Below are positions 1 through 64,000 of a stretch of DNA of 64,000 bases, piece after piece. Position numbers and translations under genes: made by a program. How positions within the stretch are numbered: the first letter of the stretch is position 1; each line of letters starts with the position of its first letter. The notes under the pieces are model-generated. The model saw nothing but the letters and a program-made list of their open reading frames with translations, searched no databases and was not told the origin of the DNA. Source of the DNA: a virus; IMG/VR virus record IMGVR_UViG_3300044939_000165, positions 59,105-123,104 of that record. The stretch is one strand, 5' to 3'.

Positions 1-845
1 TACGGAGAGAAGGCAGGGCAAAGGGCCCCGCCTTTTGCGATGGCGTAGTTGCGCAAACGCGCAACAAAACGCACATCAAGATCAAAAACCTCGGCGAGCG
101 CCCAGGCGATCGCCGGGCGGCGCTCAGGTGGCGCCGCCGAGATCTTTCTGTCCGCCTCAATCGCGGCATTAAGGTTAAGATGCCGCGTGCGGACAGTGGT
201 GATGTGGTCCGGATCGGACACCTCCCGTGCCCGATCCTCCTGTCGGGCGCGATCTAGCGCGCCCTGGAGCGCGATTGCTCGCGGCACTGCCGCAAGCCGA
301 CCTAGCGCCGCAAGTGCTCTTGCGGCGACAAGGTATGTACCCGCGTGGGCCGCACGAAGAGCCCACGCGGCCTGGGAGGCACTAAGGCCTCCGACGTCTG
401 GCAACGGTGCACCGGGGTGGCGCTTGTACCATAGAAGCAGCGCCACAAACCGACGCACCGACCCTGCTGAACGCCGCCAAGCGTTCAGCAGAACTCGCCC
501 TGATGGGCCGTAATGGCCCATCGCGTCCCAGCCCCCACGCTTGGCGTGGGGGCCACCCTGCCGCTCCGCGTCGCGAGCGAGCGCAACAGCGGCGGCGGCC
601 AATGCCCTCGCAGGCACCTCCCGCGGGGGCATAAAAGGCGGTATCCGCAGCTTATGCTGCGGCGCATACCGCCGAAAGATCGCGCGCCATCGCGCGATCC
701 GTTCACTCCGGTCAGTGACCGGAATGCCGCGGGGCTCAAGGCCCCGCCGTGCTCTTTCGGCGACGCATCGGAAGGCGCGCGCCGTTGGCGCGCACCCCCA
801 CTCGTCGGCCGCTTGCGAAATTATGTTCTTGGTTTCGACGTTCAT
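1..845 (-). CDS. Incomplete GC-rich hypothetical protein (runs off the window start)
   Basis: Reading the minus strand from ATG at 845, the frame stays open for 281 codons to the window edge, so the C-terminus is missing. An SD-like GGAG lies 5 bases before the ATG. The product starts MNVETKNIISQAADEWG and is rich in Ala and Arg, with helical stretches such as RFVALLLWYKRHPG and no domain I recognise. It follows the DNA polymerase gene on the same strand after 69 bases. GC content is clearly higher than in neighbouring genes, which suggests separate origin. The same bases carry an unusual density of perfect inverted repeats, so an RNA or DNA structural role is a serious alternative. Because GC-rich DNA has few stop codons, openness alone is weak proof; the start codon and RBS at the composition boundary are the better evidence. 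Confidence 0.55.
   Translation of the reverse strand, partial: MNVETKNIISQAADEWGCAPTARAFRCVAERARRGLEPRGIPVTDRSERIARWRAIFRRYAPQHKLRIPPFMPPREVPARALAAAAVALARDAERQGGPHAKRGGWDAMGHYGPSGRVLLNAWRRSAGSVRRFVALLLWYKRHPGAPLPDVGGLSASQAAWALRAAHAGTYLVAARALAALGRLAAVPRAIALQGALDRARQEDRAREVSDPDHITTVRTRHLNLNAAIEADRKISAAPPERRPAIAWALAEVFDLDVRFVARLRNYAIAKGGALCPAFSP
92..793. repeat. Dense cluster of perfect inverted repeats (hairpins)
   Basis: About twenty perfect stem-loops with short loops lie nearly end to end. Examples (arms): 116-123/131-138, 149-155/189-195 enclosing 162-169/180-187, 211-217/231-237, 245-251/258-264, 306-314/319-327, 341-350/361-370, 417-423/440-446, 464-474/481-491, 502-509/515-522, 531-540/544-553, 645-651/656-662 inside 637-644/666-673, 678-686/691-699, 707-714/716-723, 729-735/741-747, 777-783/787-793. 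A long-range 9-bp stem, 671-679 with 753-761, encloses or competes with three of them, as in a multibranch junction. Palindromes are also present at 105-114 and 405-414. All were read directly by eye. Confidence 0.85.
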
Positions 846-850
846 GTCGT

Positions 851-873
851 CTCCACGTACTTATACCGTGGAG
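851..873 (-). promoter_or_regulatory. Hairpin covering the ribosome binding site of the first gene
   Basis: CTCCACG at 851-857 and CGTGGAG at 867-873 form a perfect 7-bp stem with a 9-base AT-rich loop. On the minus strand the arm nearer the gene contains the GGAG that precedes the ATG at 845. The stem would hide the ribosome binding site in the transcript, as in a translational switch. The structure is seen; the regulation is inference. Confidence 0.5.
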
Positions 874-914
874 TATCTGTTTTTTATTTGTTCATATAGA
901 TGAGTCTACATTTT

Positions 915-3900
915 TCATAAGTCGCTTGTATCGCTCGTGTACAAAGATGCTCTTTTTGACTTAGTTACCGGCGAGAGTTCGTGTTCATCTGGATCACGCA
1001 AATCTTCGAAGATTTCTTCTTCGGTGTAACCGTCTAGCTCAGCGATTGGAAGCGGTGGCGGAAGTTGAGCAAGATATTTATCTGCGCTCATCAATTCACC
1101 ATAGTTTGGGCCAAGCTCAACATCCCATCGATATGGCACGGGAAGCCATGGACACTCACGTGCCACACGTTCGGTACCGTACTTTTTGAAAATTTCTGGT
1201 ACTTGATGCGCGTACTTTTTCGGTACTTGAAAACCAATTGAGTCATGTACGGTGAGTAGAATCCTCCCCTTGAGATCACGTTCAATTACGTCAGCAACCC
1301 AACACAGCACTGTCAAAACAATATCGCTGTTAGTCGCTTGTATTTTGAAGTTGACAGCTTGCCTTTCCGCTTTGGCGCGAAGAGCACTAGGAGCATACTT
1401 ACCGAGCGAAAAACGGCGACGCCGTCCATGGTAAGTTTCTACAATGCCGAAAGTACGCATCTCCCAGATTGTCTGGTTGATGAACGTCTCTAATGTTGGA
1501 AACTTAGTAAATAGTAATTTCTTGATTTGCTGCGCCAAATTGAGGTTGATGCCAGCAATTTCAGCGATTTTCTTCACACCGGCACCGTAAAGCAGCCCAA
1601 AGACAAGACGTTTGATATTGTCACGTAAAGCTTTGAGCCGCCTACCATACGCTTTATCTTCCAGCAAATCATCTTTGCCTTTGAGGAAATCGTCGTACGA
1701 CCACGCATGTTCATCGTCAATGGCAGCGTTCGCCAATGCGATGCGTCGTTCTTCTCCGTGTAATCCGGCGGCAACGAGATCAGGATTAAGGCATTGTGAT
1801 GCGAAAAAGCAGTGCGGATCCATGCCTTCAAGCAGGGCGTTGATCAATTCAGTATCTTTGGCATAACCCGCAAAAATTGAAATTTCAGCGCCTTTAGCGT
1901 CAGCATTACCAAAACAATAACTGTCATCGTCAGGAATGAAGAGCTTTTTACATTTCACACCTTCAAAGACAGGTTTGCCATCTGAGCCGAGCACAAGATT
2001 TCCGCGCATATTGCGCAGAGCTCCAATTTGGCCCTTGATAATGTTTTGATTGTTGAAGCCGATGCCTTCAACGCCCGAGGACGATGAGAGGCGTCCAGTG
2101 GACGTACCTGTAATGTTGTAACCAGGATGAATGTGTCCATCCCCGAACATATTAGACAAGATGCCGATGTTTTTGAAAAAGCTGTTTTTGGCTTTATCAG
2201 CTTTCTTCAGTGTCATCAGCAAATTCGCAAGCGGGCACTTGTACCGCGTAACGAGACTCTTGAGTACAGCTTCGCTAGTTTGCATCTGCCCCTTTACGGT
2301 GTAATGCTCGGGGCGATACATGATTCGTCCGCCGACATAGCGAACAGTATCAGGGTTTTCACGCGCAATTTGTTCAGCGAGCTCTGGATCTGGATGCTTG
2401 TAACCTACGCCTCCATAGAAAAGGTAGTGAGATAATTTCTTCGGGCTATTCAATGGAAACTTCTCACCGCACAATTCGAAAATTTTTTCAGTAGTTGCAG
2501 TGATTGTGTTATCCAGCGCGCGGTTGCCCCATTCTAAGTAATCTTGGTCAATGTTGATGCCTAGATATTCGATCTTCGCAAGCTGTGTTTGTCGTGGAAG
2601 GTAGTCCTCTTTTACCAATCGGTGTAACGGCGCAGGATGATTGCACAGAACTTCAACGCGATATTTTGACAGCTCACTATTTGGCGGCCCTGAAACAATT
2701 TCTTCATGGACTTGACGACGCCAGCGATCAAACTTGTCATCTTCATCATACATACGTGCACTTTGTTTGATGGCAAGGCGTCGTGTAGCGTCAGCGTCAA
2801 CAGCGGCGTAGAAGTAAAGCTCATCAAGAGAGATATTTTCGAAACCTCCTTTATGCTTACGCTCCTTAGCGGCTTCGCGCTCAGCCTTACCTGTAAATTC
2901 GCCGTTAGTTTTGGCGGCGAGCAACAAATTTAGATCGTCTAATTGCTGCTGAATGTGAGCTTGGTCAACTTTTCCTAAGGGTAGTTGTTTGAGCTTTTCT
3001 ATGGCTTTCTTAATTGTTTCAGTACGAAAGCGGGCATTCTTAACGTGTCCAGCAGCAATGGCACGTTCAAGTGCTGCCGCAACCGTAGCTGGTAGTTTAA
3101 CTGCACGTTTCGTCGAAACTTGCACTTCCGTAAAGCGCGCAACGTCAGTTTTTACTAGTTCATCATGCAAGCGGTCTTCATAACCAGCGAGAAAGGGCAA
3201 GAATTGTTTAGTCAAATACTTGAGGTTGTATTGCCCTTTTTTGTCTTCTTCGAGCACATGTTCAGCACAAAATACATCCCACGCAATTTTTCCTACCTCA
3301 CCAAGAGGCCAACCCAAACGCCAGAAAACTTTGAAATCGTACTTGGCATTGAACCAAATACACGGTTTACCACTTCGCAATAGCCAAACAATGTGTTCGT
3401 ATGCTGCGGATGGATCATACGGCGTATCTTTGTGCCAAAGAGGCACTGTAGCCGCTTTACCATCATCCCATGCGAATGAAACGGCGATCAGTTTAGTGCC
3501 AGTCCAATGTGGATGTAGTGTATTAGTTTCGGTATCGAACGAAATTTTCCAATCAAGAGGATCGATGCCAGGTCGCGTATAATCAAAAACATGCCGTACG
3601 AGATCTTTCACCTCAGCAATGGTTTTTGGATAGATGTAATCTTTTTCAATTTCTGCTCGCGTAAGTACACGAATTTCGGCGTGTGCCGCAATTCGCATAG
3701 CCCGCTCAACGTCGGCTAATACAGAACTATATTTGCCGACCGCAGCGGCGAGGGACTTAAGCGACTGTGTAAAGACAACTGTGAGATACGCATCACCAAA
3801 TTTCACATTTTCGAAAACGCGCCCAATAGCTTCTTTTTCAGACCGCACTGGGATACCAAGCGCATGAAGCGATGGTACACCACACGCGATAACTGTAATC

Positions 3901-4364
3901 GAACGCTCTGGCGCGTTAGCCTGACGCATAGCCGCTAACCGAGTAACTTCAGTCTTGAGCGGTGTGCGACATGCTGTGATGATTGCTTTACTAGGTGCGT
4001 CGACAGCACACTTTACGGCGTACACATATCGAAAGTTCAGCACAGCAAATTCTGGATGCCGGCGCTGTACTTCTTTGATCGCGTTCTTCAGAACGCGTGC
4101 ACCGTCCTCACGGAACGGTTGATGAAACAGCGAGTTGTCTGGAATGGTTTGACCGCCGACAATTGACAGACGAGGTGCAATCGGCGCGTCACCAATAACG
4201 AGGATGTCCGCGTAATCTGGGCCATCCGAGTAGGGAAAGTAGTGTGTACCCTTAAAGGCAGGGCACGACGTACACCCCGGACCTGCTTTGTAAGCAAATT
4301 CGGGGCGCGCGCAAATATCACAGTGAAACGGAGGGGGCGCTTCCGATAGCGAGATTGACGCCAT
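915..4364 (-). CDS. Family A DNA polymerase with UDG-like N-terminal domain and 3'-5' exonuclease
   Basis: The 1149-residue product should replicate the element's DNA. The N-terminal ~230 residues resemble family 4/5 uracil-DNA glycosylases: a CX2C-X12-CX2C cluster near residues 18-35, then ADILVIGDAP. The usual catalytic HP-type motif near the end of that domain is not evident, so it may be inactive. The exonuclease follows, with DTE at residue ~277, NAKYDFKV, and YAAVDADAT. The polymerase domain has motif A around D822 (NADAKGAE), motif B RxxxKxxxFGxxYG with K918, and motif C VHDS with H1040-D1041. A long insert lies between exonuclease motifs II and III. The start has a GGAG 9 bases upstream. 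It follows the primase-helicase gene by 90 bases on the same strand, which supports a replication operon. The polymerase call is secure; the UDG-like call is moderately so. Confidence 0.95.
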   Translation of the reverse strand: MASISLSEAPPPFHCDICARPEFAYKAGPGCTSCPAFKGTHYFPYSDGPDYADILVIGDAPIAPRLSIVGGQTIPDNSLFHQPFREDGARVLKNAIKEVQRRHPEFAVLNFRYVYAVKCAVDAPSKAIITACRTPLKTEVTRLAAMRQANAPERSITVIACGVPSLHALGIPVRSEKEAIGRVFENVKFGDAYLTVVFTQSLKSLAAAVGKYSSVLADVERAMRIAAHAEIRVLTRAEIEKDYIYPKTIAEVKDLVRHVFDYTRPGIDPLDWKISFDTETNTLHPHWTGTKLIAVSFAWDDGKAATVPLWHKDTPYDPSAAYEHIVWLLRSGKPCIWFNAKYDFKVFWRLGWPLGEVGKIAWDVFCAEHVLEEDKKGQYNLKYLTKQFLPFLAGYEDRLHDELVKTDVARFTEVQVSTKRAVKLPATVAAALERAIAAGHVKNARFRTETIKKAIEKLKQLPLGKVDQAHIQQQLDDLNLLLAAKTNGEFTGKAEREAAKERKHKGGFENISLDELYFYAAVDADATRRLAIKQSARMYDEDDKFDRWRRQVHEEIVSGPPNSELSKYRVEVLCNHPAPLHRLVKEDYLPRQTQLAKIEYLGINIDQDYLEWGNRALDNTITATTEKIFELCGEKFPLNSPKKLSHYLFYGGVGYKHPDPELAEQIARENPDTVRYVGGRIMYRPEHYTVKGQMQTSEAVLKSLVTRYKCPLANLLMTLKKADKAKNSFFKNIGILSNMFGDGHIHPGYNITGTSTGRLSSSSGVEGIGFNNQNIIKGQIGALRNMRGNLVLGSDGKPVFEGVKCKKLFIPDDDSYCFGNADAKGAEISIFAGYAKDTELINALLEGMDPHCFFASQCLNPDLVAAGLHGEERRIALANAAIDDEHAWSYDDFLKGKDDLLEDKAYGRRLKALRDNIKRLVFGLLYGAGVKKIAEIAGINLNLAQQIKKLLFTKFPTLETFINQTIWEMRTFGIVETYHGRRRRFSLGKYAPSALRAKAERQAVNFKIQATNSDIVLTVLCWVADVIERDLKGRILLTVHDSIGFQVPKKYAHQVPEIFKKYGTERVARECPWLPVPYRWDVELGPNYGELMSADKYLAQLPPPLPIAELDGYTEEEIFEDLRDPDEHELSPVTKSKRASLYTSDTSDL

Positions 4365-4454
4365 TTAACAGCTCCATTTCGGAAAGGGTTTGAGTTCGAC
4401 CGTTTTGTAATACTGGAACTTAGATGTTCGTTTGTCTTTCAGTATCTACGGCTT

Positions 4455-7400
4455 TTATAAGTTGTTATTGAGAATATGATTGCGACGTACTAGTCCAGGT
4501 GGACCATCGTCGACTGAACCATTGGACTGATTACGGTCAATGTTGGGTTGCCGTTCGACAAACGATTTACGAAGATCAGAAACGACCTTTGAAACATCTA
4601 TAACGGTAATTTCGTCAGTCCGCATTACACCGCCAAAAGAGCGCAAAGCGGACAAAACTTTAGCTGTGTCATATTGATGTTCGCGTTTAGAAAGAGGGTG
4701 CTGATCAAGCTGGTGCTTAAGTAAGTTTGGCGGAGTACGATAATATGGCTCAACACGATGAAGTAAGCCGCCGGGTGCAACTATTGAAATCCAATCAACG
4801 ACAAGATATCCAAGATCTTCAAAGTAATACACTCCAGCTTGCGCATGGTTTAGTGCAAGCCAGCGAGCTGGATCTTTTGATCCAAGCATTACAGCTACGG
4901 AAGTCACTGTGCTTGATTGACCAATCCGCAAGTTATTGGTGCGAAAAATCGTATCAAACAACTGTGTCGGAACATCGCTACGAGCATTAGCGAGCAGCCG
5001 ACCACGCCGCGATTCAGTAGCTCTAATAACGAAAGATCTCCAGTCTTCACCAAGCAACGCCATAAGAGGCGCGATAGGATAAAAGTTACGCAAAAAGCGT
5101 GTGTCGACCGTAAACGACGTAATTAATTTACCTGTACCTAGTTCGCGCTCTATTTTTTCGTAGTGCTCGCGGTAAGGCCGATAAAATTTGATCAAGCCAA
5201 GACCCAGCACACGGCGCATACGTGTAAGCTCTTCGGGTGGGAAAAGCTCAGAAAACACTATCTGGGGATCTTTGAGCCCTTCGATTTTTACAGTCTCGAT
5301 CGTCAAACGACGGCTTGCGTCTTGAGGATCATGCGCGGGGTGTATGGAAGCCGTTACAACATTAGTACGCACAACCATTTGGCGCATACCGCCGGTTGGA
5401 AGTGCGCGTGAAATTACTGCGCCGCCAGGAAAAATAACTTGTCGAAGTAATTCATTGATTGATTGTACCTGAACAGTTTTTAGAGTGGTGAACGTCAAAT
5501 CCCGCGTGAACTCTTCCAAACCTAATGTCACTGCGGCCCGATTGAATCCTTGATAAATAGAAGCCGGCGAATAATTCACAAGGCCCTTAGCCCAAGGGCA
5601 AATCTGTAGATGAGGGAATTGTCCACCACAAAATGTACTTAGAGCTGTAGACTTACCTGAAGAATGTTGCCCAACAAGTTCTAAGTGTACTTTTGATGGA
5701 GAAAGATGAGGTGCAGAAAACGCCGCTTGATAGTATGCAAGAAAAATTGCATCGATATCAGTATTTAGCGTACGCCAGCCAGTGCGATAAAACTGTATAA
5801 GTTTGTTGATGTAGTAGCGTACGTCGTCAATCGTGTAATGATTTGCTTCTTCGAGATCCGCAACACTGCGCAACTCTGAAAAAAGTGGCGTTGCTTCAGT
5901 AAGAAAAAGCGCGCGCCCACGTGACGGCCCATCGAGTTTTCGCCATGTAAGTGTGAGCGATCCGTCTGAAGCGTATGTACCTTCATAAACACTCGGGCCG
6001 TTGACCACTATGATCACAACGCCAAACGGCACATTCAGATCTTCAATAACATGCACACCTTGTCCATACTGTGTGCACTCCTCACGCGTAGGTATATCTT
6101 GGAAGATCGACTGAATAGCGATTTTGAGATAGTCGGCAAAAATACGTTGAAGCTCACGAACTGGCTGCATTGTGCCAAGGCCCTGCTGTGGCAACATCCA
6201 CGCAGGAATACCTACTTGTTCAGCAAAGAACGTGTGTACGTCTCCAACAACGTTCGCCAGAGCTGAAAGCGCACCCATGCCATCATCAGTGCCAAAGCGG
6301 ATTGTACGGTCTTTAACTCGATGATGTAGATATAGGACTGCTCCGCGTGATGTATCTTCTTTGTAAAGCGGATGAAACAACCGTGTAAGGACATCGATAA
6401 GACGGGCAATCAAACCAGCCTCATCATCCTTACTACGAACAATTTGGTTTCTAACGACTGCTGGACTTAAATTGAGTTGCGCACAAATGCGATCAACATA
6501 CTGAGAAAGCTGTGCAGCATTACGTACAATTTCACCGTACGTAACTGCAACAGCTGTACGTTCTCTAACGGCGTCGGATCCGAGTGTCGCGGCATCTTCT
6601 ACAGCGCGGTCGAATGCCCAAACATCAACAGGCACAAACCATTTAGTTACTTCGTCGATGACGGTGCGCTTAAATATTTCAAATCCACCGAGCTGTATTA
6701 CGTCATCGGGGTCTTTTGGCATGCCCGGGACTTTGTCGAGCTCCGACCATCCTCGAAAGATGTTGATGCCAATTTCAGACCCAGTAAGCAGCCGCCCTCG
6801 CAACCATACTTCGCCTTTACCACGTGAAGGATGGTCAGGGATGATGTAGATTGTATCAATTCCTGCTGCGACAAGCGCATCTAGATCGTTGTGTGCTCCG
6901 TTTGAAGCGAGAAAAACGAAGCCAGTAAGACCGGATGCTATGAAATGTTCCTGCGCCGTTATTGCATCATTTTCGCCTTCAACAAGGTAAAACCGTAGTG
7001 CTTTAGCTTCAGCAGGATCGAGTCCACCAAGGTGCGGTGCAAACAGTCCAAAATAACCAATTGGCTCGTCTTCAGTAAAACCTGGCAACGTGAGGTGATT
7101 GCCGTCTTTTTCGTCTTCGTTGTGCGGTCTACGTAATCGAATCCTACCTGGTGTACGCAAACCGTGCCCATTGAAGAATGCAACTGTGTTAGTCCATTCA
7201 GAGCCAGCTGGTTCAGCAATAGTCTTGATGCGAGCAAGAATCTTTTCGCGGCGTTCAGGCGTTAGATGCGTATTCTGAAAGCGCGCATATTGCGCACTGG
7301 CTTGTGCCTCTAGCCTTTCAACAGCATAGCTATACAGTAAATGTTGCGGTGGCCAAATCCCGTAAGGCAGTATCCCAATATACTCGGGCTTGTGCTTACG

Positions 7401-7946
7401 GTGTTGGAAGAGCCACTCTAAAACTGGTGCAGCAGCATGCAGCGCAATCTCGTCGTAATTTTTACGATCTTCTGGATCAACTGGTGGTGCAAGTAAGCGC
7501 TGCGCGTACGTTGCACAGACATATAACAACGTGGTGACAGCAAGGTTATGGATATCATACGCCTCGACGTCACTTTCAGTTTTCTCTGAGACAAGGCGAC
7601 GGCCAGTATATGTAAGCACGTGCGAGAGTGTTTCGCGATATGCCCAGCCGCGCGCGTCTTGGAAAAGCTGTAAGAGATTACGACTGAAGTACCCGCACGA
7701 TTTGCACTTAATAGTACCTCGCGCGACGTCAATATACATCGATGGATTTTTATCGATGTGCCCAGTGACGCTACCCGCAAGGCAATTTGTTCTGACTACT
7801 GATGCACCAATCTGCGTAGTGCGATTCTCAGGGAAGGTGTGTTCAAGCAGCGTCTTAAGCTGCGTAACGTCCAACAAGGTCAGGAACTTGTGGCCGTCAG
7901 TATACGAAAACTTAGTTGTTCCGGTTTTTCCGGTCTTTCGTGTCAT
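4455..7946 (-). CDS. Primase-helicase-like replication protein (zinc finger, Toprim, P-loop ATPase)
   Basis: The 1163-residue product combines parts typical of phage primase-helicases. Residues ~52-85 form a CHC2-like zinc-binding region (HIDKNPSMYID, then CKSCG). A Toprim-like segment runs from VEGEND (E323) through PDH (~372) to KDPDDV (~412), which would bind metal for primer synthesis. A P-loop, GQHSSGKST with K765, begins the ATPase part. The segment between Toprim and ATPase is long and not assigned. It sits between the RecB-like nuclease gene and the polymerase gene on the same strand. It differs from T7 gp4 in its much greater length and in a P-loop placed late, nearer the D5/SF3-like arrangement. 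Primase-helicase is well supported; the ATPase class is not settled. Confidence 0.85.
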   Translation of the reverse strand: MTRKTGKTGTTKFSYTDGHKFLTLLDVTQLKTLLEHTFPENRTTQIGASVVRTNCLAGSVTGHIDKNPSMYIDVARGTIKCKSCGYFSRNLLQLFQDARGWAYRETLSHVLTYTGRRLVSEKTESDVEAYDIHNLAVTTLLYVCATYAQRLLAPPVDPEDRKNYDEIALHAAAPVLEWLFQHRKHKPEYIGILPYGIWPPQHLLYSYAVERLEAQASAQYARFQNTHLTPERREKILARIKTIAEPAGSEWTNTVAFFNGHGLRTPGRIRLRRPHNEDEKDGNHLTLPGFTEDEPIGYFGLFAPHLGGLDPAEAKALRFYLVEGENDAITAQEHFIASGLTGFVFLASNGAHNDLDALVAAGIDTIYIIPDHPSRGKGEVWLRGRLLTGSEIGINIFRGWSELDKVPGMPKDPDDVIQLGGFEIFKRTVIDEVTKWFVPVDVWAFDRAVEDAATLGSDAVRERTAVAVTYGEIVRNAAQLSQYVDRICAQLNLSPAVVRNQIVRSKDDEAGLIARLIDVLTRLFHPLYKEDTSRGAVLYLHHRVKDRTIRFGTDDGMGALSALANVVGDVHTFFAEQVGIPAWMLPQQGLGTMQPVRELQRIFADYLKIAIQSIFQDIPTREECTQYGQGVHVIEDLNVPFGVVIIVVNGPSVYEGTYASDGSLTLTWRKLDGPSRGRALFLTEATPLFSELRSVADLEEANHYTIDDVRYYINKLIQFYRTGWRTLNTDIDAIFLAYYQAAFSAPHLSPSKVHLELVGQHSSGKSTALSTFCGGQFPHLQICPWAKGLVNYSPASIYQGFNRAAVTLGLEEFTRDLTFTTLKTVQVQSINELLRQVIFPGGAVISRALPTGGMRQMVVRTNVVTASIHPAHDPQDASRRLTIETVKIEGLKDPQIVFSELFPPEELTRMRRVLGLGLIKFYRPYREHYEKIERELGTGKLITSFTVDTRFLRNFYPIAPLMALLGEDWRSFVIRATESRRGRLLANARSDVPTQLFDTIFRTNNLRIGQSSTVTSVAVMLGSKDPARWLALNHAQAGVYYFEDLGYLVVDWISIVAPGGLLHRVEPYYRTPPNLLKHQLDQHPLSKREHQYDTAKVLSALRSFGGVMRTDEITVIDVSKVVSDLRKSFVERQPNIDRNQSNGSVDDGPPGLVRRNHILNNNL

Positions 7947-7967
7947 GGGTGCCCTTCACCCTATGTA

Positions 7968-9083
7968 TTAAACGTTGATCTCTCCTTTTTTCTGAGCACG
8001 TTTTTTGATTTCAATTTGTCCTTGTTCACAGCTTTCAGAGAAGCCGCAGAAGCTACATTGCCAGCCAGTTTCAACTTTAGGCGTACCGGCATCAATAAGT
8101 TCAAGTTTGAGTGCAGTTCTATTAAGGTACTGCCTCAACCAAGGAAATATTATGCGAATGATCTCTTCGCGAGTCCATGCGCCTGACGTACCGTCAAAGC
8201 GTGGAAACCACTCGACCTTTGGTTCACCAATATAATGAATACCTGATTGGATGCCGCGTACCCACGGGAAGTTAACTATCGCAAGCGCCATATACGCATA
8301 AAATTGTGTTGCGTGCTCTCCAATTGGCTTCTTCTTGCCTGATTTATGATCAAGCACAATCAAGAAGTCGTCATTGGTGCGCATTGCATGATCAATGACA
8401 CCACGAAGTAAGGGCTTTGTAGTAATGCCACCTTCGATAACATCACCAACAGTGATAGGCAGAGACTTCGTAGTAGGTGGAAACGACGCAAGACGAAGGG
8501 TTGTTTGTCCAACTTCAACAACATCGAATGTGCCCCTGAAAGGACCTTTCGGCACAACGACGCAAGTGGCGTATGGGCTGTATTTAGCGTGATCGATTAG
8601 TGGCGCATTTACCAATTCTACAACGTTGTCTCCCCGCCAAATAAATTGACCGCGCCAAAGATTTGGAGATGAGTCGGCGGTAAGTTTGAATGACACAGCT
8701 TCATGCGTTGGGGAAATTGCAAGCTGGTGCTCGATAAATTCGTCAATAACGCCGTTGTTTTTCTTAAAAACATCGACTCGTCCCAGAAAGTCTTCTATCG
8801 CTACCATCTTCGTGGAGCATGTAAGAATCTCCTCCCGCGAAAGTTGGTTAGATTCACATTGATTACGCAGCACCTCATGGAGATCAATGCCAGGTGTCCG
8901 CAAACCAGTTTCAATCACAGCATGAGCTACAACCCCTACTCGGGACGCGTCAGCTTTCTTTCCTTCAGGTAATTTTTCGACGTACTTGTGAAAATACTGT
9001 TTGCCGCACTGATTCAGCACATTGACCTTAGAGATCGACCAGGGTGCATGCTTTAGAACAATTTCAGCGTATCCGTTCACCAT
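7968..9083 (-). CDS. RecB/Cas4-like PD-(D/E)XK nuclease 1
   Basis: This 371-residue protein has the layout of the PDDEXK_1/Cas4/AddB nuclease family. It starts with a Ser/Gln-rich helix and NQCGKQYFHKY, continues to AHAVIE (H54, E58), RGVIDHA (D231), LDHKSGKKK (D245, K247) and a following Q-Y helix, and ends with CSFCGFSESC. The cysteine near residue 27 plus the terminal CX2CX5C match the four ligands of the 4Fe-4S cluster in this family. It would act as a DNA exonuclease in recombination or replication. It lies between the ssDNA-binding-like gene and the primase-helicase gene, all minus strand, with a good GGAG before the ATG. A second, shorter relative is at 12815-13627. Confidence 0.88.
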   Translation of the reverse strand: MVNGYAEIVLKHAPWSISKVNVLNQCGKQYFHKYVEKLPEGKKADASRVGVVAHAVIETGLRTPGIDLHEVLRNQCESNQLSREEILTCSTKMVAIEDFLGRVDVFKKNNGVIDEFIEHQLAISPTHEAVSFKLTADSSPNLWRGQFIWRGDNVVELVNAPLIDHAKYSPYATCVVVPKGPFRGTFDVVEVGQTTLRLASFPPTTKSLPITVGDVIEGGITTKPLLRGVIDHAMRTNDDFLIVLDHKSGKKKPIGEHATQFYAYMALAIVNFPWVRGIQSGIHYIGEPKVEWFPRFDGTSGAWTREEIIRIIFPWLRQYLNRTALKLELIDAGTPKVETGWQCSFCGFSESCEQGQIEIKKRAQKKGEINV

Positions 9084-9120
9084 AGGTCGCTCCGTCAGGC
9101 AAAAAAACAGTAAGAAAACA

Positions 9121-9169
9121 ACGGCCTGCGTCCCTTTCCCACTTTACGCAGTACAGGGACGCAGGCCGT
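9121..9169 (-). terminator. Rho-independent terminator
   Basis: Perfect 15-bp inverted repeat, arms 9121-9135 and 9155-9169 with a 19-base loop. On the minus strand it is followed by a T-rich stretch. It lies just after the stop of the 9181-10320 gene, so it probably ends or attenuates that transcript before the nuclease gene. Confidence 0.8.
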
Positions 9170-9180
9170 AACTCATATGA

Positions 9181-10320
9181 TTAAAGGTTGTTGTTGCTAA
9201 AGTCCTTCATCTGACCCGACAGAACGGCGTTGGCATTCTTCAACAACTCATCCATGTCGGATACAGAGCCATTATTTTCATTCACCTTAGGCTCCGTTGT
9301 GTAAATTGTATACAGTTGTGGAAAGTAAACTTCGTAGTCGACATATCGCACCAATACGTCGAGCAAAGCCGCTTCTTGCTCTGAGGGGTCAGGTACGTCA
9401 GTCGCAACTGAAGCAGTAAGCTCAAACCAACGATCGGTACCCTGCCTTGCTTCTTTCGCTTCCAACTCAAAGGCGTGCTCGTAGTATGTCACCCACGGGC
9501 GTGTCTTCTTTTTGATGGCTGCTGAGCAAGGCTTGATCGACTTACCGTGTACTACCAAGCGGTAGATGCCGCTGAAATCGCTCAAAACGACGTAAAGATG
9601 GTCCTCGTTACGGCATGCATCTTTTGTATTTGCCTTGCCGTCTTTGAAAGGACGATACGCGCACGCTTCGCATGCACCGAAATAGCTACCACGTTTGCGA
9701 TCAAGACTGCGGCAAATGGGTACGTTAGGACGCACCTCAACGCCGGGCGGGTTATTACCTGACCGCGGAGGCCAGAAAGTGTACGCTTCGTGTACGCCGA
9801 TAACAAAACATGTCACCGTTGTACCGAGCTTGGCGTACTTAGGATTGTGCTTAAGGTTGCTAAGCGCTTCCTTCGGTGCGGCCAAGATACGACCATCAGT
9901 CGTATAAATGCCGCCTTGTGGACAATCTCGCGGGCGAAGCTCGTCGGTTCCCGTGCCGTGAAACACCCGCATCTCAGGCAAGCGAAACTCCTGTCGCGTA
10001 GTGTGCTGTCCAGCCTTTACCGGGTTCATACGAGCAAGCGCTGCGGTGAACGCTGCACGCTTTTCAGGCGACAGCCCCGCAAGCGCATTCTGAAGCTCAC
10101 CAGGTGTAGGTGGCAGTACCCGCTCTAGGTACGTAGCTAGATGGGGTAGCGCGTCACTGTAGCGTTTGGTTAGCGCATGTACCGGCACATCAGCTACGTC
10201 TTCAGCGACTTCGGCAGAACTGACCGTTGCCAGCTCTGAGGACGTTGCAGCCGAAGGTCCCGTAGGTGCCGCGGTGTCAGACGATTGTGTATTCTGCTTG
10301 TTCTGCTTGTTATTGGCCAT
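9181..10320 (-). CDS. Putative ssDNA-binding-like protein with cysteine cluster
   Basis: I place the start at ATG 10320 (MANNKQNKQNT), which has AAGGAG 7-8 bases upstream; this gives 379 residues. The frame is open further up, but that part would overlap the sigma gene. The N-terminus is a disordered Asn/Gln/Thr/Ala tail. The middle has a beta-rich region and cysteines in a C...GACEAC...C arrangement (CX2CX15C), suggesting zinc binding as in T4 gp32-type proteins. The C-terminus is acidic and Asn-rich (SDMDELL, ending DFSNNNL), like the partner-binding tails of SSBs. It heads the operon of nuclease, primase-helicase and polymerase. No family match is certain; the SSB role is inference from tail, cysteines and position. 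Confidence 0.45.
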   Translation of the reverse strand: MANNKQNKQNTQSSDTAAPTGPSAATSSELATVSSAEVAEDVADVPVHALTKRYSDALPHLATYLERVLPPTPGELQNALAGLSPEKRAAFTAALARMNPVKAGQHTTRQEFRLPEMRVFHGTGTDELRPRDCPQGGIYTTDGRILAAPKEALSNLKHNPKYAKLGTTVTCFVIGVHEAYTFWPPRSGNNPPGVEVRPNVPICRSLDRKRGSYFGACEACAYRPFKDGKANTKDACRNEDHLYVVLSDFSGIYRLVVHGKSIKPCSAAIKKKTRPWVTYYEHAFELEAKEARQGTDRWFELTASVATDVPDPSEQEAALLDVLVRYVDYEVYFPQLYTIYTTEPKVNENNGSVSDMDELLKNANAVLSGQMKDFSNNNL

Positions 10321-10408
10321 GATGCTCTCCTTGTAAGTGACTGAAGCGCCAGTCACAGCAGATAGTTGGTTTACCCTGTGTCTGGCGCTATGTAAAGATT
10401 TTAGCAAA
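10321..10408. promoter_or_regulatory. Divergent control region between SSB-like and sigma genes
   Basis: The 88 bases between divergent starts contain two overlapping perfect inverted repeats: 10337-10343 with 10350-10356 (GTGACTG/CAGTCAC) and 10345-10352 with 10382-10389 (AGCGCCAG/CTGGCGCT). They share bases and cannot form together. They could be operators or alternative leader-RNA folds. No confident -35/-10 pair was identified. Confidence 0.5.
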
Positions 10409-11233
10409 ATGTCTAAGACAACGAGCGCGCTGCTAGATCTGCATTTCCGCGATGTGGGCAACCATCCCATCCGAACGGCGCAAGAGGAGCATACTCTATT
10501 CACAGCATACCAAGAAGCACGAACACGTGCAGAGTTAGCGACCAACCCAGTCGAACGTGAGCAGTTCCAAAAACTGCGTGATACGTTGCGCAATGCGATC
10601 GCAAGTGGTTACTACCGTTTTGTAATCAAACAAGCGAGGCGCAAAGCGCACGACGACGCATTGTTCGCCGAACTGCTTTCGGCAGGCTATGAAGGGTTAC
10701 TCCATGCAATCACGCTATTTGACCCTGCGCGCGGTAATCGCTTTCTCACGTACGCAGCGAACTGGGTCAATGTAAAAATGCAAGAAGTCATTTACCGGAT
10801 GCGAACGGTTCACGTTCCAAACCACACCCGGAAAGCGATGCGGCGCACACGTGTCGAAAAAGAAAGAAAGCAAGTACTCGGTGAGCCCGTCGAAGACTTC
10901 GAAGAACCTTCAATCGCGTCGATTGACAACGTTGTAATTATAGATGACAACGTCGACATCGAAAGCGACGTTCAACGCCGACGCGTAGACCCCCTAGCCC
11001 TACTAGCGCAAGCACAGCTAACGCGAGTTGAGCGGCTAGTATTGATCTACGCGTTTGGACTTCGCGGAGGTGAGCCAAAAGACGCGCGGACAATTGGTCA
11101 GATCCTGTACGAGATCGACGGTTCACAAATGACTGCCGCGCGCGTGGAAGGAATACAAAAACGCGCTCTCAATCGTCTACGAGCTCATCTCTCTGAAGAA
11201 GAGATCAAGAGCCTCGCAGATATACTTAGTTAA
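10409..11233 (+). CDS. Sigma-70-family RNA polymerase sigma factor
   Basis: From ATG 10409 (MSKTTSALLDL) the product is 274 residues. A GTG at 10337 would add 24 residues but lacks a clear RBS. The region 2 core is plain: GYEGLLHAITLFDPARG, then FLTYAANWVNVKMQE and RTVHVPNHTRKA, matching the core-binding, -10-recognition and region 3 start of group 1-3 sigma factors. Near the C-terminus, LTRVERLVLIYAFGLRGG and a helix ending RALNRLRAHLSEEE fit region 4, which reads the -35 element. It is the only plus-strand gene in the first 16.3 kb, divergent from the replication operon and ending 3 bases from the convergent ParB-like gene. With an encoded RNA polymerase at 18667-26209, it is the obvious candidate specificity subunit, though it could also redirect the host enzyme. 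Confidence 0.92.
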   Translation: MSKTTSALLDLHFRDVGNHPIRTAQEEHTLFTAYQEARTRAELATNPVEREQFQKLRDTLRNAIASGYYRFVIKQARRKAHDDALFAELLSAGYEGLLHAITLFDPARGNRFLTYAANWVNVKMQEVIYRMRTVHVPNHTRKAMRRTRVEKERKQVLGEPVEDFEEPSIASIDNVVIIDDNVDIESDVQRRRVDPLALLAQAQLTRVERLVLIYAFGLRGGEPKDARTIGQILYEIDGSQMTAARVEGIQKRALNRLRAHLSEEEIKSLADILS

Positions 11234-11236
11234 GGA

Positions 11237-12295
11237 TTACTCTTCATCCTCAGAGAGTGCAGGCAACTCCATGAGGCCTGCGGCTTGCGCCAGCCCATCA
11301 CGTCGGCCTTTTTCATACGCAACGGTTTCTGGCTTGGCTTTTTCACTCGCCTTGAGTTTAGCAAGGCGAGCGTTTGAGAAATTGTAGATCGCAGCAAGAC
11401 TGGCTTTCGTGATCGGCTTAAGATCTTTAGCCGTAATTTCGTCAGGTAGCTTTACGCCACGTCCGCCAGTCTTTGTGTTCTTGTTCTTTCCTTTGCCCTC
11501 GTCTTGGGCTTGGGCCTGAGCTTGTTTATTGAGCCATTTTTCGATAAGAAACTTAAGTGCACGAGGCTCCAAATTCTCGTCAATCGCTTGCTGTGCAAAT
11601 GCCACTTGCACTTCAGGATCAGTGACGCGTTTGAGTTCGCGTACAACTGACGGAGCATAGCTCTTGAAGGGCTCTTTGGTGCCTTCGCGCACCATTTTTT
11701 GCACACGTTCATCAAGCTTGCCGACAGCAAGCACCTGGGAGACGTTGCCTTCCGAAATTGAAAGCACATCTTTGATCTCTGATTGTTTAAGACCGGCAGC
11801 AATGAGGTTCTGGAAGTACACATACTTATCCCAGAACGTCATTTGGTCTCGTTTGAGATTTTCTTGACCTGCGAGAATAAGGTACTCCTTCAGGTCTGAG
11901 ATCTCTTTGACCTTACACATAATGGTCTTAAGACCAGCTTTGATTGCTCCTTCACGACGACGACGGCCGGCGACAACTAGCCAAACTTCCTTATCCGTCT
12001 TCTTGTGCCGTGCGTAAGTTACGCACGGATCTTGGATCAATCCATCTTTCTTAATCGACGCAACGAAATCTTCGTCGACCAAAGCTGGCGCCGAACGCGC
12101 GTCAACTTTGCTGACGACGAGATCTTTAGGCGCAATCGTAATGACGCCTGACGCCGCAACCTCAAGTGGCAGCGGCAAGAACTCATACTCAAAACCGAGA
12201 GGATCAAGAACTCGCTCCGTGTCCGATTCGGACTGGACAGACGACTTCGATTTTGCCTTTACCTTGAGCTTGTTCTCCGTGCTCTCTTGAGTCAT
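11237..12295 (-). CDS. ParB/Spo0J-like DNA-binding protein
   Basis: This 352-residue protein has the N-terminal ParB/RepB/Spo0J nuclease-like or CTP-binding fold. Features are a beta-rich start with PKDLVVSK, a segment DEDFVASIKKDGLIQDP, and GRRRREGAIKAG near residues 108-119, the arginine motif of the family. A helical domain follows with QMTFWDKYVYFQNL and an HTH candidate KQSEIKDVLSISEGNVSQVL. The C-terminus is Lys/Gln/Gly-rich. AAGGAG lies just upstream of the ATG. It could segregate the element, silence or activate promoters, or act as a phage regulator. No ParA is seen in the window, so partitioning is not established. It is last in the minus-strand run starting with the SNF2 gene. Confidence 0.85.
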   Translation of the reverse strand: MTQESTENKLKVKAKSKSSVQSESDTERVLDPLGFEYEFLPLPLEVAASGVITIAPKDLVVSKVDARSAPALVDEDFVASIKKDGLIQDPCVTYARHKKTDKEVWLVVAGRRRREGAIKAGLKTIMCKVKEISDLKEYLILAGQENLKRDQMTFWDKYVYFQNLIAAGLKQSEIKDVLSISEGNVSQVLAVGKLDERVQKMVREGTKEPFKSYAPSVVRELKRVTDPEVQVAFAQQAIDENLEPRALKFLIEKWLNKQAQAQAQDEGKGKNKNTKTGGRGVKLPDEITAKDLKPITKASLAAIYNFSNARLAKLKASEKAKPETVAYEKGRRDGLAQAAGLMELPALSEDEE

Positions 12296-12602
12296 TTTGG
12301 TCTCCTTGGTCTAAAGTTTCAGAATCGTCAAACAAGACGAGCTCGCCACGCAAAATTTTTCGAATTACTGCAACAGCGGCTCGCTTGTTGATGAGGCTAA
12401 TCGGCAACTCGCTAACCGCACCCCCTTCGAGAAGATGACGGTAACATGCCCACATCTCTACCGCAACAATCTCCTCAGGATAGGGGGATGTAAAGTAAGC
12501 CGTAAATAAATAGTTGACGACGCGCTGGTGGATGCGCGCGTCGTAAAGAATGTGTGACTCATTCTTCAGTGCTCGAACGGCAACGTTCCGCAGTTCGGAC
12601 AC
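12204..12602 (-). CDS. Hypothetical protein overlapping the ParB-like gene
   Basis: About 132 residues if the GTG at 12602 is used; the frame is open to an ATG at 12653 as well. The body has helical text such as HQRVVNYLFTAYF and INKRAAVAVIRKILRGEL. The last ~30 codons lie in a different frame over the start of the ParB-like gene. Upstream it overlaps the end of the zinc-ribbon gene. Overlap at both ends suggests translational coupling. No family recognised; the exact start is uncertain. Confidence 0.5.
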   Translation of the reverse strand: MSELRNVAVRALKNESHILYDARIHQRVVNYLFTAYFTSPYPEEIVAVEMWACYRHLLEGGAVSELPISLINKRAAVAVIRKILRGELVLFDDSETLDQGDQNDSREHGEQAQGKGKIEVVCPVRIGHGASS

Positions 12603-12757
12603 TGATGAGATAGAGTCGCGGTTTCTTGAATGACAGCGTCGCACTTTGGGCACCGGCTGAGATTTGCCACATCAGCCATACGCCGTAAAGGCTCCGCTTC
12701 GTTTTCTTCTACCACTTTTGTATTGAAATTCGTGACAACGCCGTACTTCTCGCCCAT
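12566..12757 (-). CDS. Small zinc-ribbon protein
   Basis: This 63-residue protein has two CX2C knuckles, CPKCDAVI and CPNCGTLPFEH, separated by about 14 residues, a zinc ribbon. The N-terminus (MGEKYGVVTNF) has no recognised fold. GGAGG lies 5-6 bases before the ATG. Ribbons of this size often act as transcription or nucleic-acid-binding accessory proteins, but the function is not known here. It lies in the minus-strand run between nuclease 2 and the ParB-like gene. Confidence 0.7.
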   Translation of the reverse strand: MGEKYGVVTNFNTKVVEENEAEPLRRMADVANLSRCPKCDAVIQETATLSHQCPNCGTLPFEH

Positions 12758-12814
12758 AGGCCCCTCCGTTGTTGTAAGTTGAGCACGGCATCATAAAGAC
12801 GTACTCCGTACTAG

Positions 12815-13627
12815 TTAATCGCGTCCTCGGCACTGACTATAGTAACTACAATACTTCGGCGTACACTTCCATGAGTCTATCGGCGCCATCAGAAAAATAC
12901 CTTTCTTGATAGCGTCAACAGTCTGCTCGTAGTCTTCAATTAAGTTGCGATGATCACGCGGACCCCGCGTCGTTGACAACCGATGCAACGCTGGAGTCTT
13001 AGTGCTGACAAGGTTGTCGATGCGTCCATGGATGATACGCTTAACAGCAGTGTAAAGAGATAGTTGCGTATCGTTCTTTACTTCATTCTCAGACCACTTC
13101 GACGATGACGTCTTAAGATCAACGACGGCAAGACGACCAGGGTCGCCCGGCTGTTCTTTTTCTAAGTCAATAAGATCAATAACGCCACGCACGGTGACGC
13201 TACCTACCTTAACAACGAAGGGAGTTTCAACCTCAACAGGCAAAATTTTTGGTAACCCTTGAGTGTGGTAAACGCGGTAAAGACTGAGCGCAACGTCCTT
13301 GACTTTACCAGGGTCCTCGTCGCCCCAGTCGACCTCTTCCTTAGCTTTTTCAAAAGTATCAGCAACGACTGCAAGCTGACCATCGAGAGATGGAACTTCA
13401 CCTTGTCGTTGCTTGTGTCGAAGAGCTGTTTCAACAGCAGTGTGGATTGCAATACCCCGTGCTGTCGCTGGACTTGGAGCTATCCGCTGCTCCTTGATGT
13501 ACTTAAACTCATAAGCCCGACCACAGCTTTTATATGTCTCGTACTGGGCGTGCGAAAATGCACCACCCGGCAATCCCGGGTCCACAAGTTCCGGGGGAAT
13601 AACAGATAGATGTCGTTTCTCGTTCAT
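12815..13627 (-). CDS. RecB/Cas4-like PD-(D/E)XK nuclease 2
   Basis: The 270-residue product has the same plan as the nuclease at 7968-9083 but is shorter. It shows AQYETYKSCGRAYEFKY at the start, IHTAVETAL (H62, E66), RGVIDLID (D151), VVDLKTSSSKW (D170, K172), DTQLSLYT, and a terminal cysteine group CTPKYCSYYSQC. The early cysteine with the terminal three could hold a 4Fe-4S cluster. The second knuckle spacing (CX5CX5C) differs from nuclease 1. Its start codon overlaps the stop of the upstream gene (ATGA type), so the two are probably co-translated. Expected role: exonuclease in DNA processing. Two such enzymes in one replication region suggests divided labour. Confidence 0.88.
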   Translation of the reverse strand: MNEKRHLSVIPPELVDPGLPGGAFSHAQYETYKSCGRAYEFKYIKEQRIAPSPATARGIAIHTAVETALRHKQRQGEVPSLDGQLAVVADTFEKAKEEVDWGDEDPGKVKDVALSLYRVYHTQGLPKILPVEVETPFVVKVGSVTVRGVIDLIDLEKEQPGDPGRLAVVDLKTSSSKWSENEVKNDTQLSLYTAVKRIIHGRIDNLVSTKTPALHRLSTTRGPRDHRNLIEDYEQTVDAIKKGIFLMAPIDSWKCTPKYCSYYSQCRGRD

Positions 13628-14295
13628 TCATCCTCCACGTAGCCTTCCGGCTGGACTGGATCTTTAAAAGAGTCCTCAGCATATTGCGGGCCCTCTTTTA
13701 CAGCTGCCTGCGAACGCGCAATAATGTCCTCAAAAACGGCGCGATCGTCGGGCGACATCTCGCTTGGATCAACGATCAACGCACTTTCAGATGGCACATC
13801 AGGCGTACGAGACACAGAGGGCGGCGCATAATCATCTACCAGATCTTCAGCCTTTTTTTCGGAGTCTTCAAACGCCGGTACAATGACACTAGCCCTTGGC
13901 ATATGTGGATGTTGCGCAGCCCACATAAGCGCAGGTGACGACGCGGCCTGCTTATCGAGTACACGATGTTTTGGCGCAGGCGGAATCGGTCGAGGAGGTG
14001 CTATAGGCCGAAAAAGATCATTTTTTGGTACTTGTTGTGGTGGAGTTGGACGCGTTGCTGAACGCGAAACCTGACTTCCCTGCGTTGGACGTGAAATAGA
14101 TCGAGTGGCGGATGCCCCATCAGTAGGCGCTGTATCAGCATTTTTAACCGTAACAACGAGGTCAAACTTAGAAGGATCTGCGCTTTCGTTAACAATCACA
14201 AAATTCTCAGGCGTTGCCTCAACAACGAAGCCTTTAGAGCGAACATACAGAGCTAGCGCCTTAATTACATCGTTGTGTTCAAGAGTTAGACGCAT
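13624..14295 (-). CDS. Hypothetical protein with Pro/Ser-rich linker
   Basis: From ATG 14295 (MRLTLEHNDVIKAL) the product is 223 residues. The first ~55 residues look like a small alpha/beta domain. A long disordered region rich in Pro, Ser and Arg follows, and the C-terminal part is acidic. The start overlaps the end of the SNF2 gene by 17 bases and the stop overlaps the nuclease 2 start, so it is coupled to both. This suggests an accessory partner of the helicase or nuclease, but no family was recognised. Confidence 0.65.
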   Translation of the reverse strand: MRLTLEHNDVIKALALYVRSKGFVVEATPENFVIVNESADPSKFDLVVTVKNADTAPTDGASATRSISRPTQGSQVSRSATRPTPPQQVPKNDLFRPIAPPRPIPPAPKHRVLDKQAASSPALMWAAQHPHMPRASVIVPAFEDSEKKAEDLVDDYAPPSVSRTPDVPSESALIVDPSEMSPDDRAVFEDIIARSQAAVKEGPQYAEDSFKDPVQPEGYVEDE

Positions 14296-16339
14296 GTTCA
14301 ATAGCCTCCACGTTAGCAATAGGGCGTGAAACGTTAGCAGCGTACTTACATCCCTTTCGGAAGGGAAGAATTTTGTTGCGCGCGCACGTCATTTGCTGAT
14401 CGCAACCCGCACACGCAACTAAGTCAGTAAGAGTAAGTGTGATATTTTCCTTGAAAGTCAAAACTTGAGCCACATAGCGGTCCAAACCCCATGTAGCGTC
14501 TGAAGTGAGCAAGCGATAGACCGTCATCGCACGGCGCTGTCCAGGCCGATTATTACGATCCATAGCTTGCCGATACTGAAGTGGATCCCACGGCAATGAG
14601 TAAAAAATCGTATAATTAGCTGCCGTTAGCGTGACACCAATGCCGGTACGTATTTGCCCAATGTAAACTCGGCACTTAGTGTCGTTTTGAAAACGATCAA
14701 TGCGTTTCTGCCGAGAGAGTGTTTGACCGTCGACGCGCACATAGTCAACGCCTAAAGCTTTAGTCGCTGTCTCAAGATCATCAAGTTCTTCAAGATAATT
14801 TGCCCAAACAATAACTTTATTAGTTTCGTCAGTATTCAAAATTAGAAAGAGCTGTTCTTTGTACAAGTCTAGCTTAGGATTTTCAATGTCGCGTAATACA
14901 CAGCGCTCAGGTGCGGATTGCACAACCTCACATTTTTTGGTGTATGGACGAATTTTGGCCTCGACACACGCCTCCATACGGGGGCACGCATCGCAAATTG
15001 CGTAATCTGCACCTTGAATGACAAAACCAGAGAGTACCTGAAGCAGCTTGGTGACACGTGTAGCGCCGTGTGGAAGTCGCACTGACTGCCGCTGCGCTGT
15101 AACCTCTTCAGTGACACGTGCTGGCTCCGCATAAATCAACTCTGGCGTAACAGACATCGCCATTTCCATAACAAGCTCATTGTACCGAGCACGTTGTGCA
15201 ACGCCGAGGTCGTAGTACAGATCAACAGTCGTAACTGGCGGCAAATCAAGGCAATCGGCTTTCTTCATGCGGAGTGCGACGTTACGGAATCGCTCGTTGA
15301 GCTCATTGAGGAAACGAAAGCCAACGACAATATGCTTATTTTTCCGCGAATAAACAACGTGGCGTTCTACAAACTTATGGTACGATAGTGGTATAAGTGC
15401 CGGAGACAGGAAATAAAGTTGGCCGTAAAGCTTACGTGGATCATCGCCAGGCGTACCACTTAAGCAGTAACGTCGCACAGCTTTAGCCGATAGCTCAATC
15501 GCCGCTTGTGTTTGACCTGAGGTCCAATTACCTAAGTAATGACTCTCATCGGCAATAATGGTGTCGTAGTCGAGCGCGTATAAAGGATGTGCTGCAAGGC
15601 GCGTAAAACGCGCAATATCCTCTTGAGTAAGAGGAGCAAGTTTATAACGTTCTCGCTGCGCAGGTGTAATCGCTAACTCTCGCACCGCATTCTTCGCCGC
15701 CTCGCGTTCCATACGTGCGCGAGTGTACGACACCAATACAATATCAGCAGTCTGTGCTGCCACTTCAGCCTCTGGCGTACCGTCCCAAATTACAGCCGTC
15801 CACGTACCGTTTGAACAACGCGCAACCTCTCTCACCCATGATTCCAATACAACAGGTGGTCCAAGCACAAGAGCTTTTCGAAAATTTTTTTGAAAGCGCA
15901 GTATGCGTAGGGCATCGATCACAGTTCGCGTCTTACCTGTGCCCATGTCCCAATCAAGGAACGAGCGCCACCAGTAAACAAGGCGCGCAATACCAAGGCG
16001 CTGATGACTATACGGTGTAAAGTTAGGTGCGAAAAAATCGTCGTTAACTGGCAAAGGCACCGGTTCATGATGATTCCATGCAGTAACAGCCGCTTCCCAT
16101 GCTTTATCAGCAGCACGTACCGCAGCAAGATGTCCTAGAGCGGCATCATCCCATACTGCCTGCGGAGCTAACTTACGAAGATCTTCAAACGCCCACTTCG
16201 CGAAAGGAAAATAAGCGGGAAATAGCCATGTACCATTGTCATACACGCCTCCCCATGCTCGTGCAAGAAACGATTGTTCTGGCACTGCTATACGGAAAAC
16301 AGGTATAGATTTTCTAAGTAGAGCGCCTTCTACGATCAT
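14279..16339 (-). CDS. SNF2-type DEAD/DEAH helicase with two cysteine knuckles
   Basis: The 686-residue protein shows the superfamily 2 set: YSHQRLGIARLVYWW, Walker A DMGTGKT (K136), DESH box at D264-E265, LSGTPGDDP, and in the second lobe IRTGIGVTLTAANYTIFY and QYRQAMDRNNRPGQ near residue 597. It should be an ATP-driven dsDNA translocase, in repair, recombination or remodelling. Two insertions carry the same cysteine spacing, CX2CX5CX11C, each followed by or containing KI-x-P-[YF]-x-K: one begins CDACPRMEAC and the other CAGCDQQMTC near the C-terminus. These could bind zinc or an iron-sulphur cluster. It is the first gene of a minus-strand run and starts 27 bases from the divergent portal gene. 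Confidence 0.92.
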   Translation of the reverse strand: MIVEGALLRKSIPVFRIAVPEQSFLARAWGGVYDNGTWLFPAYFPFAKWAFEDLRKLAPQAVWDDAALGHLAAVRAADKAWEAAVTAWNHHEPVPLPVNDDFFAPNFTPYSHQRLGIARLVYWWRSFLDWDMGTGKTRTVIDALRILRFQKNFRKALVLGPPVVLESWVREVARCSNGTWTAVIWDGTPEAEVAAQTADIVLVSYTRARMEREAAKNAVRELAITPAQRERYKLAPLTQEDIARFTRLAAHPLYALDYDTIIADESHYLGNWTSGQTQAAIELSAKAVRRYCLSGTPGDDPRKLYGQLYFLSPALIPLSYHKFVERHVVYSRKNKHIVVGFRFLNELNERFRNVALRMKKADCLDLPPVTTVDLYYDLGVAQRARYNELVMEMAMSVTPELIYAEPARVTEEVTAQRQSVRLPHGATRVTKLLQVLSGFVIQGADYAICDACPRMEACVEAKIRPYTKKCEVVQSAPERCVLRDIENPKLDLYKEQLFLILNTDETNKVIVWANYLEELDDLETATKALGVDYVRVDGQTLSRQKRIDRFQNDTKCRVYIGQIRTGIGVTLTAANYTIFYSLPWDPLQYRQAMDRNNRPGQRRAMTVYRLLTSDATWGLDRYVAQVLTFKENITLTLTDLVACAGCDQQMTCARNKILPFRKGCKYAANVSRPIANVEAIEHASNS

Positions 16340-16366
16340 GTGTTACTTCTTTCGGTTAGAGACGCA

Positions 16367-18088
16367 ATGACCATCGACAGCGGAGTGAACTATGACGATA
16401 TGCTGCTGGGTTTCGGAGGACGTCATGCGATGTCGCATGCGAACCCCATGTTTGACTACTTAACGGGGTTTGTACCTCGGAAGCTCAAAGACCTGTTCAA
16501 ATGGGCAGAATACCTTGGATTCCATTCAGCGCATATTTACGGCGTAGTCCGTAAATTCGGCGAATACCCAATCACACGATTCATTTACGAATCGAATTCG
16601 GATGAAGAAAAAGCGCGCCACAAAAGACTCTTCGAAGAAACTCTACGACTCAAAGGCTTTCTAACGCTAGTAAGCTACGACGTCTGGCTATATGGCAACG
16701 CGTTCGTTTCAGTTTATGAGCCGATCAAACGCGAACTGGTATGTGAGTACTGCGGCACACGAGAAGACATCTCAGCGGCATCATACAAATTCAATCTCCC
16801 GAAACTTCAATTCACGCACGACTGCAAGCAGTGTAAACGCAAAGGTGTGATCTCAAAGGTTGAAGACTACAAACTCAAAGACCCTACTAAGCTCACACTA
16901 ATTCGATGGGATCCAAAATTAATTGACATTGAACACAACCGAGTCACTGGCGAAAGTGTCTATTACTACCAGATCCCACGCGATGACATAGCAAAGGTGC
17001 GAGCCGGCAACAAAACATTCATCAATCACATGCCGATGGAGATCTTGCGCGCAATGCAAGAGCGCAAGACTTTTCGATTTGATGAAGGTTCACTTTATCA
17101 TCTAAAAATGCCAGGACCTGCTGGTGTACAAGCTCAATGGGGATTTCCTCCAATCACGAGTGCAATTAAAAATTTCCTCTTTACAGCAATACTTCGACGA
17201 GCAAATGAAGCGATTGCACTCGAATACATCACACCATTTAGAATCATCCATCCAATAGCGGCTAGCGGACAAGGAGACCCTATTACGACCATTCCACTTG
17301 ATCGTTGGAAAATGGAAATGGAACGTAACTGGCGATTGTTCCGTCGAGATCCGCTACGTATTCAATTTTCGCCTGTACCTGTCGGCGTTCAGAACATTGG
17401 CGGTGAAGGTCGTGCGTTGCTCACTCTCGGCGAACTACAAGAAGCTGAAAGAGCAATTGTACTTTCACTCGGCGTACCGATGGAGTTTCTTACAGGGGGT
17501 CTTGGGCAAACCCGAGGTGAAATCACATTGCGAATGATTGAAAACCAACTACAAACACATATTGAAAATCTCAACGCACTCATCCAGTGGATTGAACGCA
17601 AAGTTGCACAATTCATGGGTTGGGCGTCAATCAAAATGCGCCTTGCTGATTTCAAAATGATTGACGACATCGAAAATAAACAACTCAAAATTCAACTATG
17701 GCAAAGCCAACTAATTTCGAACACCACAATGGCAGAAATGCTTGACATTGATCTTGATCATGAACGTAAACAGCGACGCGAAGATACTCTAGCCGACACT
17801 CGGGCTGAACAAGAAACCCAAGTTGCACTTCAAAAACTTCAACAATCACTTTCAATACAAGCACAGCAACAAGCGCTTCAATCGCGGAGCAGTTTCGCGT
17901 ACGATCAACAGGCAATCATCGCCAAAGCACAACCAATCGCTGAAGAACTAGCACAATACGACGCAGGTACAAGGCGTTCACGGCTTGATTCACTCAAAGG
18001 CGAAGACTTCATTATGTACTGCATCACAAAAGAATTGCTACAACAAATAGAGCAAAACCAATTGGCTTACATGAAGGCGCAGGGTTGA
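16367..18088 (+). CDS. Portal protein
   Basis: From ATG 16367 (MTIDSGVNYDD) the product is 573 residues; a GTG at 16340 is an alternative. Portal proteins form the dodecameric ring at one capsid vertex through which DNA is packaged. Portal-like features are the N-terminal FDYLTGFVP segment, WLYGNAFVSVYEP, IRWDPKLIDIEH, GFPPITSAIKNFLFTAILRR, and SLGVPMEFLTGGLGQTRGE followed by long helices. CEYCG and CKQCKRKG form a zinc-binding insert. The C-terminus is Gln-rich and coiled-coil-like. It opens the long plus-strand virion block. No terminase gene precedes it here. Confidence 0.8.
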   Translation: MTIDSGVNYDDMLLGFGGRHAMSHANPMFDYLTGFVPRKLKDLFKWAEYLGFHSAHIYGVVRKFGEYPITRFIYESNSDEEKARHKRLFEETLRLKGFLTLVSYDVWLYGNAFVSVYEPIKRELVCEYCGTREDISAASYKFNLPKLQFTHDCKQCKRKGVISKVEDYKLKDPTKLTLIRWDPKLIDIEHNRVTGESVYYYQIPRDDIAKVRAGNKTFINHMPMEILRAMQERKTFRFDEGSLYHLKMPGPAGVQAQWGFPPITSAIKNFLFTAILRRANEAIALEYITPFRIIHPIAASGQGDPITTIPLDRWKMEMERNWRLFRRDPLRIQFSPVPVGVQNIGGEGRALLTLGELQEAERAIVLSLGVPMEFLTGGLGQTRGEITLRMIENQLQTHIENLNALIQWIERKVAQFMGWASIKMRLADFKMIDDIENKQLKIQLWQSQLISNTTMAEMLDIDLDHERKQRREDTLADTRAEQETQVALQKLQQSLSIQAQQQALQSRSSFAYDQQAIIAKAQPIAEELAQYDAGTRRSRLDSLKGEDFIMYCITKELLQQIEQNQLAYMKAQG

Positions 18089-18089
18089 A

Positions 18090-18500
18090 ATGGAAGACTG
18101 GATGAACTCACAACAAGCAAAACACGAAGAGACTATCCGAGGACCACGTATAGGCTTTTCAGAACCGGCGGAAGAACCCCCGCGCCGGATGAAAGTTTTT
18201 CACGAAACATACTCAGTGTTTCGGCCTTGGAACAGTTGTAATCGTTGCAAAGATGCAATTCAAGAACGACCTGAACTATTACCTGAACAAGGCGATTACA
18301 TTTGTCCACACACGCGGCACAACGAGTATATTGAACTAATAAACCGGCTGCGAAACGCAGGCGATGCAGGGCCCTGGAAACTACACGCACGCGAATTTTC
18401 AAATGATCGAGGTGAAATCTACGTTACGATCGCGTGGGAAGAACCCGAAGTAACGCAAAATGAAGCGCGGATTCGTTCTCGGGGTGTGCCGCGGTTGTAA
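18090..18500 (+). CDS. Small Cys/His-containing hypothetical protein
   Basis: This 136-residue protein starts one base after the portal stop, so it is probably translationally coupled. CNRCKD and a later CPHTRHNEY could form a zinc site. The C-terminal part (GEIYVTIAWEEPE) is beta-like. No family recognised. Its stop codon lies within the loop of a strong hairpin. Confidence 0.65.
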   Translation: MEDWMNSQQAKHEETIRGPRIGFSEPAEEPPRRMKVFHETYSVFRPWNSCNRCKDAIQERPELLPEQGDYICPHTRHNEYIELINRLRNAGDAGPWKLHAREFSNDRGEIYVTIAWEEPEVTQNEARIRSRGVPRL

Positions 18501-18514
18501 CCACGGCACACCCC
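18481..18514 (+). terminator. GC-rich hairpin at the end of the portal operon
   Basis: A 14-bp stem with one mismatch, arms 18481-18494 and 18501-18514, with a short loop holding the TAA stop of the preceding gene. There is no T-run after it, so it may be a weak or protein-assisted terminator or an mRNA 3' end stabiliser. Confidence 0.5.
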
Positions 18515-18603
18515 GAAGTGCGCAGCAATCATTATCACAATCACCGCGCAACAAAAATGACAAAACGAAAAACCGCGCGTATTAGCACGTCACTCTCACC
18601 TCC

Positions 18604-18629
18604 TTTAGCGGACACAAAACCCCGCTAAA
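18604..18629 (+). promoter_or_regulatory. Hairpin in the leader of the RNA polymerase gene
   Basis: TTTAGCGG at 18604-18611 pairs perfectly with CCGCTAAA at 18622-18629 across a 10-base loop. It lies about 40 bases before the RNA polymerase start, in a 166-base gap. It is followed by AAACTTTT, so it could terminate upstream transcription or act as a leader element. No SD is obvious before the RNA polymerase ATG. Confidence 0.45.
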
Positions 18630-18666
18630 AACTTTTACCACGTATTGTCTTTAAATTTTGATTGAG

Positions 18667-21600
18667 ATGAGTGCACCAACGCCCGTACTGACCAGCGCAG
18701 CTACACTTCGCCAAAAACTGCACGAAAAGACAACTAAGGCGTTAACTACTGTTTTCCCCCTTGAACTCAAGGGTAAAACGCTGGAAATCAAAGATGTACG
18801 TGTAAATTCACAAGATTTTGCACCATCGGACGAATACAACGCACTTATGAAAGGTTCATCACTTTATGAACCAGTCAAAGGCACACTTGTACTTAAAGAC
18901 GCAAACGGAAAAATTCTCGACGAAGCAAAAAACTTTACGCTAGCGCACATACCGTACTTAACATCGCGCCACACCATCATCGTAGATGGCAACGAATATC
19001 AAATTGCAAACCAATTACGCCGCAAACCGGGAGTTTACACCCAGCGAGCTGACAACGGCGAACTCAAAACAGTATTCAACCTCGGGCGCGGAAAAAACTT
19101 CAATCTCACATTTAATCCTGATAAAGGAACATTCTACCTTCAATATGGTACGTCAAATTTGCCTCTTTACGCCGTATTGCGAGGCCTTGGCGTTGAGCAC
19201 AGCCAAATTGCTAAGCACTTAGGCGAAGGCGTAGCGCGCGCCAATGAAAAAGAGTACGGACACCAAATTGCGCCAACAATTAACAAGCTTTACACAAAGC
19301 TAGAGCATCCAGCTGTGCTGGATCCAAACGCGTCACATGAAGCAAAAGTCGAAGCTATCAAAAAGCACTATAACCAATCAACGCTTGATCCTGAAGTAAC
19401 GAGCGAAACACTTGGTTCTGCGCACACTAAGGTCGCACCTGAGACGCTGCTTAGCGCTGCGAAGAAAATACTCGATGTCCATGCTGGCAAAGCGCAAGTT
19501 GATGACACTGACTCACTAAAATTCAAAACATTTCATGCGCTTGATGATTTCATCTCAGAACGAATTCGTCTGTCCTCTCGTCAATGGATACCTAAAGCAA
19601 AACTAGCACTAACAAACAAAAACGTAATCCGAGACGCCCTTAAACCTGCGCCGTTCTCGGATGCAATCCGTAAGTTCGTCACAACATCGTCACTTTCTAG
19701 CGTTCCCATGGGAATCAATCCAATGGAAATCATCGATCACGCAGTGAAAGTGACGAGTCTCGGTGAAGGCGGAATTCCCTCAGACCGCGCAATCCCCCTG
19801 GACGCGCGCATGATCCACAACACGCACTTTGGTGCACTGGATCCAATTCGCACACCTGAATCAAACCACTCAGGTGTAGATATTCGGGCAACAATTGCCG
19901 CGCACCGTGACGACAAAGGTAACCTCTACACAGTACTACGCAATGTAAAGACTGGTAAAGAGGAATTTATACGAGCTGGCGACTTGCACAAATATGTCGT
20001 TGCGTTTCCTCACCAAGAACTCAAAGGCACAGTCGACGCATTCGTCAATGGCAAACAAACACGTGTACCTGCAAGTCAGGTGACACACCAACTTGATCAC
20101 GTCAAGTACATGTACTCACCAGCAACAACGCTAATCCCATTGATCCACTCAATCCAAGGTAACCGCGCGATCATGGGATCCAAGATGGGCACGCAAGCGT
20201 TGCCGCTCGTGGAGCGCGAAGCACCACTTGTGCAAGTTAAATCACATCATCCAGATGGCCATTCATTTGAAACAATTTATGGCCATATGATCGTGCCGAC
20301 TGCACCGGTTTCGGGGACCGTCGCGAAGATCGACAATCAATTCATATACATTAAGCCACATGCTGAAAAACGAGCAGCAGCAGGCGACGCTGGACTCATT
20401 AAGGTGCCCTACTATCAAAAATTTCCGTTTCCTTCGAAAACGTTCCTAGATCACACTGTCAGCGTAAAGCCTGGTGACAAAGTTAAAGAAGGTCAGCGCC
20501 TTGCAGAGTCAAACTACACGCGTAACAGTGTGCTTGCATTAGGCAAAAATCTACTCGTTGGATACTTACCGTACTACGGCTACAACTCAAACGATGCCGT
20601 CGTAATTTCGGAGTCCGCAGCGCGAAAACTAACCAGCGAACACATGTATCGCGAGGTTTTTCCGATTAGTACGGGCACCGAACTGAACCGTGCAAAGCAT
20701 CAACTTTACTACGGTGCTAAATACCCCGCGTCAATGTACAGTAAACTCGATGAGAGCGGTGTAATCAAAAAAGGCACAAAAGTTGATCCGAAAGACTTAC
20801 TTGTAGCGGGCCTAATGAAACAATCTGTAACTGGTACCGACGCCATACTTGGGCGTCTTAGTAAATCACTTGTCAAACCATTCAAAGACATCGCACTGAC
20901 TTGGGAACACAGTGTGCCTGGTGAAATTATCGATGTAGTACGCTCAAATAAACAAATTACAATCCTTGTAAAAACACGCGAACCTATGCAAATTGGCGAC
21001 AAGCTCGCAGGTCGCTACGGTAATAAGGGTGTCGTCGCCAAAATCGTACCAGACCACGAAATGCTGCGTGATGAACAAGGGCGTCCACTTGATCTGTTAA
21101 TGACGTCGGCCGGAGTCGTATCACGTATCAACCCCGCGCAAATTATTGAAACAGCTGTTTCAAAAGTCGCTGAAAAAACAGGAAAACCAATCGTATATGA
21201 CAACACGGCAGGCCATGACGCTGTCAAATGGGCCCGTGACCTACTGAACAAACACGGCGTCAAAGACAAAGAAGTACTCTACGATCCAATACTCAAACGT
21301 AAAATTATTGGGCCCGACAGCAAAGGCGTACTAGTCGGTAAACAGTATATTTATAAACTGTTCAAAAGTACTGACACCAATTTCTCTGGTCACGGTGTCG
21401 GACCCTATGACATCAACGAACAGCCTCTCAAGACTGGGGGAGACGAAAGCGCTAAAAGCATCGGTAAAATGGAATTTGATGCGCTGCTCGCACACAACGC
21501 ACGCAGCTTTCTGCGCGAAGCAACAACAGTTCGTGGTCAAAAGAACGATGAATATTGGAAAGCCGTGCAAATGGGATTGCCGCTACCAGAACCAAAGCCA

Positions 21601-23166
21601 TCGTTTGCCTTCAATAAGTTTATTGGAATGCTAGAAGGCGCAGGCGTAAAGGTAGATAAGCGTGGTTCAAAATTCTCGCTACTACCAATGACTGACAAAG
21701 ATGTGCTAACGCGCAGTTCGGGAGCAATCGAAAATAACACAACGGTGCGCGCGAAAGATCTCAAACCAATGCCCGGCGGTCTATTTGATCCTCGTAAGAC
21801 CGGCGGTCTACAAGGCGCACTTTTTTCTCATATTGATTTGCACGAGCCTATCCCAAATCCTGTATTCGAAGAGCCCGTACGCCGTCTGCTCGGCATGACT
21901 GAAACACAATTCAGGACCGCACTGCGAACTAACGGGGGTGCATGGTTTCGCCATGAACTCTCGAAGATCGATGTACCGCGTAAACTTCGTGAACTACGTG
22001 AACAGCTCAAAACCGCCAAAGGAGCTGCGCTCGACGATGTAGTCAAGCAAATCAAATACTTAGAAGCACTTCAAAAGCATAATTTAAACCCCGCCGACGC
22101 CTACGTGATCAGCAAGGTACCAGTCATTCCTCCAGTATTCCGTCCAATTTTGCCAAGCGTTCACGATCCGTCGCAACTAATGGTATCCGACGTAAATAAA
22201 CTCTACAGTCAACTTCTTGATTCGAACAAAACGCTGAAGACAACAGCTGTACCATCAGATTTAGGCAAACATCGTTTGGATCTCTACGAAAAAGTCGAAG
22301 AGCTATATGGTATAGCGCTGCCTCGCGACCCAAAACTTCAACAACAGAAAGTTAAAGGCTTACTTGCAAATATTTCAGGCGTCGGTACACCAAAAGGAGG
22401 TTTTTTCCAGCGTAAGCTAATGCGTCATACACAAGATGTATCGGGACGTGGTACTGCTGTACCCGATTCAAACTTGAGTATGGACGAAGTTGGTATTCCG
22501 GAGGATATGCTGTGGCAGGCACTTGACAAACTAATTGTCGCGCGGTTGATCCGCACCGGTTACCCTGCGCTCCAAGCGCGTGAACTAGTCAATGAACGCG
22601 CGCCTGCCGCGCGAAATGCGCTGTTGGAAGAAATTCGCGAGCGCCCAGTACTTATCAATCGAGCGCCCACACTGCATCGAGGGTCGATTATCGCTGCGTA
22701 CGCTAAACCCGTACCCGGCAAAACAATACGCGTGTCCTCATTCGCCGAAAAAGGTATGAACCTAGACTACGACGGTGACACTTTGCAGGTACACTTCCCA
22801 ATCGGTCCTGAAGCTGTGCAAGAAGCTAAGCAAATGACTCTTAGCAACCTATTGTTAAGTGATCAACAACGGAACAAACTTATGGTCTTTCCGCAACACG
22901 AAGCTATCATCGCATTCACGCTCGCATCAAAACACACAATTCCTACTGGACCAGTGCGCAAATTCAAAACGAGAGAAGACGCACTCGCAGCATATCGACG
23001 TGGCGAATTGAAGCTATCAGACGCTATCGAAATTGAAAACGAAACCGAAAAGCGCGCTGATAACTATAGTGAAGGACCACACCTCACTGCGCCAGTTTAT
23101 TCCATTAGCCCTGACGAAGCCTTATTCTATTTTCCGCCAGAGTTGCTGACAGGCGTAAATAACTAA
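18667..23166 (+). CDS. rpoB-rpoC: RNA polymerase beta subunit fused to N-terminal part of beta'
   Basis: The 1499-residue product (ATG 18667, MSAPTPVLTSA) combines two subunits. Residues 1 to ~990 follow beta: HIPYLTSRHTIIVDGNEY, the rifampicin-region equivalent DPIRTPESNHSGVDIRATI, NRAIMGSKMGTQALP, GDKLAGRYGNKGVVAKI with the active-site lysines, and the C-terminal SIGKMEFDALLAHNAR. From ~1005 it follows beta': LTRSSGAIENNT, LKPMPGGLFDP, VIPPVFRPIL, DVSGRGTAV, RPVLINRAPTLHRGSI, and the catalytic NLDYDGD (D1367, D1369, D1371) that binds Mg2+. The N-terminal zinc ribbon of beta' is missing. Beta is about 350 residues shorter than in E. coli. The chain ends after the metal motif; the rest of beta' is at 24410-26209. 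With the encoded sigma factor this should transcribe phage genes. Neighbours are virion genes. Confidence 0.97.
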   Translation: MSAPTPVLTSAATLRQKLHEKTTKALTTVFPLELKGKTLEIKDVRVNSQDFAPSDEYNALMKGSSLYEPVKGTLVLKDANGKILDEAKNFTLAHIPYLTSRHTIIVDGNEYQIANQLRRKPGVYTQRADNGELKTVFNLGRGKNFNLTFNPDKGTFYLQYGTSNLPLYAVLRGLGVEHSQIAKHLGEGVARANEKEYGHQIAPTINKLYTKLEHPAVLDPNASHEAKVEAIKKHYNQSTLDPEVTSETLGSAHTKVAPETLLSAAKKILDVHAGKAQVDDTDSLKFKTFHALDDFISERIRLSSRQWIPKAKLALTNKNVIRDALKPAPFSDAIRKFVTTSSLSSVPMGINPMEIIDHAVKVTSLGEGGIPSDRAIPLDARMIHNTHFGALDPIRTPESNHSGVDIRATIAAHRDDKGNLYTVLRNVKTGKEEFIRAGDLHKYVVAFPHQELKGTVDAFVNGKQTRVPASQVTHQLDHVKYMYSPATTLIPLIHSIQGNRAIMGSKMGTQALPLVEREAPLVQVKSHHPDGHSFETIYGHMIVPTAPVSGTVAKIDNQFIYIKPHAEKRAAAGDAGLIKVPYYQKFPFPSKTFLDHTVSVKPGDKVKEGQRLAESNYTRNSVLALGKNLLVGYLPYYGYNSNDAVVISESAARKLTSEHMYREVFPISTGTELNRAKHQLYYGAKYPASMYSKLDESGVIKKGTKVDPKDLLVAGLMKQSVTGTDAILGRLSKSLVKPFKDIALTWEHSVPGEIIDVVRSNKQITILVKTREPMQIGDKLAGRYGNKGVVAKIVPDHEMLRDEQGRPLDLLMTSAGVVSRINPAQIIETAVSKVAEKTGKPIVYDNTAGHDAVKWARDLLNKHGVKDKEVLYDPILKRKIIGPDSKGVLVGKQYIYKLFKSTDTNFSGHGVGPYDINEQPLKTGGDESAKSIGKMEFDALLAHNARSFLREATTVRGQKNDEYWKAVQMGLPLPEPKPSFAFNKFIGMLEGAGVKVDKRGSKFSLLPMTDKDVLTRSSGAIENNTTVRAKDLKPMPGGLFDPRKTGGLQGALFSHIDLHEPIPNPVFEEPVRRLLGMTETQFRTALRTNGGAWFRHELSKIDVPRKLRELREQLKTAKGAALDDVVKQIKYLEALQKHNLNPADAYVISKVPVIPPVFRPILPSVHDPSQLMVSDVNKLYSQLLDSNKTLKTTAVPSDLGKHRLDLYEKVEELYGIALPRDPKLQQQKVKGLLANISGVGTPKGGFFQRKLMRHTQDVSGRGTAVPDSNLSMDEVGIPEDMLWQALDKLIVARLIRTGYPALQARELVNERAPAARNALLEEIRERPVLINRAPTLHRGSIIAAYAKPVPGKTIRVSSFAEKGMNLDYDGDTLQVHFPIGPEAVQEAKQMTLSNLLLSDQQRNKLMVFPQHEAIIAFTLASKHTIPTGPVRKFKTREDALAAYRRGELKLSDAIEIENETEKRADNYSEGPHLTAPVYSISPDEALFYFPPELLTGVNN

Positions 23167-23179
23167 AACGAGGACTCTA

Positions 23180-23665
23180 ATGTTCGACTTCTTAGATGAC
23201 TTACTTGACCCTACAAAATCAAAGTCCTTTGAAAACGCCACGCCAGCAATGTGCGCGCATGTCTCGCGCCTCCAGGACATTCTAACAAAGAAGTATTCGT
23301 TACTACTTGCGTACATTCACTACGGCGACCAGTTACGAGCGTTTTATCGCGACGGGATCTACCAACATTTCCAAGACCACATCAAAGAAGAGCGTGAATC
23401 TATATATAAATTGAACAAGAAGATCACAGCGCTTGGCGCAGACGCACACGCCAATCCGTCACCTCCAGCGATTGTCGGACTAAATGACCCTCGTGCGGTA
23501 TTCAAAACACTACTCTCTATGGAACTTGAAGTTGTAGCTAAATGGTCAGAGCTATTCCGAGCAACTACCAATGACGTAGCACTCAACGCCTTAGCACAAG
23601 AAGGTGCCTTCATAGATCAACAGCACGCTGACGATATGCGCCGCTACCTTCGGAGTGGATGCTGA
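23180..23665 (+). CDS. Ferritin-like protein
   Basis: This 161-residue, mostly helical protein resembles ferritin-like four-helix proteins. One helix has LLLAYIHYGDQLRAFY, followed by HFQDHIKEERESIYKL, then a central MELEVVAKWSELF and a last QEGAFIDQQHADDMRRYL. Glu and His occur at plausible di-iron positions, but I cannot confirm the full ligand set. It could store iron, protect DNA like Dps, or be a structural protein using the fold. It lies between the two RNA polymerase genes and overlaps the next start (TGATG). The sequence ACTAAAACGAGGA before it also precedes the gene at 29169. Confidence 0.6.
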   Translation: MFDFLDDLLDPTKSKSFENATPAMCAHVSRLQDILTKKYSLLLAYIHYGDQLRAFYRDGIYQHFQDHIKEERESIYKLNKKITALGADAHANPSPPAIVGLNDPRAVFKTLLSMELEVVAKWSELFRATTNDVALNALAQEGAFIDQQHADDMRRYLRSGC

Positions 23666-24042
23666 TGGCAGATTTAAATAACATTGTACGCGGCATAACT
23701 ACACGACTAAAAAAACGTCAAAGAGGCTTTCACTTCGAAAAAGACCCAGGCTTTTACGGCGTAACAAAAAGCTTCAACACTGCTGCAAGACAAAAATTTG
23801 CTAACGAAGTTAGAGCGCGTGCAATCCGCAAAGTTGCTACTAAATACGCTCTGCTTGATGAGTCTGGTGAACCAATCGAAGCGCTTGCTAAACTTTTCTC
23901 TGAAAATAATTTTGGCTACGGTGACACTCCAATAACCCCAAAACGGACAGGTGATCCAATTTGGGGTGCCTCTATGGGGTTACCAAATGAACCTGGTGAT
24001 CGCAACGGGCTAAGTCCTAACATTTCGTACGGAGGAGTTTGA
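23665..24042 (+). CDS. Basic hypothetical protein between RNA polymerase genes
   Basis: 125 residues from ATG 23665, whose A is the last base of the previous stop. The N-terminal half is strongly basic (RGITTRLKKRQRGFHF) and the middle has the helix ARAIRKVATKYALLDESG, a form of a motif seen in four nearby proteins. The C-terminus is Gly/Pro/Asn-rich. The next gene starts at 24042 on the last base of its stop. It may be an internal virion or DNA-binding protein; no family recognised. Confidence 0.65.
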   Translation: MADLNNIVRGITTRLKKRQRGFHFEKDPGFYGVTKSFNTAARQKFANEVRARAIRKVATKYALLDESGEPIEALAKLFSENNFGYGDTPITPKRTGDPIWGASMGLPNEPGDRNGLSPNISYGGV

Positions 24043-24377
24043 TGCTTACGAAAAAAGCACTTGATAACGCACGAGCACGTGGAGCTTATAAAATCTTGAC
24101 CCTTTACGGCCTGAATAAAATTGGTAACGTACTTTCTACACTCGGCAACGCAGCAACACGCGCATGGACTACTGGTGCCAAAGCATATCAGCGTGGACGC
24201 GGCGGTATGATGCAAAATCTTGGTAAAGGCATTGCAGCTGGTGCTAAGGCGTTTCAGCGAGCAGGTGGTTTGCCGGCTGCGGGCAAAGCTCTCGGCGCTG
24301 CGGCAGCCACTGGCGCAGCAGCATATGGTGCAGGTCGAGTGTTCGGAGCAGGGCAAAGAGCCTCATTTCAACAATAA
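24042..24377 (+). CDS. Small Ala/Gly-rich membrane-active-type protein
   Basis: 111 residues from ATG 24042, with GGAGGAG just upstream. The N-terminal helix includes AYKILTLYGLNKIGN. The rest is basic and Ala/Gly-rich (GAAAATGAAAYGAGR), like a glycine-zipper segment that can insert into a membrane. Similar Gly/Ala zippers occur in several proteins at 26.9-37.8 kb and at 48936. It is part of the three-gene insert between RNA polymerase pieces. Function unknown. Confidence 0.65.
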   Translation: MLTKKALDNARARGAYKILTLYGLNKIGNVLSTLGNAATRAWTTGAKAYQRGRGGMMQNLGKGIAAGAKAFQRAGGLPAAGKALGAAAATGAAAYGAGRVFGAGQRASFQQ

Positions 24378-24409
24378 CATGCGCCACTGAGAACACGTAG
24401 TCTTTGCCT

Positions 24410-26209
24410 ATGGCGACGACAGTTGGACATTTTTTAATCAATGATGTAATGCCTAAGGGCTACGAAATCCGTGGCCCAATTACAAACAAAGAACTACATG
24501 ACCATCTTGTCAATCTTGCCAAAACTGACCCACAAAAATACGTTTCAACAATACAAGCACTTAAACGACGTGGGGACGAAATTGCAACGCTTGAAGGAAT
24601 TTCCGTCGGTTTAGACGACATCGAGCCTAATTACAAAGAACGTGATGCTATCATTCGTCCCGCACTTGCAAAACTTGAAAAACTCAAAGACCCAACAGCG
24701 CGTCAACGATTGATTGTTGAAACACAAGAGAAACTACTCGCTCATACTAAAAAACACCCCGGTTCAATGACACATATGGCATTATCTGGCGCGCGCGGGA
24801 ATCCAGCCCAACTTATGAAAATTGTCGCAACGCCGCTTGCAACAGTGCACCCTAAACATGGCGTGATTCACCAACTAATTGATCGATCTTACGCCGAAGG
24901 ACTCACTCCAGCGCAGTACTGGATGACTGGCCCAGAAATCCGCGAAAACGAAGTTAAGGCTCGCATTTCAGTATCGGAGCCTGGCGAAATGGCCAAAGTA
25001 CTCGTTGCAAACACTATTTCCACTGTTGTGACGACAACTGACTGCGGAACCATGAACGGCGTAAAGATGTCAATCGATGACAGCCATATCCTAGACCGAT
25101 TTACACAGGCTGATCATGGTTTACCCCGCAATACTCTAGTCACGCCACAGATTGTTCAACAACTAAAAGCCAAACATGTTGATCGTCTACTTGTACGCTC
25201 ACCTATGACGTGCATCGCTCAAAGCGGTGTTTGCCAAATGTGCCAAGGGCACAATGAAAAAGGAAAATTACACCAAATAGGTACGCCTGTCGGCGTACGA
25301 GCCGCGCAAGCTATGGCTGAACCGTTAACACAGATGGCGCTTTCATCACGTCACGGTACACTTACAATCAAATCAACGAATAAATTTCCAACAGGACTAA
25401 AAGGTGTACGCCAATTATTAGAAGTGCCCGCATCATTTCGACATGAAGCAGTTCTCGCTCCTGAGCATGGAACTATAACGAAAATTGAGAAAGCCCCGCA
25501 AGGAGGGCACTACATCTATATTGGCGAAAAGAAAGTATATACCCATCCTGACCTAACATTGCGTGTAAAAAAAGGTGACGTGGTTGAACGCGGTGACGCG
25601 CTAACCGATGGCGTGCCTCATCCTGCAAAAATAGTCGGATATAAAGGCCTCGGTGCTGGACGCGCGTATTTTGTTGACGCAATGCACAACCTCTACAAAA
25701 ACGAGGGCATTAATCTTGATCGACGTCATCTCGAACTACTTGCAAAAAGTGAAATTAATCATGTACGTCTACTTGACACAGATCCAAACCACCCTGAACT
25801 ACTAAAAGGCGACATTATCAACTATAACGCCTTTCGCGAAGCCTATCGCGAAGGATCAACGCGCGTACCGCTAGATAATGCTGTCGGACAGCGACTTGGA
25901 CAAGAAGTGCTGCATCATACCGTTGGTACTCTTATTACGCCTGCTCTAGCACGAGAACTAGCCTCACATGGCGTAACTGAGGTTTACATCAATCGCAGCA
26001 TGCCCCCAGTTGAATTCGTAATGAAACCATTTACTATGAATCCTTTGTTAGAAAAGGATTGGATGGCGCGTCTTGCTCACCGTTATCTCAAAAATACAAT
26101 CCTAGAAGCCGCACATTTTGGTGAAACTTCAAACATTCACAGCACACATCCCGTACCAGCATATGCTTACGGCGCGGAATTCCGTCATGGTTCCAGTGGT
26201 ACATTCTGA
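24410..26209 (+). CDS. rpoC: RNA polymerase beta' C-terminal part
   Basis: From ATG 24410 (MATTVGHFLINDV) this 599-residue protein continues beta' where the fusion protein stops. TTVGHFLINDVMPKG matches the E. coli TTVGRALL region. Near residue 128 comes ALSGARGNPAQLMKI. The second zinc site is complete: TTDCGT and CIAQSGVCQMC (~268). GVRAAQAMAEPLTQMALSS and RHG cover the trigger-loop region with the catalytic His kept. The bridge-helix segment, normally almost invariant (GARKGL and DTAL), is strongly changed here (TGPEIRENEVKA). The C-terminal GYKGLGAGRAYFVDAM, LAKSEINHVRLLD and a terminal clamp-like helix follow. There is no clear SD. Together with the gene at 18667 it supplies the catalytic core; alpha and omega are not seen. 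Confidence 0.95.
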   Translation: MATTVGHFLINDVMPKGYEIRGPITNKELHDHLVNLAKTDPQKYVSTIQALKRRGDEIATLEGISVGLDDIEPNYKERDAIIRPALAKLEKLKDPTARQRLIVETQEKLLAHTKKHPGSMTHMALSGARGNPAQLMKIVATPLATVHPKHGVIHQLIDRSYAEGLTPAQYWMTGPEIRENEVKARISVSEPGEMAKVLVANTISTVVTTTDCGTMNGVKMSIDDSHILDRFTQADHGLPRNTLVTPQIVQQLKAKHVDRLLVRSPMTCIAQSGVCQMCQGHNEKGKLHQIGTPVGVRAAQAMAEPLTQMALSSRHGTLTIKSTNKFPTGLKGVRQLLEVPASFRHEAVLAPEHGTITKIEKAPQGGHYIYIGEKKVYTHPDLTLRVKKGDVVERGDALTDGVPHPAKIVGYKGLGAGRAYFVDAMHNLYKNEGINLDRRHLELLAKSEINHVRLLDTDPNHPELLKGDIINYNAFREAYREGSTRVPLDNAVGQRLGQEVLHHTVGTLITPALARELASHGVTEVYINRSMPPVEFVMKPFTMNPLLEKDWMARLAHRYLKNTILEAAHFGETSNIHSTHPVPAYAYGAEFRHGSSGTF

Positions 26210-26840
26210 CTTCGAAGAACGCCTAAACACCGTAAAGACAGCAGCGCGCTCGCGCATTTTTGGCCGATACGGTCTAAAGGACCTATTTCGTGAGCACAAA
26301 ATAGCGCCTGCTGGTCGCGGCTTTTCAAATAAACTCAAAACATTCGGTAAACACGTCGCTGAATTTGGCCGAGAAGCCATCTTCGGCAGCCCAATCACCC
26401 TAGCGCAACAACTGTCCCAGCGCTACAAGCGTACAGGTAGCCTCGCGCGCACAATAGGAGGACAAATCAAAGATTTCTATCTTTCACCTGGGTCTCCGAC
26501 ATGGGTGAAAGCGCTATCACTTGGCATGCCAGCACTAGAACTTGGTAACATTATATTACAAGGAGACCCAGCGACACGACGTGGCGATATTGCGCATGCG
26601 GTGTCAGGTATGGTAGTGGCGCCCTTCACAGCGCGCCTAGGCTTGCTTGGCATCCCAGTACAAGGCGCAGTGCAAGGTGCTGCACGCTACGTTGGTTCAA
26701 AGTTTGATCCAAAGCTTGCTCCTCCACCAACACCTGAAAACCTCGAACTCAATGTGCCACGGCACCTAATGCGTGTGTGGAAGAGCAGCTCTCCACTCAA
26801 TAAAACTGTTAACACTGACGAATCGTCTCAAACAACTTAG
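26187..26840 (+). CDS. Virion-associated-type basic protein
   Basis: 217 residues from ATG 26187 (MVPVVHSDFEERL), overlapping the RNA polymerase gene end by 23 bases. It carries TVKTAARSRIFGRYGLKDLF near the start, containing both the K-T-A motif and the R-x-x-x-x-x-YGL motif that recur in this region. Later parts are amphipathic, with LGMPALELGNIIL and a Gly/Ala stretch. No enzyme motifs. Likely an internal or structural protein; the function is unknown. Confidence 0.65.
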   Translation: MVPVVHSDFEERLNTVKTAARSRIFGRYGLKDLFREHKIAPAGRGFSNKLKTFGKHVAEFGREAIFGSPITLAQQLSQRYKRTGSLARTIGGQIKDFYLSPGSPTWVKALSLGMPALELGNIILQGDPATRRGDIAHAVSGMVVAPFTARLGLLGIPVQGAVQGAARYVGSKFDPKLAPPPTPENLELNVPRHLMRVWKSSSPLNKTVNTDESSQTT

Positions 26841-26873
26841 ACTACACACTAGAGCCAAGGAGCACCTTCACCT

Positions 26874-29054
26874 ATGTCAACTCTATTTACTCGCACATTT
26901 CTCAAGGGCATGGCTGACGGCATGTCCGATGCTGGACGCATGGCGCCTTTTGCAGATGACGACCTCGCCATCGGAGTCTTCGATAAAATTTCAACTGACC
27001 TCGGCCTACCACAGATCCTAGAAGGACCGCTGCCGAACGATGCCTACATCAAGATCGGCCAATGGCTCATCGACGCATCAGATGAGGCAGTAAGGCGCGG
27101 CTATGGGCCCTCCGCCTCGGTCCAAGCGATGGCAAAGCAGGCATCCTATATGCCGTTAGAAGAGCGAGCAATGAAAATTGCCTCCTACATGATGGCCAAA
27201 ACCGCAGAAGAAGCGTCACTAAACGATACTGGACCTAACACGCTAGAGAGCGCAGCGGAAACTAACGCACTCGCTGATCTCGACGAAGAAAATCGATCGT
27301 CGCTCCAATACCTTGTAGGCGCAGGTAACACCGACATGCCTGAAGGCGGTGTAGTCGGTAGGCAAATTCCTCACCCAATGGCTCCGAAAGGCCCCGCGAT
27401 CGACAACAGCCTCACGCACTTAGATAAACAATCGAGTGAAAAGATTGCGCGAGCTGTGCTGTTTATTCAAGACCTCGCTGCACGTGAAGCACCCGTGACG
27501 CCAAAGCTTGTTCTTGCGTCAGCAGCGCTTGCTGAAGGGGGTCCTCCTGGCCTTGAAACGATGGCCCACATTGTTGAGAACGTAAAGACTGCCGAAGAAC
27601 TCGATAACACTCTTGATCACGTACTAGATAAACAACAAGAGCATGGCGTTGAACCTGATCCAGAGCTCGTTGCAGCGATTGAACAGGTACTCGCGGATCA
27701 CGGTTTGATTGATGAGGATTACGACGATGACAGTGACGATGACAGTGACTATGACAGCGACGACGAAGCAAAAGTCGCCGCTGCAAAGGATGTAATGAAG
27801 AAAATTCGAAGCGCTGCACGTAGCGCAGGTAAAGCAATCCGACGTGCAGCAATTAAGACTAAAAACACCCTAGGAACGGCAGCTTCAAAGGTTAAGAGAC
27901 AGGCAGCTAGGGCTGGAACAGCAGTTGGAAGAGCGGCCAAGAGGCATGGTCCTGGAGCCGCTGTTGGTGCAATTCTGGGCGCAGCTGGCGGTGCTGCTGC
28001 AATGCATGCTTTGCATAATCGGGACGTGGACCAAGATGTAGAAGAAGATGTTTCAGAGGAAGCTGAAAAAGTCGCGCGCGCCACAATGTTCGTAGAAGGT
28101 CTCGCCAATCGCGAAGCACCTGTGACGCCAAAGCTTGTTCTTGCGTCAGCAGCGCTTGCCGAGGCAGGTACTCCTGGCCTCGAAGTAATGGCGCATATTA
28201 TGCAAAACGTAAAAACGGCTGAAGAACTTGACAACACTATTGATGACGTACTGGATGCACAAGAAGAGCATGGCGCTAAACCAAATACAAAACTTGTTTC
28301 TGCGGTCGCACAAGAACTCGCAGATCGAGGTTTGATTGATGAAGACAATGACTATGAACCTGATGAAAACGACGACGCAAAAGTCGCCGCTGCAAAGGAT
28401 GTAATGAAGAAGATTCGAAGCGCTGCACGTAGCGCAAGTAAAGCAATCCGACGTGCAGCAATTAAGACTAAAAACACCCTAGGAACGACAGCTTCAAAGG
28501 TTAAGAGACAAGCAGCTAGGGCTGGAGCGGCAGTCGGAAGAGCGGCCAAGAGGCATGGTCCTGGAGCCGCTGTTGGTGCAATTCTGGGCGCAGCTGGCGG
28601 TGCTGCTGCAATGCATGCTCTGCATAATCGAGGCGCGGACCAAGAAGAGCAAGAGTTCGATGAAAACGAATACGAAAAAGAAGCACAGCTTCTCGAAGTG
28701 TTGAAAGCAGCAGCAGACGGTTCACTGAATGAAGTGGACGAAAATACACTTGAAGATGCAGCGGAATACAATGCCAACGCTGAACTCGACAAAGAAAATC
28801 GCGAACCCGACGAATACATCACAGACAACGGTGAAACTGATATGCCAAATGTCGGGCAAGTTGGCGCTTTGCTAAATGCGCGTAACAATAAACGCGTAAA
28901 CTTTGAAGAAAAAGTAAAAGCTGCGGCCGCAAAGTGGGGTGGTTTACTCCCTGCAACGATGTCACAAAAAGAAAAACGTGCTCACGTAATTGCACTTGCT
29001 GGTATGCCTGAAGAACTGCGGGCAGGTTACATTGCGCAGCTGCGCCAAGAATGA
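26874..29054 (+). CDS. Modular protein with histone-H1-like basic repeats and glycine zippers
   Basis: The 726-residue protein contains a module of ~203 residues twice. Each has an acidic helical part (VTPKLVLASAALAE, then VKTAEELDNT and an Asp-rich end), a strongly basic part (AAAKDVMKKIRSAARS, IRRAAIKTKNTLG, KVKRQAARAG), and a Gly/Ala hydrophobic zipper (GAAVGAILGAAGGAAA). The basic part looks like histone H1 or bacterial H1-like proteins; the zipper could insert in a membrane. The N-terminal ~150 residues are acidic and helical. A third copy, more diverged, is in the next gene. Possible roles are DNA condensation in the capsid or an ejected internal protein; both are inference. It sits among virion genes. 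Confidence 0.75.
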   Translation: MSTLFTRTFLKGMADGMSDAGRMAPFADDDLAIGVFDKISTDLGLPQILEGPLPNDAYIKIGQWLIDASDEAVRRGYGPSASVQAMAKQASYMPLEERAMKIASYMMAKTAEEASLNDTGPNTLESAAETNALADLDEENRSSLQYLVGAGNTDMPEGGVVGRQIPHPMAPKGPAIDNSLTHLDKQSSEKIARAVLFIQDLAAREAPVTPKLVLASAALAEGGPPGLETMAHIVENVKTAEELDNTLDHVLDKQQEHGVEPDPELVAAIEQVLADHGLIDEDYDDDSDDDSDYDSDDEAKVAAAKDVMKKIRSAARSAGKAIRRAAIKTKNTLGTAASKVKRQAARAGTAVGRAAKRHGPGAAVGAILGAAGGAAAMHALHNRDVDQDVEEDVSEEAEKVARATMFVEGLANREAPVTPKLVLASAALAEAGTPGLEVMAHIMQNVKTAEELDNTIDDVLDAQEEHGAKPNTKLVSAVAQELADRGLIDEDNDYEPDENDDAKVAAAKDVMKKIRSAARSASKAIRRAAIKTKNTLGTTASKVKRQAARAGAAVGRAAKRHGPGAAVGAILGAAGGAAAMHALHNRGADQEEQEFDENEYEKEAQLLEVLKAAADGSLNEVDENTLEDAAEYNANAELDKENREPDEYITDNGETDMPNVGQVGALLNARNNKRVNFEEKVKAAAAKWGGLLPATMSQKEKRAHVIALAGMPEELRAGYIAQLRQE
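27771..28629 (+). repeat. Near-identical ~250-bp direct repeats, period 609 bp
   Basis: The basic/zipper part of the module is almost identical at the DNA level in two copies, 27771-28020 and 28380-28629, offset by 609 bp (203 codons). The acidic halves are more diverged. The near identity suggests recent duplication or gene conversion. Confidence 0.9.
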
Positions 29055-29083
29055 TCCTACATTCACAACTATTTCACCGAATA

Positions 29084-29128
29084 TGAATGCCTGTTATAGT
29101 ATGCATAGTAACAGGCATTCATTTTAAT
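29084..29128 (+). terminator. Rho-independent terminator
   Basis: A perfect 13-bp stem, arms 29084-29096 and 29109-29121 with a 12-base loop, followed by TTTTAATAAAA. It lies 30 bases after the stop of the H1-like modular gene. Confidence 0.85.
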
Positions 29129-29168
29129 AAAATAACCCCAATGTACTAAAACGAGGAACACCCCGACC

Positions 29169-30128
29169 ATGTCATGGATTACTCAAAATTCCAGACTGCC
29201 GTACTTTTACGACATCTATAACGCTGCATACAACCCAAAAGAAGCAGCTGCAAAAGATGTATTGAAAACTATTAAAAACAAAGCGCGCGCTGCGGGTAAA
29301 GCCTTAGGCCGCGCAGCATCAAAAGTTAATAAGAAGTCACGCTCATTAGGTAAATCACTTCTGCGCGCAGCTAGAAGACACGGTCCTGGGGTAGTAATCG
29401 GCGCAACGCTAGGTAGTGATCTAGTTTTCAGTCATGCTTTTAGCAAAGCTCTAGAAAGCAACGCTGCTCACAGAAAAAAAATGAGAGATGCTACTGAAAA
29501 TTTGAATAATGAGGAAACAGGTGAAAAAATCGCGCGTGCTGCGATGTTTGTAGAAAACCTTGCCAATCGAAATGCACCTGTAACACCAAAACTTGTACTT
29601 GCATCAGCAGCTCTAGCTGACAGTGGCACACCTGGCCTTGAAGTAATGGTTGATATCATTGAAAACGTAAAAACAGCAGAAGAACTCGACAACACACTTG
29701 ATCATGTACTAGATACGCATCAAGAACATGGAGTAGAACCAGACCCTGCGCTTGTTGCAGCAATCGAATATGTACTTGCTAAACATGGACTAATCGATGA
29801 TGACTATAACGTCGATGACGAAGACCATGTCCTAATTAATCCAAAAGTTGCAGCGGCAAAAGATACATTGAAAAGTCTAAAAAACAAAGCTCGTAGCGTA
29901 GGCAAAGCTATCGGACGCGCAGCCGCAAAAATTAAAGGAAAGGCAAAACGAGTGGCACGTGGAATCTATCGCCATAATAAGCCACTTATTAGCGGACTCA
30001 AAAGACACGGTATTGGCATGGCAATTGGCGCGCCGATAGGTGCTCTAACAATGTCTAAGTCTCTGGACGCAATCAAAGAACACGCAATCAGGGAGCACAA
30101 TCAAAACACACAAGAAGAAGAAGAGTGA
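29169..30128 (+). CDS. Second H1-like/glycine-zipper modular protein
   Basis: This 319-residue protein has a basic start (AAAKDVLKTIKNKARAAG, KSLLRAARRHGPG) and a complete copy of the acidic module of the preceding gene (VTPKLVLASAALADSG, VKTAEELDNTLDHVLD), followed by another basic part (LKNKARSVGKAIGRAA) and a short hydrophobic zipper. It is therefore a paralogue of the 726-residue protein with one module. It is preceded by a terminator and the sequence ACTAAAACGAGGA, and followed by another terminator, so it appears to be its own transcription unit. Confidence 0.75.
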   Translation: MSWITQNSRLPYFYDIYNAAYNPKEAAAKDVLKTIKNKARAAGKALGRAASKVNKKSRSLGKSLLRAARRHGPGVVIGATLGSDLVFSHAFSKALESNAAHRKKMRDATENLNNEETGEKIARAAMFVENLANRNAPVTPKLVLASAALADSGTPGLEVMVDIIENVKTAEELDNTLDHVLDTHQEHGVEPDPALVAAIEYVLAKHGLIDDDYNVDDEDHVLINPKVAAAKDTLKSLKNKARSVGKAIGRAAAKIKGKAKRVARGIYRHNKPLISGLKRHGIGMAIGAPIGALTMSKSLDAIKEHAIREHNQNTQEEEE

Positions 30129-30183
30129 CTTTCGGTGCTAAAACAACGTAGACATAATCAAAACAAAAACTGAATCTATGACA

Positions 30184-30227
30184 AAACGCCTACCGCCGTA
30201 TACTTTAGCGGTAGGCGTTTATTTTTT
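30184..30227 (+). terminator. Rho-independent terminator
   Basis: Perfect 13-bp stem, arms 30184-30196 and 30208-30220, with an 11-base loop and an ATTTTTT tail. The RBS of the next gene (AGGAG) follows directly, so a promoter must overlap or readthrough must occur. Confidence 0.9.
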
Positions 30228-30241
30228 AGGAGCTCTTCCCA

Positions 30242-32974
30242 ATGCCCATGAACGGTTTTCCGCTCTCACAGTCGCCTCGTACACAAAGCTTCGCTCAGCC
30301 CGTAAGTCCTAGCGACGAAGAGGAGCTTTTTTCTAAAGGATTTTCAGACCTTGCGTATCAAGCATTTCAAAAGACTCACCCAGAACTATATCGAGATCTC
30401 GTATCCTTCCGCGTATTAGCAACTGACGCACCCGCTGGTGAAGGCATCGGTGCGTTCATCCTCAAACGTGAAGCTGAGATTCTATTTGTCCCAGCAGTAG
30501 TTGTAGATAACGCCGTAAAGCCCCTCGATATAATGTATGTACGGTCAAAAGACCGATTTTATCCGCTTACAGCTGCATGGATCGAAAAAGTCACTACCAA
30601 CGGTATAAGCTCCCTCGGCCAAGGCGTTGAACTACCCCAAGATCTTAACACAGACGTCGACATCAGAAATATTGTCGTACCGCCTACAACGGGACGTTAT
30701 AGTTACGCTGCCGAATTTGATCCTACAACAGTCAGCGACGAAGAACTTTTCGAAGTATTTCGCGCTGCATATGAAAACGAAAAACGCGCGGCAAACGACG
30801 CCCCATTTGTTTTTCCTGAACTAGTGAGCCGCTTGCCAGATGGCATCAAAACAGCGTACACGAAGTGGTTAACAAAGCATCCGCGTTACCTCCGTAAAAT
30901 GGCGGAAATTTACGGCGCGGACGTCCTACGCGACGCATTCGCTATGCGTGAAGCGCCAGCCAAAACAGCGGCTGGATTCCGTACTGAAATACCACTTAAG
31001 CACGATGTTTATCTTGCCGTCGCAGGTACCCCTCTGCAAGAAGTGCGGAAAGAAATCGCACCAGACGAAGTACCTAGAGCTTACCAAGCACTGCGTTACT
31101 ACGGCTTCTATATCAAGGACCGACGGACTGGTCCGCTAAGTGATATCGCTGTATTCAACGAAGAAGCACTAGCGCTAACAACACCCGAGTACCCCGGCGT
31201 TTACCGTGTATACTTAGCAGATGGCACAAATGAAAAAGCAATCATTGTAACACATCCAATTTGCGTGGAACCACCGAAAACAGACCATCAAGTGATGGCA
31301 TACGGTGCATACAACCGTAAAACACTCAACGAAGTACCTTCCCCATACAACAAAAGCGACCGAAAGTACCTCGTGCTTTTTGTTGATGGGCGAGGCGGAT
31401 GCATTTCAGAACTCGTCGCGGAGCCCATCGTCCACGATACATTCGGTGAAATCACTGCAATGCTTAAAGCATTGACACGTGAAAGCCCACAAGCAAATCA
31501 ACGAGGCGTATTGATCTCGTCTGAAGATTTGACACTACGTGCAACCGAGCCATTCACCGCGGAGCAACCTACAACTCGCGGTGACATAATTTCTTTTGGT
31601 ACTGATAACAATATAACAATTGTAATTTCAAAAAAAATGCGGGGATCAAAAATCGTGGCGCCTCCCTCGCAAAACGTCATGGTTTTCCCACAAAGCTATC
31701 GTTGGTTTCCAATCAAAAAACAGATTACCGAACGTGATTTACTTACGCGCCCACAGCTAATTATGAGAGCAATCGAAGAAAAGATCAGTGAAAAAACTGG
31801 CGCCATACGTATCAAAGTTGCACGTGATCATGACGGGTTCCGTGTAGGTAATGAACGCACCAAGCTATCAGCACTCGAAGCTGTCGTCAAAGTTGCCAAT
31901 CTATACGGCGTAAGCGTTCCAGATGCTTCGCGCGTCGTTGAAGCAGTAGCTAATGATCTACCACTCAAAGCATGGGCCATGCCGAAAATGGCTGCACCTA
32001 ATAACAACGAACTTCCGCCCGAAATGCAAGATCCAAATGCGATGGCTGCTACACAAACACCACCACAAATGACAGGGATTGACCTCGCCATCGCAGAAAA
32101 GATGCAACTAATCCAAGCGCAGCGTGCAGCGCTAGACCAAATGGAACAAATGCTTCTTGAACTTCAAAACCGAGCCCAAAGCATCGACCAGGGTGGTGGC
32201 GCAATGGCCGCTCCCATTGGAGCAGCAAGCATGGTAGCGGGACCAGCACAAAACATGATGGGGCAATCAGCTATGGCACCCGTTCCAGATATGAATCAAC
32301 AATATTTCATGCAGGGAGGGCCAGGCTATCCACTAATGCAGGAAGCTGTTCCATACGCAATGCAAAACGTTGATCCTAACGCGATGCAAAACGTAGACCC
32401 ATACGCAATGCAAAGCGGTGATCCATACGCAATGCAAAGCAGTGATCCATACGCAATGCAAAACGTTGATCCAAACGCGATGCAAAACGTTGATCCAAAC
32501 GCGATGCAAAACGTTGATCCGAACGCGATGCAAAACGTTGATCCGAACGCGATGCAAAGCGGTGATCCAAATGCAATGCAAGGGCAATCTCTACCGCAAC
32601 CGGTAATGACTAAAGAACCAAACCCAACACTTTTTGCCGAACAAATTGCACCACAATTCCTTGACCAAGCTATTGAACTCGATCAAGACGGAGTCTTCGA
32701 CGTAGCGGCGGTAGCGTCACTTGCTAACGTGCGTAGTATCCGTTCTCTCCTTCAAAATTACTTACCTTCACTTGACAATGCGCTCGATCGCCTAGGACGC
32801 ACACTTTTGCTGCTCTACATAAAAAGCAAGCAAATCCGCGAACGAATTGGAGAAGAAGCTTATATAACAATGGAGCAAGTCGTCCGCGACGTATTCCGTA
32901 TGCTGGGCGATGCGATTCTAACGTTAGAACAGTACGGCGACCAACTGTTACCTAAAAATCAGCGCACGACATAA
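30242..32974 (+). CDS. Large virion-type protein with octapeptide repeats
   Basis: The 910-residue protein (ATG 30242; GGAG about 11 bases upstream) has no enzyme motifs I recognise. The first ~580 residues are mixed alpha/beta and include KTA-type sites (APAKTAAGF). Residues ~590-700 are low-complexity, rich in Met, Gln, Ala and Pro. Then come about ten copies of the 8-residue unit D-P-[NY]-A-M-Q-[NS]-[VGS], and a helical C-terminus ([17 protein letters not shown]). Its size and position suggest a structural or internal virion protein; the repeat may be a flexible spacer. Confidence 0.75.
32351..32582 (+). repeat. In-frame 24-bp tandem repeats
   Basis: About ten copies of a 24-bp unit of the type GATCCNNACGCNATGCAAAA encode the octapeptide repeat of the large virion protein. 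There are no unique spacers, so this is not a CRISPR array. Copy-number change would keep the frame. Confidence 0.92.
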
Positions 32975-33071
32975 TTAACGCAGCATATAACCGACAAAGC
33001 TGCGTACGGCATAATTAACATAGCATGTTGCAGACAGAACCGCGAACAACATAATCAACGTAACATGTTGC
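32971..33071 (+). repeat. Imperfect 40-bp tandem repeat in an intergenic gap
   Basis: ATAATTAACG, ATAATTAACA and ATAATCAACG begin at 32971, 33011 and 33051, exactly 40 bp apart, and each is followed by a related GCATRTTGC-type element. The third copy supplies the ATG of the next gene at 33065; the second copy has an ATG in the same place that soon meets a stop. Possible operator or expansion of a translation start region. Confidence 0.65.
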
Positions 33072-33769
33072 CCACTGTCGCACCATGCCACCGTTACCAA
33101 AAGATCGCAGCGCTTGCTGAAAAGAAGGACGCTGAACCGCCAGCGGATCCGCTCGATCTTGCACTTTTCAATATATTACGTGGACAGACAGATAACCAAA
33201 TTGTAGCGACTGCCTACGAAATCTACCGTTCACCATACCATCACGTCATGGACGCGCTGTGCTTGTGTGCAGCAAATGCCACCGAGGTCGAATCAGCGTT
33301 AGAACTGCGCGAAGGAGTTTACGCCGTTTACCAGACCCTGTTCTTTGATCGCACAGTTTTCAACAGCGTCTTTGCAATGCGGCAATACGTTGAACAGCTT
33401 CAACTAACTAAAAATGAACGCGAAATCTACGAACTGGCACTGATAGAAGGCGCCACGCGCTTACTCGATCGTTACCGTCTAAAGCCACGCCCAGCACTAG
33501 ATCCACAAGTAGTCTTAGAAGACATAATGAATGAGGCATACAGCCGTGCATTCGAACATCGAGGTAAACCCATTACTAGCAAAGCTGCGCAAGAATCGTT
33601 CAAATGGGGACGTGCTGCTGCCGCAACAGCTGCCACTATCAAAAGCGCAACAGCCACAAACCGCGTATCAGACGCACTAGCTGCATTAGAATTTGCTTTG
33701 ACAAGTAAAAGTCTAACGAAAACACCTGAAGAACTTGGCATAACACGAGACGAAATCCTAAAAGAATAA
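33065..33769 (+). CDS. Helical hypothetical protein
   Basis: The 234-residue protein (ATG 33065, MLPTVAPCHRYQKIAALAEK) is mostly alpha-helical with a Cys pair (LCLCAANAT). It carries K-I-A near the N-terminus and the helix ATRLLDRYRLKPR, akin to the [RK]Y-x-L motif of neighbours. No family recognised. It starts inside the third 40-bp repeat. Likely a structural or internal virion protein. Confidence 0.65.
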   Translation: MLPTVAPCHRYQKIAALAEKKDAEPPADPLDLALFNILRGQTDNQIVATAYEIYRSPYHHVMDALCLCAANATEVESALELREGVYAVYQTLFFDRTVFNSVFAMRQYVEQLQLTKNEREIYELALIEGATRLLDRYRLKPRPALDPQVVLEDIMNEAYSRAFEHRGKPITSKAAQESFKWGRAAAATAATIKSATATNRVSDALAALEFALTSKSLTKTPEELGITRDEILKE

Positions 33770-33789
33770 ATACCTCTTATTCTTGAGAT

Positions 33790-34650
33790 ATGCCGATGGC
33801 TACATGGGATAACGCTGACTTTGATCGCGAGGCAACCGCCATCGCGCGTGCTTTTTGGGCCGGCCGCGACCAAAACGGCGCGTCACTGAATGAACTCGCA
33901 ACAAAAGTTGCACGCGACAACGGTCTCAACCCCGAACAAATCCGCCGCCTCTGCCGCAACACCAACACCAAAGCATTTGAGCAGAAATACGCAGCATTAA
34001 AAGGGCAGGCAGATCGCTCACCTTATTTTGAACTAGCTGACCCAGAAGCCGTAATTGAAAATCTACGACAAACTGTAGCGGTTGCTCACACAAAACAAGC
34101 TGAGGCTGAATATCCAGATTTACCTGACGAATACGCGCCTCCTCCTCCAAACCCTAAACTCTTCGCACGAGAAAAAATTGCTGCACTGACCCACGAAATC
34201 GATAATTTCTTACCATCCTATCGTTCCCCATTCGTAGAACTACGTCGCGCAGAAAAACAAGCTGCCGATCTCGCGATCGAGCGCCATCAATTGAACTTCG
34301 CATGGGATGACGCCATAAACGCTATAGTCGAACATACACGATACCAAAATTGGAACCACGACGATTTCGAAAAAAACGCAGTGGCACTTTTTGGTGCCGA
34401 TGTGTTACCAGAGCTGAATGCTATTCGTTACCGCTGCGGCCGCAGTGAATTAGGAGAAGGTGCAGCAGAAAACGAAGTCAAAATGAAGCTCGCCGAATTA
34501 CAACAAAAATGGGTCGGTATACCAGACGAGCTTACGAATCGCCTTAAAGTTGCTATGGAAATTCGTGCTAAGTTTGAAACACTTATCGAACGCCAAAACA
34601 AAATCGCAACAAAAATTGCTAACCTAAAGAAAGTTACGCGTCATGGATAA
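33790..34650 (+). CDS. Coiled-coil hypothetical protein
   Basis: 286 residues from ATG 33790 (a second ATG at 33796 is equally possible). An N-terminal helical region (LNELATKVARDNGLNPEQI) has a helix-turn-helix appearance, but the HTH assignment is weak. The middle has a Pro-rich stretch (YAPPPPNPK) next to REKIAAL, and the C-terminus is a long coiled coil ending LIERQNKIATKIANLKKV. It overlaps the next gene by 8 bases. Function unknown. Confidence 0.65.
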   Translation: MPMATWDNADFDREATAIARAFWAGRDQNGASLNELATKVARDNGLNPEQIRRLCRNTNTKAFEQKYAALKGQADRSPYFELADPEAVIENLRQTVAVAHTKQAEAEYPDLPDEYAPPPPNPKLFAREKIAALTHEIDNFLPSYRSPFVELRRAEKQAADLAIERHQLNFAWDDAINAIVEHTRYQNWNHDDFEKNAVALFGADVLPELNAIRYRCGRSELGEGAAENEVKMKLAELQQKWVGIPDELTNRLKVAMEIRAKFETLIERQNKIATKIANLKKVTRHG

Positions 34651-36082
34651 CATTACTAACGAAGTACTTTCATACATTGACGCTAACCTAGAAAAAAACG
34701 CCAATATTTTTCACCAAATCGCCGCAGGTCTACGCGGATTTCGTCAAGGTGCGGCAGAAGCAGCGCGCAACCAAAAAACACGTGCAGCACTCCAACGTGC
34801 AATCAATACGCTGCATACTCATGGCGCACTACCACGTAAAGGCCTACTGACAACGAACGTCGCACAAGGCGTCGGTGTTGGTGCAAGAGGTCCTGGTTTT
34901 TTTGCGCGTATGAGCGAACGCTTGCGCGGCGCACTAGCCGGAGCAAAACAAGAATTCTCCGCAGTGCGCGCAGCCGATAAAGCCGTCGCACAATTACGAA
35001 GGCTACAGCGAGAAGAGCAGGAATTACGTAATGCTGCGCAACTTGCGCGACAGCATGGACTACTCGCTAATCGACGCGCGTGGCGTAACAATTACTCAAA
35101 TATGACGCCTGAAGAGTACCTCAAAATGCAGGGACACAAAGTACCTGCACATTACCGGGCGCGTCCAGCAACTCGTACTCCTCAGGAAGCATCAACCTCT
35201 ACGGCATCTAACACATCACATAACGCACAACCTGCTACTCAAACTCCCACTCCTCTTCCCACAAAATCTACTGCTCAAACTCCCACTCCTTCCGCAAAAT
35301 CTACTGCTCAAACTCCCACTTCTCCCGTAGAATCTACTGCTCAAACTCCCGCACTTCCCGAAACGCCCACTACTCAAACTTCAACACCCACTACTCAAAC
35401 TTCACACCAGGCGCAACAAAACGTAGCTGCGACCGAAATCCCAGATAATTATAGTTCAACGCTTGAACCAGGTTGGATCGAGCGTAATGCATTACCAATC
35501 GGACTAACCGTTGGTGGTCTCGCGCTCGGCTCATCTCTACTTCGGGGAGGACCAACTGCCGCTGAACAGGACGCCCGCATACAAGATTACATGAACAACG
35601 CGGCGTACGACATGACGACACCTATGCCAACAATGTCTGTATACGCCAGTTACGATGACTTCGCTGAAGAAAAGCAGGCAGCGTCTACACAAGTCTATCC
35701 TCTAATGCAGAACGCCATGGCCCAGGCGCTGGCCAACCAGCTTGCTCAAAAATTTGTAGGAGAACCAATCGACGCCGTTCATAAAGTCCTCAAGAAAAAG
35801 TTTTTCGATGATCCAAAACACCGCGAAGCATTCCAAAAAGCACTAGAAAGTGACGACATGCTCCAAGCTGAATATCGTGAAAATCCTAAAGGATTGATCG
35901 ATGCATACGACACACTCAAAAATTTTGCGCCGTCAATCGCTAAAAATCCATCAGCAACTCGCAGCTTTCTTCGGCAAGCAACTATGGCAAAAATGCACGG
36001 ATCCGGACTAGATTTTGCGACAATCCGTTTGATGGCTGAAACTGAAAAATTCATCCAAAACGCAAAAGGGCGTGATGCGTAA
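34643..36082 (+). CDS. Thr/Pro-repeat protein with hydrophobic segment
   Basis: 479 residues (MDNITNEVLSYID). The N-terminal ~150 residues are basic and helical (AAGLRGFRQGAAEAAR). Residues ~175-260 contain a repeat of the form K-S-T-A-Q-T-P-T, visible in DNA at about 35231-35402. A hydrophobic segment NALPIGLTVGGLALGSSLL follows, then EEKQAAS and a helical C-terminus. This order (basic head, low-complexity linker, membrane-type segment) fits an internal or ejected virion protein, as inference. It overlaps its neighbours by a few bases on both sides. Confidence 0.65.
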   Translation: MDNITNEVLSYIDANLEKNANIFHQIAAGLRGFRQGAAEAARNQKTRAALQRAINTLHTHGALPRKGLLTTNVAQGVGVGARGPGFFARMSERLRGALAGAKQEFSAVRAADKAVAQLRRLQREEQELRNAAQLARQHGLLANRRAWRNNYSNMTPEEYLKMQGHKVPAHYRARPATRTPQEASTSTASNTSHNAQPATQTPTPLPTKSTAQTPTPSAKSTAQTPTSPVESTAQTPALPETPTTQTSTPTTQTSHQAQQNVAATEIPDNYSSTLEPGWIERNALPIGLTVGGLALGSSLLRGGPTAAEQDARIQDYMNNAAYDMTTPMPTMSVYASYDDFAEEKQAASTQVYPLMQNAMAQALANQLAQKFVGEPIDAVHKVLKKKFFDDPKHREAFQKALESDDMLQAEYRENPKGLIDAYDTLKNFAPSIAKNPSATRSFLRQATMAKMHGSGLDFATIRLMAETEKFIQNAKGRDA

Positions 36083-36339
36083 TGAACATTGATAACCTAG
36101 TTTCACCGCGATTACGCGCAGCGCTACGCACACACGGCTGGGCAAAACTCGCATTTGAAGTTGTTTATCGACGAGGTGGCTACCCCCCTGCTGCGCCAAC
36201 GCTACCAGAAGCCGTCAAAGCCTTAGCTATGAAGATCGCTGTAGATCATGTAAACCAAAGCATTATCCGTGACGGTATCACAGCATATAAGGAACTGTAC
36301 AATCTAAACGCCGAAAAGGAATGGCATAATGATAAATAA
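36082..36339 (+). CDS. Small hypothetical protein
   Basis: 85 residues (MNIDNLVSPRLRAAL). It includes GWAKLAFEVVYRRGG, with a K-L-A site, and a helical C-terminus (HVNQSIIRDGITAYKELY). Start and stop overlap both neighbours, so it belongs to the same translationally linked group. No family recognised. Confidence 0.65.
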   Translation: MNIDNLVSPRLRAALRTHGWAKLAFEVVYRRGGYPPAAPTLPEAVKALAMKIAVDHVNQSIIRDGITAYKELYNLNAEKEWHNDK

Positions 36340-37819
36340 CGCCATAAAGCCTTACGAAGCGCGATCACTTTGGCGCAATATCAAAACAGCGGCCGCACAG
36401 CAAGGTCCCACTTTACTTGAAGGTTTAGCTCACCTTGCATTGGACGCTTGGGCATCGAGTGACGCTGGTACTAAATTGAGTGCAGACCGCGCAACACGAG
36501 AGGCCCTCGTCACGTCGCTAGTCGGCGCCGCCATAGTTGACGAAACCCTGGATAAGCTTGCAGCCGACGGTAGCTATACACTATCTGAAATTGAATTTTT
36601 GCGCAATCTAAACGCCGAATCTGCGCTGCGAGACTTTAACCAATTTCAAAAAAATGCCAATGTTAAAATGCATATTTTGGGTGTCAATAAAACACTTAGA
36701 AAAAACCCGTGGCTAGCTACTGCCGGCGGCACTCTTGCAGGTACCACTCTTGGCGGTGCTCTCGGTGCGGGTATCGGCGCAGTTACCGACAGCGAAGATC
36801 CAGTTAGAGGAGCATTGCGTTACGGCTTAGCTGGCGCTGCAACAGGTGCAGCGCTCAATGCTCCGCTTTCAGCGCTAGTGACCCGCGAAATAACGAAAGG
36901 CAACTCACTAGCAAAAGCAATCAACAAAGCCTCGAAAAAATACTTAGCCAAATCAAGAGATTTGCTAGAAATACCAAAACTAAGTCACGAAACACACTTT
37001 AAATGGGCTAACTGGGATAAGTCAAAACTCTATAAAAAATTTATAAAAAATCCAATTATACCTAGTATAGGAGGCGCCATCACAGGCGGAATTATGGGAG
37101 CAGGCGCTGGCGCACTTGCTGATGATGATGACAGATTGCGTGGCGCGTTAAGGCTAGGTCTAATGGGCGCGGCACTAGGCGGAGCAAGCGGCTATGGCTA
37201 TGGATACTCTCTGAGAGGCCTTTCAAATAGAAACAAATTTATGCGCGACAGTTTGTCACTAGTACGAGAAGAAACTCGTAATTTGCCACAACGTAAACGA
37301 CAATTGGAAAACGCATACAAAGAAATAAGAGAAACATTGAAATCGATGAAAAAAACACAGCCAACACCGCACCTGCCAGCGGTTCAACAAGCGCCACACC
37401 CGCCAGCGGTTCAACAAGCGCCACACCCGCCAGCAGTTCAACAAGCGCCACACCCGCCAGCAGTTCAACAAGCGCCACACCCGCCAGCGAAACAACCCGC
37501 ACCGCAGCAGACAATGGTTCAACAAGCGCCACACCCGCCAGCGGTTCAACAAGCGCCGCACCCGCCAGCGGTTCAACAAGCACCGCAGCAGACAGCGACT
37601 AAGTCAACACCGATGCTGACACCTAAGGAAGAACTTATCGACACATACAACTTTAGACATAAAAACTTGGCAAGATTGGAGAAGCAACTCAAAAACGCTA
37701 AAACCCGTGAAGAAAAAGCGGAGATACAATACTGGATAAATAGTGTGAAAAAAGAAATCAAAGATATAGAAAAAGAGTTAATTGAAAAGTTTAATTTCAA
37801 ACCCTCAATAAAGGCATAA
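36329..37819 (+). CDS. Glycine-zipper membrane-type protein with HPPAVQQAP repeats
   Basis: 496 residues. Two long Gly/Ala-rich hydrophobic hairpins are present: ATAGGTLAGTTLGGALGAG with a second segment RGALRYGLAGAATG, and GGAITGGIMGAGAGAL with RGALRLGLMGAALGG. The D-P/D-R-[VL]-RGALR motif links each pair. After that come seven-plus copies of a nine-residue unit of the type A-P-H-P-P-A-V-Q-Q, then a coiled coil (NFRHKNLARLEKQLKNAK). It may be a membrane-penetrating or ejection protein. KTA is at NIKTAAAQ near the start. The TAA is followed by an in-frame extension described separately. Confidence 0.7.
   Translation: MINNAIKPYEARSLWRNIKTAAAQQGPTLLEGLAHLALDAWASSDAGTKLSADRATREALVTSLVGAAIVDETLDKLAADGSYTLSEIEFLRNLNAESALRDFNQFQKNANVKMHILGVNKTLRKNPWLATAGGTLAGTTLGGALGAGIGAVTDSEDPVRGALRYGLAGAATGAALNAPLSALVTREITKGNSLAKAINKASKKYLAKSRDLLEIPKLSHETHFKWANWDKSKLYKKFIKNPIIPSIGGAITGGIMGAGAGALADDDDRLRGALRLGLMGAALGGASGYGYGYSLRGLSNRNKFMRDSLSLVREETRNLPQRKRQLENAYKEIRETLKSMKKTQPTPHLPAVQQAPHPPAVQQAPHPPAVQQAPHPPAVQQAPHPPAKQPAPQQTMVQQAPHPPAVQQAPHPPAVQQAPQQTATKSTPMLTPKEELIDTYNFRHKNLARLEKQLKNAKTREEKAEIQYWINSVKKEIKDIEKELIEKFNFKPSIKA
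37376..37599 (+). repeat. In-frame 27-bp tandem repeats
   Basis: About eight copies of a 27-bp unit containing CCAGCGGTTCAACAAGC encode a Pro/Gln/His repeat. Copies are very similar, and two are replaced by a Pro/Gln variant (CACCGCAGCAGACA type). Confidence 0.9.
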
Positions 37820-37840
37820 TACGTAAGTAATGCATACAAC

Positions 37841-37969
37841 GTGTTCGATAAAAACAGAACACTTGACAAAAATCGACTTCGAAGTGCATTGCGTGTCGGT
37901 GCGCCTGCTATGTTACTAGGTGCTACACACCGCATGCACAACGCTGTCGTCCTTAGCGCTGTGTGTTAA
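37841..37969 (+). pseudogene. Possible decayed remnant of the glycine-zipper repeat
   Basis: After the TAA at 37817-37819 the same frame stays open to 37969 and reads FDKNRTLDKNRLRSALRV, then GAPAMLLGATHR. This resembles DDDRLRGALRLGLMGAALG in the preceding protein. A GTG at 37841 would give 42 residues but has no SD. It looks like a remnant of a third copy or a lost C-terminal end; a short expressed protein is possible. Confidence 0.4.
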
Positions 37970-38004
37970 TATCGTCACACGCTAACGACATATTCTTCTA
38001 TACA

Positions 38005-39912
38005 ATGGAAAAGCTCCTAGAACTAGATGCGCGCTTCCCAAAAACCGGGGAACCAACGGTACAGTTAGTCGCGTGGCGCGGCCCACACGGCGGTTTGAGC
38101 ATTGAAAAACGCGCATTCGCCGAAGGCCAGTCGCCGCTCTATGACTTCCTTTCAACAATACAACCAGAAGAAGGTATCTCGTACATCCTTGTCAACGCCC
38201 TAGGCGCATACGAATTCTACGACGATAACCGTAACGGCGACGGTTTCCCAAATGCGCCATACAAAGTTGGTGAACTCGCCTCATGTGGCCATCCAGAGTG
38301 CACCAAATCTCTCGACGGCTGGGTCTCTGAGCCTGAAACACTACATCACCATTACCAAACGTTTGAAAGATATGGTGGTATCTACAAACACCATGTTAAC
38401 AAAGACCCAACAAAATCCCTCGGATGGATTACCAAAGCACTATACAACTCGTACATGCACCGAGTTGAACTACTACTAAAATTCGTCAACAGCCGTGATC
38501 CAGAAATTGCACAACGCATCGCTGACGGGGATTTCCCCGCCGTCAGTATGGGGTGCCATGTTCGATGGGATGTCTGTACCATCTGCGGACACCGCGCACC
38601 AACACGCGCGCAGTATTGCGAACATACACGACAAATGCTGCGCCGCGTACTACCTGACGGTCGCAAAGTTTCAGTGCTGAACCCAAGCCCAAAATTTTTC
38701 GATATTAGCTTCGTTTTTCGCCCAGCAGATCCTACAGGCTGGATGCTGAAAAAAGTCGCTAGCGAAGCACCGCTACGCTATAGCGCAGACCTTGGAGAAC
38801 AGCTCCGATCATATGAATCTCGCGCAATTGAAATTCGTACAAATGCTGTCAAAACGGCCAAAGCCCTCAACAGCACTTACGGCGTACAAGCCGAAGAGCT
38901 CGTACGCGAATGGCCCCGTCTACCTGATGACATCTACACCACAGCAAAAACAGCTGGGGTAACACGCACACTAGCGTCTTTAACATCGCGTGGTGTCGTG
39001 CTAGCAACAGGCGAAGTAATTGATCTATTTGCTAAGACAGCCGGCATTACACCAAGTGATGCAGACCTCGATCGCCTCGTTGCGCTAGAGCCAGTACTAA
39101 ACGAGATCATTGCACGTTACCCCGACGTCGAGACCAAACTAGGCGCGCTTGTCGAATTTCGCGCCGACGCCGTAAACGACGATCTAATCGCTCCATTTAG
39201 CGAATGGATTGAAAAGCGCGGCGGCATCACAGACTATCTACGACAAAAAGCATATGCGCCTAGCAATTTTGGCCAACTATCTATCGGACCTGGCGCATAC
39301 TATCGTGCAACTGAACCTGCAAAAACTGATCTTCTTACGCTAACAGATCCGTACACCGGGCACCAATATCAAACAACGCGAGGTGCAGCAATAGCTGCAC
39401 ACAACGAAGACATAAAAGCGCGACTCGGTGCAACAGCGCTGCTTGGCGCACTCTATACCGCCGGTTTGCACGCTTTACTTGGATCTAAAGCAGGACTATG
39501 GACAGTACCAGTTGGAATTATGGCAGGTTACGCAACACAAAGCGCACTACGAAAGCACACACGACCTTATCGCTATAGCCGCTATATTACAGATCAAGGT
39601 ATACCTGTATCAGGAGGCACCGAATTCGTAAAAGTATCGGCATTTGAGCGTCCTACGTATGCAGACGTCGTGCACAAAGCCGCATTCGATCTCGTCGAAC
39701 GCGTAGGGCACGCCGACTACAACGCTTTGCTCACAAAAATCGCAAACGCAGGCGGCGTAGCATATACTCGTTGGTTGGTAACAACGTCTCTAACCGATAA
39801 AGTCGCCGCGCTCGTTGAAGGTGCAGAAATCGAAGCCGACGATGTTCACGTCGCTCCGAGTCTAAACATTGCACAATTCGTCAAAAACATTAGTCACTAC
39901 GTTTGGCACTAA
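38005..39912 (+). CDS. Capsid maturation protease-like/structural protein with zinc site
   Basis: 635 residues from ATG 38005 (MEKLLELDARFPKTG). The N-terminal half has conserved-looking text: YDDNRNGDGFPNAPY, HHVNKDPTKSLGWI, HRVELLLKFVN, AVSMGCHVRWDVC, then CTICGHRAPTRAQYCEHTR and NPSPKFFDISFVF. This resembles proteins annotated as prohead proteases or head structural proteins in large phages, but I cannot point to a catalytic Ser/His pair. Four or more Cys/His form a zinc site. The second half is helical, with K-T-A and K-[VI]-A sites and a hydrophobic part (LLGALYTAGLHALLG). Position before the scaffold-like gene fits a maturation role. Confidence 0.5.
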   Translation: MEKLLELDARFPKTGEPTVQLVAWRGPHGGLSIEKRAFAEGQSPLYDFLSTIQPEEGISYILVNALGAYEFYDDNRNGDGFPNAPYKVGELASCGHPECTKSLDGWVSEPETLHHHYQTFERYGGIYKHHVNKDPTKSLGWITKALYNSYMHRVELLLKFVNSRDPEIAQRIADGDFPAVSMGCHVRWDVCTICGHRAPTRAQYCEHTRQMLRRVLPDGRKVSVLNPSPKFFDISFVFRPADPTGWMLKKVASEAPLRYSADLGEQLRSYESRAIEIRTNAVKTAKALNSTYGVQAEELVREWPRLPDDIYTTAKTAGVTRTLASLTSRGVVLATGEVIDLFAKTAGITPSDADLDRLVALEPVLNEIIARYPDVETKLGALVEFRADAVNDDLIAPFSEWIEKRGGITDYLRQKAYAPSNFGQLSIGPGAYYRATEPAKTDLLTLTDPYTGHQYQTTRGAAIAAHNEDIKARLGATALLGALYTAGLHALLGSKAGLWTVPVGIMAGYATQSALRKHTRPYRYSRYITDQGIPVSGGTEFVKVSAFERPTYADVVHKAAFDLVERVGHADYNALLTKIANAGGVAYTRWLVTTSLTDKVAALVEGAEIEADDVHVAPSLNIAQFVKNISHYVWH

Positions 39913-39936
39913 TTAATATATGCTAAGGAGAGCCAC

Positions 39937-40488
39937 ATGAATCTCGAAGATATGCTCAGCAAGAAAATGACGAAAACCGCCAGCAGCAATCGCAATACCA
40001 AAACAGCCAGCGCCGTAGCCGACGCCCTGGAATCCGTCACGCAACTATCAGAAAAGACAGCAAGCGCAGCTAATCCAGCAGGCGTAACAGCTCCCATGTT
40101 CGATAAGCTCGCAGCAGAGCTTGCAGCCCAAGATATGGAGAGTTCACTGAAAACAGCGCAACTTTACGGTGCTGCTATTGCCGACGGATTTATGTCGCAG
40201 CTCGGCATGTACGAAAAAGTTGCCGAAAGCCTCGCCGAACAGCAGAGCGAAAAGATCGCGAAAGAAGCGCTGTTCGACCCAGAACTAGTGGCTCTCGTGA
40301 AAGAGGCGCAAATTAACCCGCGAGCTTTTCTCGCTCGTGTGCAAAGAGAAGCTGAATATGAAGACTCACTGCTTAAAGAAGCCGAGGAGCAGGAAGCTGC
40401 TGAGCTAGAACAGCTCATCCAAATCAAAGCTGCTGAGCACTATGCCCACGGCTATGAAATCGGCCAATTGTTGGTGAGTGACGAATGA
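39937..40488 (+). CDS. Scaffold-like acidic helical protein
   Basis: 183 residues (MNLEDMLSKKMTKTAS), mainly Glu/Ala-rich helix. It is dense in the tripeptide series K-T-A, K-L-A, K-V-A, K-I-A (TKTAS twice, EKTAS, DKLAA, LKTAQ, EKVAE, EKIAK). Composition and place, after the protease-like gene and before the capsid genes, fit a scaffolding protein cut by a maturation protease; this role is inference. An AAGGAG lies upstream of the ATG. Confidence 0.55.
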   Translation: MNLEDMLSKKMTKTASSNRNTKTASAVADALESVTQLSEKTASAANPAGVTAPMFDKLAAELAAQDMESSLKTAQLYGAAIADGFMSQLGMYEKVAESLAEQQSEKIAKEALFDPELVALVKEAQINPRAFLARVQREAEYEDSLLKEAEEQEAAELEQLIQIKAAEHYAHGYEIGQLLVSDE

Positions 40489-40673
40489 GCCCTGAACGTC
40501 GTCAAGAGCTAATCGAAACCTACCGAATTCTGCGAAAAGAAGCATATGAAATTGCTGCCCCAAAAGTCGCAGAATATTTCTATGAAGCGAGTGCTGCGCT
40601 CAATGGAGTAAAGCACGCTTCGGAATGCGTAGACTTTGACCACACTCTTCTTCGTCACCTCGTGGAACCATAA
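40485..40673 (+). CDS. Small hypothetical protein
   Basis: 62 residues (MSPERRQELIETYRILR), starting on the stop of the scaffold-like gene (ATGA). Helical, with one Cys and no family recognised. Followed immediately by the next ATG at 40674. Confidence 0.6.
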   Translation: MSPERRQELIETYRILRKEAYEIAAPKVAEYFYEASAALNGVKHASECVDFDHTLLRHLVEP

Positions 40674-41054
40674 ATGCCAACTCTCGAAGAAGCACTTCGC
40701 ACACTACCTCGGACGACCGTCCGTAAACCCAAAATTGCCAGCACAGTACCGGAAACACCCGCAGAGCAAATCCGTGCCCTAGCAAATGCGCTACGCGAAC
40801 TACCCGAGCCCACAATTACATGGCAAAGTCTAAACGCCGTAAAGACAGCGGGGTTTCGATCGCCACCTCCCAGACCCTCTCTACAAGAAATACCAGAAGA
40901 CAGCGACCATCCTGGTGCACTGCTGCGCAAATTAGCGCACGCCATTCGAACTACAGAAGATTTGCGTGCTGTAAAACTTTTTGAAAAATCTGCCCTCGCT
41001 TTGCGTGCCATACGAGGTCTTACACTCCTTCGCGAACAGGTCTCATCGCCATGA
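40674..41054 (+). CDS. Hypothetical helical protein with K-x-A sites
   Basis: 126 residues (MPTLEEALRTLPRTT). It carries PKIAS, VKTAG, RKLAH and EKSAL, spread between Pro-rich linkers and helices. This spacing matches the scaffold-like neighbour. No family recognised. Its end overlaps the next start by 4 bases. Confidence 0.6.
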   Translation: MPTLEEALRTLPRTTVRKPKIASTVPETPAEQIRALANALRELPEPTITWQSLNAVKTAGFRSPPPRPSLQEIPEDSDHPGALLRKLAHAIRTTEDLRAVKLFEKSALALRAIRGLTLLREQVSSP

Positions 41055-41440
41055 CCACTGCGCTCAGCAAAATTGCTACTGCTCTTGAACTGCTCGCTGA
41101 AGACTTAGATGCACAAATATCAGCTGCACCTGTGGCTGTAACGCACACACAAACCACTAAAACAGCAAGCAGTGTAGACCTCATAAGTGAATTGTACCGC
41201 CGCCACACAGGAGAGGAGCTCCCTGATGGAGTGCGCGACAAATTAGCAGCTGCCGACGACCCAGAATTGCAAATGGTGTTCGACAAAATGCTTAAAAACG
41301 CCTCATTTGAACGGCCGACACCCCTCGGCTCACCAAGTGACAGACATTCTACTAATGTCACTCCTATGAATTCTGAAGAGGCAATCAAACTCGCTTGGGA
41401 CGCATTTGAAGACGCTATTTTCAACGGGGACATTGACTAA
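41051..41440 (+). CDS. Hypothetical helical protein with K-x-A sites
   Basis: 129 residues (MTTALSKIATALELLAED). It includes SKIAT, TKTAS and DKLAA. The C-terminus has EEAIKLAWDAFEDAIFNG. It is the last of the small acidic or helical genes before the head proteins. Could be a scaffold or chaperone component; not proven. Confidence 0.6.
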   Translation: MTTALSKIATALELLAEDLDAQISAAPVAVTHTQTTKTASSVDLISELYRRHTGEELPDGVRDKLAAADDPELQMVFDKMLKNASFERPTPLGSPSDRHSTNVTPMNSEEAIKLAWDAFEDAIFNGDID

Positions 41441-41499
41441 AACGACAATTTACGCCGCCCATTCGCGACGCCTAACATCTTATAAGAGGTACTGATCTC

Positions 41500-42018
41500 A
41501 TGAAACTCAACTCAAATTACGATTTGATCTCCGCCGAACCGAATCCAGGCGGCCGCGCCGCTCTGTGGATCGCAGATGCACTCGCGCAAGAAGCCGCTAA
41601 TGCAATTAACGCAGGTGCCGGTGTTACTACACCAGACGCACAAGGCACCCCACAACCAGGTACGATTTTGCCTGGATCTTGCGTAGCCCTCAATGCAAAT
41701 GGGTACTGGGATCTTGCAACATCTCCAGATCTCTCCGCACCTGCACTGCCTATTCCGATGGGCTTCGTGCACGGTGGTGACGAAGATTTCGACGGAGCAA
41801 TGCTCGGCAAGCTTGTCGTGCTATGCGGTTACGCCGAGTTTCTCACAGATCAATTCAATGGAGCAAGTTTCCCTCCCGGCACACCTCTTGTAGCGAACGC
41901 CGGAAAGTTCGAAGCCAAAACCAACCCGGCCTCGGGTCTACAAGTGGTTGGCTTTGTTGGTAATCGCGGGCTCTCAAATGGAGTACTTCATGTGCTGTTT
42001 TTTGGGCTGCGCGGCTAA
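41500..42018 (+). CDS. Probable head decoration protein
   Basis: 172 residues, beta-rich and with little Lys, lacking the K-x-A motif. It starts MKLNSNYDLISAEPN and includes TILPGSCVALNANGYWDLAT and AEFLTDQFNGASFPPGTPL, patterns seen in small capsid decoration or stabilisation proteins. It lies directly before the major capsid candidate. The role is inferred from size, composition and place. Confidence 0.5.
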   Translation: MKLNSNYDLISAEPNPGGRAALWIADALAQEAANAINAGAGVTTPDAQGTPQPGTILPGSCVALNANGYWDLATSPDLSAPALPIPMGFVHGGDEDFDGAMLGKLVVLCGYAEFLTDQFNGASFPPGTPLVANAGKFEAKTNPASGLQVVGFVGNRGLSNGVLHVLFFGLRG

Positions 42019-42076
42019 TCAATAACCAACCAAAAACTAAAAACACTAACCTTTACAACGAGATCGGGAGAAAACA

Positions 42077-43000
42077 ATGTACAACACTGAAACGGTCCAG
42101 GCCAACGCGACCGCACTGAATCAAAAATTTGTAAGTCTGCTTAGTTCTGGAAATACTAAGCTCGCAGAAGAAGCTGGCACAGCATTTATCCGTAGCATCG
42201 TCCGTCAAGAAGCAGCGGTTCGCATGATTTTGCCTCCGCAACCCTTGCAAGACGATGAACTTGACCGCGACGTTGACTCAGATGAGCCGCGAAAAATCGT
42301 AGAAAAAGAACCCGATTCCGCGGCCACATACGTACAATTCGACGGCACACCTCGTGCACGTTGGTTTAGAGGCAAGAGATACGCAGTTTACTTCGGCAAA
42401 ACACAAAGTGATCTGTTCACGAAGTCGAAGTTCAAACTGATGACGTATCAAAACGACATTCGAAAAATCCTTGCAGACAACTCTGTAAAGGATCTCGCTG
42501 ACCAAGAAGATCTGTACTTCCGTCGTACATGCCTCACACTCGTAAACCGCAATGCGGCGAATCAACGTACGCACGTAAGCGCGTTTACAAACGGTGCATT
42601 TGTAAAGGGGTTTCAAGCGATGGATAACCGTCGCCGCCCCATTGGAAAAATGCTGATGACCCTTTCGCTGTACCGCGAAGCGATGAATCTTCCAGCGACA
42701 CTTATCGGAGACTCAATCGCACGCAAACATTATGAAGAAGGCATCGACAAAGAAGAGCGTCTCTGGGGCATTCCAGTAATCACAACTGCGAAAACGGACA
42801 TCTATAACCCACGCGAGTGTTGGATCTTCAGTCCACAGAACTTCCTGGGAAACTTCTTCCTTCTCCAGGACGCGACGCTCTTCATTGAGCAACGCGCAGA
42901 CATCATTACATTCTTCTCCTACGCAGCGCCCGGAATTGGCATCGGCAACGCCGAGTCAATGCAGCAGTTGGTATTCGACCAACTTCCCTCCTCAATTTGA
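42077..43000 (+). CDS. Major capsid protein candidate
   Basis: 307 residues (MYNTETVQANATALN), with GGGAGA-type RBS. The sequence has an N-terminal helix, then VRQEAAVRMILPPQPL, an extended acidic loop, YVQFDGTPRARWFRGKRY, and a long helix region (FTKSKFKLMTYQNDIRKIL), consistent with an HK97-fold shell protein; the fold itself is inferred. ITTAKTDIYNPRECWIFSPQ resembles the end of such proteins. Position after scaffold and decoration genes is typical. Confidence 0.65.
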   Translation: MYNTETVQANATALNQKFVSLLSSGNTKLAEEAGTAFIRSIVRQEAAVRMILPPQPLQDDELDRDVDSDEPRKIVEKEPDSAATYVQFDGTPRARWFRGKRYAVYFGKTQSDLFTKSKFKLMTYQNDIRKILADNSVKDLADQEDLYFRRTCLTLVNRNAANQRTHVSAFTNGAFVKGFQAMDNRRRPIGKMLMTLSLYREAMNLPATLIGDSIARKHYEEGIDKEERLWGIPVITTAKTDIYNPRECWIFSPQNFLGNFFLLQDATLFIEQRADIITFFSYAAPGIGIGNAESMQQLVFDQLPSSI

Positions 43001-43038
43001 CACCTAAGTCGCTGAGGGCGTAGGACTATCCTTTTAGT

Positions 43039-43428
43039 ATGCCCTACGTCTCTGAACGCCAGCGACGATTTTTCCACACTGCTACCGCGCGTAAGCACGG
43101 TATTACTCCCGCTATGGTACGGGAGTTTGACGAAGCATCGCGCGGTAAAAAATTACCTGAGAGAGCAGAAAAAAAAGCAGAAAGCGGTGCCAATGGTCAC
43201 GCATTTAACGCAATGCCTACCTCCCACACTGTACCAAAACCAAAATCACCGAAGGCATCTAATACAACCAAATTCAAACGGGAGGTTATAAAAGGAGGTC
43301 CAGAACGCATACCTTGGCCTGGTGACTACCAAGACACATTCCTCGAAAATTCTGCGTCAGCAGCTCAACGCTCCTCAGAAGAAAAATTTCAAGAAGGCAA
43401 ACAACGCACAATGCCAATAACACAATGA
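43039..43428 (+). CDS. Small phage protein with SERQRRFFH motif
   Basis: 129 residues. The first 50 read SERQRRFFHTATARKHG and EFDEASRGKKLPE, a short conserved domain common in phage head or neck gene regions whose function is not established. The rest is Lys/Pro/Ser-rich and probably disordered. Overlaps the next start by 4 bases. Confidence 0.7.
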   Translation: MPYVSERQRRFFHTATARKHGITPAMVREFDEASRGKKLPERAEKKAESGANGHAFNAMPTSHTVPKPKSPKASNTTKFKREVIKGGPERIPWPGDYQDTFLENSASAAQRSSEEKFQEGKQRTMPITQ

Positions 43429-44099
43429 CGCCAACCGAGCGCCGACTAAGCCACCTTATACCTTTATCCGAAGGCACCGGCGTTGCTTACCCAGCAAGCC
43501 GTGCCAACGGTGCATCACGAGAAGAACAAGTACCGTTAGAAGTCGGAGCATCGTTTGACGCCAACGACTTCTTCAATTGGTATGATCGTCCCTACGACGA
43601 AGGCCCTCCATACGCCGTAAAGGGAGCCGCCCATGCTCACGATCGTATGGAAGAGCGCACGCCGTTTTCACGAGACAATGTACGCCCACTCCAGCGCGCC
43701 GTCGACATGATGGGCTTACCCCCAGGAAGCTACTACGTGCCACTTCGTGGACGTGACGGAACGATACTTGGCTACGCACAATTCAAAGGCGTACCGAACC
43801 GTAAACACCCTGTACTAGCGACAGTACTAGGACCCGAAATGCGCCCAAACGGCGTTAACCTTAGTACACTCGTCAAAGATGCAGCCGCACCAGAAACAAA
43901 CGTCACACCGCTAGCCGAAGGAAAATTTGACACTGATCAAATTGATCCGCGTCCACCAGAATCCCGAGCATGGAATCTCGCCCATGAACTCACCGGATCG
44001 CAAGAAACTAAGCGCTACGCAATGCGACGAGCATTCGATCAAATCGCCGAACAAACCAACGATACTCAAGAATCTCCAATAGAGCCCCCACAACCATGA
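43425..44099 (+). CDS. Hypothetical protein with H-D-R-M-E-E-R motif
   Basis: 224 residues (MTPTERRLSHLIPLSEG). The central part reads HAHDRMEERTPFSRDNV and YAQFKGVPNRKHPVLATVL, which resembles the H-x-x-x-R-x-x-E-R pattern of DUF4258-like and related small proteins. The C-terminus is helical and Gln/Pro-rich. Overlaps both neighbours by 4 bases. Placed in the neck region; function unknown. Confidence 0.6.
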   Translation: MTPTERRLSHLIPLSEGTGVAYPASRANGASREEQVPLEVGASFDANDFFNWYDRPYDEGPPYAVKGAAHAHDRMEERTPFSRDNVRPLQRAVDMMGLPPGSYYVPLRGRDGTILGYAQFKGVPNRKHPVLATVLGPEMRPNGVNLSTLVKDAAAPETNVTPLAEGKFDTDQIDPRPPESRAWNLAHELTGSQETKRYAMRRAFDQIAEQTNDTQESPIEPPQP

Positions 44100-44920
44100 A
44101 CCTACGGTTCACACGCTTCAGTGCTCTATTTCCGTACGGATACTTTGTACAATGGACAATCAACAACGTCACGCCAAGCGAAAGCGGCGTTTTTAAATTT
44201 ACGCTGTATCGAAGTGGTGGCCCTGAAGGACCATGGGAACAAATTTTCGAAGGTAAAGACCAATACGCCTACAACGACAAATTCAATGATATAACGTCAA
44301 CACTAGATGTACTTCAACCAAACTCCTTACGCCTGTTTCAAGAAGTACATTACCGAATCATCTGCCAATTACCTTCAGGTGCACTATTAGAAGGGAAAGA
44401 CGAGACTGGACCAATCTTCGCTGACCGCAAAATGTCCCAATACCTGCGCAAAACGCAGCGCGATTTTCGATTGACATTGAAATTCAATGGCTTACGCGTT
44501 GTGCTTCTCAAGAAACGTAGATGGGGCGTACGTTGTCTAAAGTGCACCGATAAGCGAACCAAAGAAGTCGTACGCCCAAACTGTGTAGAATGCTGGGGCA
44601 CCGGTTTTATCGGCGGATATTGGACGCCTTTTATTACATACGCTCGCAGCAGCGCATCAAATAACGCATCAACTATTGGACCAAATCAAAAAACCGATTC
44701 CAATGAATGCACATTTTGGCTCCCAGATTACCCAACGTTAGAGCAAGACGATATCCTCGTACGGCTGTCTGATAATCGTAGATTTCGGATTGACCAACAA
44801 CTCGAAACACAAATACAGCTCAATAGCGTTCACCAAGAAATATCGTGTCAAGAATTACCACACGATAACATACTCTACCGATATCCATTAAATCCCAACA
44901 CCATCGAACCACTGTACTGA
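44096..44920 (+). CDS. Neck/connector-type structural protein with zinc knuckle
   Basis: 274 residues. The first ~110 residues look like a fibronectin/Ig-type beta sandwich (TPSESGVFKFTLYRSGG). Two cysteine pairs CLKC and CVECWGTGFIGGYW form a zinc knuckle resembling DnaJ-type CxxCxGxG. The remainder (DDILVRLSDNRRFRID) is beta-rich, as in head-tail connectors. It lies between head and tail genes. Role inferred from place and fold impression. Confidence 0.5.
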   Translation: MNLRFTRFSALFPYGYFVQWTINNVTPSESGVFKFTLYRSGGPEGPWEQIFEGKDQYAYNDKFNDITSTLDVLQPNSLRLFQEVHYRIICQLPSGALLEGKDETGPIFADRKMSQYLRKTQRDFRLTLKFNGLRVVLLKKRRWGVRCLKCTDKRTKEVVRPNCVECWGTGFIGGYWTPFITYARSSASNNASTIGPNQKTDSNECTFWLPDYPTLEQDDILVRLSDNRRFRIDQQLETQIQLNSVHQEISCQELPHDNILYRYPLNPNTIEPLY

Positions 44921-44934
44921 CACATTGTAACTCA

Positions 44935-45642
44935 ATGTCTATCGTTCGACCCTTCTTTGGCACCGCACGCGTAGATGATCAGCATCCAGACATTTTCCCA
45001 GGATCGCCAATGGCGCTCGTTGCGGTATTCACTCATTGCCTTCAGGCTCGCTTCAGCGGCAGCAATGTCTTAGATGAAAATAGCCCTTATGTATGGGCGC
45101 CCGACGCTCAACCACTAAATCCTCAAAGTGGTCAAACGCGAATTTATATCGAAAGCCAATTTACCGCCGAGCCCGACGCACGTGATCGCAAGCCCGCATT
45201 GCTCGTCGAAAAAGGTATAACACAACCACAGCAAGTTATCGTTGGCGATCGCGCAGACATTGATCGCACAACTATGACAGAACTATTCATCGCGTGGGCC
45301 AATGTGCCGATCTCAGTACTCTGCATTGCCAACAATCGAGGAACCAGCGCCACATTGGCCGATTTAGTATTCATGTTCTTCCTTGGATCAAAAAACCATA
45401 TCCGACAAATATTTAGTATCCATGACCTATCGGCACCTACGCTCAGTGACACACAACCCTATCGACCATCAAGTAGCCATGTCGAAACATGGGTAACTAC
45501 AGTCACAATGTCCGCAATGATCAAATTTGCCTGGCGAACCAGACCTATTGCTCCACTACTCAAGGAAATCGCTGCAAAAATGCGATTTGGTAACAGCGAA
45601 GAGCAATCACTACGCGCTATAGATCTAAAAAACGCAAGATGA
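44935..45642 (+). CDS. Neck or tail-completion-type protein
   Basis: 235 residues (MSIVRPFFGTARVDDQ). Mixed alpha/beta; no catalytic motifs. It lies directly before the sheath gene, where neck and tail terminator proteins are often encoded in myoviruses. No SD seen. Assignment is positional. Confidence 0.45.
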   Translation: MSIVRPFFGTARVDDQHPDIFPGSPMALVAVFTHCLQARFSGSNVLDENSPYVWAPDAQPLNPQSGQTRIYIESQFTAEPDARDRKPALLVEKGITQPQQVIVGDRADIDRTTMTELFIAWANVPISVLCIANNRGTSATLADLVFMFFLGSKNHIRQIFSIHDLSAPTLSDTQPYRPSSSHVETWVTTVTMSAMIKFAWRTRPIAPLLKEIAAKMRFGNSEEQSLRAIDLKNAR

Positions 45643-45696
45643 TCTACACACCGTAAAAAGCGCTTATCTTTCAACTGACACCGGAGAAAATACCAC

Positions 45697-48600
45697 ATGG
45701 CACGGCCCCTTGTTCTGATTTTTCAGGAGCTCGCGTCGCCACAAGCAACACCAGAGACCCCCGATCTCAACACCATTATCGTGGGTCCAGCGTACGATCT
45801 ATTCGACTACCCCGACGACGCAGCAACAATCCTTCTACCGTCAGCATACGGACAACTAGAAGCACGCGCCGGCAACGGTGTATACCCCGGCTACCAGCCA
45901 CCCGCGACAGGTAGCGACGCGGTCACCGTGCTCGACGGAGGTTACCCAGGTCAAAGTGCGGGATCAAAGGTAGACCACACATCCGTCAAAGTAGTACTCC
46001 GTTTGCCTCGTGTTGTACTGGGTTCCACGTACCTCAGCGCCAGCGTTGCACCAGTATTCGGTAACAGCGTGACTACAACAACGGCCGACCGCACGCTGGT
46101 AACGATCACAGGCCCTGCAACAACAGACTTCGTTGCGGCAGGCGTACAGCCAGGTGACCGCGTAATCCTCACATCATCGCAAGCAGGTGTCGAGCAAACC
46201 GTTGTACGCGTAGTACAAAGCGTTGGCGAACCAAATGGCGCAGGACTCGTTACACCAGGCAACGAAAATAAACTGCGGCTGACGCAACAGCTACCAGACG
46301 CAGGTCCCGGACAGGGCCAATGGACTTATGATGCCAACGGCGAAATTCGTATCGAACGCACACTGCCAACACAAGCGCTGCTTGACCCAACCAACTCCAT
46401 TGTAACCTTCCCTGAATCTGGGTCAGACAAACTTGTAATTAAAGGCGGTATTCGTCTACCAGTTGCCCTCACGCCAGTCCCGACTGTCTCAGTACCAACG
46501 CCAATCACAACGACAGTAACGCGCACTCTGTCATACGCAGAGATCTATCTCGCATACCGCGCACTGCGCCAAGACCTCCAAGAAGTCGGTTCAGTCACAG
46601 CACGCGATATCCGCGTAGTTGGCGGTGTCCCAACGTTAGTAGGTCTCGGCAAAATCGATGCGCGCAACCCACTCGCAGTCGGTGTATTTCTCGCTTTACA
46701 AAATGGCGGTACAGTACCAATTTACTATTTCGGCGTTGCCTCTGACGACGCAGCTGGACACGCTTTCGCGCGAAAAGCATTAGCAACGCGTCGTGACTTG
46801 TACTGTTTTGTACCGCTGACACAAGATCTAAACATCATCGCAGCGTACAAAGCCGAGTTCGACCAAATGGCGGACCCAAATTTTGCGCTGACTAACGGCG
46901 TACTACAAAAATTCCGCATCGTACTCGGCTCCGTTCCGTTGCCGACTACCAAAACAATCTACTCCGGATCGATTTCAGGCGTAGCACAGCAACCAACAGG
47001 TGCGAACACTAATCGCTTCCGGACAGTTTCGATCGCAGCTACCTCAACAGGAGCGATCGATGTACGTACCGTACTTCCCGGCGACAGCGTCACGTTCGGC
47101 TTGACCCCAAGCTCCGCAGAATGGCAAAACCGTCGCGGAACGCACACAATCAGTCACGTCAATAGCTCCAAAGATTACCCAAATCCAGGTGATCCAAGCG
47201 CTTTTGAAATCGTACCTAGCTCATCTCGTTGGGACGACTCCACAGGTGCAGCTCCAGGCGATATCGAGCTACTGATTCGTGCACCAGACAGCACTGTCAA
47301 AGTAGCTAACCTCGCACGCGTAGACATATCAACCGGCTCAGGTGCAACACTCGGCGTCGTACACTATGCAATGAAAAATCCGACAACTGTCGGAGGCCCA
47401 TATACAATTCGGTACGCTGCAAGCCCTGGTTTGCCGACCGTTACGGTCACAATCACAGGCTTTTCAATTACCGTAACAGTCAACGGTACGACGCACACGC
47501 ATACCGACATCGTAAATGCCGTAAATACTCATCCTGTAGTTTCATCACTGCTACTAGCCTCAGTACAGACAGGCGGTGGTCAGATTGTGGACCCCGCATC
47601 ACAAGCAACCCGCGACGTGATCCCAGGACAGATTGGAGCAACGGCAAGCATCGTCGCAGGCGCAGGTCCGGGACAGATGCGCGTAACTGGCCTATCCGGC
47701 ATGACAGCGGTAAGCGTCGGTAACTACTTGACTATCAGCGGAGCAGATTCAGCTGCCAATAACGGTACATTCCTAATCGCAGCGTACATTGACGCCAATA
47801 CAGTCGATGTCGTCAACGCCGCGGCTGTAATCCCCGACGCCAATAATGGCGCCATTTCATGGACCGAACGCCGCCCGTACACCTCAATCGTGCCCGAAGC
47901 AGGTTCGTGCACTGCATCGATTGTACTTAACGATGACCTGTTCAACCGTTTGGAAGATAGCAGTGCAACATTCCTCTCTTCCGGTGTACTGCCAGGCGAC
48001 ACAATCGAATTCCCTCTCGACCCAAACAACTACGGGCCTACAGCTTTCGAAGGTCGCGTACTAAGCTACAAAATCAGTACGGTACAAAATGAAAACCGCC
48101 TGCTAATTGCCAACGGCGAAGACGACACCGGCTCAGTTGCAAAAGAGCTGCCACACTACTTCGCACGTGACCTACCAAATCGCTTCATTGACAACACACC
48201 ACCCAACGCGCAGCACTACCGAATTCTACGAACACTTTCACAGGACGACCAAATCCTTGCACTTGTAACAGTCGCACAGTCAGTACGCTCAAAACGTTTG
48301 ACAATTGTATGGCCTGATCAAGTAGAAGTTGCCGACCTGCGTGACGGTTCTCTACCGCGTGCAGTACCAACAACGCGTACGCTAGCTGGTATCCAACCGA
48401 GTTACTACCTCGCTTGCGCTGTCGGCGGCGTAATCGCTGGTATCCCCCCTCAAGCAGGCCTTACCAATGGCTCATTCATTGGTTTCACAAAACTAATGCA
48501 CGCGCAAGGCTATTTCACTGAACCGCAGCTGTCTCGTCTTTCTGATGGAGGCCTATTTGTCTGCGTACAACGCACACCTAATGCGCTACCTGAATGCATT

Positions 48601-48936
48601 CACCAGCTAACAACAGATCCAACAGCTATCGAAGTCGGCGAACTATCAGTAGTCAAGAATGTAGATTTCTTGTCAAAGTTCTTCCAAGAAATCTTGGAGT
48701 CCTTTATCGGACAATACAACGTATTGCCTGAAACAATCAACGAAATCTCACGCGCGATATCTGATGCCGCCGAACAACTTAAAAGTCGCCGCATAGCGCG
48801 GTTTGGTCCACCACTGCTCGAAGGAACGATCACCTCAATCGGCGTAAGTGAGTTTTCAGCAGATCGAATCGAACTTTTCTTCAGCGGCAAGGTACCAAAG
48901 CCCTTGAACACAGTGGCCTTCCATCTCGTAGTATAA
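45697..48936 (+). CDS. Tail sheath protein (unusually long)
   Basis: 1079 residues with a GGAG RBS. The N-terminus (FQELASPQATPETPDL, then IIVGPAYDLFDY) and central part (YCFVPLTQDLNIIAAYKAEF) resemble contractile-tail sheaths. The end (LPETINEISRAISDAAEQL, then EFSADRIELFFSGKVP) matches the polymerising C-terminal domain. Inserted beta-rich domains include ATLGVVHYAMKNPTTVGGPY with a following TVTVTITGFSITVTVN section. Sheaths are commonly 400-700 residues, so the extra length reflects these domains. It should contract to drive the tube through the cell envelope. It supports the myovirus assignment. Confidence 0.8.
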   Translation: MARPLVLIFQELASPQATPETPDLNTIIVGPAYDLFDYPDDAATILLPSAYGQLEARAGNGVYPGYQPPATGSDAVTVLDGGYPGQSAGSKVDHTSVKVVLRLPRVVLGSTYLSASVAPVFGNSVTTTTADRTLVTITGPATTDFVAAGVQPGDRVILTSSQAGVEQTVVRVVQSVGEPNGAGLVTPGNENKLRLTQQLPDAGPGQGQWTYDANGEIRIERTLPTQALLDPTNSIVTFPESGSDKLVIKGGIRLPVALTPVPTVSVPTPITTTVTRTLSYAEIYLAYRALRQDLQEVGSVTARDIRVVGGVPTLVGLGKIDARNPLAVGVFLALQNGGTVPIYYFGVASDDAAGHAFARKALATRRDLYCFVPLTQDLNIIAAYKAEFDQMADPNFALTNGVLQKFRIVLGSVPLPTTKTIYSGSISGVAQQPTGANTNRFRTVSIAATSTGAIDVRTVLPGDSVTFGLTPSSAEWQNRRGTHTISHVNSSKDYPNPGDPSAFEIVPSSSRWDDSTGAAPGDIELLIRAPDSTVKVANLARVDISTGSGATLGVVHYAMKNPTTVGGPYTIRYAASPGLPTVTVTITGFSITVTVNGTTHTHTDIVNAVNTHPVVSSLLLASVQTGGGQIVDPASQATRDVIPGQIGATASIVAGAGPGQMRVTGLSGMTAVSVGNYLTISGADSAANNGTFLIAAYIDANTVDVVNAAAVIPDANNGAISWTERRPYTSIVPEAGSCTASIVLNDDLFNRLEDSSATFLSSGVLPGDTIEFPLDPNNYGPTAFEGRVLSYKISTVQNENRLLIANGEDDTGSVAKELPHYFARDLPNRFIDNTPPNAQHYRILRTLSQDDQILALVTVAQSVRSKRLTIVWPDQVEVADLRDGSLPRAVPTTRTLAGIQPSYYLACAVGGVIAGIPPQAGLTNGSFIGFTKLMHAQGYFTEPQLSRLSDGGLFVCVQRTPNALPECIHQLTTDPTAIEVGELSVVKNVDFLSKFFQEILESFIGQYNVLPETINEISRAISDAAEQLKSRRIARFGPPLLEGTITSIGVSEFSADRIELFFSGKVPKPLNTVAFHLVV

Positions 48937-49472
48937 TGATGCCTACAAATCAAAAAATTGCCTTTTGGGGTACCCTCGCTCGCATGGGTGGAGGCCTTGC
49001 GCGCGGAGTCGGCAATTTTGGCAAAGGGCTATTCGGCTTTGGTCCACTCGCGTCAGCAGGCCGAGTTGGCAAAGCAATAAACTTTGCAGGCAAAGCCACC
49101 GGTGTCGTCGCACCAGTAGTTGGCGCAATGAGTGCAAACCAAGGCGCCTCAATCCTAGGTTTTGGTGGTACACCGAAAACAGGCTCCCTTGCACTTGATC
49201 GCGTCGCTATCAAAGTCGCAAAACTAGGCGTAGGCGACATCGTAGACATCGCAAGTTACGGCTCATTTATCGGCTCCAAACTCGTCGACCCGAAAAAACA
49301 TCCACGACTACACACGGCGCTTGACGCAGCAGGTCTACTCGGACTTGGCGCCACGACAGCACATAGCCTCATAACAAATCCTGCTGACCGTGGTCCTGCT
49401 GCAAAAGACCTTCTCGGACTAGCACTTATGGGTTCAGCACTCTATGACCGCGCGAAAGCGCATAAACATTAA
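48936..49472 (+). CDS. Gly/Ala-rich hydrophobic protein
   Basis: 178 residues, starting on the stop of the sheath gene (TAATG). Contains Gly/Ala hydrophobic stretches (GRVGKAINFAGKATGVV, LGLGATTAHSLI), similar to the glycine-zipper proteins upstream. IAFW at the start follows a K, as in the K-I-A series. No family recognised; possibly membrane-associated virion protein. Confidence 0.65.
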   Translation: MMPTNQKIAFWGTLARMGGGLARGVGNFGKGLFGFGPLASAGRVGKAINFAGKATGVVAPVVGAMSANQGASILGFGGTPKTGSLALDRVAIKVAKLGVGDIVDIASYGSFIGSKLVDPKKHPRLHTALDAAGLLGLGATTAHSLITNPADRGPAAKDLLGLALMGSALYDRAKAHKH

Positions 49473-49507
49473 ATCCGGATTCTTATCCTACAGAATCGAG
49501 AAAGACC

Positions 49508-50293
49508 ATGGCCACATATCCAATTGGCGTCACTAAATCTCTCGCTACTTGGTCCTTTCAACGGAACCACGTCGAGCGCATGCTCGATAACGCGACATAC
49601 GACGCCGCGCACCCAGACGACACACTGCTGCTCGCCGGTCCAGCGCGACGCTCTGTTGCCCGCTCCGATCGCAATACACCCCGCACGTTGATGGCAATCG
49701 GGATGTTTACGGCGTTTGGAGTACAAACTCAAGCGCCGGTAACACCTATGATGGCAATTGGCTCCGGACGATCATACTATTTGCGCGGCAAATCGCAATC
49801 ATCATGGAACGTACAGCGTGTTATGATCAACGGACGAAATCTACTGCGCGCGCTGTACCACAACGCGGTTGAAGTAGGTGGGCTCAACGCTGATCGATTT
49901 GATGATCCTGCCGCGTTCGAAGGCTCACCCAACTCGCAATTTTTTATCAACCTGGATAGTGAGCTGTTCTACATCCCATTCGGCATGGCTGTGATCATGC
50001 GAACCAAAAGCCGCACCCTAGTAGCCTCATGCTACCTAGAGCTATGCCTAATCAACAGCTGGGGACTGCAGATCGGCTCTGGGCAAGCGATGATTATGGA
50101 GCAAGTTTCCGGATTCTGCGATCGGATCTTGCCGTATCAGGCATCAGACGCGATGGAGGTACCCTCCGTCGGACGTGCCCTTATGGACGCAGTGCTTGGT
50201 CTTGCCCCCAACGTTTTCCCTGAACCGGCTTATAACCGCATGGCCGCATTTGGTGACACGGGCCTTGGCGACTCCACAGTTCAAGCGTTGTAA
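49508..50293 (+). CDS. Putative tail tube protein
   Basis: 261 residues (MATYPIGVTKSLATWSF). Position one gene after the sheath and a pattern of SYYLRGKSQSSWNVQRV and LELCLINSWGLQIGSGQA followed by MIMEQVSGFC are compatible with a tube or tube-initiator protein. No decisive motif. The tube lies inside the sheath and carries DNA. Confidence 0.5.
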   Translation: MATYPIGVTKSLATWSFQRNHVERMLDNATYDAAHPDDTLLLAGPARRSVARSDRNTPRTLMAIGMFTAFGVQTQAPVTPMMAIGSGRSYYLRGKSQSSWNVQRVMINGRNLLRALYHNAVEVGGLNADRFDDPAAFEGSPNSQFFINLDSELFYIPFGMAVIMRTKSRTLVASCYLELCLINSWGLQIGSGQAMIMEQVSGFCDRILPYQASDAMEVPSVGRALMDAVLGLAPNVFPEPAYNRMAAFGDTGLGDSTVQAL

Positions 50294-50307
50294 CATACGC
50301 TTAGAAC

Positions 50308-51774
50308 ATGGTCGTTCGACGCTCGTCTACCACTCGCCCTTCTAACCGTCTCAATTCGCCTTCCGATCCGCTCATCCCACAGGGCATGGCCGACCCACGC
50401 GGCGCTGGCCCCCTTGCAGGGGCTACAGGCATGGGTACGCCATACATCGAGCGCGGCACAATACTTAGCTGCGATGCGCGCGGTCATGTCTATCGAGTAG
50501 CGCTCAACTCAGGCCGCATTTTACAAATGGGGCGCATTCGCACCCATCCCGGCGACATGACACTGCTACCGCCGCGCACAATCGTTGCAGTGACATGGGC
50601 TCTTGGCCTGCCGTACATCCTAGGTGTACTACCGCCTGAAGTTGCAACGACAAACTCGGAAACACCACAGTCAATTACTGATGTACCTGGCCATGGTGGC
50701 GACGATCCCGTTCTCCAACGCAACCTTGGCGCTAGCGCACGAGCACCTAATGAGCCCCGCGACATCTTACCAGGTGACTTCGTTGGCACAAGCGCAGACG
50801 GTGCATCAGTTGCCGCACTACACGGCAAAATTGCACAACTGCGCGGCGGTGCGCTAGCCAAAATCCAGGCATTCGGCGATAGTGATCTCGTACAAATCAT
50901 AACAGGTCTCTATCGCATGATTTCATGGATGGGCGAATCCAAAATCATCAACGAAGACGGCAAAACCTCATTTATTTGGCGCGGCGGTACTGATCAACTC
51001 ACACAAACCGGTGCCGACGAAGAAAACTACACAATCCGTCTCGACGTAGGGCACACGGGCGACGTGATCAAACTAGAGGTCACAAACCGTGAAGGCCAAG
51101 CCTTATTTCGCTTCCATGTTAGCGCAACAGGGGCTTGTGAAATTTTCGCAGCCGGTGGTATCAATCAGCACGGGGGCGGCAGCGAAAGCGACGTCAACCC
51201 CGTGCGTTTCTACGGCCGACGCGAAATTGAAGTGGCAGGCGCAAGCACTGAACGCATCAGCGGCAACGCGCACATACACTACGAAGCTAACGTTCAACAT
51301 AACGTAAGTAATAACGCGACTGAAAATATCGGCGGATCGCACTCAAGCTACATCACCCAAGACCGCGACATACAGGTAGGTGGTAACGTAAACGAAACAA
51401 TTGTCGGATCACGTACTGTAATATCTCGTGGACGAATGCGTTTCGAAGTACATGATGGACAACTTTACACGGTACAGACATTCGGCGGTAATATTGAATT
51501 CACACCCCAAGGATCAATTTTCAAAGTCAACACCTCACAACCAGACGCAGTGCAGCTGGGACCAGCTAGTAGTCATGCCACCAAATACGAAGAGCTAAAC
51601 GCCGCGATCCAAGCACTCAAAGCACAACTCGATGTTCTATTTGGACTAATCGCTACACACGTTCACCCCATCGGAGTCCCAAACACTGGCCCAGCACCAA
51701 CCCTAGCCCCACTGGCCAACCCACTGATCGTCGACCTGTCGGCCGCACGCTGTACAACTACTAAAGTCGGCTAA
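50308..51774 (+). CDS. Baseplate spike/hub protein (gp5/VgrG-like)
   Basis: 488 residues. After a Ser/Arg-rich head there is an OB-like segment (RGTILSCDARGHVYRVAL, then PPRTIVAVTWALGLPYILG). The second half has repeated beta strands of the type N-x-x-E-T-I-x-G-S-x-x-x (NATENIGGSHSSY, GNVNETIVGSRTV), as in triple-beta-helix spikes. It ends with ATHVHPIGVPNTGPAP, a His/Pro pattern common to phage spike C-termini that can bind metal at the tip. Role: piercing the cell envelope. Confidence 0.7.
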   Translation: MVVRRSSTTRPSNRLNSPSDPLIPQGMADPRGAGPLAGATGMGTPYIERGTILSCDARGHVYRVALNSGRILQMGRIRTHPGDMTLLPPRTIVAVTWALGLPYILGVLPPEVATTNSETPQSITDVPGHGGDDPVLQRNLGASARAPNEPRDILPGDFVGTSADGASVAALHGKIAQLRGGALAKIQAFGDSDLVQIITGLYRMISWMGESKIINEDGKTSFIWRGGTDQLTQTGADEENYTIRLDVGHTGDVIKLEVTNREGQALFRFHVSATGACEIFAAGGINQHGGGSESDVNPVRFYGRREIEVAGASTERISGNAHIHYEANVQHNVSNNATENIGGSHSSYITQDRDIQVGGNVNETIVGSRTVISRGRMRFEVHDGQLYTVQTFGGNIEFTPQGSIFKVNTSQPDAVQLGPASSHATKYEELNAAIQALKAQLDVLFGLIATHVHPIGVPNTGPAPTLAPLANPLIVDLSAARCTTTKVG

Positions 51775-51821
51775 TTATACTCTCTGCGACGGTCCTACTT
51801 ACAGGACCGCAAGGAGAGACC

Positions 51822-53102
51822 ATGTACGCAGAAATCACAATCGTCGCTAACGCCCCGTCCGTCATCCAAGACATTCTTGGACTTGAAGCGACGACTCCCG
51901 AAGCAACTTTCACTCGTGCATCCGTCGACGGCGCCGACACTGTTATCGTGCGCTGCTCGGGGTCAGTTTGGGACCGCCTAAGACCACAGCTCCGCAAACT
52001 GTCCCAAATCCGCATTCCAGCAGTTGACGCCAATGGCGCAGTTATCCCAATGCGCACGCGTCCGGCGATCACCTATTCCATGGAATGGGTTCCAGGCGAT
52101 CGCCCACGCATCCATCGAGTAGATGGAGCAATCTCTGTAGCTGGTGGTGCAGCGCTCACAGTGTACGGTGAAAACCTTATCCCAGGCCGTCAAGCCCGCC
52201 TCGACATTTACCGCGAGCGCGTCAACCTCGGCTCATTCAGTGCAGCCGGAAAAACGCCACTGTACAACAAACCTGAACTGATGATGACATTCACAGCAGT
52301 CCAAAAGGGTCCCGGCGGCAACAACATTGGTATCTGGATCAAAGAGGAGCAAGGCGCCGGTTCCGTAACCGTCGAAGAGTACGCAGACGGAAAAGTACTG
52401 ATCACAATTGTGCCAGCAGCCGGCGCATCAGACACCACATCAATTGCAGCGCAAGTCGCAGGCTCACCTCTTGCTTCAGAATGGATCAGTGCGACAGCAG
52501 TTATCCCCTCACAGCCAGTTGCACCGTTCACAAATAAGCAAGCAATCGTTGGTCCAAACGTAACAGCGCAACGCCCATTTCGCTTCCTCACAGGTGGCGA
52601 CGGTACAGGTGTAGCCTTTGCCGATCTCTTGGTATCGGGCACTAACCCAGCCAATCGTCTACACATCCGAGCTCAGCGCGCGGGCAACCAAGGTAACCTA
52701 ATCAATGTAAAAATCCTGGCCAATCAAATCGCCGATACAGTTACTGTTACCGGAAACGCAATCCTTGTAAGACGTGTAGCAGCAACAACTACACTCGCAG
52801 ACCTCGCAGCCGCAATCAACAGCAATGCCAGCGCAACAGCCCTTGTGCATGCCACAGCTATGGGTGTTGGCAGCCTCGGAGACGTTGAGCAAACCTACCT
52901 CGCATGCGGAGCAGGCGAACAAGCATCGGCACAAATTGGTGGTGCACCTGCAACGATTACACAACACACCGACACAAGCATGCTCGTGTCAGCAACGCCA
53001 GCTGCACTAGCAGCGGCGGGTGTAACAGCGGGTGCCGTCACGCACGTTAATATTTTGCTTGACTACCAGCGCCTCCAATCCTCGATGCTTGCCAGCGCCT
53101 AA
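51822..53102 (+). CDS. Tail-associated beta-domain protein
   Basis: 426 residues with AAGGAG before the ATG. It contains two related beta domains, one with VQKGPGGNNIGIWIKE and one with RAQRAGNQGNLINVKIL, each followed by T-V-x-V strands and an Ala-rich helix (LADLAAAINSNASATAL). A similar unit appears in the sheath and in the gene at 62572. A loop FLTGGDGTG ends the first domain. Likely structural, perhaps baseplate or tail adaptor. Last gene of the long plus-strand run. Confidence 0.55.
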   Translation: MYAEITIVANAPSVIQDILGLEATTPEATFTRASVDGADTVIVRCSGSVWDRLRPQLRKLSQIRIPAVDANGAVIPMRTRPAITYSMEWVPGDRPRIHRVDGAISVAGGAALTVYGENLIPGRQARLDIYRERVNLGSFSAAGKTPLYNKPELMMTFTAVQKGPGGNNIGIWIKEEQGAGSVTVEEYADGKVLITIVPAAGASDTTSIAAQVAGSPLASEWISATAVIPSQPVAPFTNKQAIVGPNVTAQRPFRFLTGGDGTGVAFADLLVSGTNPANRLHIRAQRAGNQGNLINVKILANQIADTVTVTGNAILVRRVAATTTLADLAAAINSNASATALVHATAMGVGSLGDVEQTYLACGAGEQASAQIGGAPATITQHTDTSMLVSATPAALAAAGVTAGAVTHVNILLDYQRLQSSMLASA

Positions 53103-53131
53103 TCAAAGGGCCTATACGTAAGCTAAAGGAC

Positions 53132-53174
53132 AAAGCAGTATCACGATTCGCTCAACGGATCGTGATACTGCTTT
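53132..53174. terminator. Bidirectional rho-independent terminator overlapping a gene end
   Basis: A perfect 16-bp stem, arms 53132-53147 and 53159-53174, with an 11-base loop. T-rich sequence follows on the plus strand and, less strongly, on the minus strand. It separates the plus-strand virion run from the minus-strand gene at 53152-54090, whose last codons and stop lie inside the hairpin. Confidence 0.88.
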
Positions 53175-54090
53175 TACTGCCCTTACTGCCTTTACTGCCC
53201 TTTTCGTTTTTCTTACCACTATCCTGGCTCTTCAAAGCATTCGCTGGCGAAGTAGTCGTCTCAGAAGCTGCATTCGTACTTTCAGCTGACTGCGAAGAGG
53301 CCACAGAAGCTTCGTCTTCAACAAACTCAATTTGAGTTTCACTCACACCGGTAGACTCCTCCCTTCGATCACGCAGCTTAGCTGCGTCCTGATGGAGCTT
53401 TTCAATCTCTTCATCAGACATCAAATATTCGTCGAGCATATGCATATCAACATCGCTATCCACGAGCGGCTCTAACGCGCCCACTTCTCCACCGCTAGCG
53501 CGGCGCGCATTTTTCTGACGTTGAGAATCAACAGCAGTACGCAGCTCATTGAGCTCCGCGTCACTCATGACTAGTTCGTACTTTTCGCGATCGATCTCAG
53601 ATGGAGCAACAGTTTGCTTCGTGATATGCTCAGCGTGCATCTGCGGCTTATTATCTGAAACACGGATTGCCTCTATCCCCGCACGCGTCACTTCTTCAGG
53701 ACGCAATACAGTAGCCGGATGCGGTGCATTCGGATCAACCGCTGTCACTGTACGAGCAGGCAAAGGATTAGCCCGTACAGCTTCAATAGCTGCACGCGTG
53801 CGTTCTTGAGGTTTGAGCACCGTCGCAGGATGCGGTGCAACGTCCTTACGTACCGGCGGCTCATCAGACGGCGCAGCAGGCACCCGCAATGTGACAACAA
53901 TATCCTGCTCGTCATCAGTCTCGATACGAATAAGCCGCAGATACGCAACATACTGCTTGCCGTTCATTATTACACGCAGTGCATGATGTGTTTGTCCCGG
54001 ATGAAAAGTAACATCCAGATACATGCCCGTATTCGGATCGATGATTTGAATAACAGTGCCGCTTGTAATGACGATATCACTGTGCTTCAT
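53152..54090 (-). CDS. Hypothetical protein with duplicated PHPATVL motif
   Basis: 312 residues from ATG 54090 (MKHSDIVITSG), with AGGAG upstream. The first ~85 residues are a small beta domain (DPNTGMYLDVTFHPGQ, KQYVAYLRLIRIETDDE). Two copies of an ~20-residue motif follow (PHPATVLKPQERTRAAIEAV and PHPATVLRPEEVTRAGIEAI), then an acidic helical part, and a Ser/Gly/Lys-rich tail with repeated GSK. Function unknown. Confidence 0.65.
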   Translation of the reverse strand: MKHSDIVITSGTVIQIIDPNTGMYLDVTFHPGQTHHALRVIMNGKQYVAYLRLIRIETDDEQDIVVTLRVPAAPSDEPPVRKDVAPHPATVLKPQERTRAAIEAVRANPLPARTVTAVDPNAPHPATVLRPEEVTRAGIEAIRVSDNKPQMHAEHITKQTVAPSEIDREKYELVMSDAELNELRTAVDSQRQKNARRASGGEVGALEPLVDSDVDMHMLDEYLMSDEEIEKLHQDAAKLRDRREESTGVSETQIEFVEDEASVASSQSAESTNAASETTTSPANALKSQDSGKKNEKGSKGSKGSKSSITIR

Positions 54091-54106
54091 GTAATAAACT
54101 CCTAGT

Positions 54107-54331
54107 ATGACGTGGACTAAACAACCGAAACTTGTCGCGTATGCTAACGACGTAGGACAGCTCCTTAACACCCTACTTCGTATTCAAACCTTAGACAAAC
54201 TTGCCAAAGCTCACCGATTGCTTGCAATGCAAGCACTAATAAAGGAGCCAATCAATGCCATGGAAGAGCCTCAATCTAACACTTCCACCCGCCGTACAGA
54301 CGATCACACAGACAATCGGAACGGGTCTTGA
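54107..54331 (+). CDS. Small hypothetical protein overlapping the next gene
   Basis: 74 residues (MTWTKQPKLVAYANDVG), helical for ~50 residues, then a hydrophilic end that lies in a different frame over the start of the next gene. Only 16 bases separate its start from the divergent gene. There is no clear SD. Probably real but not secure. Confidence 0.45.
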   Translation: MTWTKQPKLVAYANDVGQLLNTLLRIQTLDKLAKAHRLLAMQALIKEPINAMEEPQSNTSTRRTDDHTDNRNGS

Positions 54332-56039
54332 CATCGTAAAGAACGCTCTATCCCTTGTACAGACTCAAGCGCGTGCAACTCAAGCCCTGATACAAACTGA
54401 AGAAGGTAATCGCGTACGACTAGTTAACGCAGCAATACAAACAGCAATCACAACGATTACGACGTTCATAAATGAGCTGCTTGATTCAGCTGGCATCTAT
54501 GTACTTGTCGTACCACTCCCTAAAAAAGGACTTGTAACACTCACGGATAACCTAAACAACAAGGATGAACCCGGTTCAAACTATGTACAAATTCCACAAC
54601 AAAACATACTTAACAGTTTGCCTATAGACATAGCAACACGCATACGTAAAAACCCATCGTTTACACAAATCTTCAATTCCAACAACCTATTCCTTGGTGG
54701 TAATGCGTACTTCGTTAAAACAGTCGCTGAATCACTGTACGACCCAGGCGATCGTAATCGTCCAAAGTTCGACGCTGCAAGTTACTGGACATACGCATTA
54801 CTCATCGCAGGCGCAACAGACGTAACAAGCCTACTGAGCGCCGCAACATTCTTCGACCGACTGTTTTCAATAACACGCAATGCTAACCACGTAAGCGCAA
54901 GCCGAGGCGTATCAGACTTTGTACCACGCGGATTACGCGTTGGACCTTCAGGGCGCAGCTACTACCCAGTACTAGAATGGGAACACATCCCACAGTCAAT
55001 CACGCTACTCAGCTATGACGGAGCGCGTGTTGTTCCAACAGAATACGCAATTATTCGTTCGACCGACTTTCGAGCAAAAACGACGACACGCGTACACGAT
55101 CTATTTAACGATGTAAACCTTCGCGAAGGACAAACGGGTCGCTTCGGCGCACGTGTACTCAAAGTCGCACCGTATGACGGCGTAATCAATCGATACATCG
55201 ACACAAGCGAACAAATCGCAGGACAATCATACTTTTATCACGTTGCGTTTAAATCACGTACCGAAGCCCCTGTCACCGCTGAAAACATCGCTTCCATACC
55301 GCAACGCAACCAACCAAACAGCTCCCCGCGACCCCCCACCATCATAACGGTGAACAACCCCTATAACATGCTTTCCTCGTGCGCTGAGTGGCGCCGCCCA
55401 ACTTCTCGAACGAAGCTCACAGACTCCCGTATGAGTATTGCACCAGACTGGGAGCGATCGCCGTCAATAGCAACGCTATTCCCAGGACTAGAGCATTTAC
55501 TTGACCTTGCACTAGAAAACCTCGCGTCATTCAAACAAGCATCAAGTAACCTCAACGAGCGAAACAACGCATACCTAGACTTACTCGGACGCGAAGTAGA
55601 CCGTCTATCGGCGAAAATCGCCGAAATCAATGGATACCTATCACAACTGCAAGCAATTTTCGCTACACCCGATGCCGGCATATTCACAACAATCCGCCAG
55701 GGTAAAGGTAACGCTAGCGCATTCCTCTCGGACATGATCCTAGCAATAGACGACACAAGTGACCCTAATCGCCCATCGTTTGACACAGGCGATGAATACG
55801 TTACAGGAGTCGTACTGCTATGCGTCGGACCCGATCCTGCGCCGATCGCAGCAGCCTTCTCAATGCTAGAAGGACTATTCGGTCCACCATCATCAAATGA
55901 CACGCTAGCCGGCATTAACTCAATTCAAACGGCGCTTATACAAGCAGAGGCCGCAATTGCTGCACAGCTAGACCCCATCGCATTTGGCGTTGACATGACA
56001 CCTAGACCTCACGGAGAACCTGATGCAAGTTGTAGGTAA
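54255..56039 (+). CDS. Tail/baseplate-type structural protein
   Basis: 594 residues with AAAGGAG before the ATG (MPWKSLNLTLPPAVQT). A long N-terminal helix is followed by VLVVPLPKKGLVTLTDNL, a central beta region (YYPVLEWEHIPQSITLLS) that may be fibronectin-like, and a C-terminal coiled coil (LLGREVDRLSAKIAEING). DDTSDPNRPSFDTGDEYVTG near the end repeats DPGDRNRPKFDAASYWTY near residue 175, suggesting a duplicated unit. No enzyme motif. Placed with tail genes. Confidence 0.55.
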   Translation: MPWKSLNLTLPPAVQTITQTIGTGLDIVKNALSLVQTQARATQALIQTEEGNRVRLVNAAIQTAITTITTFINELLDSAGIYVLVVPLPKKGLVTLTDNLNNKDEPGSNYVQIPQQNILNSLPIDIATRIRKNPSFTQIFNSNNLFLGGNAYFVKTVAESLYDPGDRNRPKFDAASYWTYALLIAGATDVTSLLSAATFFDRLFSITRNANHVSASRGVSDFVPRGLRVGPSGRSYYPVLEWEHIPQSITLLSYDGARVVPTEYAIIRSTDFRAKTTTRVHDLFNDVNLREGQTGRFGARVLKVAPYDGVINRYIDTSEQIAGQSYFYHVAFKSRTEAPVTAENIASIPQRNQPNSSPRPPTIITVNNPYNMLSSCAEWRRPTSRTKLTDSRMSIAPDWERSPSIATLFPGLEHLLDLALENLASFKQASSNLNERNNAYLDLLGREVDRLSAKIAEINGYLSQLQAIFATPDAGIFTTIRQGKGNASAFLSDMILAIDDTSDPNRPSFDTGDEYVTGVVLLCVGPDPAPIAAAFSMLEGLFGPPSSNDTLAGINSIQTALIQAEAAIAAQLDPIAFGVDMTPRPHGEPDASCR

Positions 56040-56046
56040 ATAAGCC

Positions 56047-56373
56047 ATGCCAACGTATGACTACATGTGTAAAAACGGTCACTATACCGAACATTTCTGT
56101 TCAGTTTCAGCTAAACCCGATACCCTCCCATGTGCAGAGTGCAACGAATCAATGACGCCTGTAATCCTTACTGCGCCCCACCTTTGGAAAAACCTCTATA
56201 TACTCGACTACCCTGGATCAAAAAGGCTCAAAGCCGGGTACGTACATTCTCACGGGGATCCAGGTGTACGGCGTGTTAGCATAGGGCCTGCGGGTCAGCT
56301 GAATCCGAAATCGGCGCCGCTACATCCGCTGGCACATCGCGTGATCCCGGATCCTCCAAAACGGGTTGAATGA
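56047..56373 (+). CDS. FmdB-like zinc-ribbon protein
   Basis: 108 residues starting MPTYDYMCKNGHYTEHFC, the signature of the FmdB/CxxC-type regulatory zinc ribbon; the later CAEC gives the second pair. The first half of the usual first CX2C is altered (C-x-x-x-GH). The C-terminus is Gly/Pro-rich. Its last 98 bases overlap a convergent gene. Confidence 0.75.
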   Translation: MPTYDYMCKNGHYTEHFCSVSAKPDTLPCAECNESMTPVILTAPHLWKNLYILDYPGSKRLKAGYVHSHGDPGVRRVSIGPAGQLNPKSAPLHPLAHRVIPDPPKRVE

Positions 56374-56734
56374 GCTGAAGCTTCTCATCAAGACCCAATA
56401 GATTCAAAACGTAAGAAAGGAATCGTTGTCGCTTTTTCATGCCTTCATCCGAAGGCATCGAAATAATATACGCAGTAAAACGCAACCACGCACTAAAAAG
56501 CGCCTCGACGCCTAACTCTTGTTGCGTCGCACCATTCTGTGCGTGCAATTGCATCGTAAGGCGATCGTTGTCCGCTAGAAAACGAATAATGACAATGGCG
56601 TCCGCACTGTAATGACCGAGAGCATTAGCCTCGGCTTCGCTGATGCCTCCTTCGTCTTTCATATCGCGGACAAAGAATTCCAACGGTCGCTTTCGCTGCT
56701 GATCAAACGAAGTAGTCAATGATTGCTCTGTCAT
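56276..56734 (-). CDS. Hypothetical helical protein
   Basis: 152 residues from ATG 56734 (MTEQSLTTSFDQQRK). Helical, with LEFFVRDMKDEGGISEAEA and QRFLSYVLNLLGLDEK. The last ~32 codons lie opposite the end of the zinc-ribbon gene, so both genes use the same 98 bases in opposite directions. No family recognised. Confidence 0.6.
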   Translation of the reverse strand: MTEQSLTTSFDQQRKRPLEFFVRDMKDEGGISEAEANALGHYSADAIVIIRFLADNDRLTMQLHAQNGATQQELGVEALFSAWLRFTAYIISMPSDEGMKKRQRFLSYVLNLLGLDEKLQLIQPVLEDPGSRDVPADVAAPISDSADPQALC

Positions 56735-56808
56735 GCCCCTAACGTACCAGCTCCTGCACAACTAGACAAAGCATACGGCGTAAAGAAACAAACCACTAAC
56801 CTTATAAT

Positions 56809-57729
56809 ATGAGCATTGTTCTATATGACCAAAAAATCGACATTCCAGACACTGCCTGCTTCCTCGATCCTCCCGAAGTTGTACGCAAAGTCACAGGCGG
56901 CAAAAGCACTAAGATTCCAAAACTGACGGAAGTAACACCTCGCGATCCCACAACAGACTGGATTCGCGGTCACGTCACCCATACAACGTCTGGTACCGTA
57001 AGACGCCTCGATGACAGAAATTTAATTGAATCGCTTCGCGATTGGGCATTCGCTCGATACAACGTCAACAAAGACGACAAATCATGGACTCTCACCAAAG
57101 ACCTCGACACAACCGCAATCCAAAGCTACGACCCTGGCCGGGGTGCATCATGGCATGCAGCACAAGTCAACCGTTACACCGATGGCTGGGAGCTAGTTCA
57201 AACTCCAGAAGGCACCCTCACACAAGTACAGCTCGAAGGTTACGTACGACTGTGTGACGAGTGGTCATACCACTGCGGTATTCCGCGTGTAATTGCATGG
57301 CGAAACGGTAGACCCTATGCAGGTATGCTTACACGAGCGCTCAGCGCGCACGGCGCAGGCGCATCGCTATGCTTGTTTTACGGACATCGCAACATCTGGA
57401 GCATCGATAAAAATACCGGCAAACTACGCCCTCAACGCGGTGAGGGTGATCCATCCGATCTGCCATTTCTCGCACTCAAAGCCGCTGGTTATCTTGCACT
57501 CGATGTCGAAGCTGGCGAAGACCTCCAAATGTGGAAAGATCTGCAAGCACAACTCGGTCTAGACCCAGACGGCATCCCAGGCCCACTGACACGTGCCGCT
57601 CTAATCCGTGACGGACGCTACGGCAAAGGCGGCATGCTCGTACCTCGACCTGGAGACGAATCGCGCGGTGTGCCTGCATGGCTAAAGGCGCGTCCAGTAG
57701 AATGGCGGCAACGTGTCGGACTCGCCTAA
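56809..57729 (+). CDS. Putative endolysin (amidase-like plus peptidoglycan-binding domain)
   Basis: 306 residues. The central part resembles amidase-type lysins: IRGHVTHTTSGT, SWHAAQVNRYTDGW, and YGHRNIWSIDKN followed by GEGDPSDLPF. Candidate metal ligands are the His of GHVTH, WHAAQ and GHRN, but I cannot fix them. The C-terminal WKDLQAQLGLDPDGIPGPLT with TRAAL is a peptidoglycan-binding-like repeat. It would cut the host wall at lysis. No signal peptide or holin was seen nearby. Confidence 0.65.
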   Translation: MSIVLYDQKIDIPDTACFLDPPEVVRKVTGGKSTKIPKLTEVTPRDPTTDWIRGHVTHTTSGTVRRLDDRNLIESLRDWAFARYNVNKDDKSWTLTKDLDTTAIQSYDPGRGASWHAAQVNRYTDGWELVQTPEGTLTQVQLEGYVRLCDEWSYHCGIPRVIAWRNGRPYAGMLTRALSAHGAGASLCLFYGHRNIWSIDKNTGKLRPQRGEGDPSDLPFLALKAAGYLALDVEAGEDLQMWKDLQAQLGLDPDGIPGPLTRAALIRDGRYGKGGMLVPRPGDESRGVPAWLKARPVEWRQRVGLA

Positions 57730-57747
57730 ACTATTCTACACTAAAGT

Positions 57748-58131
57748 ATGTCCTCCACAATCAAGCTTACAGGAAACCTACTCGTTCAACTCGCCGAAGG
57801 CGCCCAACCAGCGCCCGTACCCATAAACTTCGACCTATCTTACACCGAAAAAGTCATCTACGGATTCAACTATAACACCCCGGTGACAAACCAATTAGTC
57901 CCAGCTGGATCAATAACTAACCCCCGTTTCGTGCTAGTTTTCCTATACGAAGGCTCAATCAACCTTGCATGGAACGCCGCCGGGGACGGTGCAACAGTGC
58001 TCTCGGCAAACCCAACACCACCGCCGTCAGACCGGCCAGTGTTGATGCTCTTCCGCTATAATGCGCCCGCCAGCTCGTTGTACATCACAGTACCAACAAG
58101 CGCGCGAGGCGAAATTTGGTTATTCGAATAA
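57748..58131 (+). CDS. Small beta-rich virion-type protein
   Basis: 127 residues (MSSTIKLTGNLLVQLAEG). Mostly beta-strand with Pro and Ser loops, ending TSARGEIWLFE. This resembles small tail or fibre accessory proteins. 18 bases after the lysin gene. Function unknown. Confidence 0.55.
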   Translation: MSSTIKLTGNLLVQLAEGAQPAPVPINFDLSYTEKVIYGFNYNTPVTNQLVPAGSITNPRFVLVFLYEGSINLAWNAAGDGATVLSANPTPPPSDRPVLMLFRYNAPASSLYITVPTSARGEIWLFE

Positions 58132-58138
58132 ACAGCCA

Positions 58139-58594
58139 TCACTCCTTCGGCCACTCACGCAATGCGACGTTGAAGGCGAGGTTCTCCTTGCACTGTTCGG
58201 CAGTGGGTTCGAAGAACCCAAGCTTTCGCAGCCGATACTCACGAGCCATCCGCGTCCGTTTAGCCTCGGTTTCAAGCTCCTTCGCCCGTACAAGAACTGG
58301 GGCGACGCGTACCTCGTCTAACGTGTCAGCCTTCAGCAGGTCAAGCAGCGACGGCTCACCCTCGCCCAGAGACTGGCGCACAAAGCGCGGACTGATCGAA
58401 TCAGTGGCAGAGACGCCCGCATTCTCCAGGAGCTGCGCCAACTTTGTCAACCGCTGCACAATAGCGGCGTGCGGCTCCTTGCCGTCAAACCACGCATAAA
58501 GAGTGGAGCGCGGCACTCGGAGTATGTCCGCGAGCTGAGTCCTATTCAGGTTCAGCGCGGCTATAACCTCATATATTTTATCTACGCACGACAT
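58139..58594 (-). CDS. HTH transcriptional regulator/antitoxin-like protein
   Basis: 151 residues from ATG 58594 (MSCVDKIYEVIAALN). An HTH of the Cro/Xre kind is clear: NRTQLADILRVPRSTLYAWF followed by GKEPHAAIVQRL. The C-terminal part (LLDLLKADTLDEVRVAPVLV) resembles the second domain of some antitoxin-type regulators. GC content appears higher than in neighbours and the gene opposes the lysin and fibre genes, so it may be a later gain. It may repress the accessory cluster or itself. Confidence 0.7.
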   Translation of the reverse strand: MSCVDKIYEVIAALNLNRTQLADILRVPRSTLYAWFDGKEPHAAIVQRLTKLAQLLENAGVSATDSISPRFVRQSLGEGEPSLLDLLKADTLDEVRVAPVLVRAKELETEAKRTRMAREYRLRKLGFFEPTAEQCKENLAFNVALREWPKE

Positions 58595-58606
58595 GCGTAA
58601 CGCCAA

Positions 58607-58870
58607 TCATCCAACATGCCTATGAATTACGCTAGGTTCCGGCATGTGCGAAGGCACGGCTCGATCAAGCGTTGCGTTTGCGTCAAACGCTTCAGTAATA
58701 CCAGAACGCTGCTTCTGTCGGTCATACCTATAATCGATTGAACGTTCCGGCGCAGGCGAACGAGAAATCTCTCCAATCGTAGCGAGCGCATCTCCATCAA
58801 GGCCGTACTCAACCGCGACCTTACGAATTGCGCGCAGACGGGCCAACCATGTATTCCGCGACATTGACAT
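58607..58870 (-). CDS. Small basic hypothetical protein
   Basis: 87 residues from ATG 58870 (MSMSRNTWLARLRAIRK). The N-terminal helix is basic (KVAVEYGLDGDALATIGE); the rest is charged and Pro/His-rich. It overlaps the preceding gene by 50 bases in another frame and ends 12 bases from the HTH gene. No family recognised. Confidence 0.5.
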   Translation of the reverse strand: MSMSRNTWLARLRAIRKVAVEYGLDGDALATIGEISRSPAPERSIDYRYDRQKQRSGITEAFDANATLDRAVPSHMPEPSVIHRHVG

Positions 58871-59372
58871 CGTCAGACTCGCTAACTTCGCTTGGCGCAT
58901 CCACCTCGTCAATCGCGCTCAATTCGTCAGCCTCGTCAAACTCACTCGATTTATCAGCCTCGTCAAACTCACTCGCTTCGTCAGCTTCGTCAGCCTCATC
59001 AACCTCATCAGCCTCGTCATACCTATTAACTTCATCAAAAATACAAGTGCGCGCCATAAGCAACCACGATATCGCAATGTTGCTCACTAAACACGACACA
59101 AATAGCTTAGTATCACCTTCCAGCAATGCTGCACCCGCACTCGACGCAAAATGCTGCATACGCAGCAACATGTGCAAAAGATCTTCCTCAACGCATTCTA
59201 CAGCTAACACCGCATAAGCATCAAATACGGCCTGTTGAAATACCCCATCAGGAGTGCACATCACATCGCCATCAGTACAAGCACAGCGCGGCACAACAGG
59301 CTTAATACTAAACGCGAGTACTGTACGAACTTTATTACAACGAAGACAAATGTCGAACGGAATAGCGTGCAT
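58821..59372 (-). CDS. Cys-containing protein with acidic DEAD-like repeats
   Basis: 183 residues from ATG 59372 (MHAIPFDICLRCNKVRT). Cysteines CLRC and CAC near the start suggest zinc binding. A hydrophobic stretch (LFVSCLVSNIAISWLLMA) precedes a series of 6-9-residue acidic units of the kind D-E-A-D-E-[VA]-[DS] made of DNA repeats at ~58890-59030. No enzyme motif. The DNA repeat can also be read on the other strand as a Ser/Ala ORF, which is a shadow. Confidence 0.55.
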   Translation of the reverse strand: MHAIPFDICLRCNKVRTVLAFSIKPVVPRCACTDGDVMCTPDGVFQQAVFDAYAVLAVECVEEDLLHMLLRMQHFASSAGAALLEGDTKLFVSCLVSNIAISWLLMARTCIFDEVNRYDEADEVDEADEADEASEFDEADKSSEFDEADELSAIDEVDAPSEVSESDDVNVAEYMVGPSARNS

Positions 59373-59381
59373 GCTCAAATT

Positions 59382-59696
59382 TTAACCCACATGATGGTGG
59401 TGACGTCTATGGTAATGACGATGATGATGTCCTGTAGGTGCCGATGAAGTTTGCCCGTAATCACTAGTTAACGGTAAACTCTGAAACCTAGTATACTCAG
59501 CCATAAGGCTCGGATATGAAGCCAACTGGCGTGCGAGAGCCTCTTGCCGTTGTTGTTCACGCACTGCACTATATGCATCAAAAGCTGCAGAAAGAGCAGG
59601 AAACGTACGTGCCAACAACTCAGGGCTAGCAGTTTTAAGATACAAGTTGACAACACGGCGCGCGGCGAGAGCTCGTGCAAACTTGCGTAAATTCAT
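59382..59696 (-). CDS. Small protein with histidine-rich C-terminus
   Basis: 104 residues from ATG 59696, overlapping the stop of the upstream gene (TGATG). Helical (KFARALAARRVVNLYLKTAS), with a K-T-A site, and ending in HHHRHYHRRHHHH. The His run could bind metal ions such as Ni or Zn. Function unknown. Confidence 0.6.
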   Translation of the reverse strand: MNLRKFARALAARRVVNLYLKTASPELLARTFPALSAAFDAYSAVREQQRQEALARQLASYPSLMAEYTRFQSLPLTSDYGQTSSAPTGHHHRHYHRRHHHHVG

Positions 59697-60022
59697 CAAG
59701 TCACGCTCCCTTCCAAAGGCATCTCCCCAAGCGGGGATTCCTCACCAGTGGACTGCGTTCTAGCGTCAGCGCGATCAAAAACACGTTCAAGCCGATCGGC
59801 AATTACTGCTTCTTCAGCCGACGTCTGATGCCCAGGCCTTGGCATCGCAACAACATGCCCTCTAATGAGCTTATCAATATCAGCTTGCTTGAGATTACTG
59901 AGTTTATAACGCGCTAAGATCGTCTTAAGCGCTGCCTCCTTGCGCGCAGCTCGAACAAACATCGAAAGCGGCGTAGTCGCCTGCTTATGCAAAACTGACA
60001 AAGTCTTAGGAGAAGTCTTCAC
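59696..60022 (-). CDS. Small hypothetical protein with ALARYKL motif
   Basis: 108 residues. The start is a GTG at 60022 with AAAGGAG 7-8 bases upstream; the nearby ATG in another frame gives only six codons. It carries RAARKEAALKTILARYKLSN, another form of the [RK]Y-x-L helix. Overlaps the next gene. Function unknown. Confidence 0.6.
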   Translation of the reverse strand: MKTSPKTLSVLHKQATTPLSMFVRAARKEAALKTILARYKLSNLKQADIDKLIRGHVVAMPRPGHQTSAEEAVIADRLERVFDRADARTQSTGEESPLGEMPLEGSVT

Positions 60023-60103
60023 GCATCTCTCCTTTCTTTCTCAAGTGTACATCATCAAACGGATTACGCAGTAAAGTCATTATTTAAACACCCACTGCAA
60101 CCA

Positions 60104-61669
60104 TTAACCGATAGGGGGCGATCCAAGAGGGGGTGAAGTCTCCTGCTGCGGCGATTTGACTGGAGACTTATGCTGCAATGCAGCTGCCTGCTGCGGCGCT
60201 TTAGCTGGAGGCTTATGCTGCAATGCAGCTGCCTGCTGCGGCGCTCTAAGACGATGATAAGGTGTAGCCATTTGCTGAGATTTATGTTCCTCCGCGCTAG
60301 GACTCATCATGGTGCGAGCAACGCCATATGCGCCAGCTCCAGCTAGTGTACCTGCGAGGGCTCCACCCATAGCCGCAACAGGACGACTATGCCGACCGGT
60401 GAACGCACGATACAGTTTGAATCCAGCGATCGGATTGTTCCTAGCGTAAAACATACCACTAACGCCAGACGGGTTAGTTTCAATCACCTTGTATTCAATT
60501 TTACCTGTCCTAGGATTTCTCACTGGCGTAATGTCCATTGCAAATGTCGCACGTCGATACTCTTTAGGTAAATTTTTGATAATTTTATTAGCGACAGCTT
60601 CCGCTTGGCGCATATGTTTGCGGCCAGTAATAAGCATCATAGGATCAAATCGCGGTACAACAAGTTCCGGTACAACAACGCCATTAACAACATGAACTCG
60701 CATCTCTTTAGTTGACGGATTACCCGTAAACTTACCAACAAGTCGGCCAAGAAGAGAGCCTTGCTCTAGCGGCAACTTTTCTTGCACCATAACGAGTTCA
60801 GGATTATCAAGCAATTTTTCAAGGACACGCCCAGAATATGTATCAATGTACTTCCTCTTGAGCGCTTTGCGATATTCAGATGTAAAATGATCAATTCCTT
60901 GACTCGCCAGCTCCTTTAGCGCCTTCTCTTTATCGGCGTGATACCCAGATTTGAGCCAGCGTTGGAGCAACTTATTAAAATCATCCTTCTCAGTAGGGAA
61001 TAGCCCACCAGTTTCAGCCGAACGAGTATCCTTGAGCAAAAACCCCTTAGGATATCTAGCTTTCAGCTCCGCTTGAAGCGCCTTGAGCATTTTAGCTTGC
61101 TCGGCTGGATCAATCGGGATTTTGTCATACCCCATACGAGCAAGAATATCTTTAATGTTCTCACTCCGCCCCATTACACCCGGCGCCACTTTATTAATCA
61201 ACTCATATTCGCGCCACTTGTCATTCCTAAGGGCTTCATGAATCTTTCTTGCTGCCTTATTAGATGTCAGATTTACATCACCCTTAAGATAATCCGTACC
61301 AGTACGACGGCGGTGCAACACTGCACCTGATACCCTCATCTTCTTGCCCAACTGATCCCTGAGAGCTTCAAGATCCTGCTCATACAAAACCTTACCGCCG
61401 CCCGCTTCAAACAACCGATCAAGCGCACGACCAATAGCCCCCCGTTCTTCACCAGTATAAGGCAGTACACGAGTAAACTTACCTTTAGACTGCAACTGAA
61501 TCTTACGTAAAAGAGGGTTCTTACTGAGGCGACGCTGCCGCAAATAACGGTAAGCACCCGCACCAGCTCCAGTCGCAGCGAGCGCAGCAAGTAACCAAGG
61601 AAGACGTCCACTCCACGATGAAGACTCAGACGATTCATCGGGTGACGAAGTCACTTTATTCTCAGGCAT
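60104..61669 (-). CDS. Membrane-anchored ATP-grasp-like protein with Pro-rich tail
   Basis: 521 residues. A short acidic start is followed by one membrane helix (LPWLLAALAATGAGAGAYRY). Residues ~200-410 resemble an ATP-grasp fold: KGFLLKDTRSAETGG near 208, VQEKLPLEQ near 294, EMRVHVVNGVVVPELV near 320, FAMDI near 376, and ETNPSGVSG near 400. These are in the order K, E, R, D, E-x-N-P. ATP-grasp enzymes ligate carboxylates to amines or thiols. The C-terminus has Pro/Gln repeats (PQQAAALQHK). No partner gene tells the substrate. Alternative: a structural protein that reuses the fold. Confidence 0.6.
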   Translation of the reverse strand: MPENKVTSSPDESSESSSWSGRLPWLLAALAATGAGAGAYRYLRQRRLSKNPLLRKIQLQSKGKFTRVLPYTGEERGAIGRALDRLFEAGGGKVLYEQDLEALRDQLGKKMRVSGAVLHRRRTGTDYLKGDVNLTSNKAARKIHEALRNDKWREYELINKVAPGVMGRSENIKDILARMGYDKIPIDPAEQAKMLKALQAELKARYPKGFLLKDTRSAETGGLFPTEKDDFNKLLQRWLKSGYHADKEKALKELASQGIDHFTSEYRKALKRKYIDTYSGRVLEKLLDNPELVMVQEKLPLEQGSLLGRLVGKFTGNPSTKEMRVHVVNGVVVPELVVPRFDPMMLITGRKHMRQAEAVANKIIKNLPKEYRRATFAMDITPVRNPRTGKIEYKVIETNPSGVSGMFYARNNPIAGFKLYRAFTGRHSRPVAAMGGALAGTLAGAGAYGVARTMMSPSAEEHKSQQMATPYHRLRAPQQAAALQHKPPAKAPQQAAALQHKSPVKSPQQETSPPLGSPPIG

Positions 61670-61710
61670 AGCAAAAAAATTATACGCGTAAAATACGCAG
61701 TATAACTATT

Positions 61711-62199
61711 TCAACCCCGACTACGCGAAGTGTTAAGATAACCCGAGCTAAGACCCCCCCAAGCCGCTTCCATATTACGCTGCGTCTTCACAGAGCGAGC
61801 CATCATTAAAAACTGATTGCGCATCCAATCAGCCCACTGCTGATAAAGCGCTTGCTTATCATCAATACCAATCGGCTGGACGTTACCATCCTGCACGGTG
61901 GCTTGATTACGCAACTGGCGCATACCCTCAGAAAGCATCAGATGCGAAACTGCACCATAAAGAAGTATCGGACGCGGAATAGAATCCATGCTGAGATTTG
62001 TTACCGGCGTCATAACATTATAAAGGTCGACTGCGTGGTTGAGCGCTGCATCAATATCAGCGTCAGAAAACTCAACGTTATCAAGTAGCACGTTGAGCAC
62101 GCCTGTGTCCTTCACAGGACCAGGATAATCCCGCATAAAACGCCGAATCTCATCACGCGTCAAAATTGACGAAGAAACAGGATAACCAATAACAGGCAT
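61711..62199 (-). CDS. Structural connector-type protein
   Basis: 162 residues (MPVIGYPVSSSILTRDEIR). Contains FSDADIDAALNHAVDLYN and PRPILLYGAVSHLMLSEGM, then VQPIGIDDKQALYQQW, a helical layout seen in phage virion proteins of the neck or baseplate. No enzyme motif. Minus strand with the following two genes. Confidence 0.5.
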   Translation of the reverse strand: MPVIGYPVSSSILTRDEIRRFMRDYPGPVKDTGVLNVLLDNVEFSDADIDAALNHAVDLYNVMTPVTNLSMDSIPRPILLYGAVSHLMLSEGMRQLRNQATVQDGNVQPIGIDDKQALYQQWADWMRNQFLMMARSVKTQRNMEAAWGGLSSGYLNTSRSRG

Positions 62200-62202
62200 A
62201 GC

Positions 62203-62565
62203 TCAACGATACATTGTACTAGGAGTACTAGCATACTCACCGATAAAATCCTCAGAAGAAGGATTAGGCTCCTCCAGCCGACTCTTTATGTGGCGGCCAA
62301 TACCATAAAGCGCCAGACCACCGAGCGCAGCCCCAAGACCATACATCCCAAGTCTTCTAAGCACAGCATCGCGCGCAGCACGATATCGACGGGCTGCCGG
62401 TTCAGCGTTCTTAAGCGCAGCCTGCTGTGCTGCTTCCATCAAGCGACGACGTCGCAATGCAGTCTCAATATCTTTAAGCAAACCACCAGCAGTCTTTTCT
62501 AGCCGTGGTGTGCCATAACCAAACGAATCACCAGCGTAATTCAAAAGATACTCGTAGGAATTCAT
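62203..62565 (-). CDS. Small glycine-rich membrane-type protein
   Basis: 120 residues (MNSYEYLLNYAGDSFGYG). Basic helical middle (ETALRRRRLMEAAQQAALK) followed by GMYGLGAALGGLALYGIG, a likely membrane segment with a glycine zipper. Similar architecture to the small proteins near 24-37 kb (KTAG is also present). Function unknown. Confidence 0.6.
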   Translation of the reverse strand: MNSYEYLLNYAGDSFGYGTPRLEKTAGGLLKDIETALRRRRLMEAAQQAALKNAEPAARRYRAARDAVLRRLGMYGLGAALGGLALYGIGRHIKSRLEEPNPSSEDFIGEYASTPSTMYR

Positions 62566-62571
62566 TGTACC

Positions 62572-63369
62572 TCAAGCATAAGGGAATTCAGCTGCCCGCG
62601 TCACGTCTATGTTGAAAAAACCTGTCAGTGGCGCGCTTGTAGTCACCAGAATACCTTGACCAGGATGAATCAACTGTTTGACATCAGTGTACGCAATGTC
62701 GGGTGCACTAGGCGTCAAACCGTTGAAAACAAAGAAATTCACCGCCTCAGAAAGAATTGGCGTAAAATCAGGCTCCAGCCGCACACGCGCAAGAGAGACT
62801 GTAAACGGTCCTGGCAACAAAACATTAAATCTCGCAGAAAAACCGAGAATCCACATAGGAAATGAATTCTCTAGGTGAACAAAGCCAGCGTTGCCATTGG
62901 TCGGCACAGTCCAAAGAAACTGACTTCCTACACGAATCGGGTCTGCTCCACCCGTAAACGAAAGCGGTCCAATTGCAGCTACAACACCAGTACCGTTACC
63001 TCCAGCGCGCGCAGAAATAGCATAGCCTGGCGAGTTATACGCGGTAAAGGCATTGACCGCAGCCGCAACCTCAGCAGCAGTTGCGAGCACTGCTGCAGCA
63101 CTACGCCGCAGCAATACACGAATTGCAGGCCCAATCTGTGTAACCGTGGTCGCACCAACAATCACACCAGGACCCGCATCGACATACTCAACAGTTAATG
63201 CATTAGACGCTGACCCATAAAGCTTCGACGCAAAATAAACGACCGAGTCAGCTCCAAGCCCAGGGTCAACAGTAAGCCGCGCACGTCCATACTCGGTGCC
63301 GTCAAAAAATCCGGTTCCTGACACCGTATACTGAATCAAAAATTTGTGACCAACAGCGCTAGGATACAT
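62572..63369 (-). CDS. Beta-domain virion-type protein
   Basis: 265 residues (MYPSAVGHKFLIQYTVSG). The middle contains KLYGSASNALTVEYVDAG and an Ala-rich helix (TAAEVAAAVNAFTAYN), then LSFTGGADP. This is the same kind of unit as in the gene at 51822 and the sheath. The rest is beta-rich and ends LTGFFNIDVTRAAEFPYA. It is likely a tail or fibre component. It diverges from the next plus-strand gene across 32 bases. Confidence 0.55.
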   Translation of the reverse strand: MYPSAVGHKFLIQYTVSGTGFFDGTEYGRARLTVDPGLGADSVVYFASKLYGSASNALTVEYVDAGPGVIVGATTVTQIGPAIRVLLRRSAAAVLATAAEVAAAVNAFTAYNSPGYAISARAGGNGTGVVAAIGPLSFTGGADPIRVGSQFLWTVPTNGNAGFVHLENSFPMWILGFSARFNVLLPGPFTVSLARVRLEPDFTPILSEAVNFFVFNGLTPSAPDIAYTDVKQLIHPGQGILVTTSAPLTGFFNIDVTRAAEFPYA

Positions 63370-63401
63370 TTCAAATGCGAATTGTAGCTAAACTATAGAA
63401 C

Positions 63402-63902
63402 ATGCTAGTCTCACGCGCATACGTGCTTCCAGGCAGTAGCAACGTACCCCCGACAAATCCCTCCAAACTACAATTTACATACCGTGAATTGTGCGGACGG
63501 TATATCACCACGCCAGGAAACACGGGAATCGAAGTCGCAGGCACTCAAATATGGAATCCAGAAGAACACGACCTGACTAACGGTCGTCGTGTTGTATTTC
63601 GCGTAGTGCTCTATAGTACTGGTCAATTCGCCGCACGTGTACGGCTCTACAACTGCACCACTTTAAACTACGTAGCAAATCTAGATGGCTTTGGAAACGA
63701 ATACATCGAAGCTACAGGAACGACCCCACAGCAGTACGTCAGCGATGTACTAAACTACGTGCCTCACCAAAACTTCGACGTAAACATCGCTGACCCCTAC
63801 GAAGTCCACGTACAAAGCATGGACACCGCAGCACAAGCCATAGTTGGATGGGCACAGCTGGCAGTGCTACCAGCACAGCTGGCAGCGCTACCTGGAAACT
63901 AA
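63402..63902 (+). CDS. Small beta-rich virion-type protein
   Basis: 166 residues (MLVSRAYVLPGSSNVPP). Beta strands such as RVVFRVVLYSTGQFAARV and an Ala/Leu/Pro-rich end (AQLAVLPAQLAALPGN) produced by a short DNA repeat. May be a fibre or tail-tip protein. Followed by a convergent partial gene that starts one base later. Confidence 0.55.
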   Translation: MLVSRAYVLPGSSNVPPTNPSKLQFTYRELCGRYITTPGNTGIEVAGTQIWNPEEHDLTNGRRVVFRVVLYSTGQFAARVRLYNCTTLNYVANLDGFGNEYIEATGTTPQQYVSDVLNYVPHQNFDVNIADPYEVHVQSMDTAAQAIVGWAQLAVLPAQLAALPGN

Positions 63903-64000
63903 TCACCCATCAGAAGATGATCCGCCCCCAACAGGCTTAGACGAACGCTGCGCAGGCAAATTCGTGTAACTAGTACTAGTCGAACTAGCACCAAGATTAC
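63903..64000 (-). CDS. C-terminal end of an incomplete minus-strand gene
   Basis: Reading the minus strand, a frame open to the window edge ends with TGA at 63903-63905 and gives 31 residues rich in Ser, Thr and Gly (SSTSTSYTNLPAQ and a GGGSSSDG end). It is directly convergent with the 63402 gene. Too little remains to name it. Confidence 0.5.
   Translation of the reverse strand, partial: NLGASSTSTSYTNLPAQRSSKPVGGGSSSDG

Follow-up and report, generated by a model that had tools for sequence, protein, structure and literature searches.

One fused multisubunit RNA polymerase and two sigma-70-family factors in an mReC-type tailed phage: a proposed case of packaging and sigma exchange

Phages with an RNA polymerase of their own and phages with sigma factors are kept apart in reviews of the field (2020, 2021, 2026), the former being described as having no sigma-70 homologue and the latter as having no polymerase. 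The mReC lineage, described in 2020 by Weinheimer and Aylward with 97 published contigs (PMC7481178), consists of tailed-phage contigs with beta and beta', united in one deep clade that the paralogue tree of that paper places as sister to bacteria, under a rooting that its authors call speculative; in the subset where they were detected, the MCP belongs to PF07068 and TerL to PF03237. The text of that paper never mentions sigma and has the word 'fusion' for crAssphage only; its available parts say nothing of packaging into virions, of alpha or omega content, of inteins or of a lost zinc ribbon. For the cultured Salmonella phage Arash (PMC10585845, OQ632216), mass spectrometry of virions gave 128 unique peptides for gp206, 40 for gp216 and 24 for gp10 (234 aa), with 32 for the portal, 30 for the MCP and 2 each for DNA ligase and primase (PMC10585845); we used unique peptides only, because the spectra column is odd (primase, with its 2 unique peptides, is given 932 spectra). 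As far as the available parts of the Arash paper go, gp196 is not reported from virions, the polymerase genes are annotated 'beta' and 'beta prime' with no fusion noted and no holoenzyme proposed, and carry-over of abundant infection proteins is also allowed for (PMC10585845).

Here we describe a related locus in a 64,000-nucleotide stretch of viral DNA (the window; positions 59,105 to 123,104 of IMG/VR record IMGVR_UViG_3300044939_000165), the features of which are collected in Table 1. A first-pass annotation had placed beta, beta' and a sigma-70-like factor within 10409-26209, and Pfam, PDB and Foldseek matches bear out all three components. The gene arrangement needs correction, since a single frame carries beta and the N-terminal half of beta' (beta'N), with the remainder (beta'C) standing apart. 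This fusion and split, the second sigma factor and the published virion proteomics of a relative did not figure in that annotation.

Table 1. Features of the polymerase locus and its surroundings, in window coordinates unless stated otherwise
Feature	Coordinates	Strand	Evidence or remark
sigma1, sigma-70-family factor, 274 aa	10409..11233	+	has regions 2 and 4; region 3 degenerate
SNF2-type helicase	14279..16339	-	SNF2-rel_dom, E=4.9e-17
Portal protein	16340..18088	+	phmmer, E=4.9e-95 to annotated Arash portal gp204
Small ORF of 136 aa with Cys pairs, flanked by portal and polymerase	18090..18500	+	conserved position
beta–beta'N fusion	18667..23166	+	1,499 aa from ATG; Pfam domains; PDB matches to bacterial beta and beta'
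Beta flap-tip helix, where sigma region 4 is predicted to dock	20824..20880	+	alignment to Salmonella beta flap tip; translation
Beta catalytic lysine motif GDKLAGRYGNKG	20995..21030	+	alignment, translation
beta'N portion	21673..23046	+	alignment; spans site of deleted N-terminal zinc ribbon
beta' clamp coiled coil, where sigma region 2 is predicted to dock	22189..22308	+	model, alignment
Active-site motif NLDYDGD (DxDGD, Mg2+ site)	22759..22779	+	translation
Ferritin-like protein between polymerase genes	23180..23665	+	PF00210, E=1.6e-10
Cassette ORF, 127 aa	23659..24042	+	conserved in window's subclade
Cassette ORF, 112 aa	24039..24377	+	conserved in window's subclade
beta'C (F-loop, bridge helix, second Zn site, trigger loop)	24410..26209	+	Pfam; Arash gp216 match
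Second beta' zinc-binding site, with four cysteines retained	25043..25243	+	alignment, translation
Trigger loop LTQMALSSRHG, His kept	25325..25357	+	alignment, translation
Second sigma, in virion-gene block	contig 37170-37868, outside window		ortholog of Arash gp10, E=2e-24

The longer polymerase ORF, listed with a TTG start at 18658 and read here from its ATG, encodes a complete beta (RNA_pol_Rpb2_6, E=1.7e-44, plus Rpb2_2 and Rpb2_3) followed in the same frame by the N-terminal catalytic half of beta' (Rpb1_1 and Rpb1_2), and is 36% identical to Arash gp206 over 97%. The beta'C ORF, listed as 24404-26209, matches Rpb1_5 (E=5.2e-16) and Rpb1_4, and its match to Arash gp216 covers 100% of its length. 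The two are parted by a conserved three-gene cassette, a ferritin-like gene (found in the same place in relatives) and two small ORFs. Constraint on the ORFs of the locus is strong (pN 0.10-0.12 against pS 0.83-0.88, relative to sequences at 81-83% protein identity), and given this and the E-values the polymerase and sigma matches are not due to chance. Structure models were made for two products, beta'N and sigma1; that of beta'N has a pLDDT of 80 and reaches Z scores of 22-24 to bacterial beta'. One beta and one beta' locus each were found in 15 of the 15 genomes tested, where the two polymerase sets of the phiKZ/AR9 type did not occur; the contig to which the window belongs is possibly incomplete. 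Neither alpha nor omega was found over cut-off in 23 genomes. An omega-like match at contig 15512-15619 (E=0.008, sub-threshold) lies inside a 505-aa frame and was judged a chance hit. On sequence, the phage core would thus appear to have no alpha or omega of its own, and host alpha may be used.

The first-pass description of the core motifs as close to cellular forms holds for the DxDGD motif (kept in all mReC sequences aligned), for GDK...GNKG and for the second zinc site, but it does not extend to the bridge helix, trigger loop and rifampicin pocket, which the alignment shows to be altered, nor to the N-terminal zinc ribbon of beta', which is deleted from every mReC beta' sequence with coverage there. 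The changes in the rifampicin pocket predict a phage enzyme that is insensitive to the drug. The clade keeps its catalytic residues together with the clamp coiled coil and the flap tip. In the model the coiled coil is formed by helices 173-190 and 194-212 and aligns with that of Salmonella beta'; the residues with which host beta' touches sigma region 2 have not been conserved there.

The polymerase sits in a head-gene block beside the portal gene throughout the clade, the SNF2-type helicase occupies the same position in Arash, Vibrio phage D69 and many relatives, and the contig carries portal, terminase and capsid homologues. The MCP homologue has no Pfam match, and TerL matches PF05876 (1.4e-15) better than PF03237 (0.0016). 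Homologues of the 136-aa ORF stand in the same place in about 45 loci; it has no Pfam or PHROG match and is a candidate accessory subunit.

Two sigma factors accompany this core. Sigma1 matches Sigma70_r2 over the Pfam cut-off, while its region 4 falls below (13.9 bits vs 24.1), a second stretch aligning to region 4 of RpoS; its best PDB matches are RpoS, HrdB and SigA, and the Foldseek matches of its predicted model are sigma chains, so that sequence and model together place it, by regions 2 and 4, in the sigma-70 family. Arash gp196 is its counterpart by synteny, and a homologue occurs in 24 of 26 large relatives. The second sigma, found in the same proportion of large relatives (24/26) and in D69, adjoins homologues of the Arash virion proteins gp8 and gp12. 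It matches Sigma70_r3 over cut-off and a PHROG labelled 'sigma factor', and aligns to SigA regions 2-3; its assignment to the sigma-70 family on regions 2, 3 and 4 depends on the region 4 side on weak matches to a C-terminal HTH. The aromatic melting residues of region 2.3 are largely lost in the gp10 type, which may for that reason not open promoters in the manner of sigma-70.

Arash has a promoter-like, strand-specific motif, GGTATAAG, in 31 copies (3.4 expected), of which 30 lie on the minus strand, and the motif recurs in its close relatives; the window's own subclade yielded no promoter motif. The first k-mer pass of this search used crude gene calls, and an EM search of the window's own genome returned a weak pattern only (LL 85 vs a null of about 70). 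That pattern resembles a dispersed palindrome and not a promoter.

Polymerase and gp10 sigma in particles are published for Arash only, the polymerase of which is 36% identical to that of the window. By analogy, their presence there suggests injection by the phage of an already assembled transcription machine. On our reading the locus belongs to an mReC-type tailed phage and encodes the only multisubunit RNA polymerase of that phage, with a core formed by beta–beta'N and beta'C, and it is reasonable to postulate that this one core is packaged as a sigma holoenzyme and that a newly made sigma reprograms it afterwards. By extrapolation from Arash, the small, dedicated gp10-type sigma would bind the core in the late phase, and the two would be packaged into the particle; the holoenzyme would then be injected with the DNA and start early transcription independently of the host polymerase. 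Sigma1, on this model made in the cell, would later bind the same core, whether newly made or injected, and redirect it to another promoter class. One core with sigma exchange would thus do the job of the two separate cores of phiKZ and AR9. The components, the domain architecture, the synteny, the retained catalytic and sigma-docking elements, the clade placement and the clade-wide presence of both sigmas are observed here; the core–sigma pairing, the promoter use and the order of events are proposed parts of the model, which as a whole we consider somewhat probable. The broader claim, that a fused alpha-less core packaged with an early-gene virion sigma and reprogrammed by an infection-made sigma is a third phage transcription strategy, we advance tentatively, as possible but short of probable. 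If true, a self-contained sigma-switching system is carried from cell to cell in the virus particle.

Both sigmas might instead serve the host core, as is thought for sigma-encoding jumbo phages without a polymerase, and the phage core might use an unrelated specificity subunit or none. The diverged sigma contacts of the coiled coil would agree with this, yet the coiled coil and flap tip themselves are kept, both sigmas co-occur with the phage core in nearly all large relatives, and gp10 sigma and core share one particle in Arash; we regard such a division as unlikely. Slightly less probable again is that the polymerase is simply an intracellular enzyme of the late phase, carried over into Arash particles. 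In the parts of the paper available, its authors raise the possibility and cytoplasmic enzymes do appear at trace level, but by unique peptides gp206, gp216 and gp10 are comparable to portal and capsid and far exceed ligase and primase (PMC10585845), and the position of the polymerase genes beside the portal throughout the clade also speaks against it. That the gp10-type sigma is a packaging or injection adaptor, holding the core inactive in the head and serving as no promoter factor, would account for its lost region 2.3 aromatics and its place among virion genes; an adaptor would not need the regions 2 and 3 and the C-terminal HTH that it has kept, and we think this more doubtful still.

Beta' sequences of the phages form one viral clade (support 100/100), to which the sampled bacteria, themselves monophyletic (97/92), are sister; the beta tree agrees (phage clade support 100). 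Bacterial matches are all 25-33% identical, with no phylum preferred. The first-pass annotation would have been undone by a tree nesting the genes inside one bacterial genus, a placement that neither tree gave; its separate lineage stands, whereas its suggestion that this lineage copied cellular transcription does not follow, as a sister relation gives no direction. By these sequence comparisons the polymerase is a separate viral lineage. It is not a new one: cellular models recognise beta and beta' on a tailed-phage contig, as for the published mReC phages, a match of defining characters. The polymerases of YerA41, Carin-5, Rhizobium and Va2 joined near the phage clade on long branches that carried warnings, and for this reason we claim no kinship; the annotated sigma of Carin-5 has no Pfam sigma match. 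A recent capture of host rpoB, rpoC and sigma genes, for which the recognisably bacterial sequence might plead, is ruled out by the trees, the flat identity to bacteria and the clade-wide ribbon deletion, and merits next to no credence. As little is due to an assembly, sequencing or frameshift artefact in this metagenomic contig, which we rejected: the architecture with separate beta'C recurs in 67 loci, including the independent isolates Arash and D69, in which the identical fusion and split were found, and the ORFs are open and under purifying selection.

Among known systems, Arash and the Vibrio phages D69, D148 and D181 have the fusion and separate beta'C as in the window (D148 and D181 were compared for polymerase genes only, the second sigma in D69), and Arash and D69 share with it the order sigma1–helicase–portal–polymerase and the second sigma in the virion block. 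This group differs from the window in sequence (about 36% identity), in the genes that lie between its polymerase ORFs, and, for Arash, in having a clear GGTATAAG motif that a search of the window's subclade did not return. Fusion of beta and beta' predominates across about 100 relatives, one clade having a single 2,030-aa chain (L034, L040, L043, L045, L066) and another being re-split inside beta'. The Helicobacter-type rpoB–rpoC also joins beta and beta' in one chain (a single 2,896-aa ORF at the Helicobacter locus, L174), but in most members of the phage group the joined chain stops behind the catalytic domain of beta', and the phage sequences belong to a separate clade. The crAss-like and YonO polymerases are likewise phage-encoded single polypeptides with both barrels; the crAss-like enzyme has, according to the mReC paper, no detectable similarity to cellular COG models (PMC7481178), unlike the single-chain mReC members, which are full-length relatives of bacterial beta and beta'. 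These chain architectures show how freely a universal core is cut and joined, which bears on arguing pre-cellular origins from subunit splits. The polymerases of phiKZ and AR9 resemble this one as multisubunit phage enzymes without alpha or omega, the packaged form of which starts early transcription (PMC7598289, PMC9209446). They differ in having two cores, with at least four to five polypeptides, where the window has one fused core, and their sigma-like subunits gp68 and gp226 have no sequence similarity to sigma, where this phage has sigma-70-family factors (PMC7598289, PMC9209446); the first-pass remark that phiKZ and AR9 have no sigma-70 partner agrees with the reviews. As cultured members have both polymerase and sigmas, the assembly of an alpha-less core, its sigma pairing and its survival of packaging are testable. 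Sigma-encoding jumbo phages, for their part, have no polymerase, unlike the phage described here, whose clade unites a multisubunit polymerase of its own with sigma factors.

The window covers positions 59105-123104 of a virus record 123,104 bases long. Its locus at 10409-26209 brings together a sigma-70-family gene (here sigma1, the counterpart of gp196 in the cultured Salmonella phage Arash), a ParB-like gene, several smaller genes, an SNF2 helicase, the portal and the polymerase genes. The first-pass annotation held that beta, beta' and sigma are all encoded here, and domain matches recover all three; beta and beta' do not, however, stand as two standard genes, since the N-terminal part of beta' is fused to beta and the remainder (beta'C) is separate. 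The polymerase is under purifying selection, with pN of 0.10-0.12 and saturated synonymous sites against relatives at 81-83% protein identity. The three genes lying between its two ORFs are kept throughout the window's own subclade, whereas Arash and the Vibrio phage D69 carry different genes at that point.

Features of the polymerase locus and of related loci (window coordinates unless marked)
Feature	Position	Content
sigma1	10409-11233	sigma-70 family
ParB-like gene	11237-12295	tail-to-tail with sigma1
Small ORF, portal–polymerase gap	18090-18500	Cys pairs
beta–beta'N fusion	ATG 18667	1,499 aa; Pfam order Rpb2_2, 3, 6 (beta), then Rpb1_1, Rpb1_2 (beta')
Genes between polymerase ORFs	23180-24377	ferritin-like gene, 127-aa and 112-aa ORFs
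beta'C	24410-26209	separate ORF; Pfam Rpb1_4 + Rpb1_5
Repeat ORFs just past beta'C	26874-30128	726 and 319 aa; repeated Ala/Lys-rich segments
gp10-type sigma	contig 37170-37868	ortholog of Arash gp10, E=2e-24
Carin-5 annotated sigma	L132:1041-1628	Cobetia phage; adjoins polymerase
Intein-like inserts in relatives, beta RTPE site		L010, L093, L094
Intein-like inserts in relatives, beta GDK site		L046-L048, L052-L055, L058, L065, L083, L091, L097
Intein-like inserts in relatives, beta' DxDGD site		L022, L091, L097, L104

Several neighbours merit description in their own right. About 45 relatives share the small Cys-pair ORF, whose product is a candidate accessory subunit or head protein; a small gene occupies that position in Arash and D69 as well. 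The 726-aa repeat ORF has weak glycine-zipper matches, and both repeat ORFs possibly encode internal head or injected proteins. The ParB-like gene adjoins sigma1 in several relatives as well. Furthermore, 13-bp palindromes are evenly spaced genome-wide, with a half-site that differs per phage: TTCACG[S]CGTGAA in genome G025 (L295-L301; 45 sites at ≤1 mismatch, 0.2 expected; mean spacing 2.7 kb, CV 0.43 vs 0.97 for random placement), TTAACC[S]GGTTAA in genome G011 (L285-L294; 49 sites at ≤2 mismatches, CV 0.48), and TTTACG[S]CGTAAA in the window's contig with L002-L004 (47 sites, 3.8 expected, spacing less regular). By analogy with Noc or parS-binding proteins, the ParB-like protein may bind them.

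By tblastn, the fusion is matched across 96% or more of its length in four isolates, Arash and the Vibrio phages D69, D148 and D181, at 35-36% identity. Their beta'C is likewise separate, and two IMG/VR scans supplied about 100 further loci. The window's arrangement recurs at 67 loci where both parts were seen (some contigs being counted as two loci); five loci have a single chain of about 2,030 aa, 19 have beta plus about 115 beta' residues in one ORF with the remaining beta' elsewhere, and one has beta itself split. Because the breaks fall inside beta' rather than at the beta/beta' boundary, the three-piece forms most likely descend from a fused ancestor. Many loci keep the gene order sigma1–helicase–portal–polymerase. 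Intein-like inserts of about 325-540 aa interrupt catalytic motifs in relatives, three of them within one 2,837-aa ORF (L097), and each of the three insert-bearing ORFs scanned against NCBIfam (L010, L022, L097) matched intein-containing families; the window's polymerase copy has none.

The core motifs had been described as close to cellular forms, which holds for DxDGD, the beta GDK...GNKG motif and the second zinc site, but not throughout. Every sequence of the mReC (multi-subunit RNAP-encoding Caudovirales) that covers the site of the N-terminal beta' zinc ribbon shows a deletion of it (aligned rows L057 and L110 do not cover the site), and the bridge helix, near-cellular in the single-chain clade, has diverged in the subclade of the window. 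The trigger-loop histidine and beta flap-tip helix are retained, and rifampicin-contact residues are altered. In bacteria, sigma region 2 binds the beta' clamp coiled coil; the beta'N model (pLDDT 80) matches bacterial beta' 12-639 at Z 22-24, this coiled coil included. A single polymerase core was found in 15 of 15 genomes checked, and among 23 genomes no alpha or omega match passed the cut-off.

The suggestion of a separate lineage is borne out by the beta' tree (IQ-TREE under LG+C20+F+G4; 22 phage and 29 bacterial sequences, with 4 RPB1-type viral ones as outgroup), in which the phage clade (100/100) lies outside the sampled bacteria as their sister (97/92), the rows nearest the window being IMG/VR contigs L010, L103 and L072. 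The beta tree gives the same placement, and a broader quick tree, to which other phage polymerases attach via long branches, agrees. The best 80 bacterial loci, 25-33% identical, come from at least 15 phyla. PMC7481178 presents the same picture of the mReC; a position sister to bacteria does not fix the direction of gene movement. L126 (OR844998) and L127 (OR846602) were submitted as phage sequences, of Staphylococcus and Enterococcus, but seem to come from bacterial chromosomes, since both cluster with Bacillota in the quick tree and ribosomal-protein and elongation-factor genes flank rpoB/rpoC in the Staphylococcus-labelled record.

Sigma1 exceeds the Sigma70_r2 cut-off, with PDB matches to RpoS/SigA and Foldseek matches to sigma chains. 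Of the two Arash sigmas, gp196 is encoded close to the polymerase and gp10 within the virion block. The gp10 ortholog of the window's contig lies outside the window and is flanked by homologues of the Arash virion proteins gp8 and gp12. Sigma1-like genes occur in 24 of 26 large relatives, as do gp10-type genes, the latter also in D69; the gp10 type retains region 3 and, by weak matches, a C-terminal HTH, and has largely lost the region 2.3 aromatics. The Carin-5 gene annotated as an RNA polymerase sigma factor has no Pfam sigma match.

Arash has 31 copies of the promoter-like motif GGTATAAG vs 3.4 expected, and 30 of them are on the minus strand. The motif is often extended to GGTATAAGTAAAGTGTAA; where upstream regions were examined, it lies 34-68 bases ahead of a start codon. 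The motif is strand-specific in close relatives too, and D69 and the relative L037 carry a variant; the window's genome yielded no counterpart. GGTATAAGTAAAGTGTAA lies upstream of minus-strand genes of Arash (L005, L006, L280-L282) and sometimes overlaps a plus-strand TAAAATA, as if marking divergent promoters.

Components, architecture, conservation and clade are established for the window's polymerase itself; packaging is known from published data on its relative Arash. In the virion proteomics of PMC10585845, the fusion (gp206) has the most spectra and 128 unique peptides, beside 40 for beta'C (gp216), 24 for the 234-aa gp10, 32 for the portal, 30 for MCP and 2 each for ligase and primase, and gp196 is missing from its virion protein table. 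From annotated lengths we compute about 8.4 unique peptides per 100 aa for gp206, 6.6 for gp216 and 10.3 for gp10, where MCP has 9.8 and the portal 5.5, a comparison resting on unique peptides, the spectra column being inconsistent for some proteins. Its authors propose either early transcription or carry-over to account for the polymerase in particles. It is reasonable to postulate that the gp10-type sigma and the core would form a packaged holoenzyme, that this may be injected, and that sigma1 would later redirect the core.

In the literature searched (most subscription journals lay outside it) we found no discussion of a polymerase combined with sigma factors. The mReC lineage carrying this combination is already known, yet the combination represents a new variation within it, because the 2026 review PMC13282480 and earlier reviews alike describe polymerase-encoding jumbo phages without sigma homologues and sigma-encoding ones without a polymerase. 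Whereas the reviewed jumbo phages encode one or the other, the window's lineage encodes both together.

Follow-up and report, generated by a model that had tools for sequence, protein, structure and literature searches.

A tailed phage encodes an RNA polymerase (RNAP) in which one chain joins the complete beta subunit to the catalytic N-terminal portion of beta′ and a second chain carries the remainder of beta′. This fusion-plus-cut layout is already present, unrecognised, in public isolate genomes. The best explanation, and one that we consider likely, is a virion polymerase of two chains that lacks alpha and has its own sigma factor, first fused and then cut. The window, the 64,000-base stretch of DNA analysed here, covers positions 59105-123104 of a 123,104-base virus record. 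That record is an incomplete 123-kb contig, and absences in it alone carry little weight. The RNAP locus comprises:

18667..23166, + strand: long RNAP chain of 1,499 aa, in which complete beta (residues 1 to ~1000) is joined to the catalytic N-terminal portion of beta′ (~1077-1460)
18667..21666, + strand: beta moiety, residues 1-1000, with RpoB/Rpb2 matches and the active-site motifs GYNSNDAV and QIGDKLAGRYGNKG inside
21667..21894, + strand: beta-to-beta′ join, residues 1001-1076, with ~80 residues in place of ~160 of beta′ and no cysteine
21895..23046, + strand: N-terminal part of beta′, residues 1077-1460, matching RpoC 160-518 and gamma subunit 196-573, with clamp helices and double-psi barrel
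22759..22779, + strand: catalytic motif NLDYDGD, residues 1365-1371
23047..23163, + strand: non-homologous C-terminal tail of the long chain, common to close relatives only
23180..23665, + strand: ferritin-like gene between the RNAP genes (Pfam PF00210, E 1.6e-10)
23659..24377, + strand: two small ORFs between the RNAP genes, function unassigned
24413..26209, + strand: short RNAP chain, C-terminal beta′ with bridge helix, trigger loop and Zn2 cysteines, 598 aa (601 from TTG 24404)

The open reading frame of the long chain starts at 18658 (TTG) or 18667 (ATG) and ends at 23166, its 1,499 residues being counted from the ATG. Along it, the Pfam domains Rpb2_2, Rpb2_3 and Rpb2_6 (E 1.7e-44) are followed by Rpb1_1 and Rpb1_2 (E 2.7e-20). 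Residues 25-997 match E. coli RpoB 52-1338, and residues 1077-1425 match RpoC 160-518. Together with the position of NLDYDGD, these matches bear out the preliminary description, which had placed beta and beta′ through the NxDxDGD motif on one 1499-residue chain. Ordered beta and beta′ domain sets, the catalytic NxDxDGD and the paired lysine motif are all found, as in bacterial-type two-barrel RNAPs. The last ~39 residues form the tail. The long chain contains no cysteine in 1,499 residues, so the N-terminal zinc ribbon of beta′, with its four cysteines, is missing. The structure model, which covers residues 850-1499, is weak (pLDDT 68.6) and still matches beta′ and cyanobacterial gamma chains; because of its low confidence, the assignment of the beta-beta′ junction rests on sequence.

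By BLAST, the short chain matches RpoC 721-1331; the alignment of its N-terminus falls at TTVGR. The chain opens at the TTVG motif, as the preliminary description had it; its likely start codon is ATG 24413, or TTG 24404, a slight correction. Its AlphaFold model (pLDDT 80.1) matches bacterial beta′ chains in the PDB (E ~1e-29). Judged by sequence, the catalytic features of both chains are intact: the long chain keeps the beta active-site motif GDKLAGRYGNKG, and the short chain keeps four Zn2 cysteines and the trigger-loop histidine region. With the ferritin-like gene in between, the two RNAP chains are separate genes.

The source genome is that of a tailed phage, not of a cell as had at first seemed possible: the phage has genes for portal, terminase, major capsid, tail sheath, DNA polymerase A and sigma. 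The window coordinates of three of these are as follows.

10337..11233, + strand: second sigma-70-like factor (PF04542, E 5e-8; PHROG 351, E 5.8e-26), 31% identical to Arash gp196, its counterpart
16340..18088, + strand: portal protein, 32% identical to the Arash portal gp204
42077..43000, + strand: major capsid protein (MCP), 41% identical to the Arash MCP gp226

A Pfam search with the window MCP gave no match; its homologue occurs in all 18 lineage genomes. The portal is the upstream neighbour of the RNAP and, by profile search, is conserved across all three RNAP layouts described below.

By tblastn against GenBank phages, the fusion recurs in Salmonella phage Arash (gp206 and gp216; OQ632216, PMC10585845) and in Vibrio phages D69, D148 and D181, which share the two-chain layout. 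Arash gp206 is 35.9% identical to the window long chain over 97%, and gp216, the Arash beta′-C, is 30% identical to the short chain and lies ~5 kb downstream of gp206, with other genes between. The four isolates also share the window-like synteny of helicase, portal, fusion, beta′-C and capsid, as well as a virion sigma and a second sigma. Their chains are annotated merely as beta and beta′ or as hypothetical, with fusion and cut unremarked. In D181 and D148, a homing endonuclease gene further interrupts the beta part. Portal, RNAP, capsid, terminase, tail and sigma genes occur in similar order in Arash and the window phage, and the latter has the fusion with beta′-C, the adjoining portal and the shared MCP, TerL and virion sigma of the Arash-like lineage.

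The combination of fusion and cut, for which the preliminary description knew of no cellular genome, is not unique; dozens of IMG/VR contigs carry it too. After removal of duplicates, scans of that database returned 41 loci with the fusion and a separate beta′-C (the window included; in two of them the beta part is interrupted). Another 32 have beta and beta′ on a single chain, usually of ~1,950-2,200 aa, and three have beta, beta′N and beta′C as three genes. A further 13 loci are unclassifiable because of contig ends. A homologue of the window-type portal is found nearby in 30/41 fusion-plus-cut, 26/32 full-fusion and 3/3 three-gene loci, and this common neighbour places the three layouts in one phage lineage. 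The full-fusion relatives carry NADFDGD in 31 of 32 cases, where the window has NLDYDGD. Among 84,980 cellular genomes, phage-type sequences were found on phage-like contigs only (Desulfovibrio piger, L107; MAG bins L108-L111 and L122), and the best 80 matches of that search included no cellular fusion-plus-cut. A full-text search of open-access papers found no description of the layout.

In E. coli beta′ numbering, homology of the long chain ends at ~548-552 and the short chain begins at ~570-572, at TTVGR. Full-fusion relatives span the cut point with ~5 residues between the halves, e.g. VEVGSHRTTGGR. Cyanobacterial and plastid RpoC2 begins at ~589, and RpoC1 extends beyond TTPGR. By alignment, the phage cut is therefore close to the cyanobacterial one, and the positions are not identical: it lies ~20-40 residues upstream. 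Cyanobacteria and plastids likewise make beta′ as two polypeptides, divided behind the catalytic barrel, but with a separate beta, alpha present and the cut downstream of TTxGR, at ~E. coli 588. The proximity to the RpoC1/RpoC2 split noted earlier stands; a shared origin of the two cuts is disfavoured but still compatible with the trees (AU p 0.10).

Trees were built with 62 bacterial references, and also under a mixture model with the cyanobacterium Synechococcus 7942 (PDB chains). The phage polymerases form one clade with support of 100, separate from bacteria, and the cyanobacterial sequence falls beside Bacillota and away from the phages; a clade of phages plus cyanobacterium is not rejected (AU p 0.10). 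All cut forms make up one clade (SH-aLRT 99.9); the three-gene form consistently comes out as the sister of the Arash group, and L122, which branches outermost among the phages, has a full fusion (support 100). A single clade of all full fusions including L122 was rejected (AU p 6e-7). Single-domain FastTrees disagree over the internal rooting. The most economical order, favoured and unproven, would be fusion of beta and beta′ first, then a single cut of beta′ after the catalytic barrel, with beta and beta′N later separated again in one sub-branch. This order depends on one outermost sequence, L122; without it the full fusions could be a sister clade (AU p 0.59, compatible with the data), so the direction of change is no more than favoured. 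The cut itself probably arose within an already fused phage polymerase, not through cyanobacterial inheritance.

Alpha (PF01193) and omega (PF01192), subunits of bacterial-type multisubunit RNAP, were absent from all 18 large lineage records, three of them deposited isolate genomes, while cellular controls were detected; the window record is a fragment. Outside the window, at record positions 37170-37868, a gene for a sigma-like protein, the putative virion sigma, lies in the baseplate cluster. It corresponds by place to Arash gp10, and homologues occur in 17 of the 18 large lineage genomes. In Arash particles purified on sucrose gradients, gp206 gave more spectra than any other protein (3,516, with 128 unique peptides and 100% coverage), and gp216 (1,210 spectra) and the sigma gp10 (467) were also present (PMC10585845). 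Rough values of ~2.3, 2.0 and 2.0 spectra per residue for gp206, gp216 and gp10 are suggestive only, spectral counts not being linear. This virion mass spectrometry comes from a relative with 35% identity. In the window phage, the virion sigma has no cysteine in 232 residues, and replication and packaging enzymes contain 0.7-2.6% cysteine versus none in the long chain and the virion sigma. Lineage-wide, the fusion chain, the virion sigma and several structural proteins are almost without cysteine; DNA polymerase, helicases, terminase and reductase mostly have ~1-2.5%. No common promoter motif was found upstream of genes; the search yielded weak 6-mers only, of which AAGGAG is Shine-Dalgarno-like.

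We propose a phage-owned multisubunit RNAP core reduced to two chains, the first providing beta and the front of beta′ and the second the bridge helix, trigger loop and rear of beta′. With neither alpha nor omega encoded, the beta-beta′ fusion would remove the need for the alpha-dimer assembly platform, and the two chains may self-assemble. Promoter specificity would come from the sigma-like protein of the baseplate gene cluster, as its sequence and place suggest. Core and sigma would be packaged in the virion, where mass spectrometry shows them to be present in Arash, and the enzyme would enter the cell with the DNA and transcribe early genes without host polymerase. The second, non-virion sigma (10337-11233) is probably what turns this core towards promoters used later.

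The Arash authors noted that abundance during infection might account for carry-over into particles (PMC10585845), and a polymerase that acts only after synthesis in the cell, on middle or late genes, would then be a passive passenger. The neighbours of the RNAP genes are indeed head and portal genes, a class that is usually late, and one of the two sigma factors has no report from virions. We nevertheless consider this unlikely, given that the fusion is the most detected protein of purified particles, that the sigma gene is conserved in the baseplate cluster, and that the cysteine depletion is that of virion proteins. Rather less probable still is a hybrid enzyme, in which the phage chains recruit host alpha and omega or a host sigma. 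Such an enzyme would suit phages that lack alpha and omega, as the cellular enzyme requires alpha to assemble, but phiKZ/AR9-type polymerases function without alpha (PMC7598289), the fusion makes joining of beta to beta′ unneeded, and a dedicated phage sigma exists.

Inheritance of the cut from a cyanobacterial donor, making it homologous to RpoC1/RpoC2, has been proposed for phiKZ-like phages (PMC7598289). The nearly identical cut position and the AU result for a joint clade are in its favour; the Bacillota grouping of the cyanobacterial sequence, the ~20-40 residues between the cuts, and uncut single chains that are both outermost and widespread in the same lineage make it improbable. The preliminary description had named a frame error as what could undo it, and the source is indeed a metagenomic contig. 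However, ~40 independent contigs and four isolated phages share the arrangement, whole genes intervene between the chains, and the Arash gene product is fully covered by peptides, which rules out an assembly artefact or frameshift that joined beta to beta′ or broke beta′. Nor are the halves of beta′ rejoined by a split intein after translation or an intron after transcription: inteins are common in chains of relatives, but the short chain opens directly with beta′ sequence and has no C-intein, and in relatives 0.5-7 kb with other genes on either strand separates the chains. Trans-splicing was accordingly rejected.

Parallels with known systems are partial. In Helicobacter and Wolbachia, beta and beta′ are also joined in one chain, but there beta′ is uncut, the enzyme is cellular and alpha is present. 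The crAss-like phage gp66 and other YonO-like single-chain RNAPs likewise place both catalytic barrels on one phage chain, virion-linked in some; unlike the window enzyme, they are highly divergent and have no recognisable beta/beta′ domain set. The phiKZ/AR9-type jumbo phages resemble the window phage in lacking alpha, in virion packaging and in a beta′ divided behind the catalytic barrel at the position used by cyanobacteria, as noted earlier (PMC7598289). In contrast, their beta is also cut and is not fused to beta′, their sequences are far more divergent, and they have no sigma (PMC7824862); the window phage has a whole, fused beta and two sigma-like genes.

The multi-subunit-RNAP-encoding Caudovirales (mReC) of Weinheimer and Aylward 2020 are tailed phages with a deep-branching RNAP clade, alignable to cellular RNAP and apart from bacteria, for which no fusion or split was described (PMC7481178). 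They were selected by NADxDGD in a COG0086 protein of at least 800 aa, and the capsids detected were PF07068 (PMC7481178). The window has NLDYDGD instead, and PF07068 capsids were found in none of 18 lineage records in a search run without positive control; for these two reasons we do not claim mReC membership for the window phage. Overlap of the full-fusion members with mReC is possible.

More broadly, and tentatively, these phages may form an ancient family-level lineage with a self-assembling, alpha-free virion holoenzyme (fused beta-beta′, beta′-C and packaged sigma), its layout repeatedly remodelled from a single-chain ancestor and its cyanobacterial-type cut independent; we see this as a serious possibility that we stop short of favouring. 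The fusion-plus-cut enzyme is a variant of phage multisubunit RNA polymerase in an uncharacterised phage lineage for which isolates exist. It shows, in phages that occur in nature and can be cultured, that the RNAP core can become a single chain which is subsequently split at a favoured site. With all three layouts in one lineage, the enzyme's tolerance of fusion and fission is directly testable, as is convergence with cyanobacteria and jumbo phages. If this broader reading is true, the enzyme would be, to our knowledge, the first virion-packaged RNAP that depends on a sigma. A sigma-using, alpha-free virion polymerase would link cellular RNAP and the sigma-less enzymes of jumbo phages.

The window's long chain, in which beta is fused to the N-terminal part of beta' (18667-23166, + strand), contains no cysteine in its ~1,500 residues, and a near-total absence of cysteine from this chain is common to all members of the Arash-like lineage. 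Most full-fusion chains keep about four cysteines, a number that fits the Zn2 site. The virion sigma, a sigma-like protein of the baseplate cluster, and some structural proteins are likewise nearly without cysteine.

Genes beside the RNAP genes in the window and in Salmonella phage Arash
Window 23180-23665: ferritin-like gene of the Dps type, located between the long-chain and short-chain RNAP genes
Window 26874-30128: pair of Ala/Lys-rich proteins, encoded immediately downstream of the RNAP genes
Arash locus L024, 1262-2680: gp217, a DNA helicase, directly following beta'-C

The two Ala/Lys-rich proteins carry repeated glycine-zipper modules (repeats D3-D5), one of them (726 aa) is cysteine-free, and they are candidate internal head or ejection proteins. 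The Arash helicase, also cysteine-free, was detected in abundance in the virions of this phage, with 1,148 spectra, and is a possible partner of the virion RNAP; a search of the window for a homologue found none.

The RNAP chains of relatives have intein-like insertions at catalytic motifs, with a C...GN pattern and, in some, LAGLIDADG domains. They occur in the long chains of loci L003, L009, L011, L019, L037, L039, L043, L048, L062, L068, L083, L099 and L106, and in the short chain (beta' C-terminal part) of L062 as well. No such insertion is present in the window's own RNAP chains.

Intein-like insertion sites in relatives (residue numbers of the window long chain)
Long chain, after residue 398 (RTPES)
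Long chain, after residue 780 (IGDKL)
Long chain, near residues 820 and 933
The beta' DGD motif
Short chain, trigger loop

In Vibrio phage D181 (L015, 8974-14488), a homing endonuclease gene interrupts the fusion gene inside beta, as similarly occurs in Vibrio phage D148, and thus introduces an extra break in the polymerase. The beta moieties of L005, L018 and L019 carry an inserted inorganic-pyrophosphatase-like domain at the position after window residue 569 (PF18823 match in L005, E 2.6e-31), as probably do those of L030-L033 and L044, which suggests that pyrophosphate removal is built into the polymerase. A different domain occupies this site in L006.

Helicobacter and Wolbachia are the textbook cases of cellular beta-beta' fusion. 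Apparent cellular single-chain fusions of 2,600-2,800 aa also occur on genome contigs L121, L177 and L185, from MAGs of a UBA1278 proteobacterium, Ratteibacteria and Caldisericota, which fall outside these groups. A 9.3-kb contig from a Desulfovibrio piger isolate assembly encodes a phage-type fusion chain (L107, 2884-7341), hinting at hosts beyond Gammaproteobacteria.
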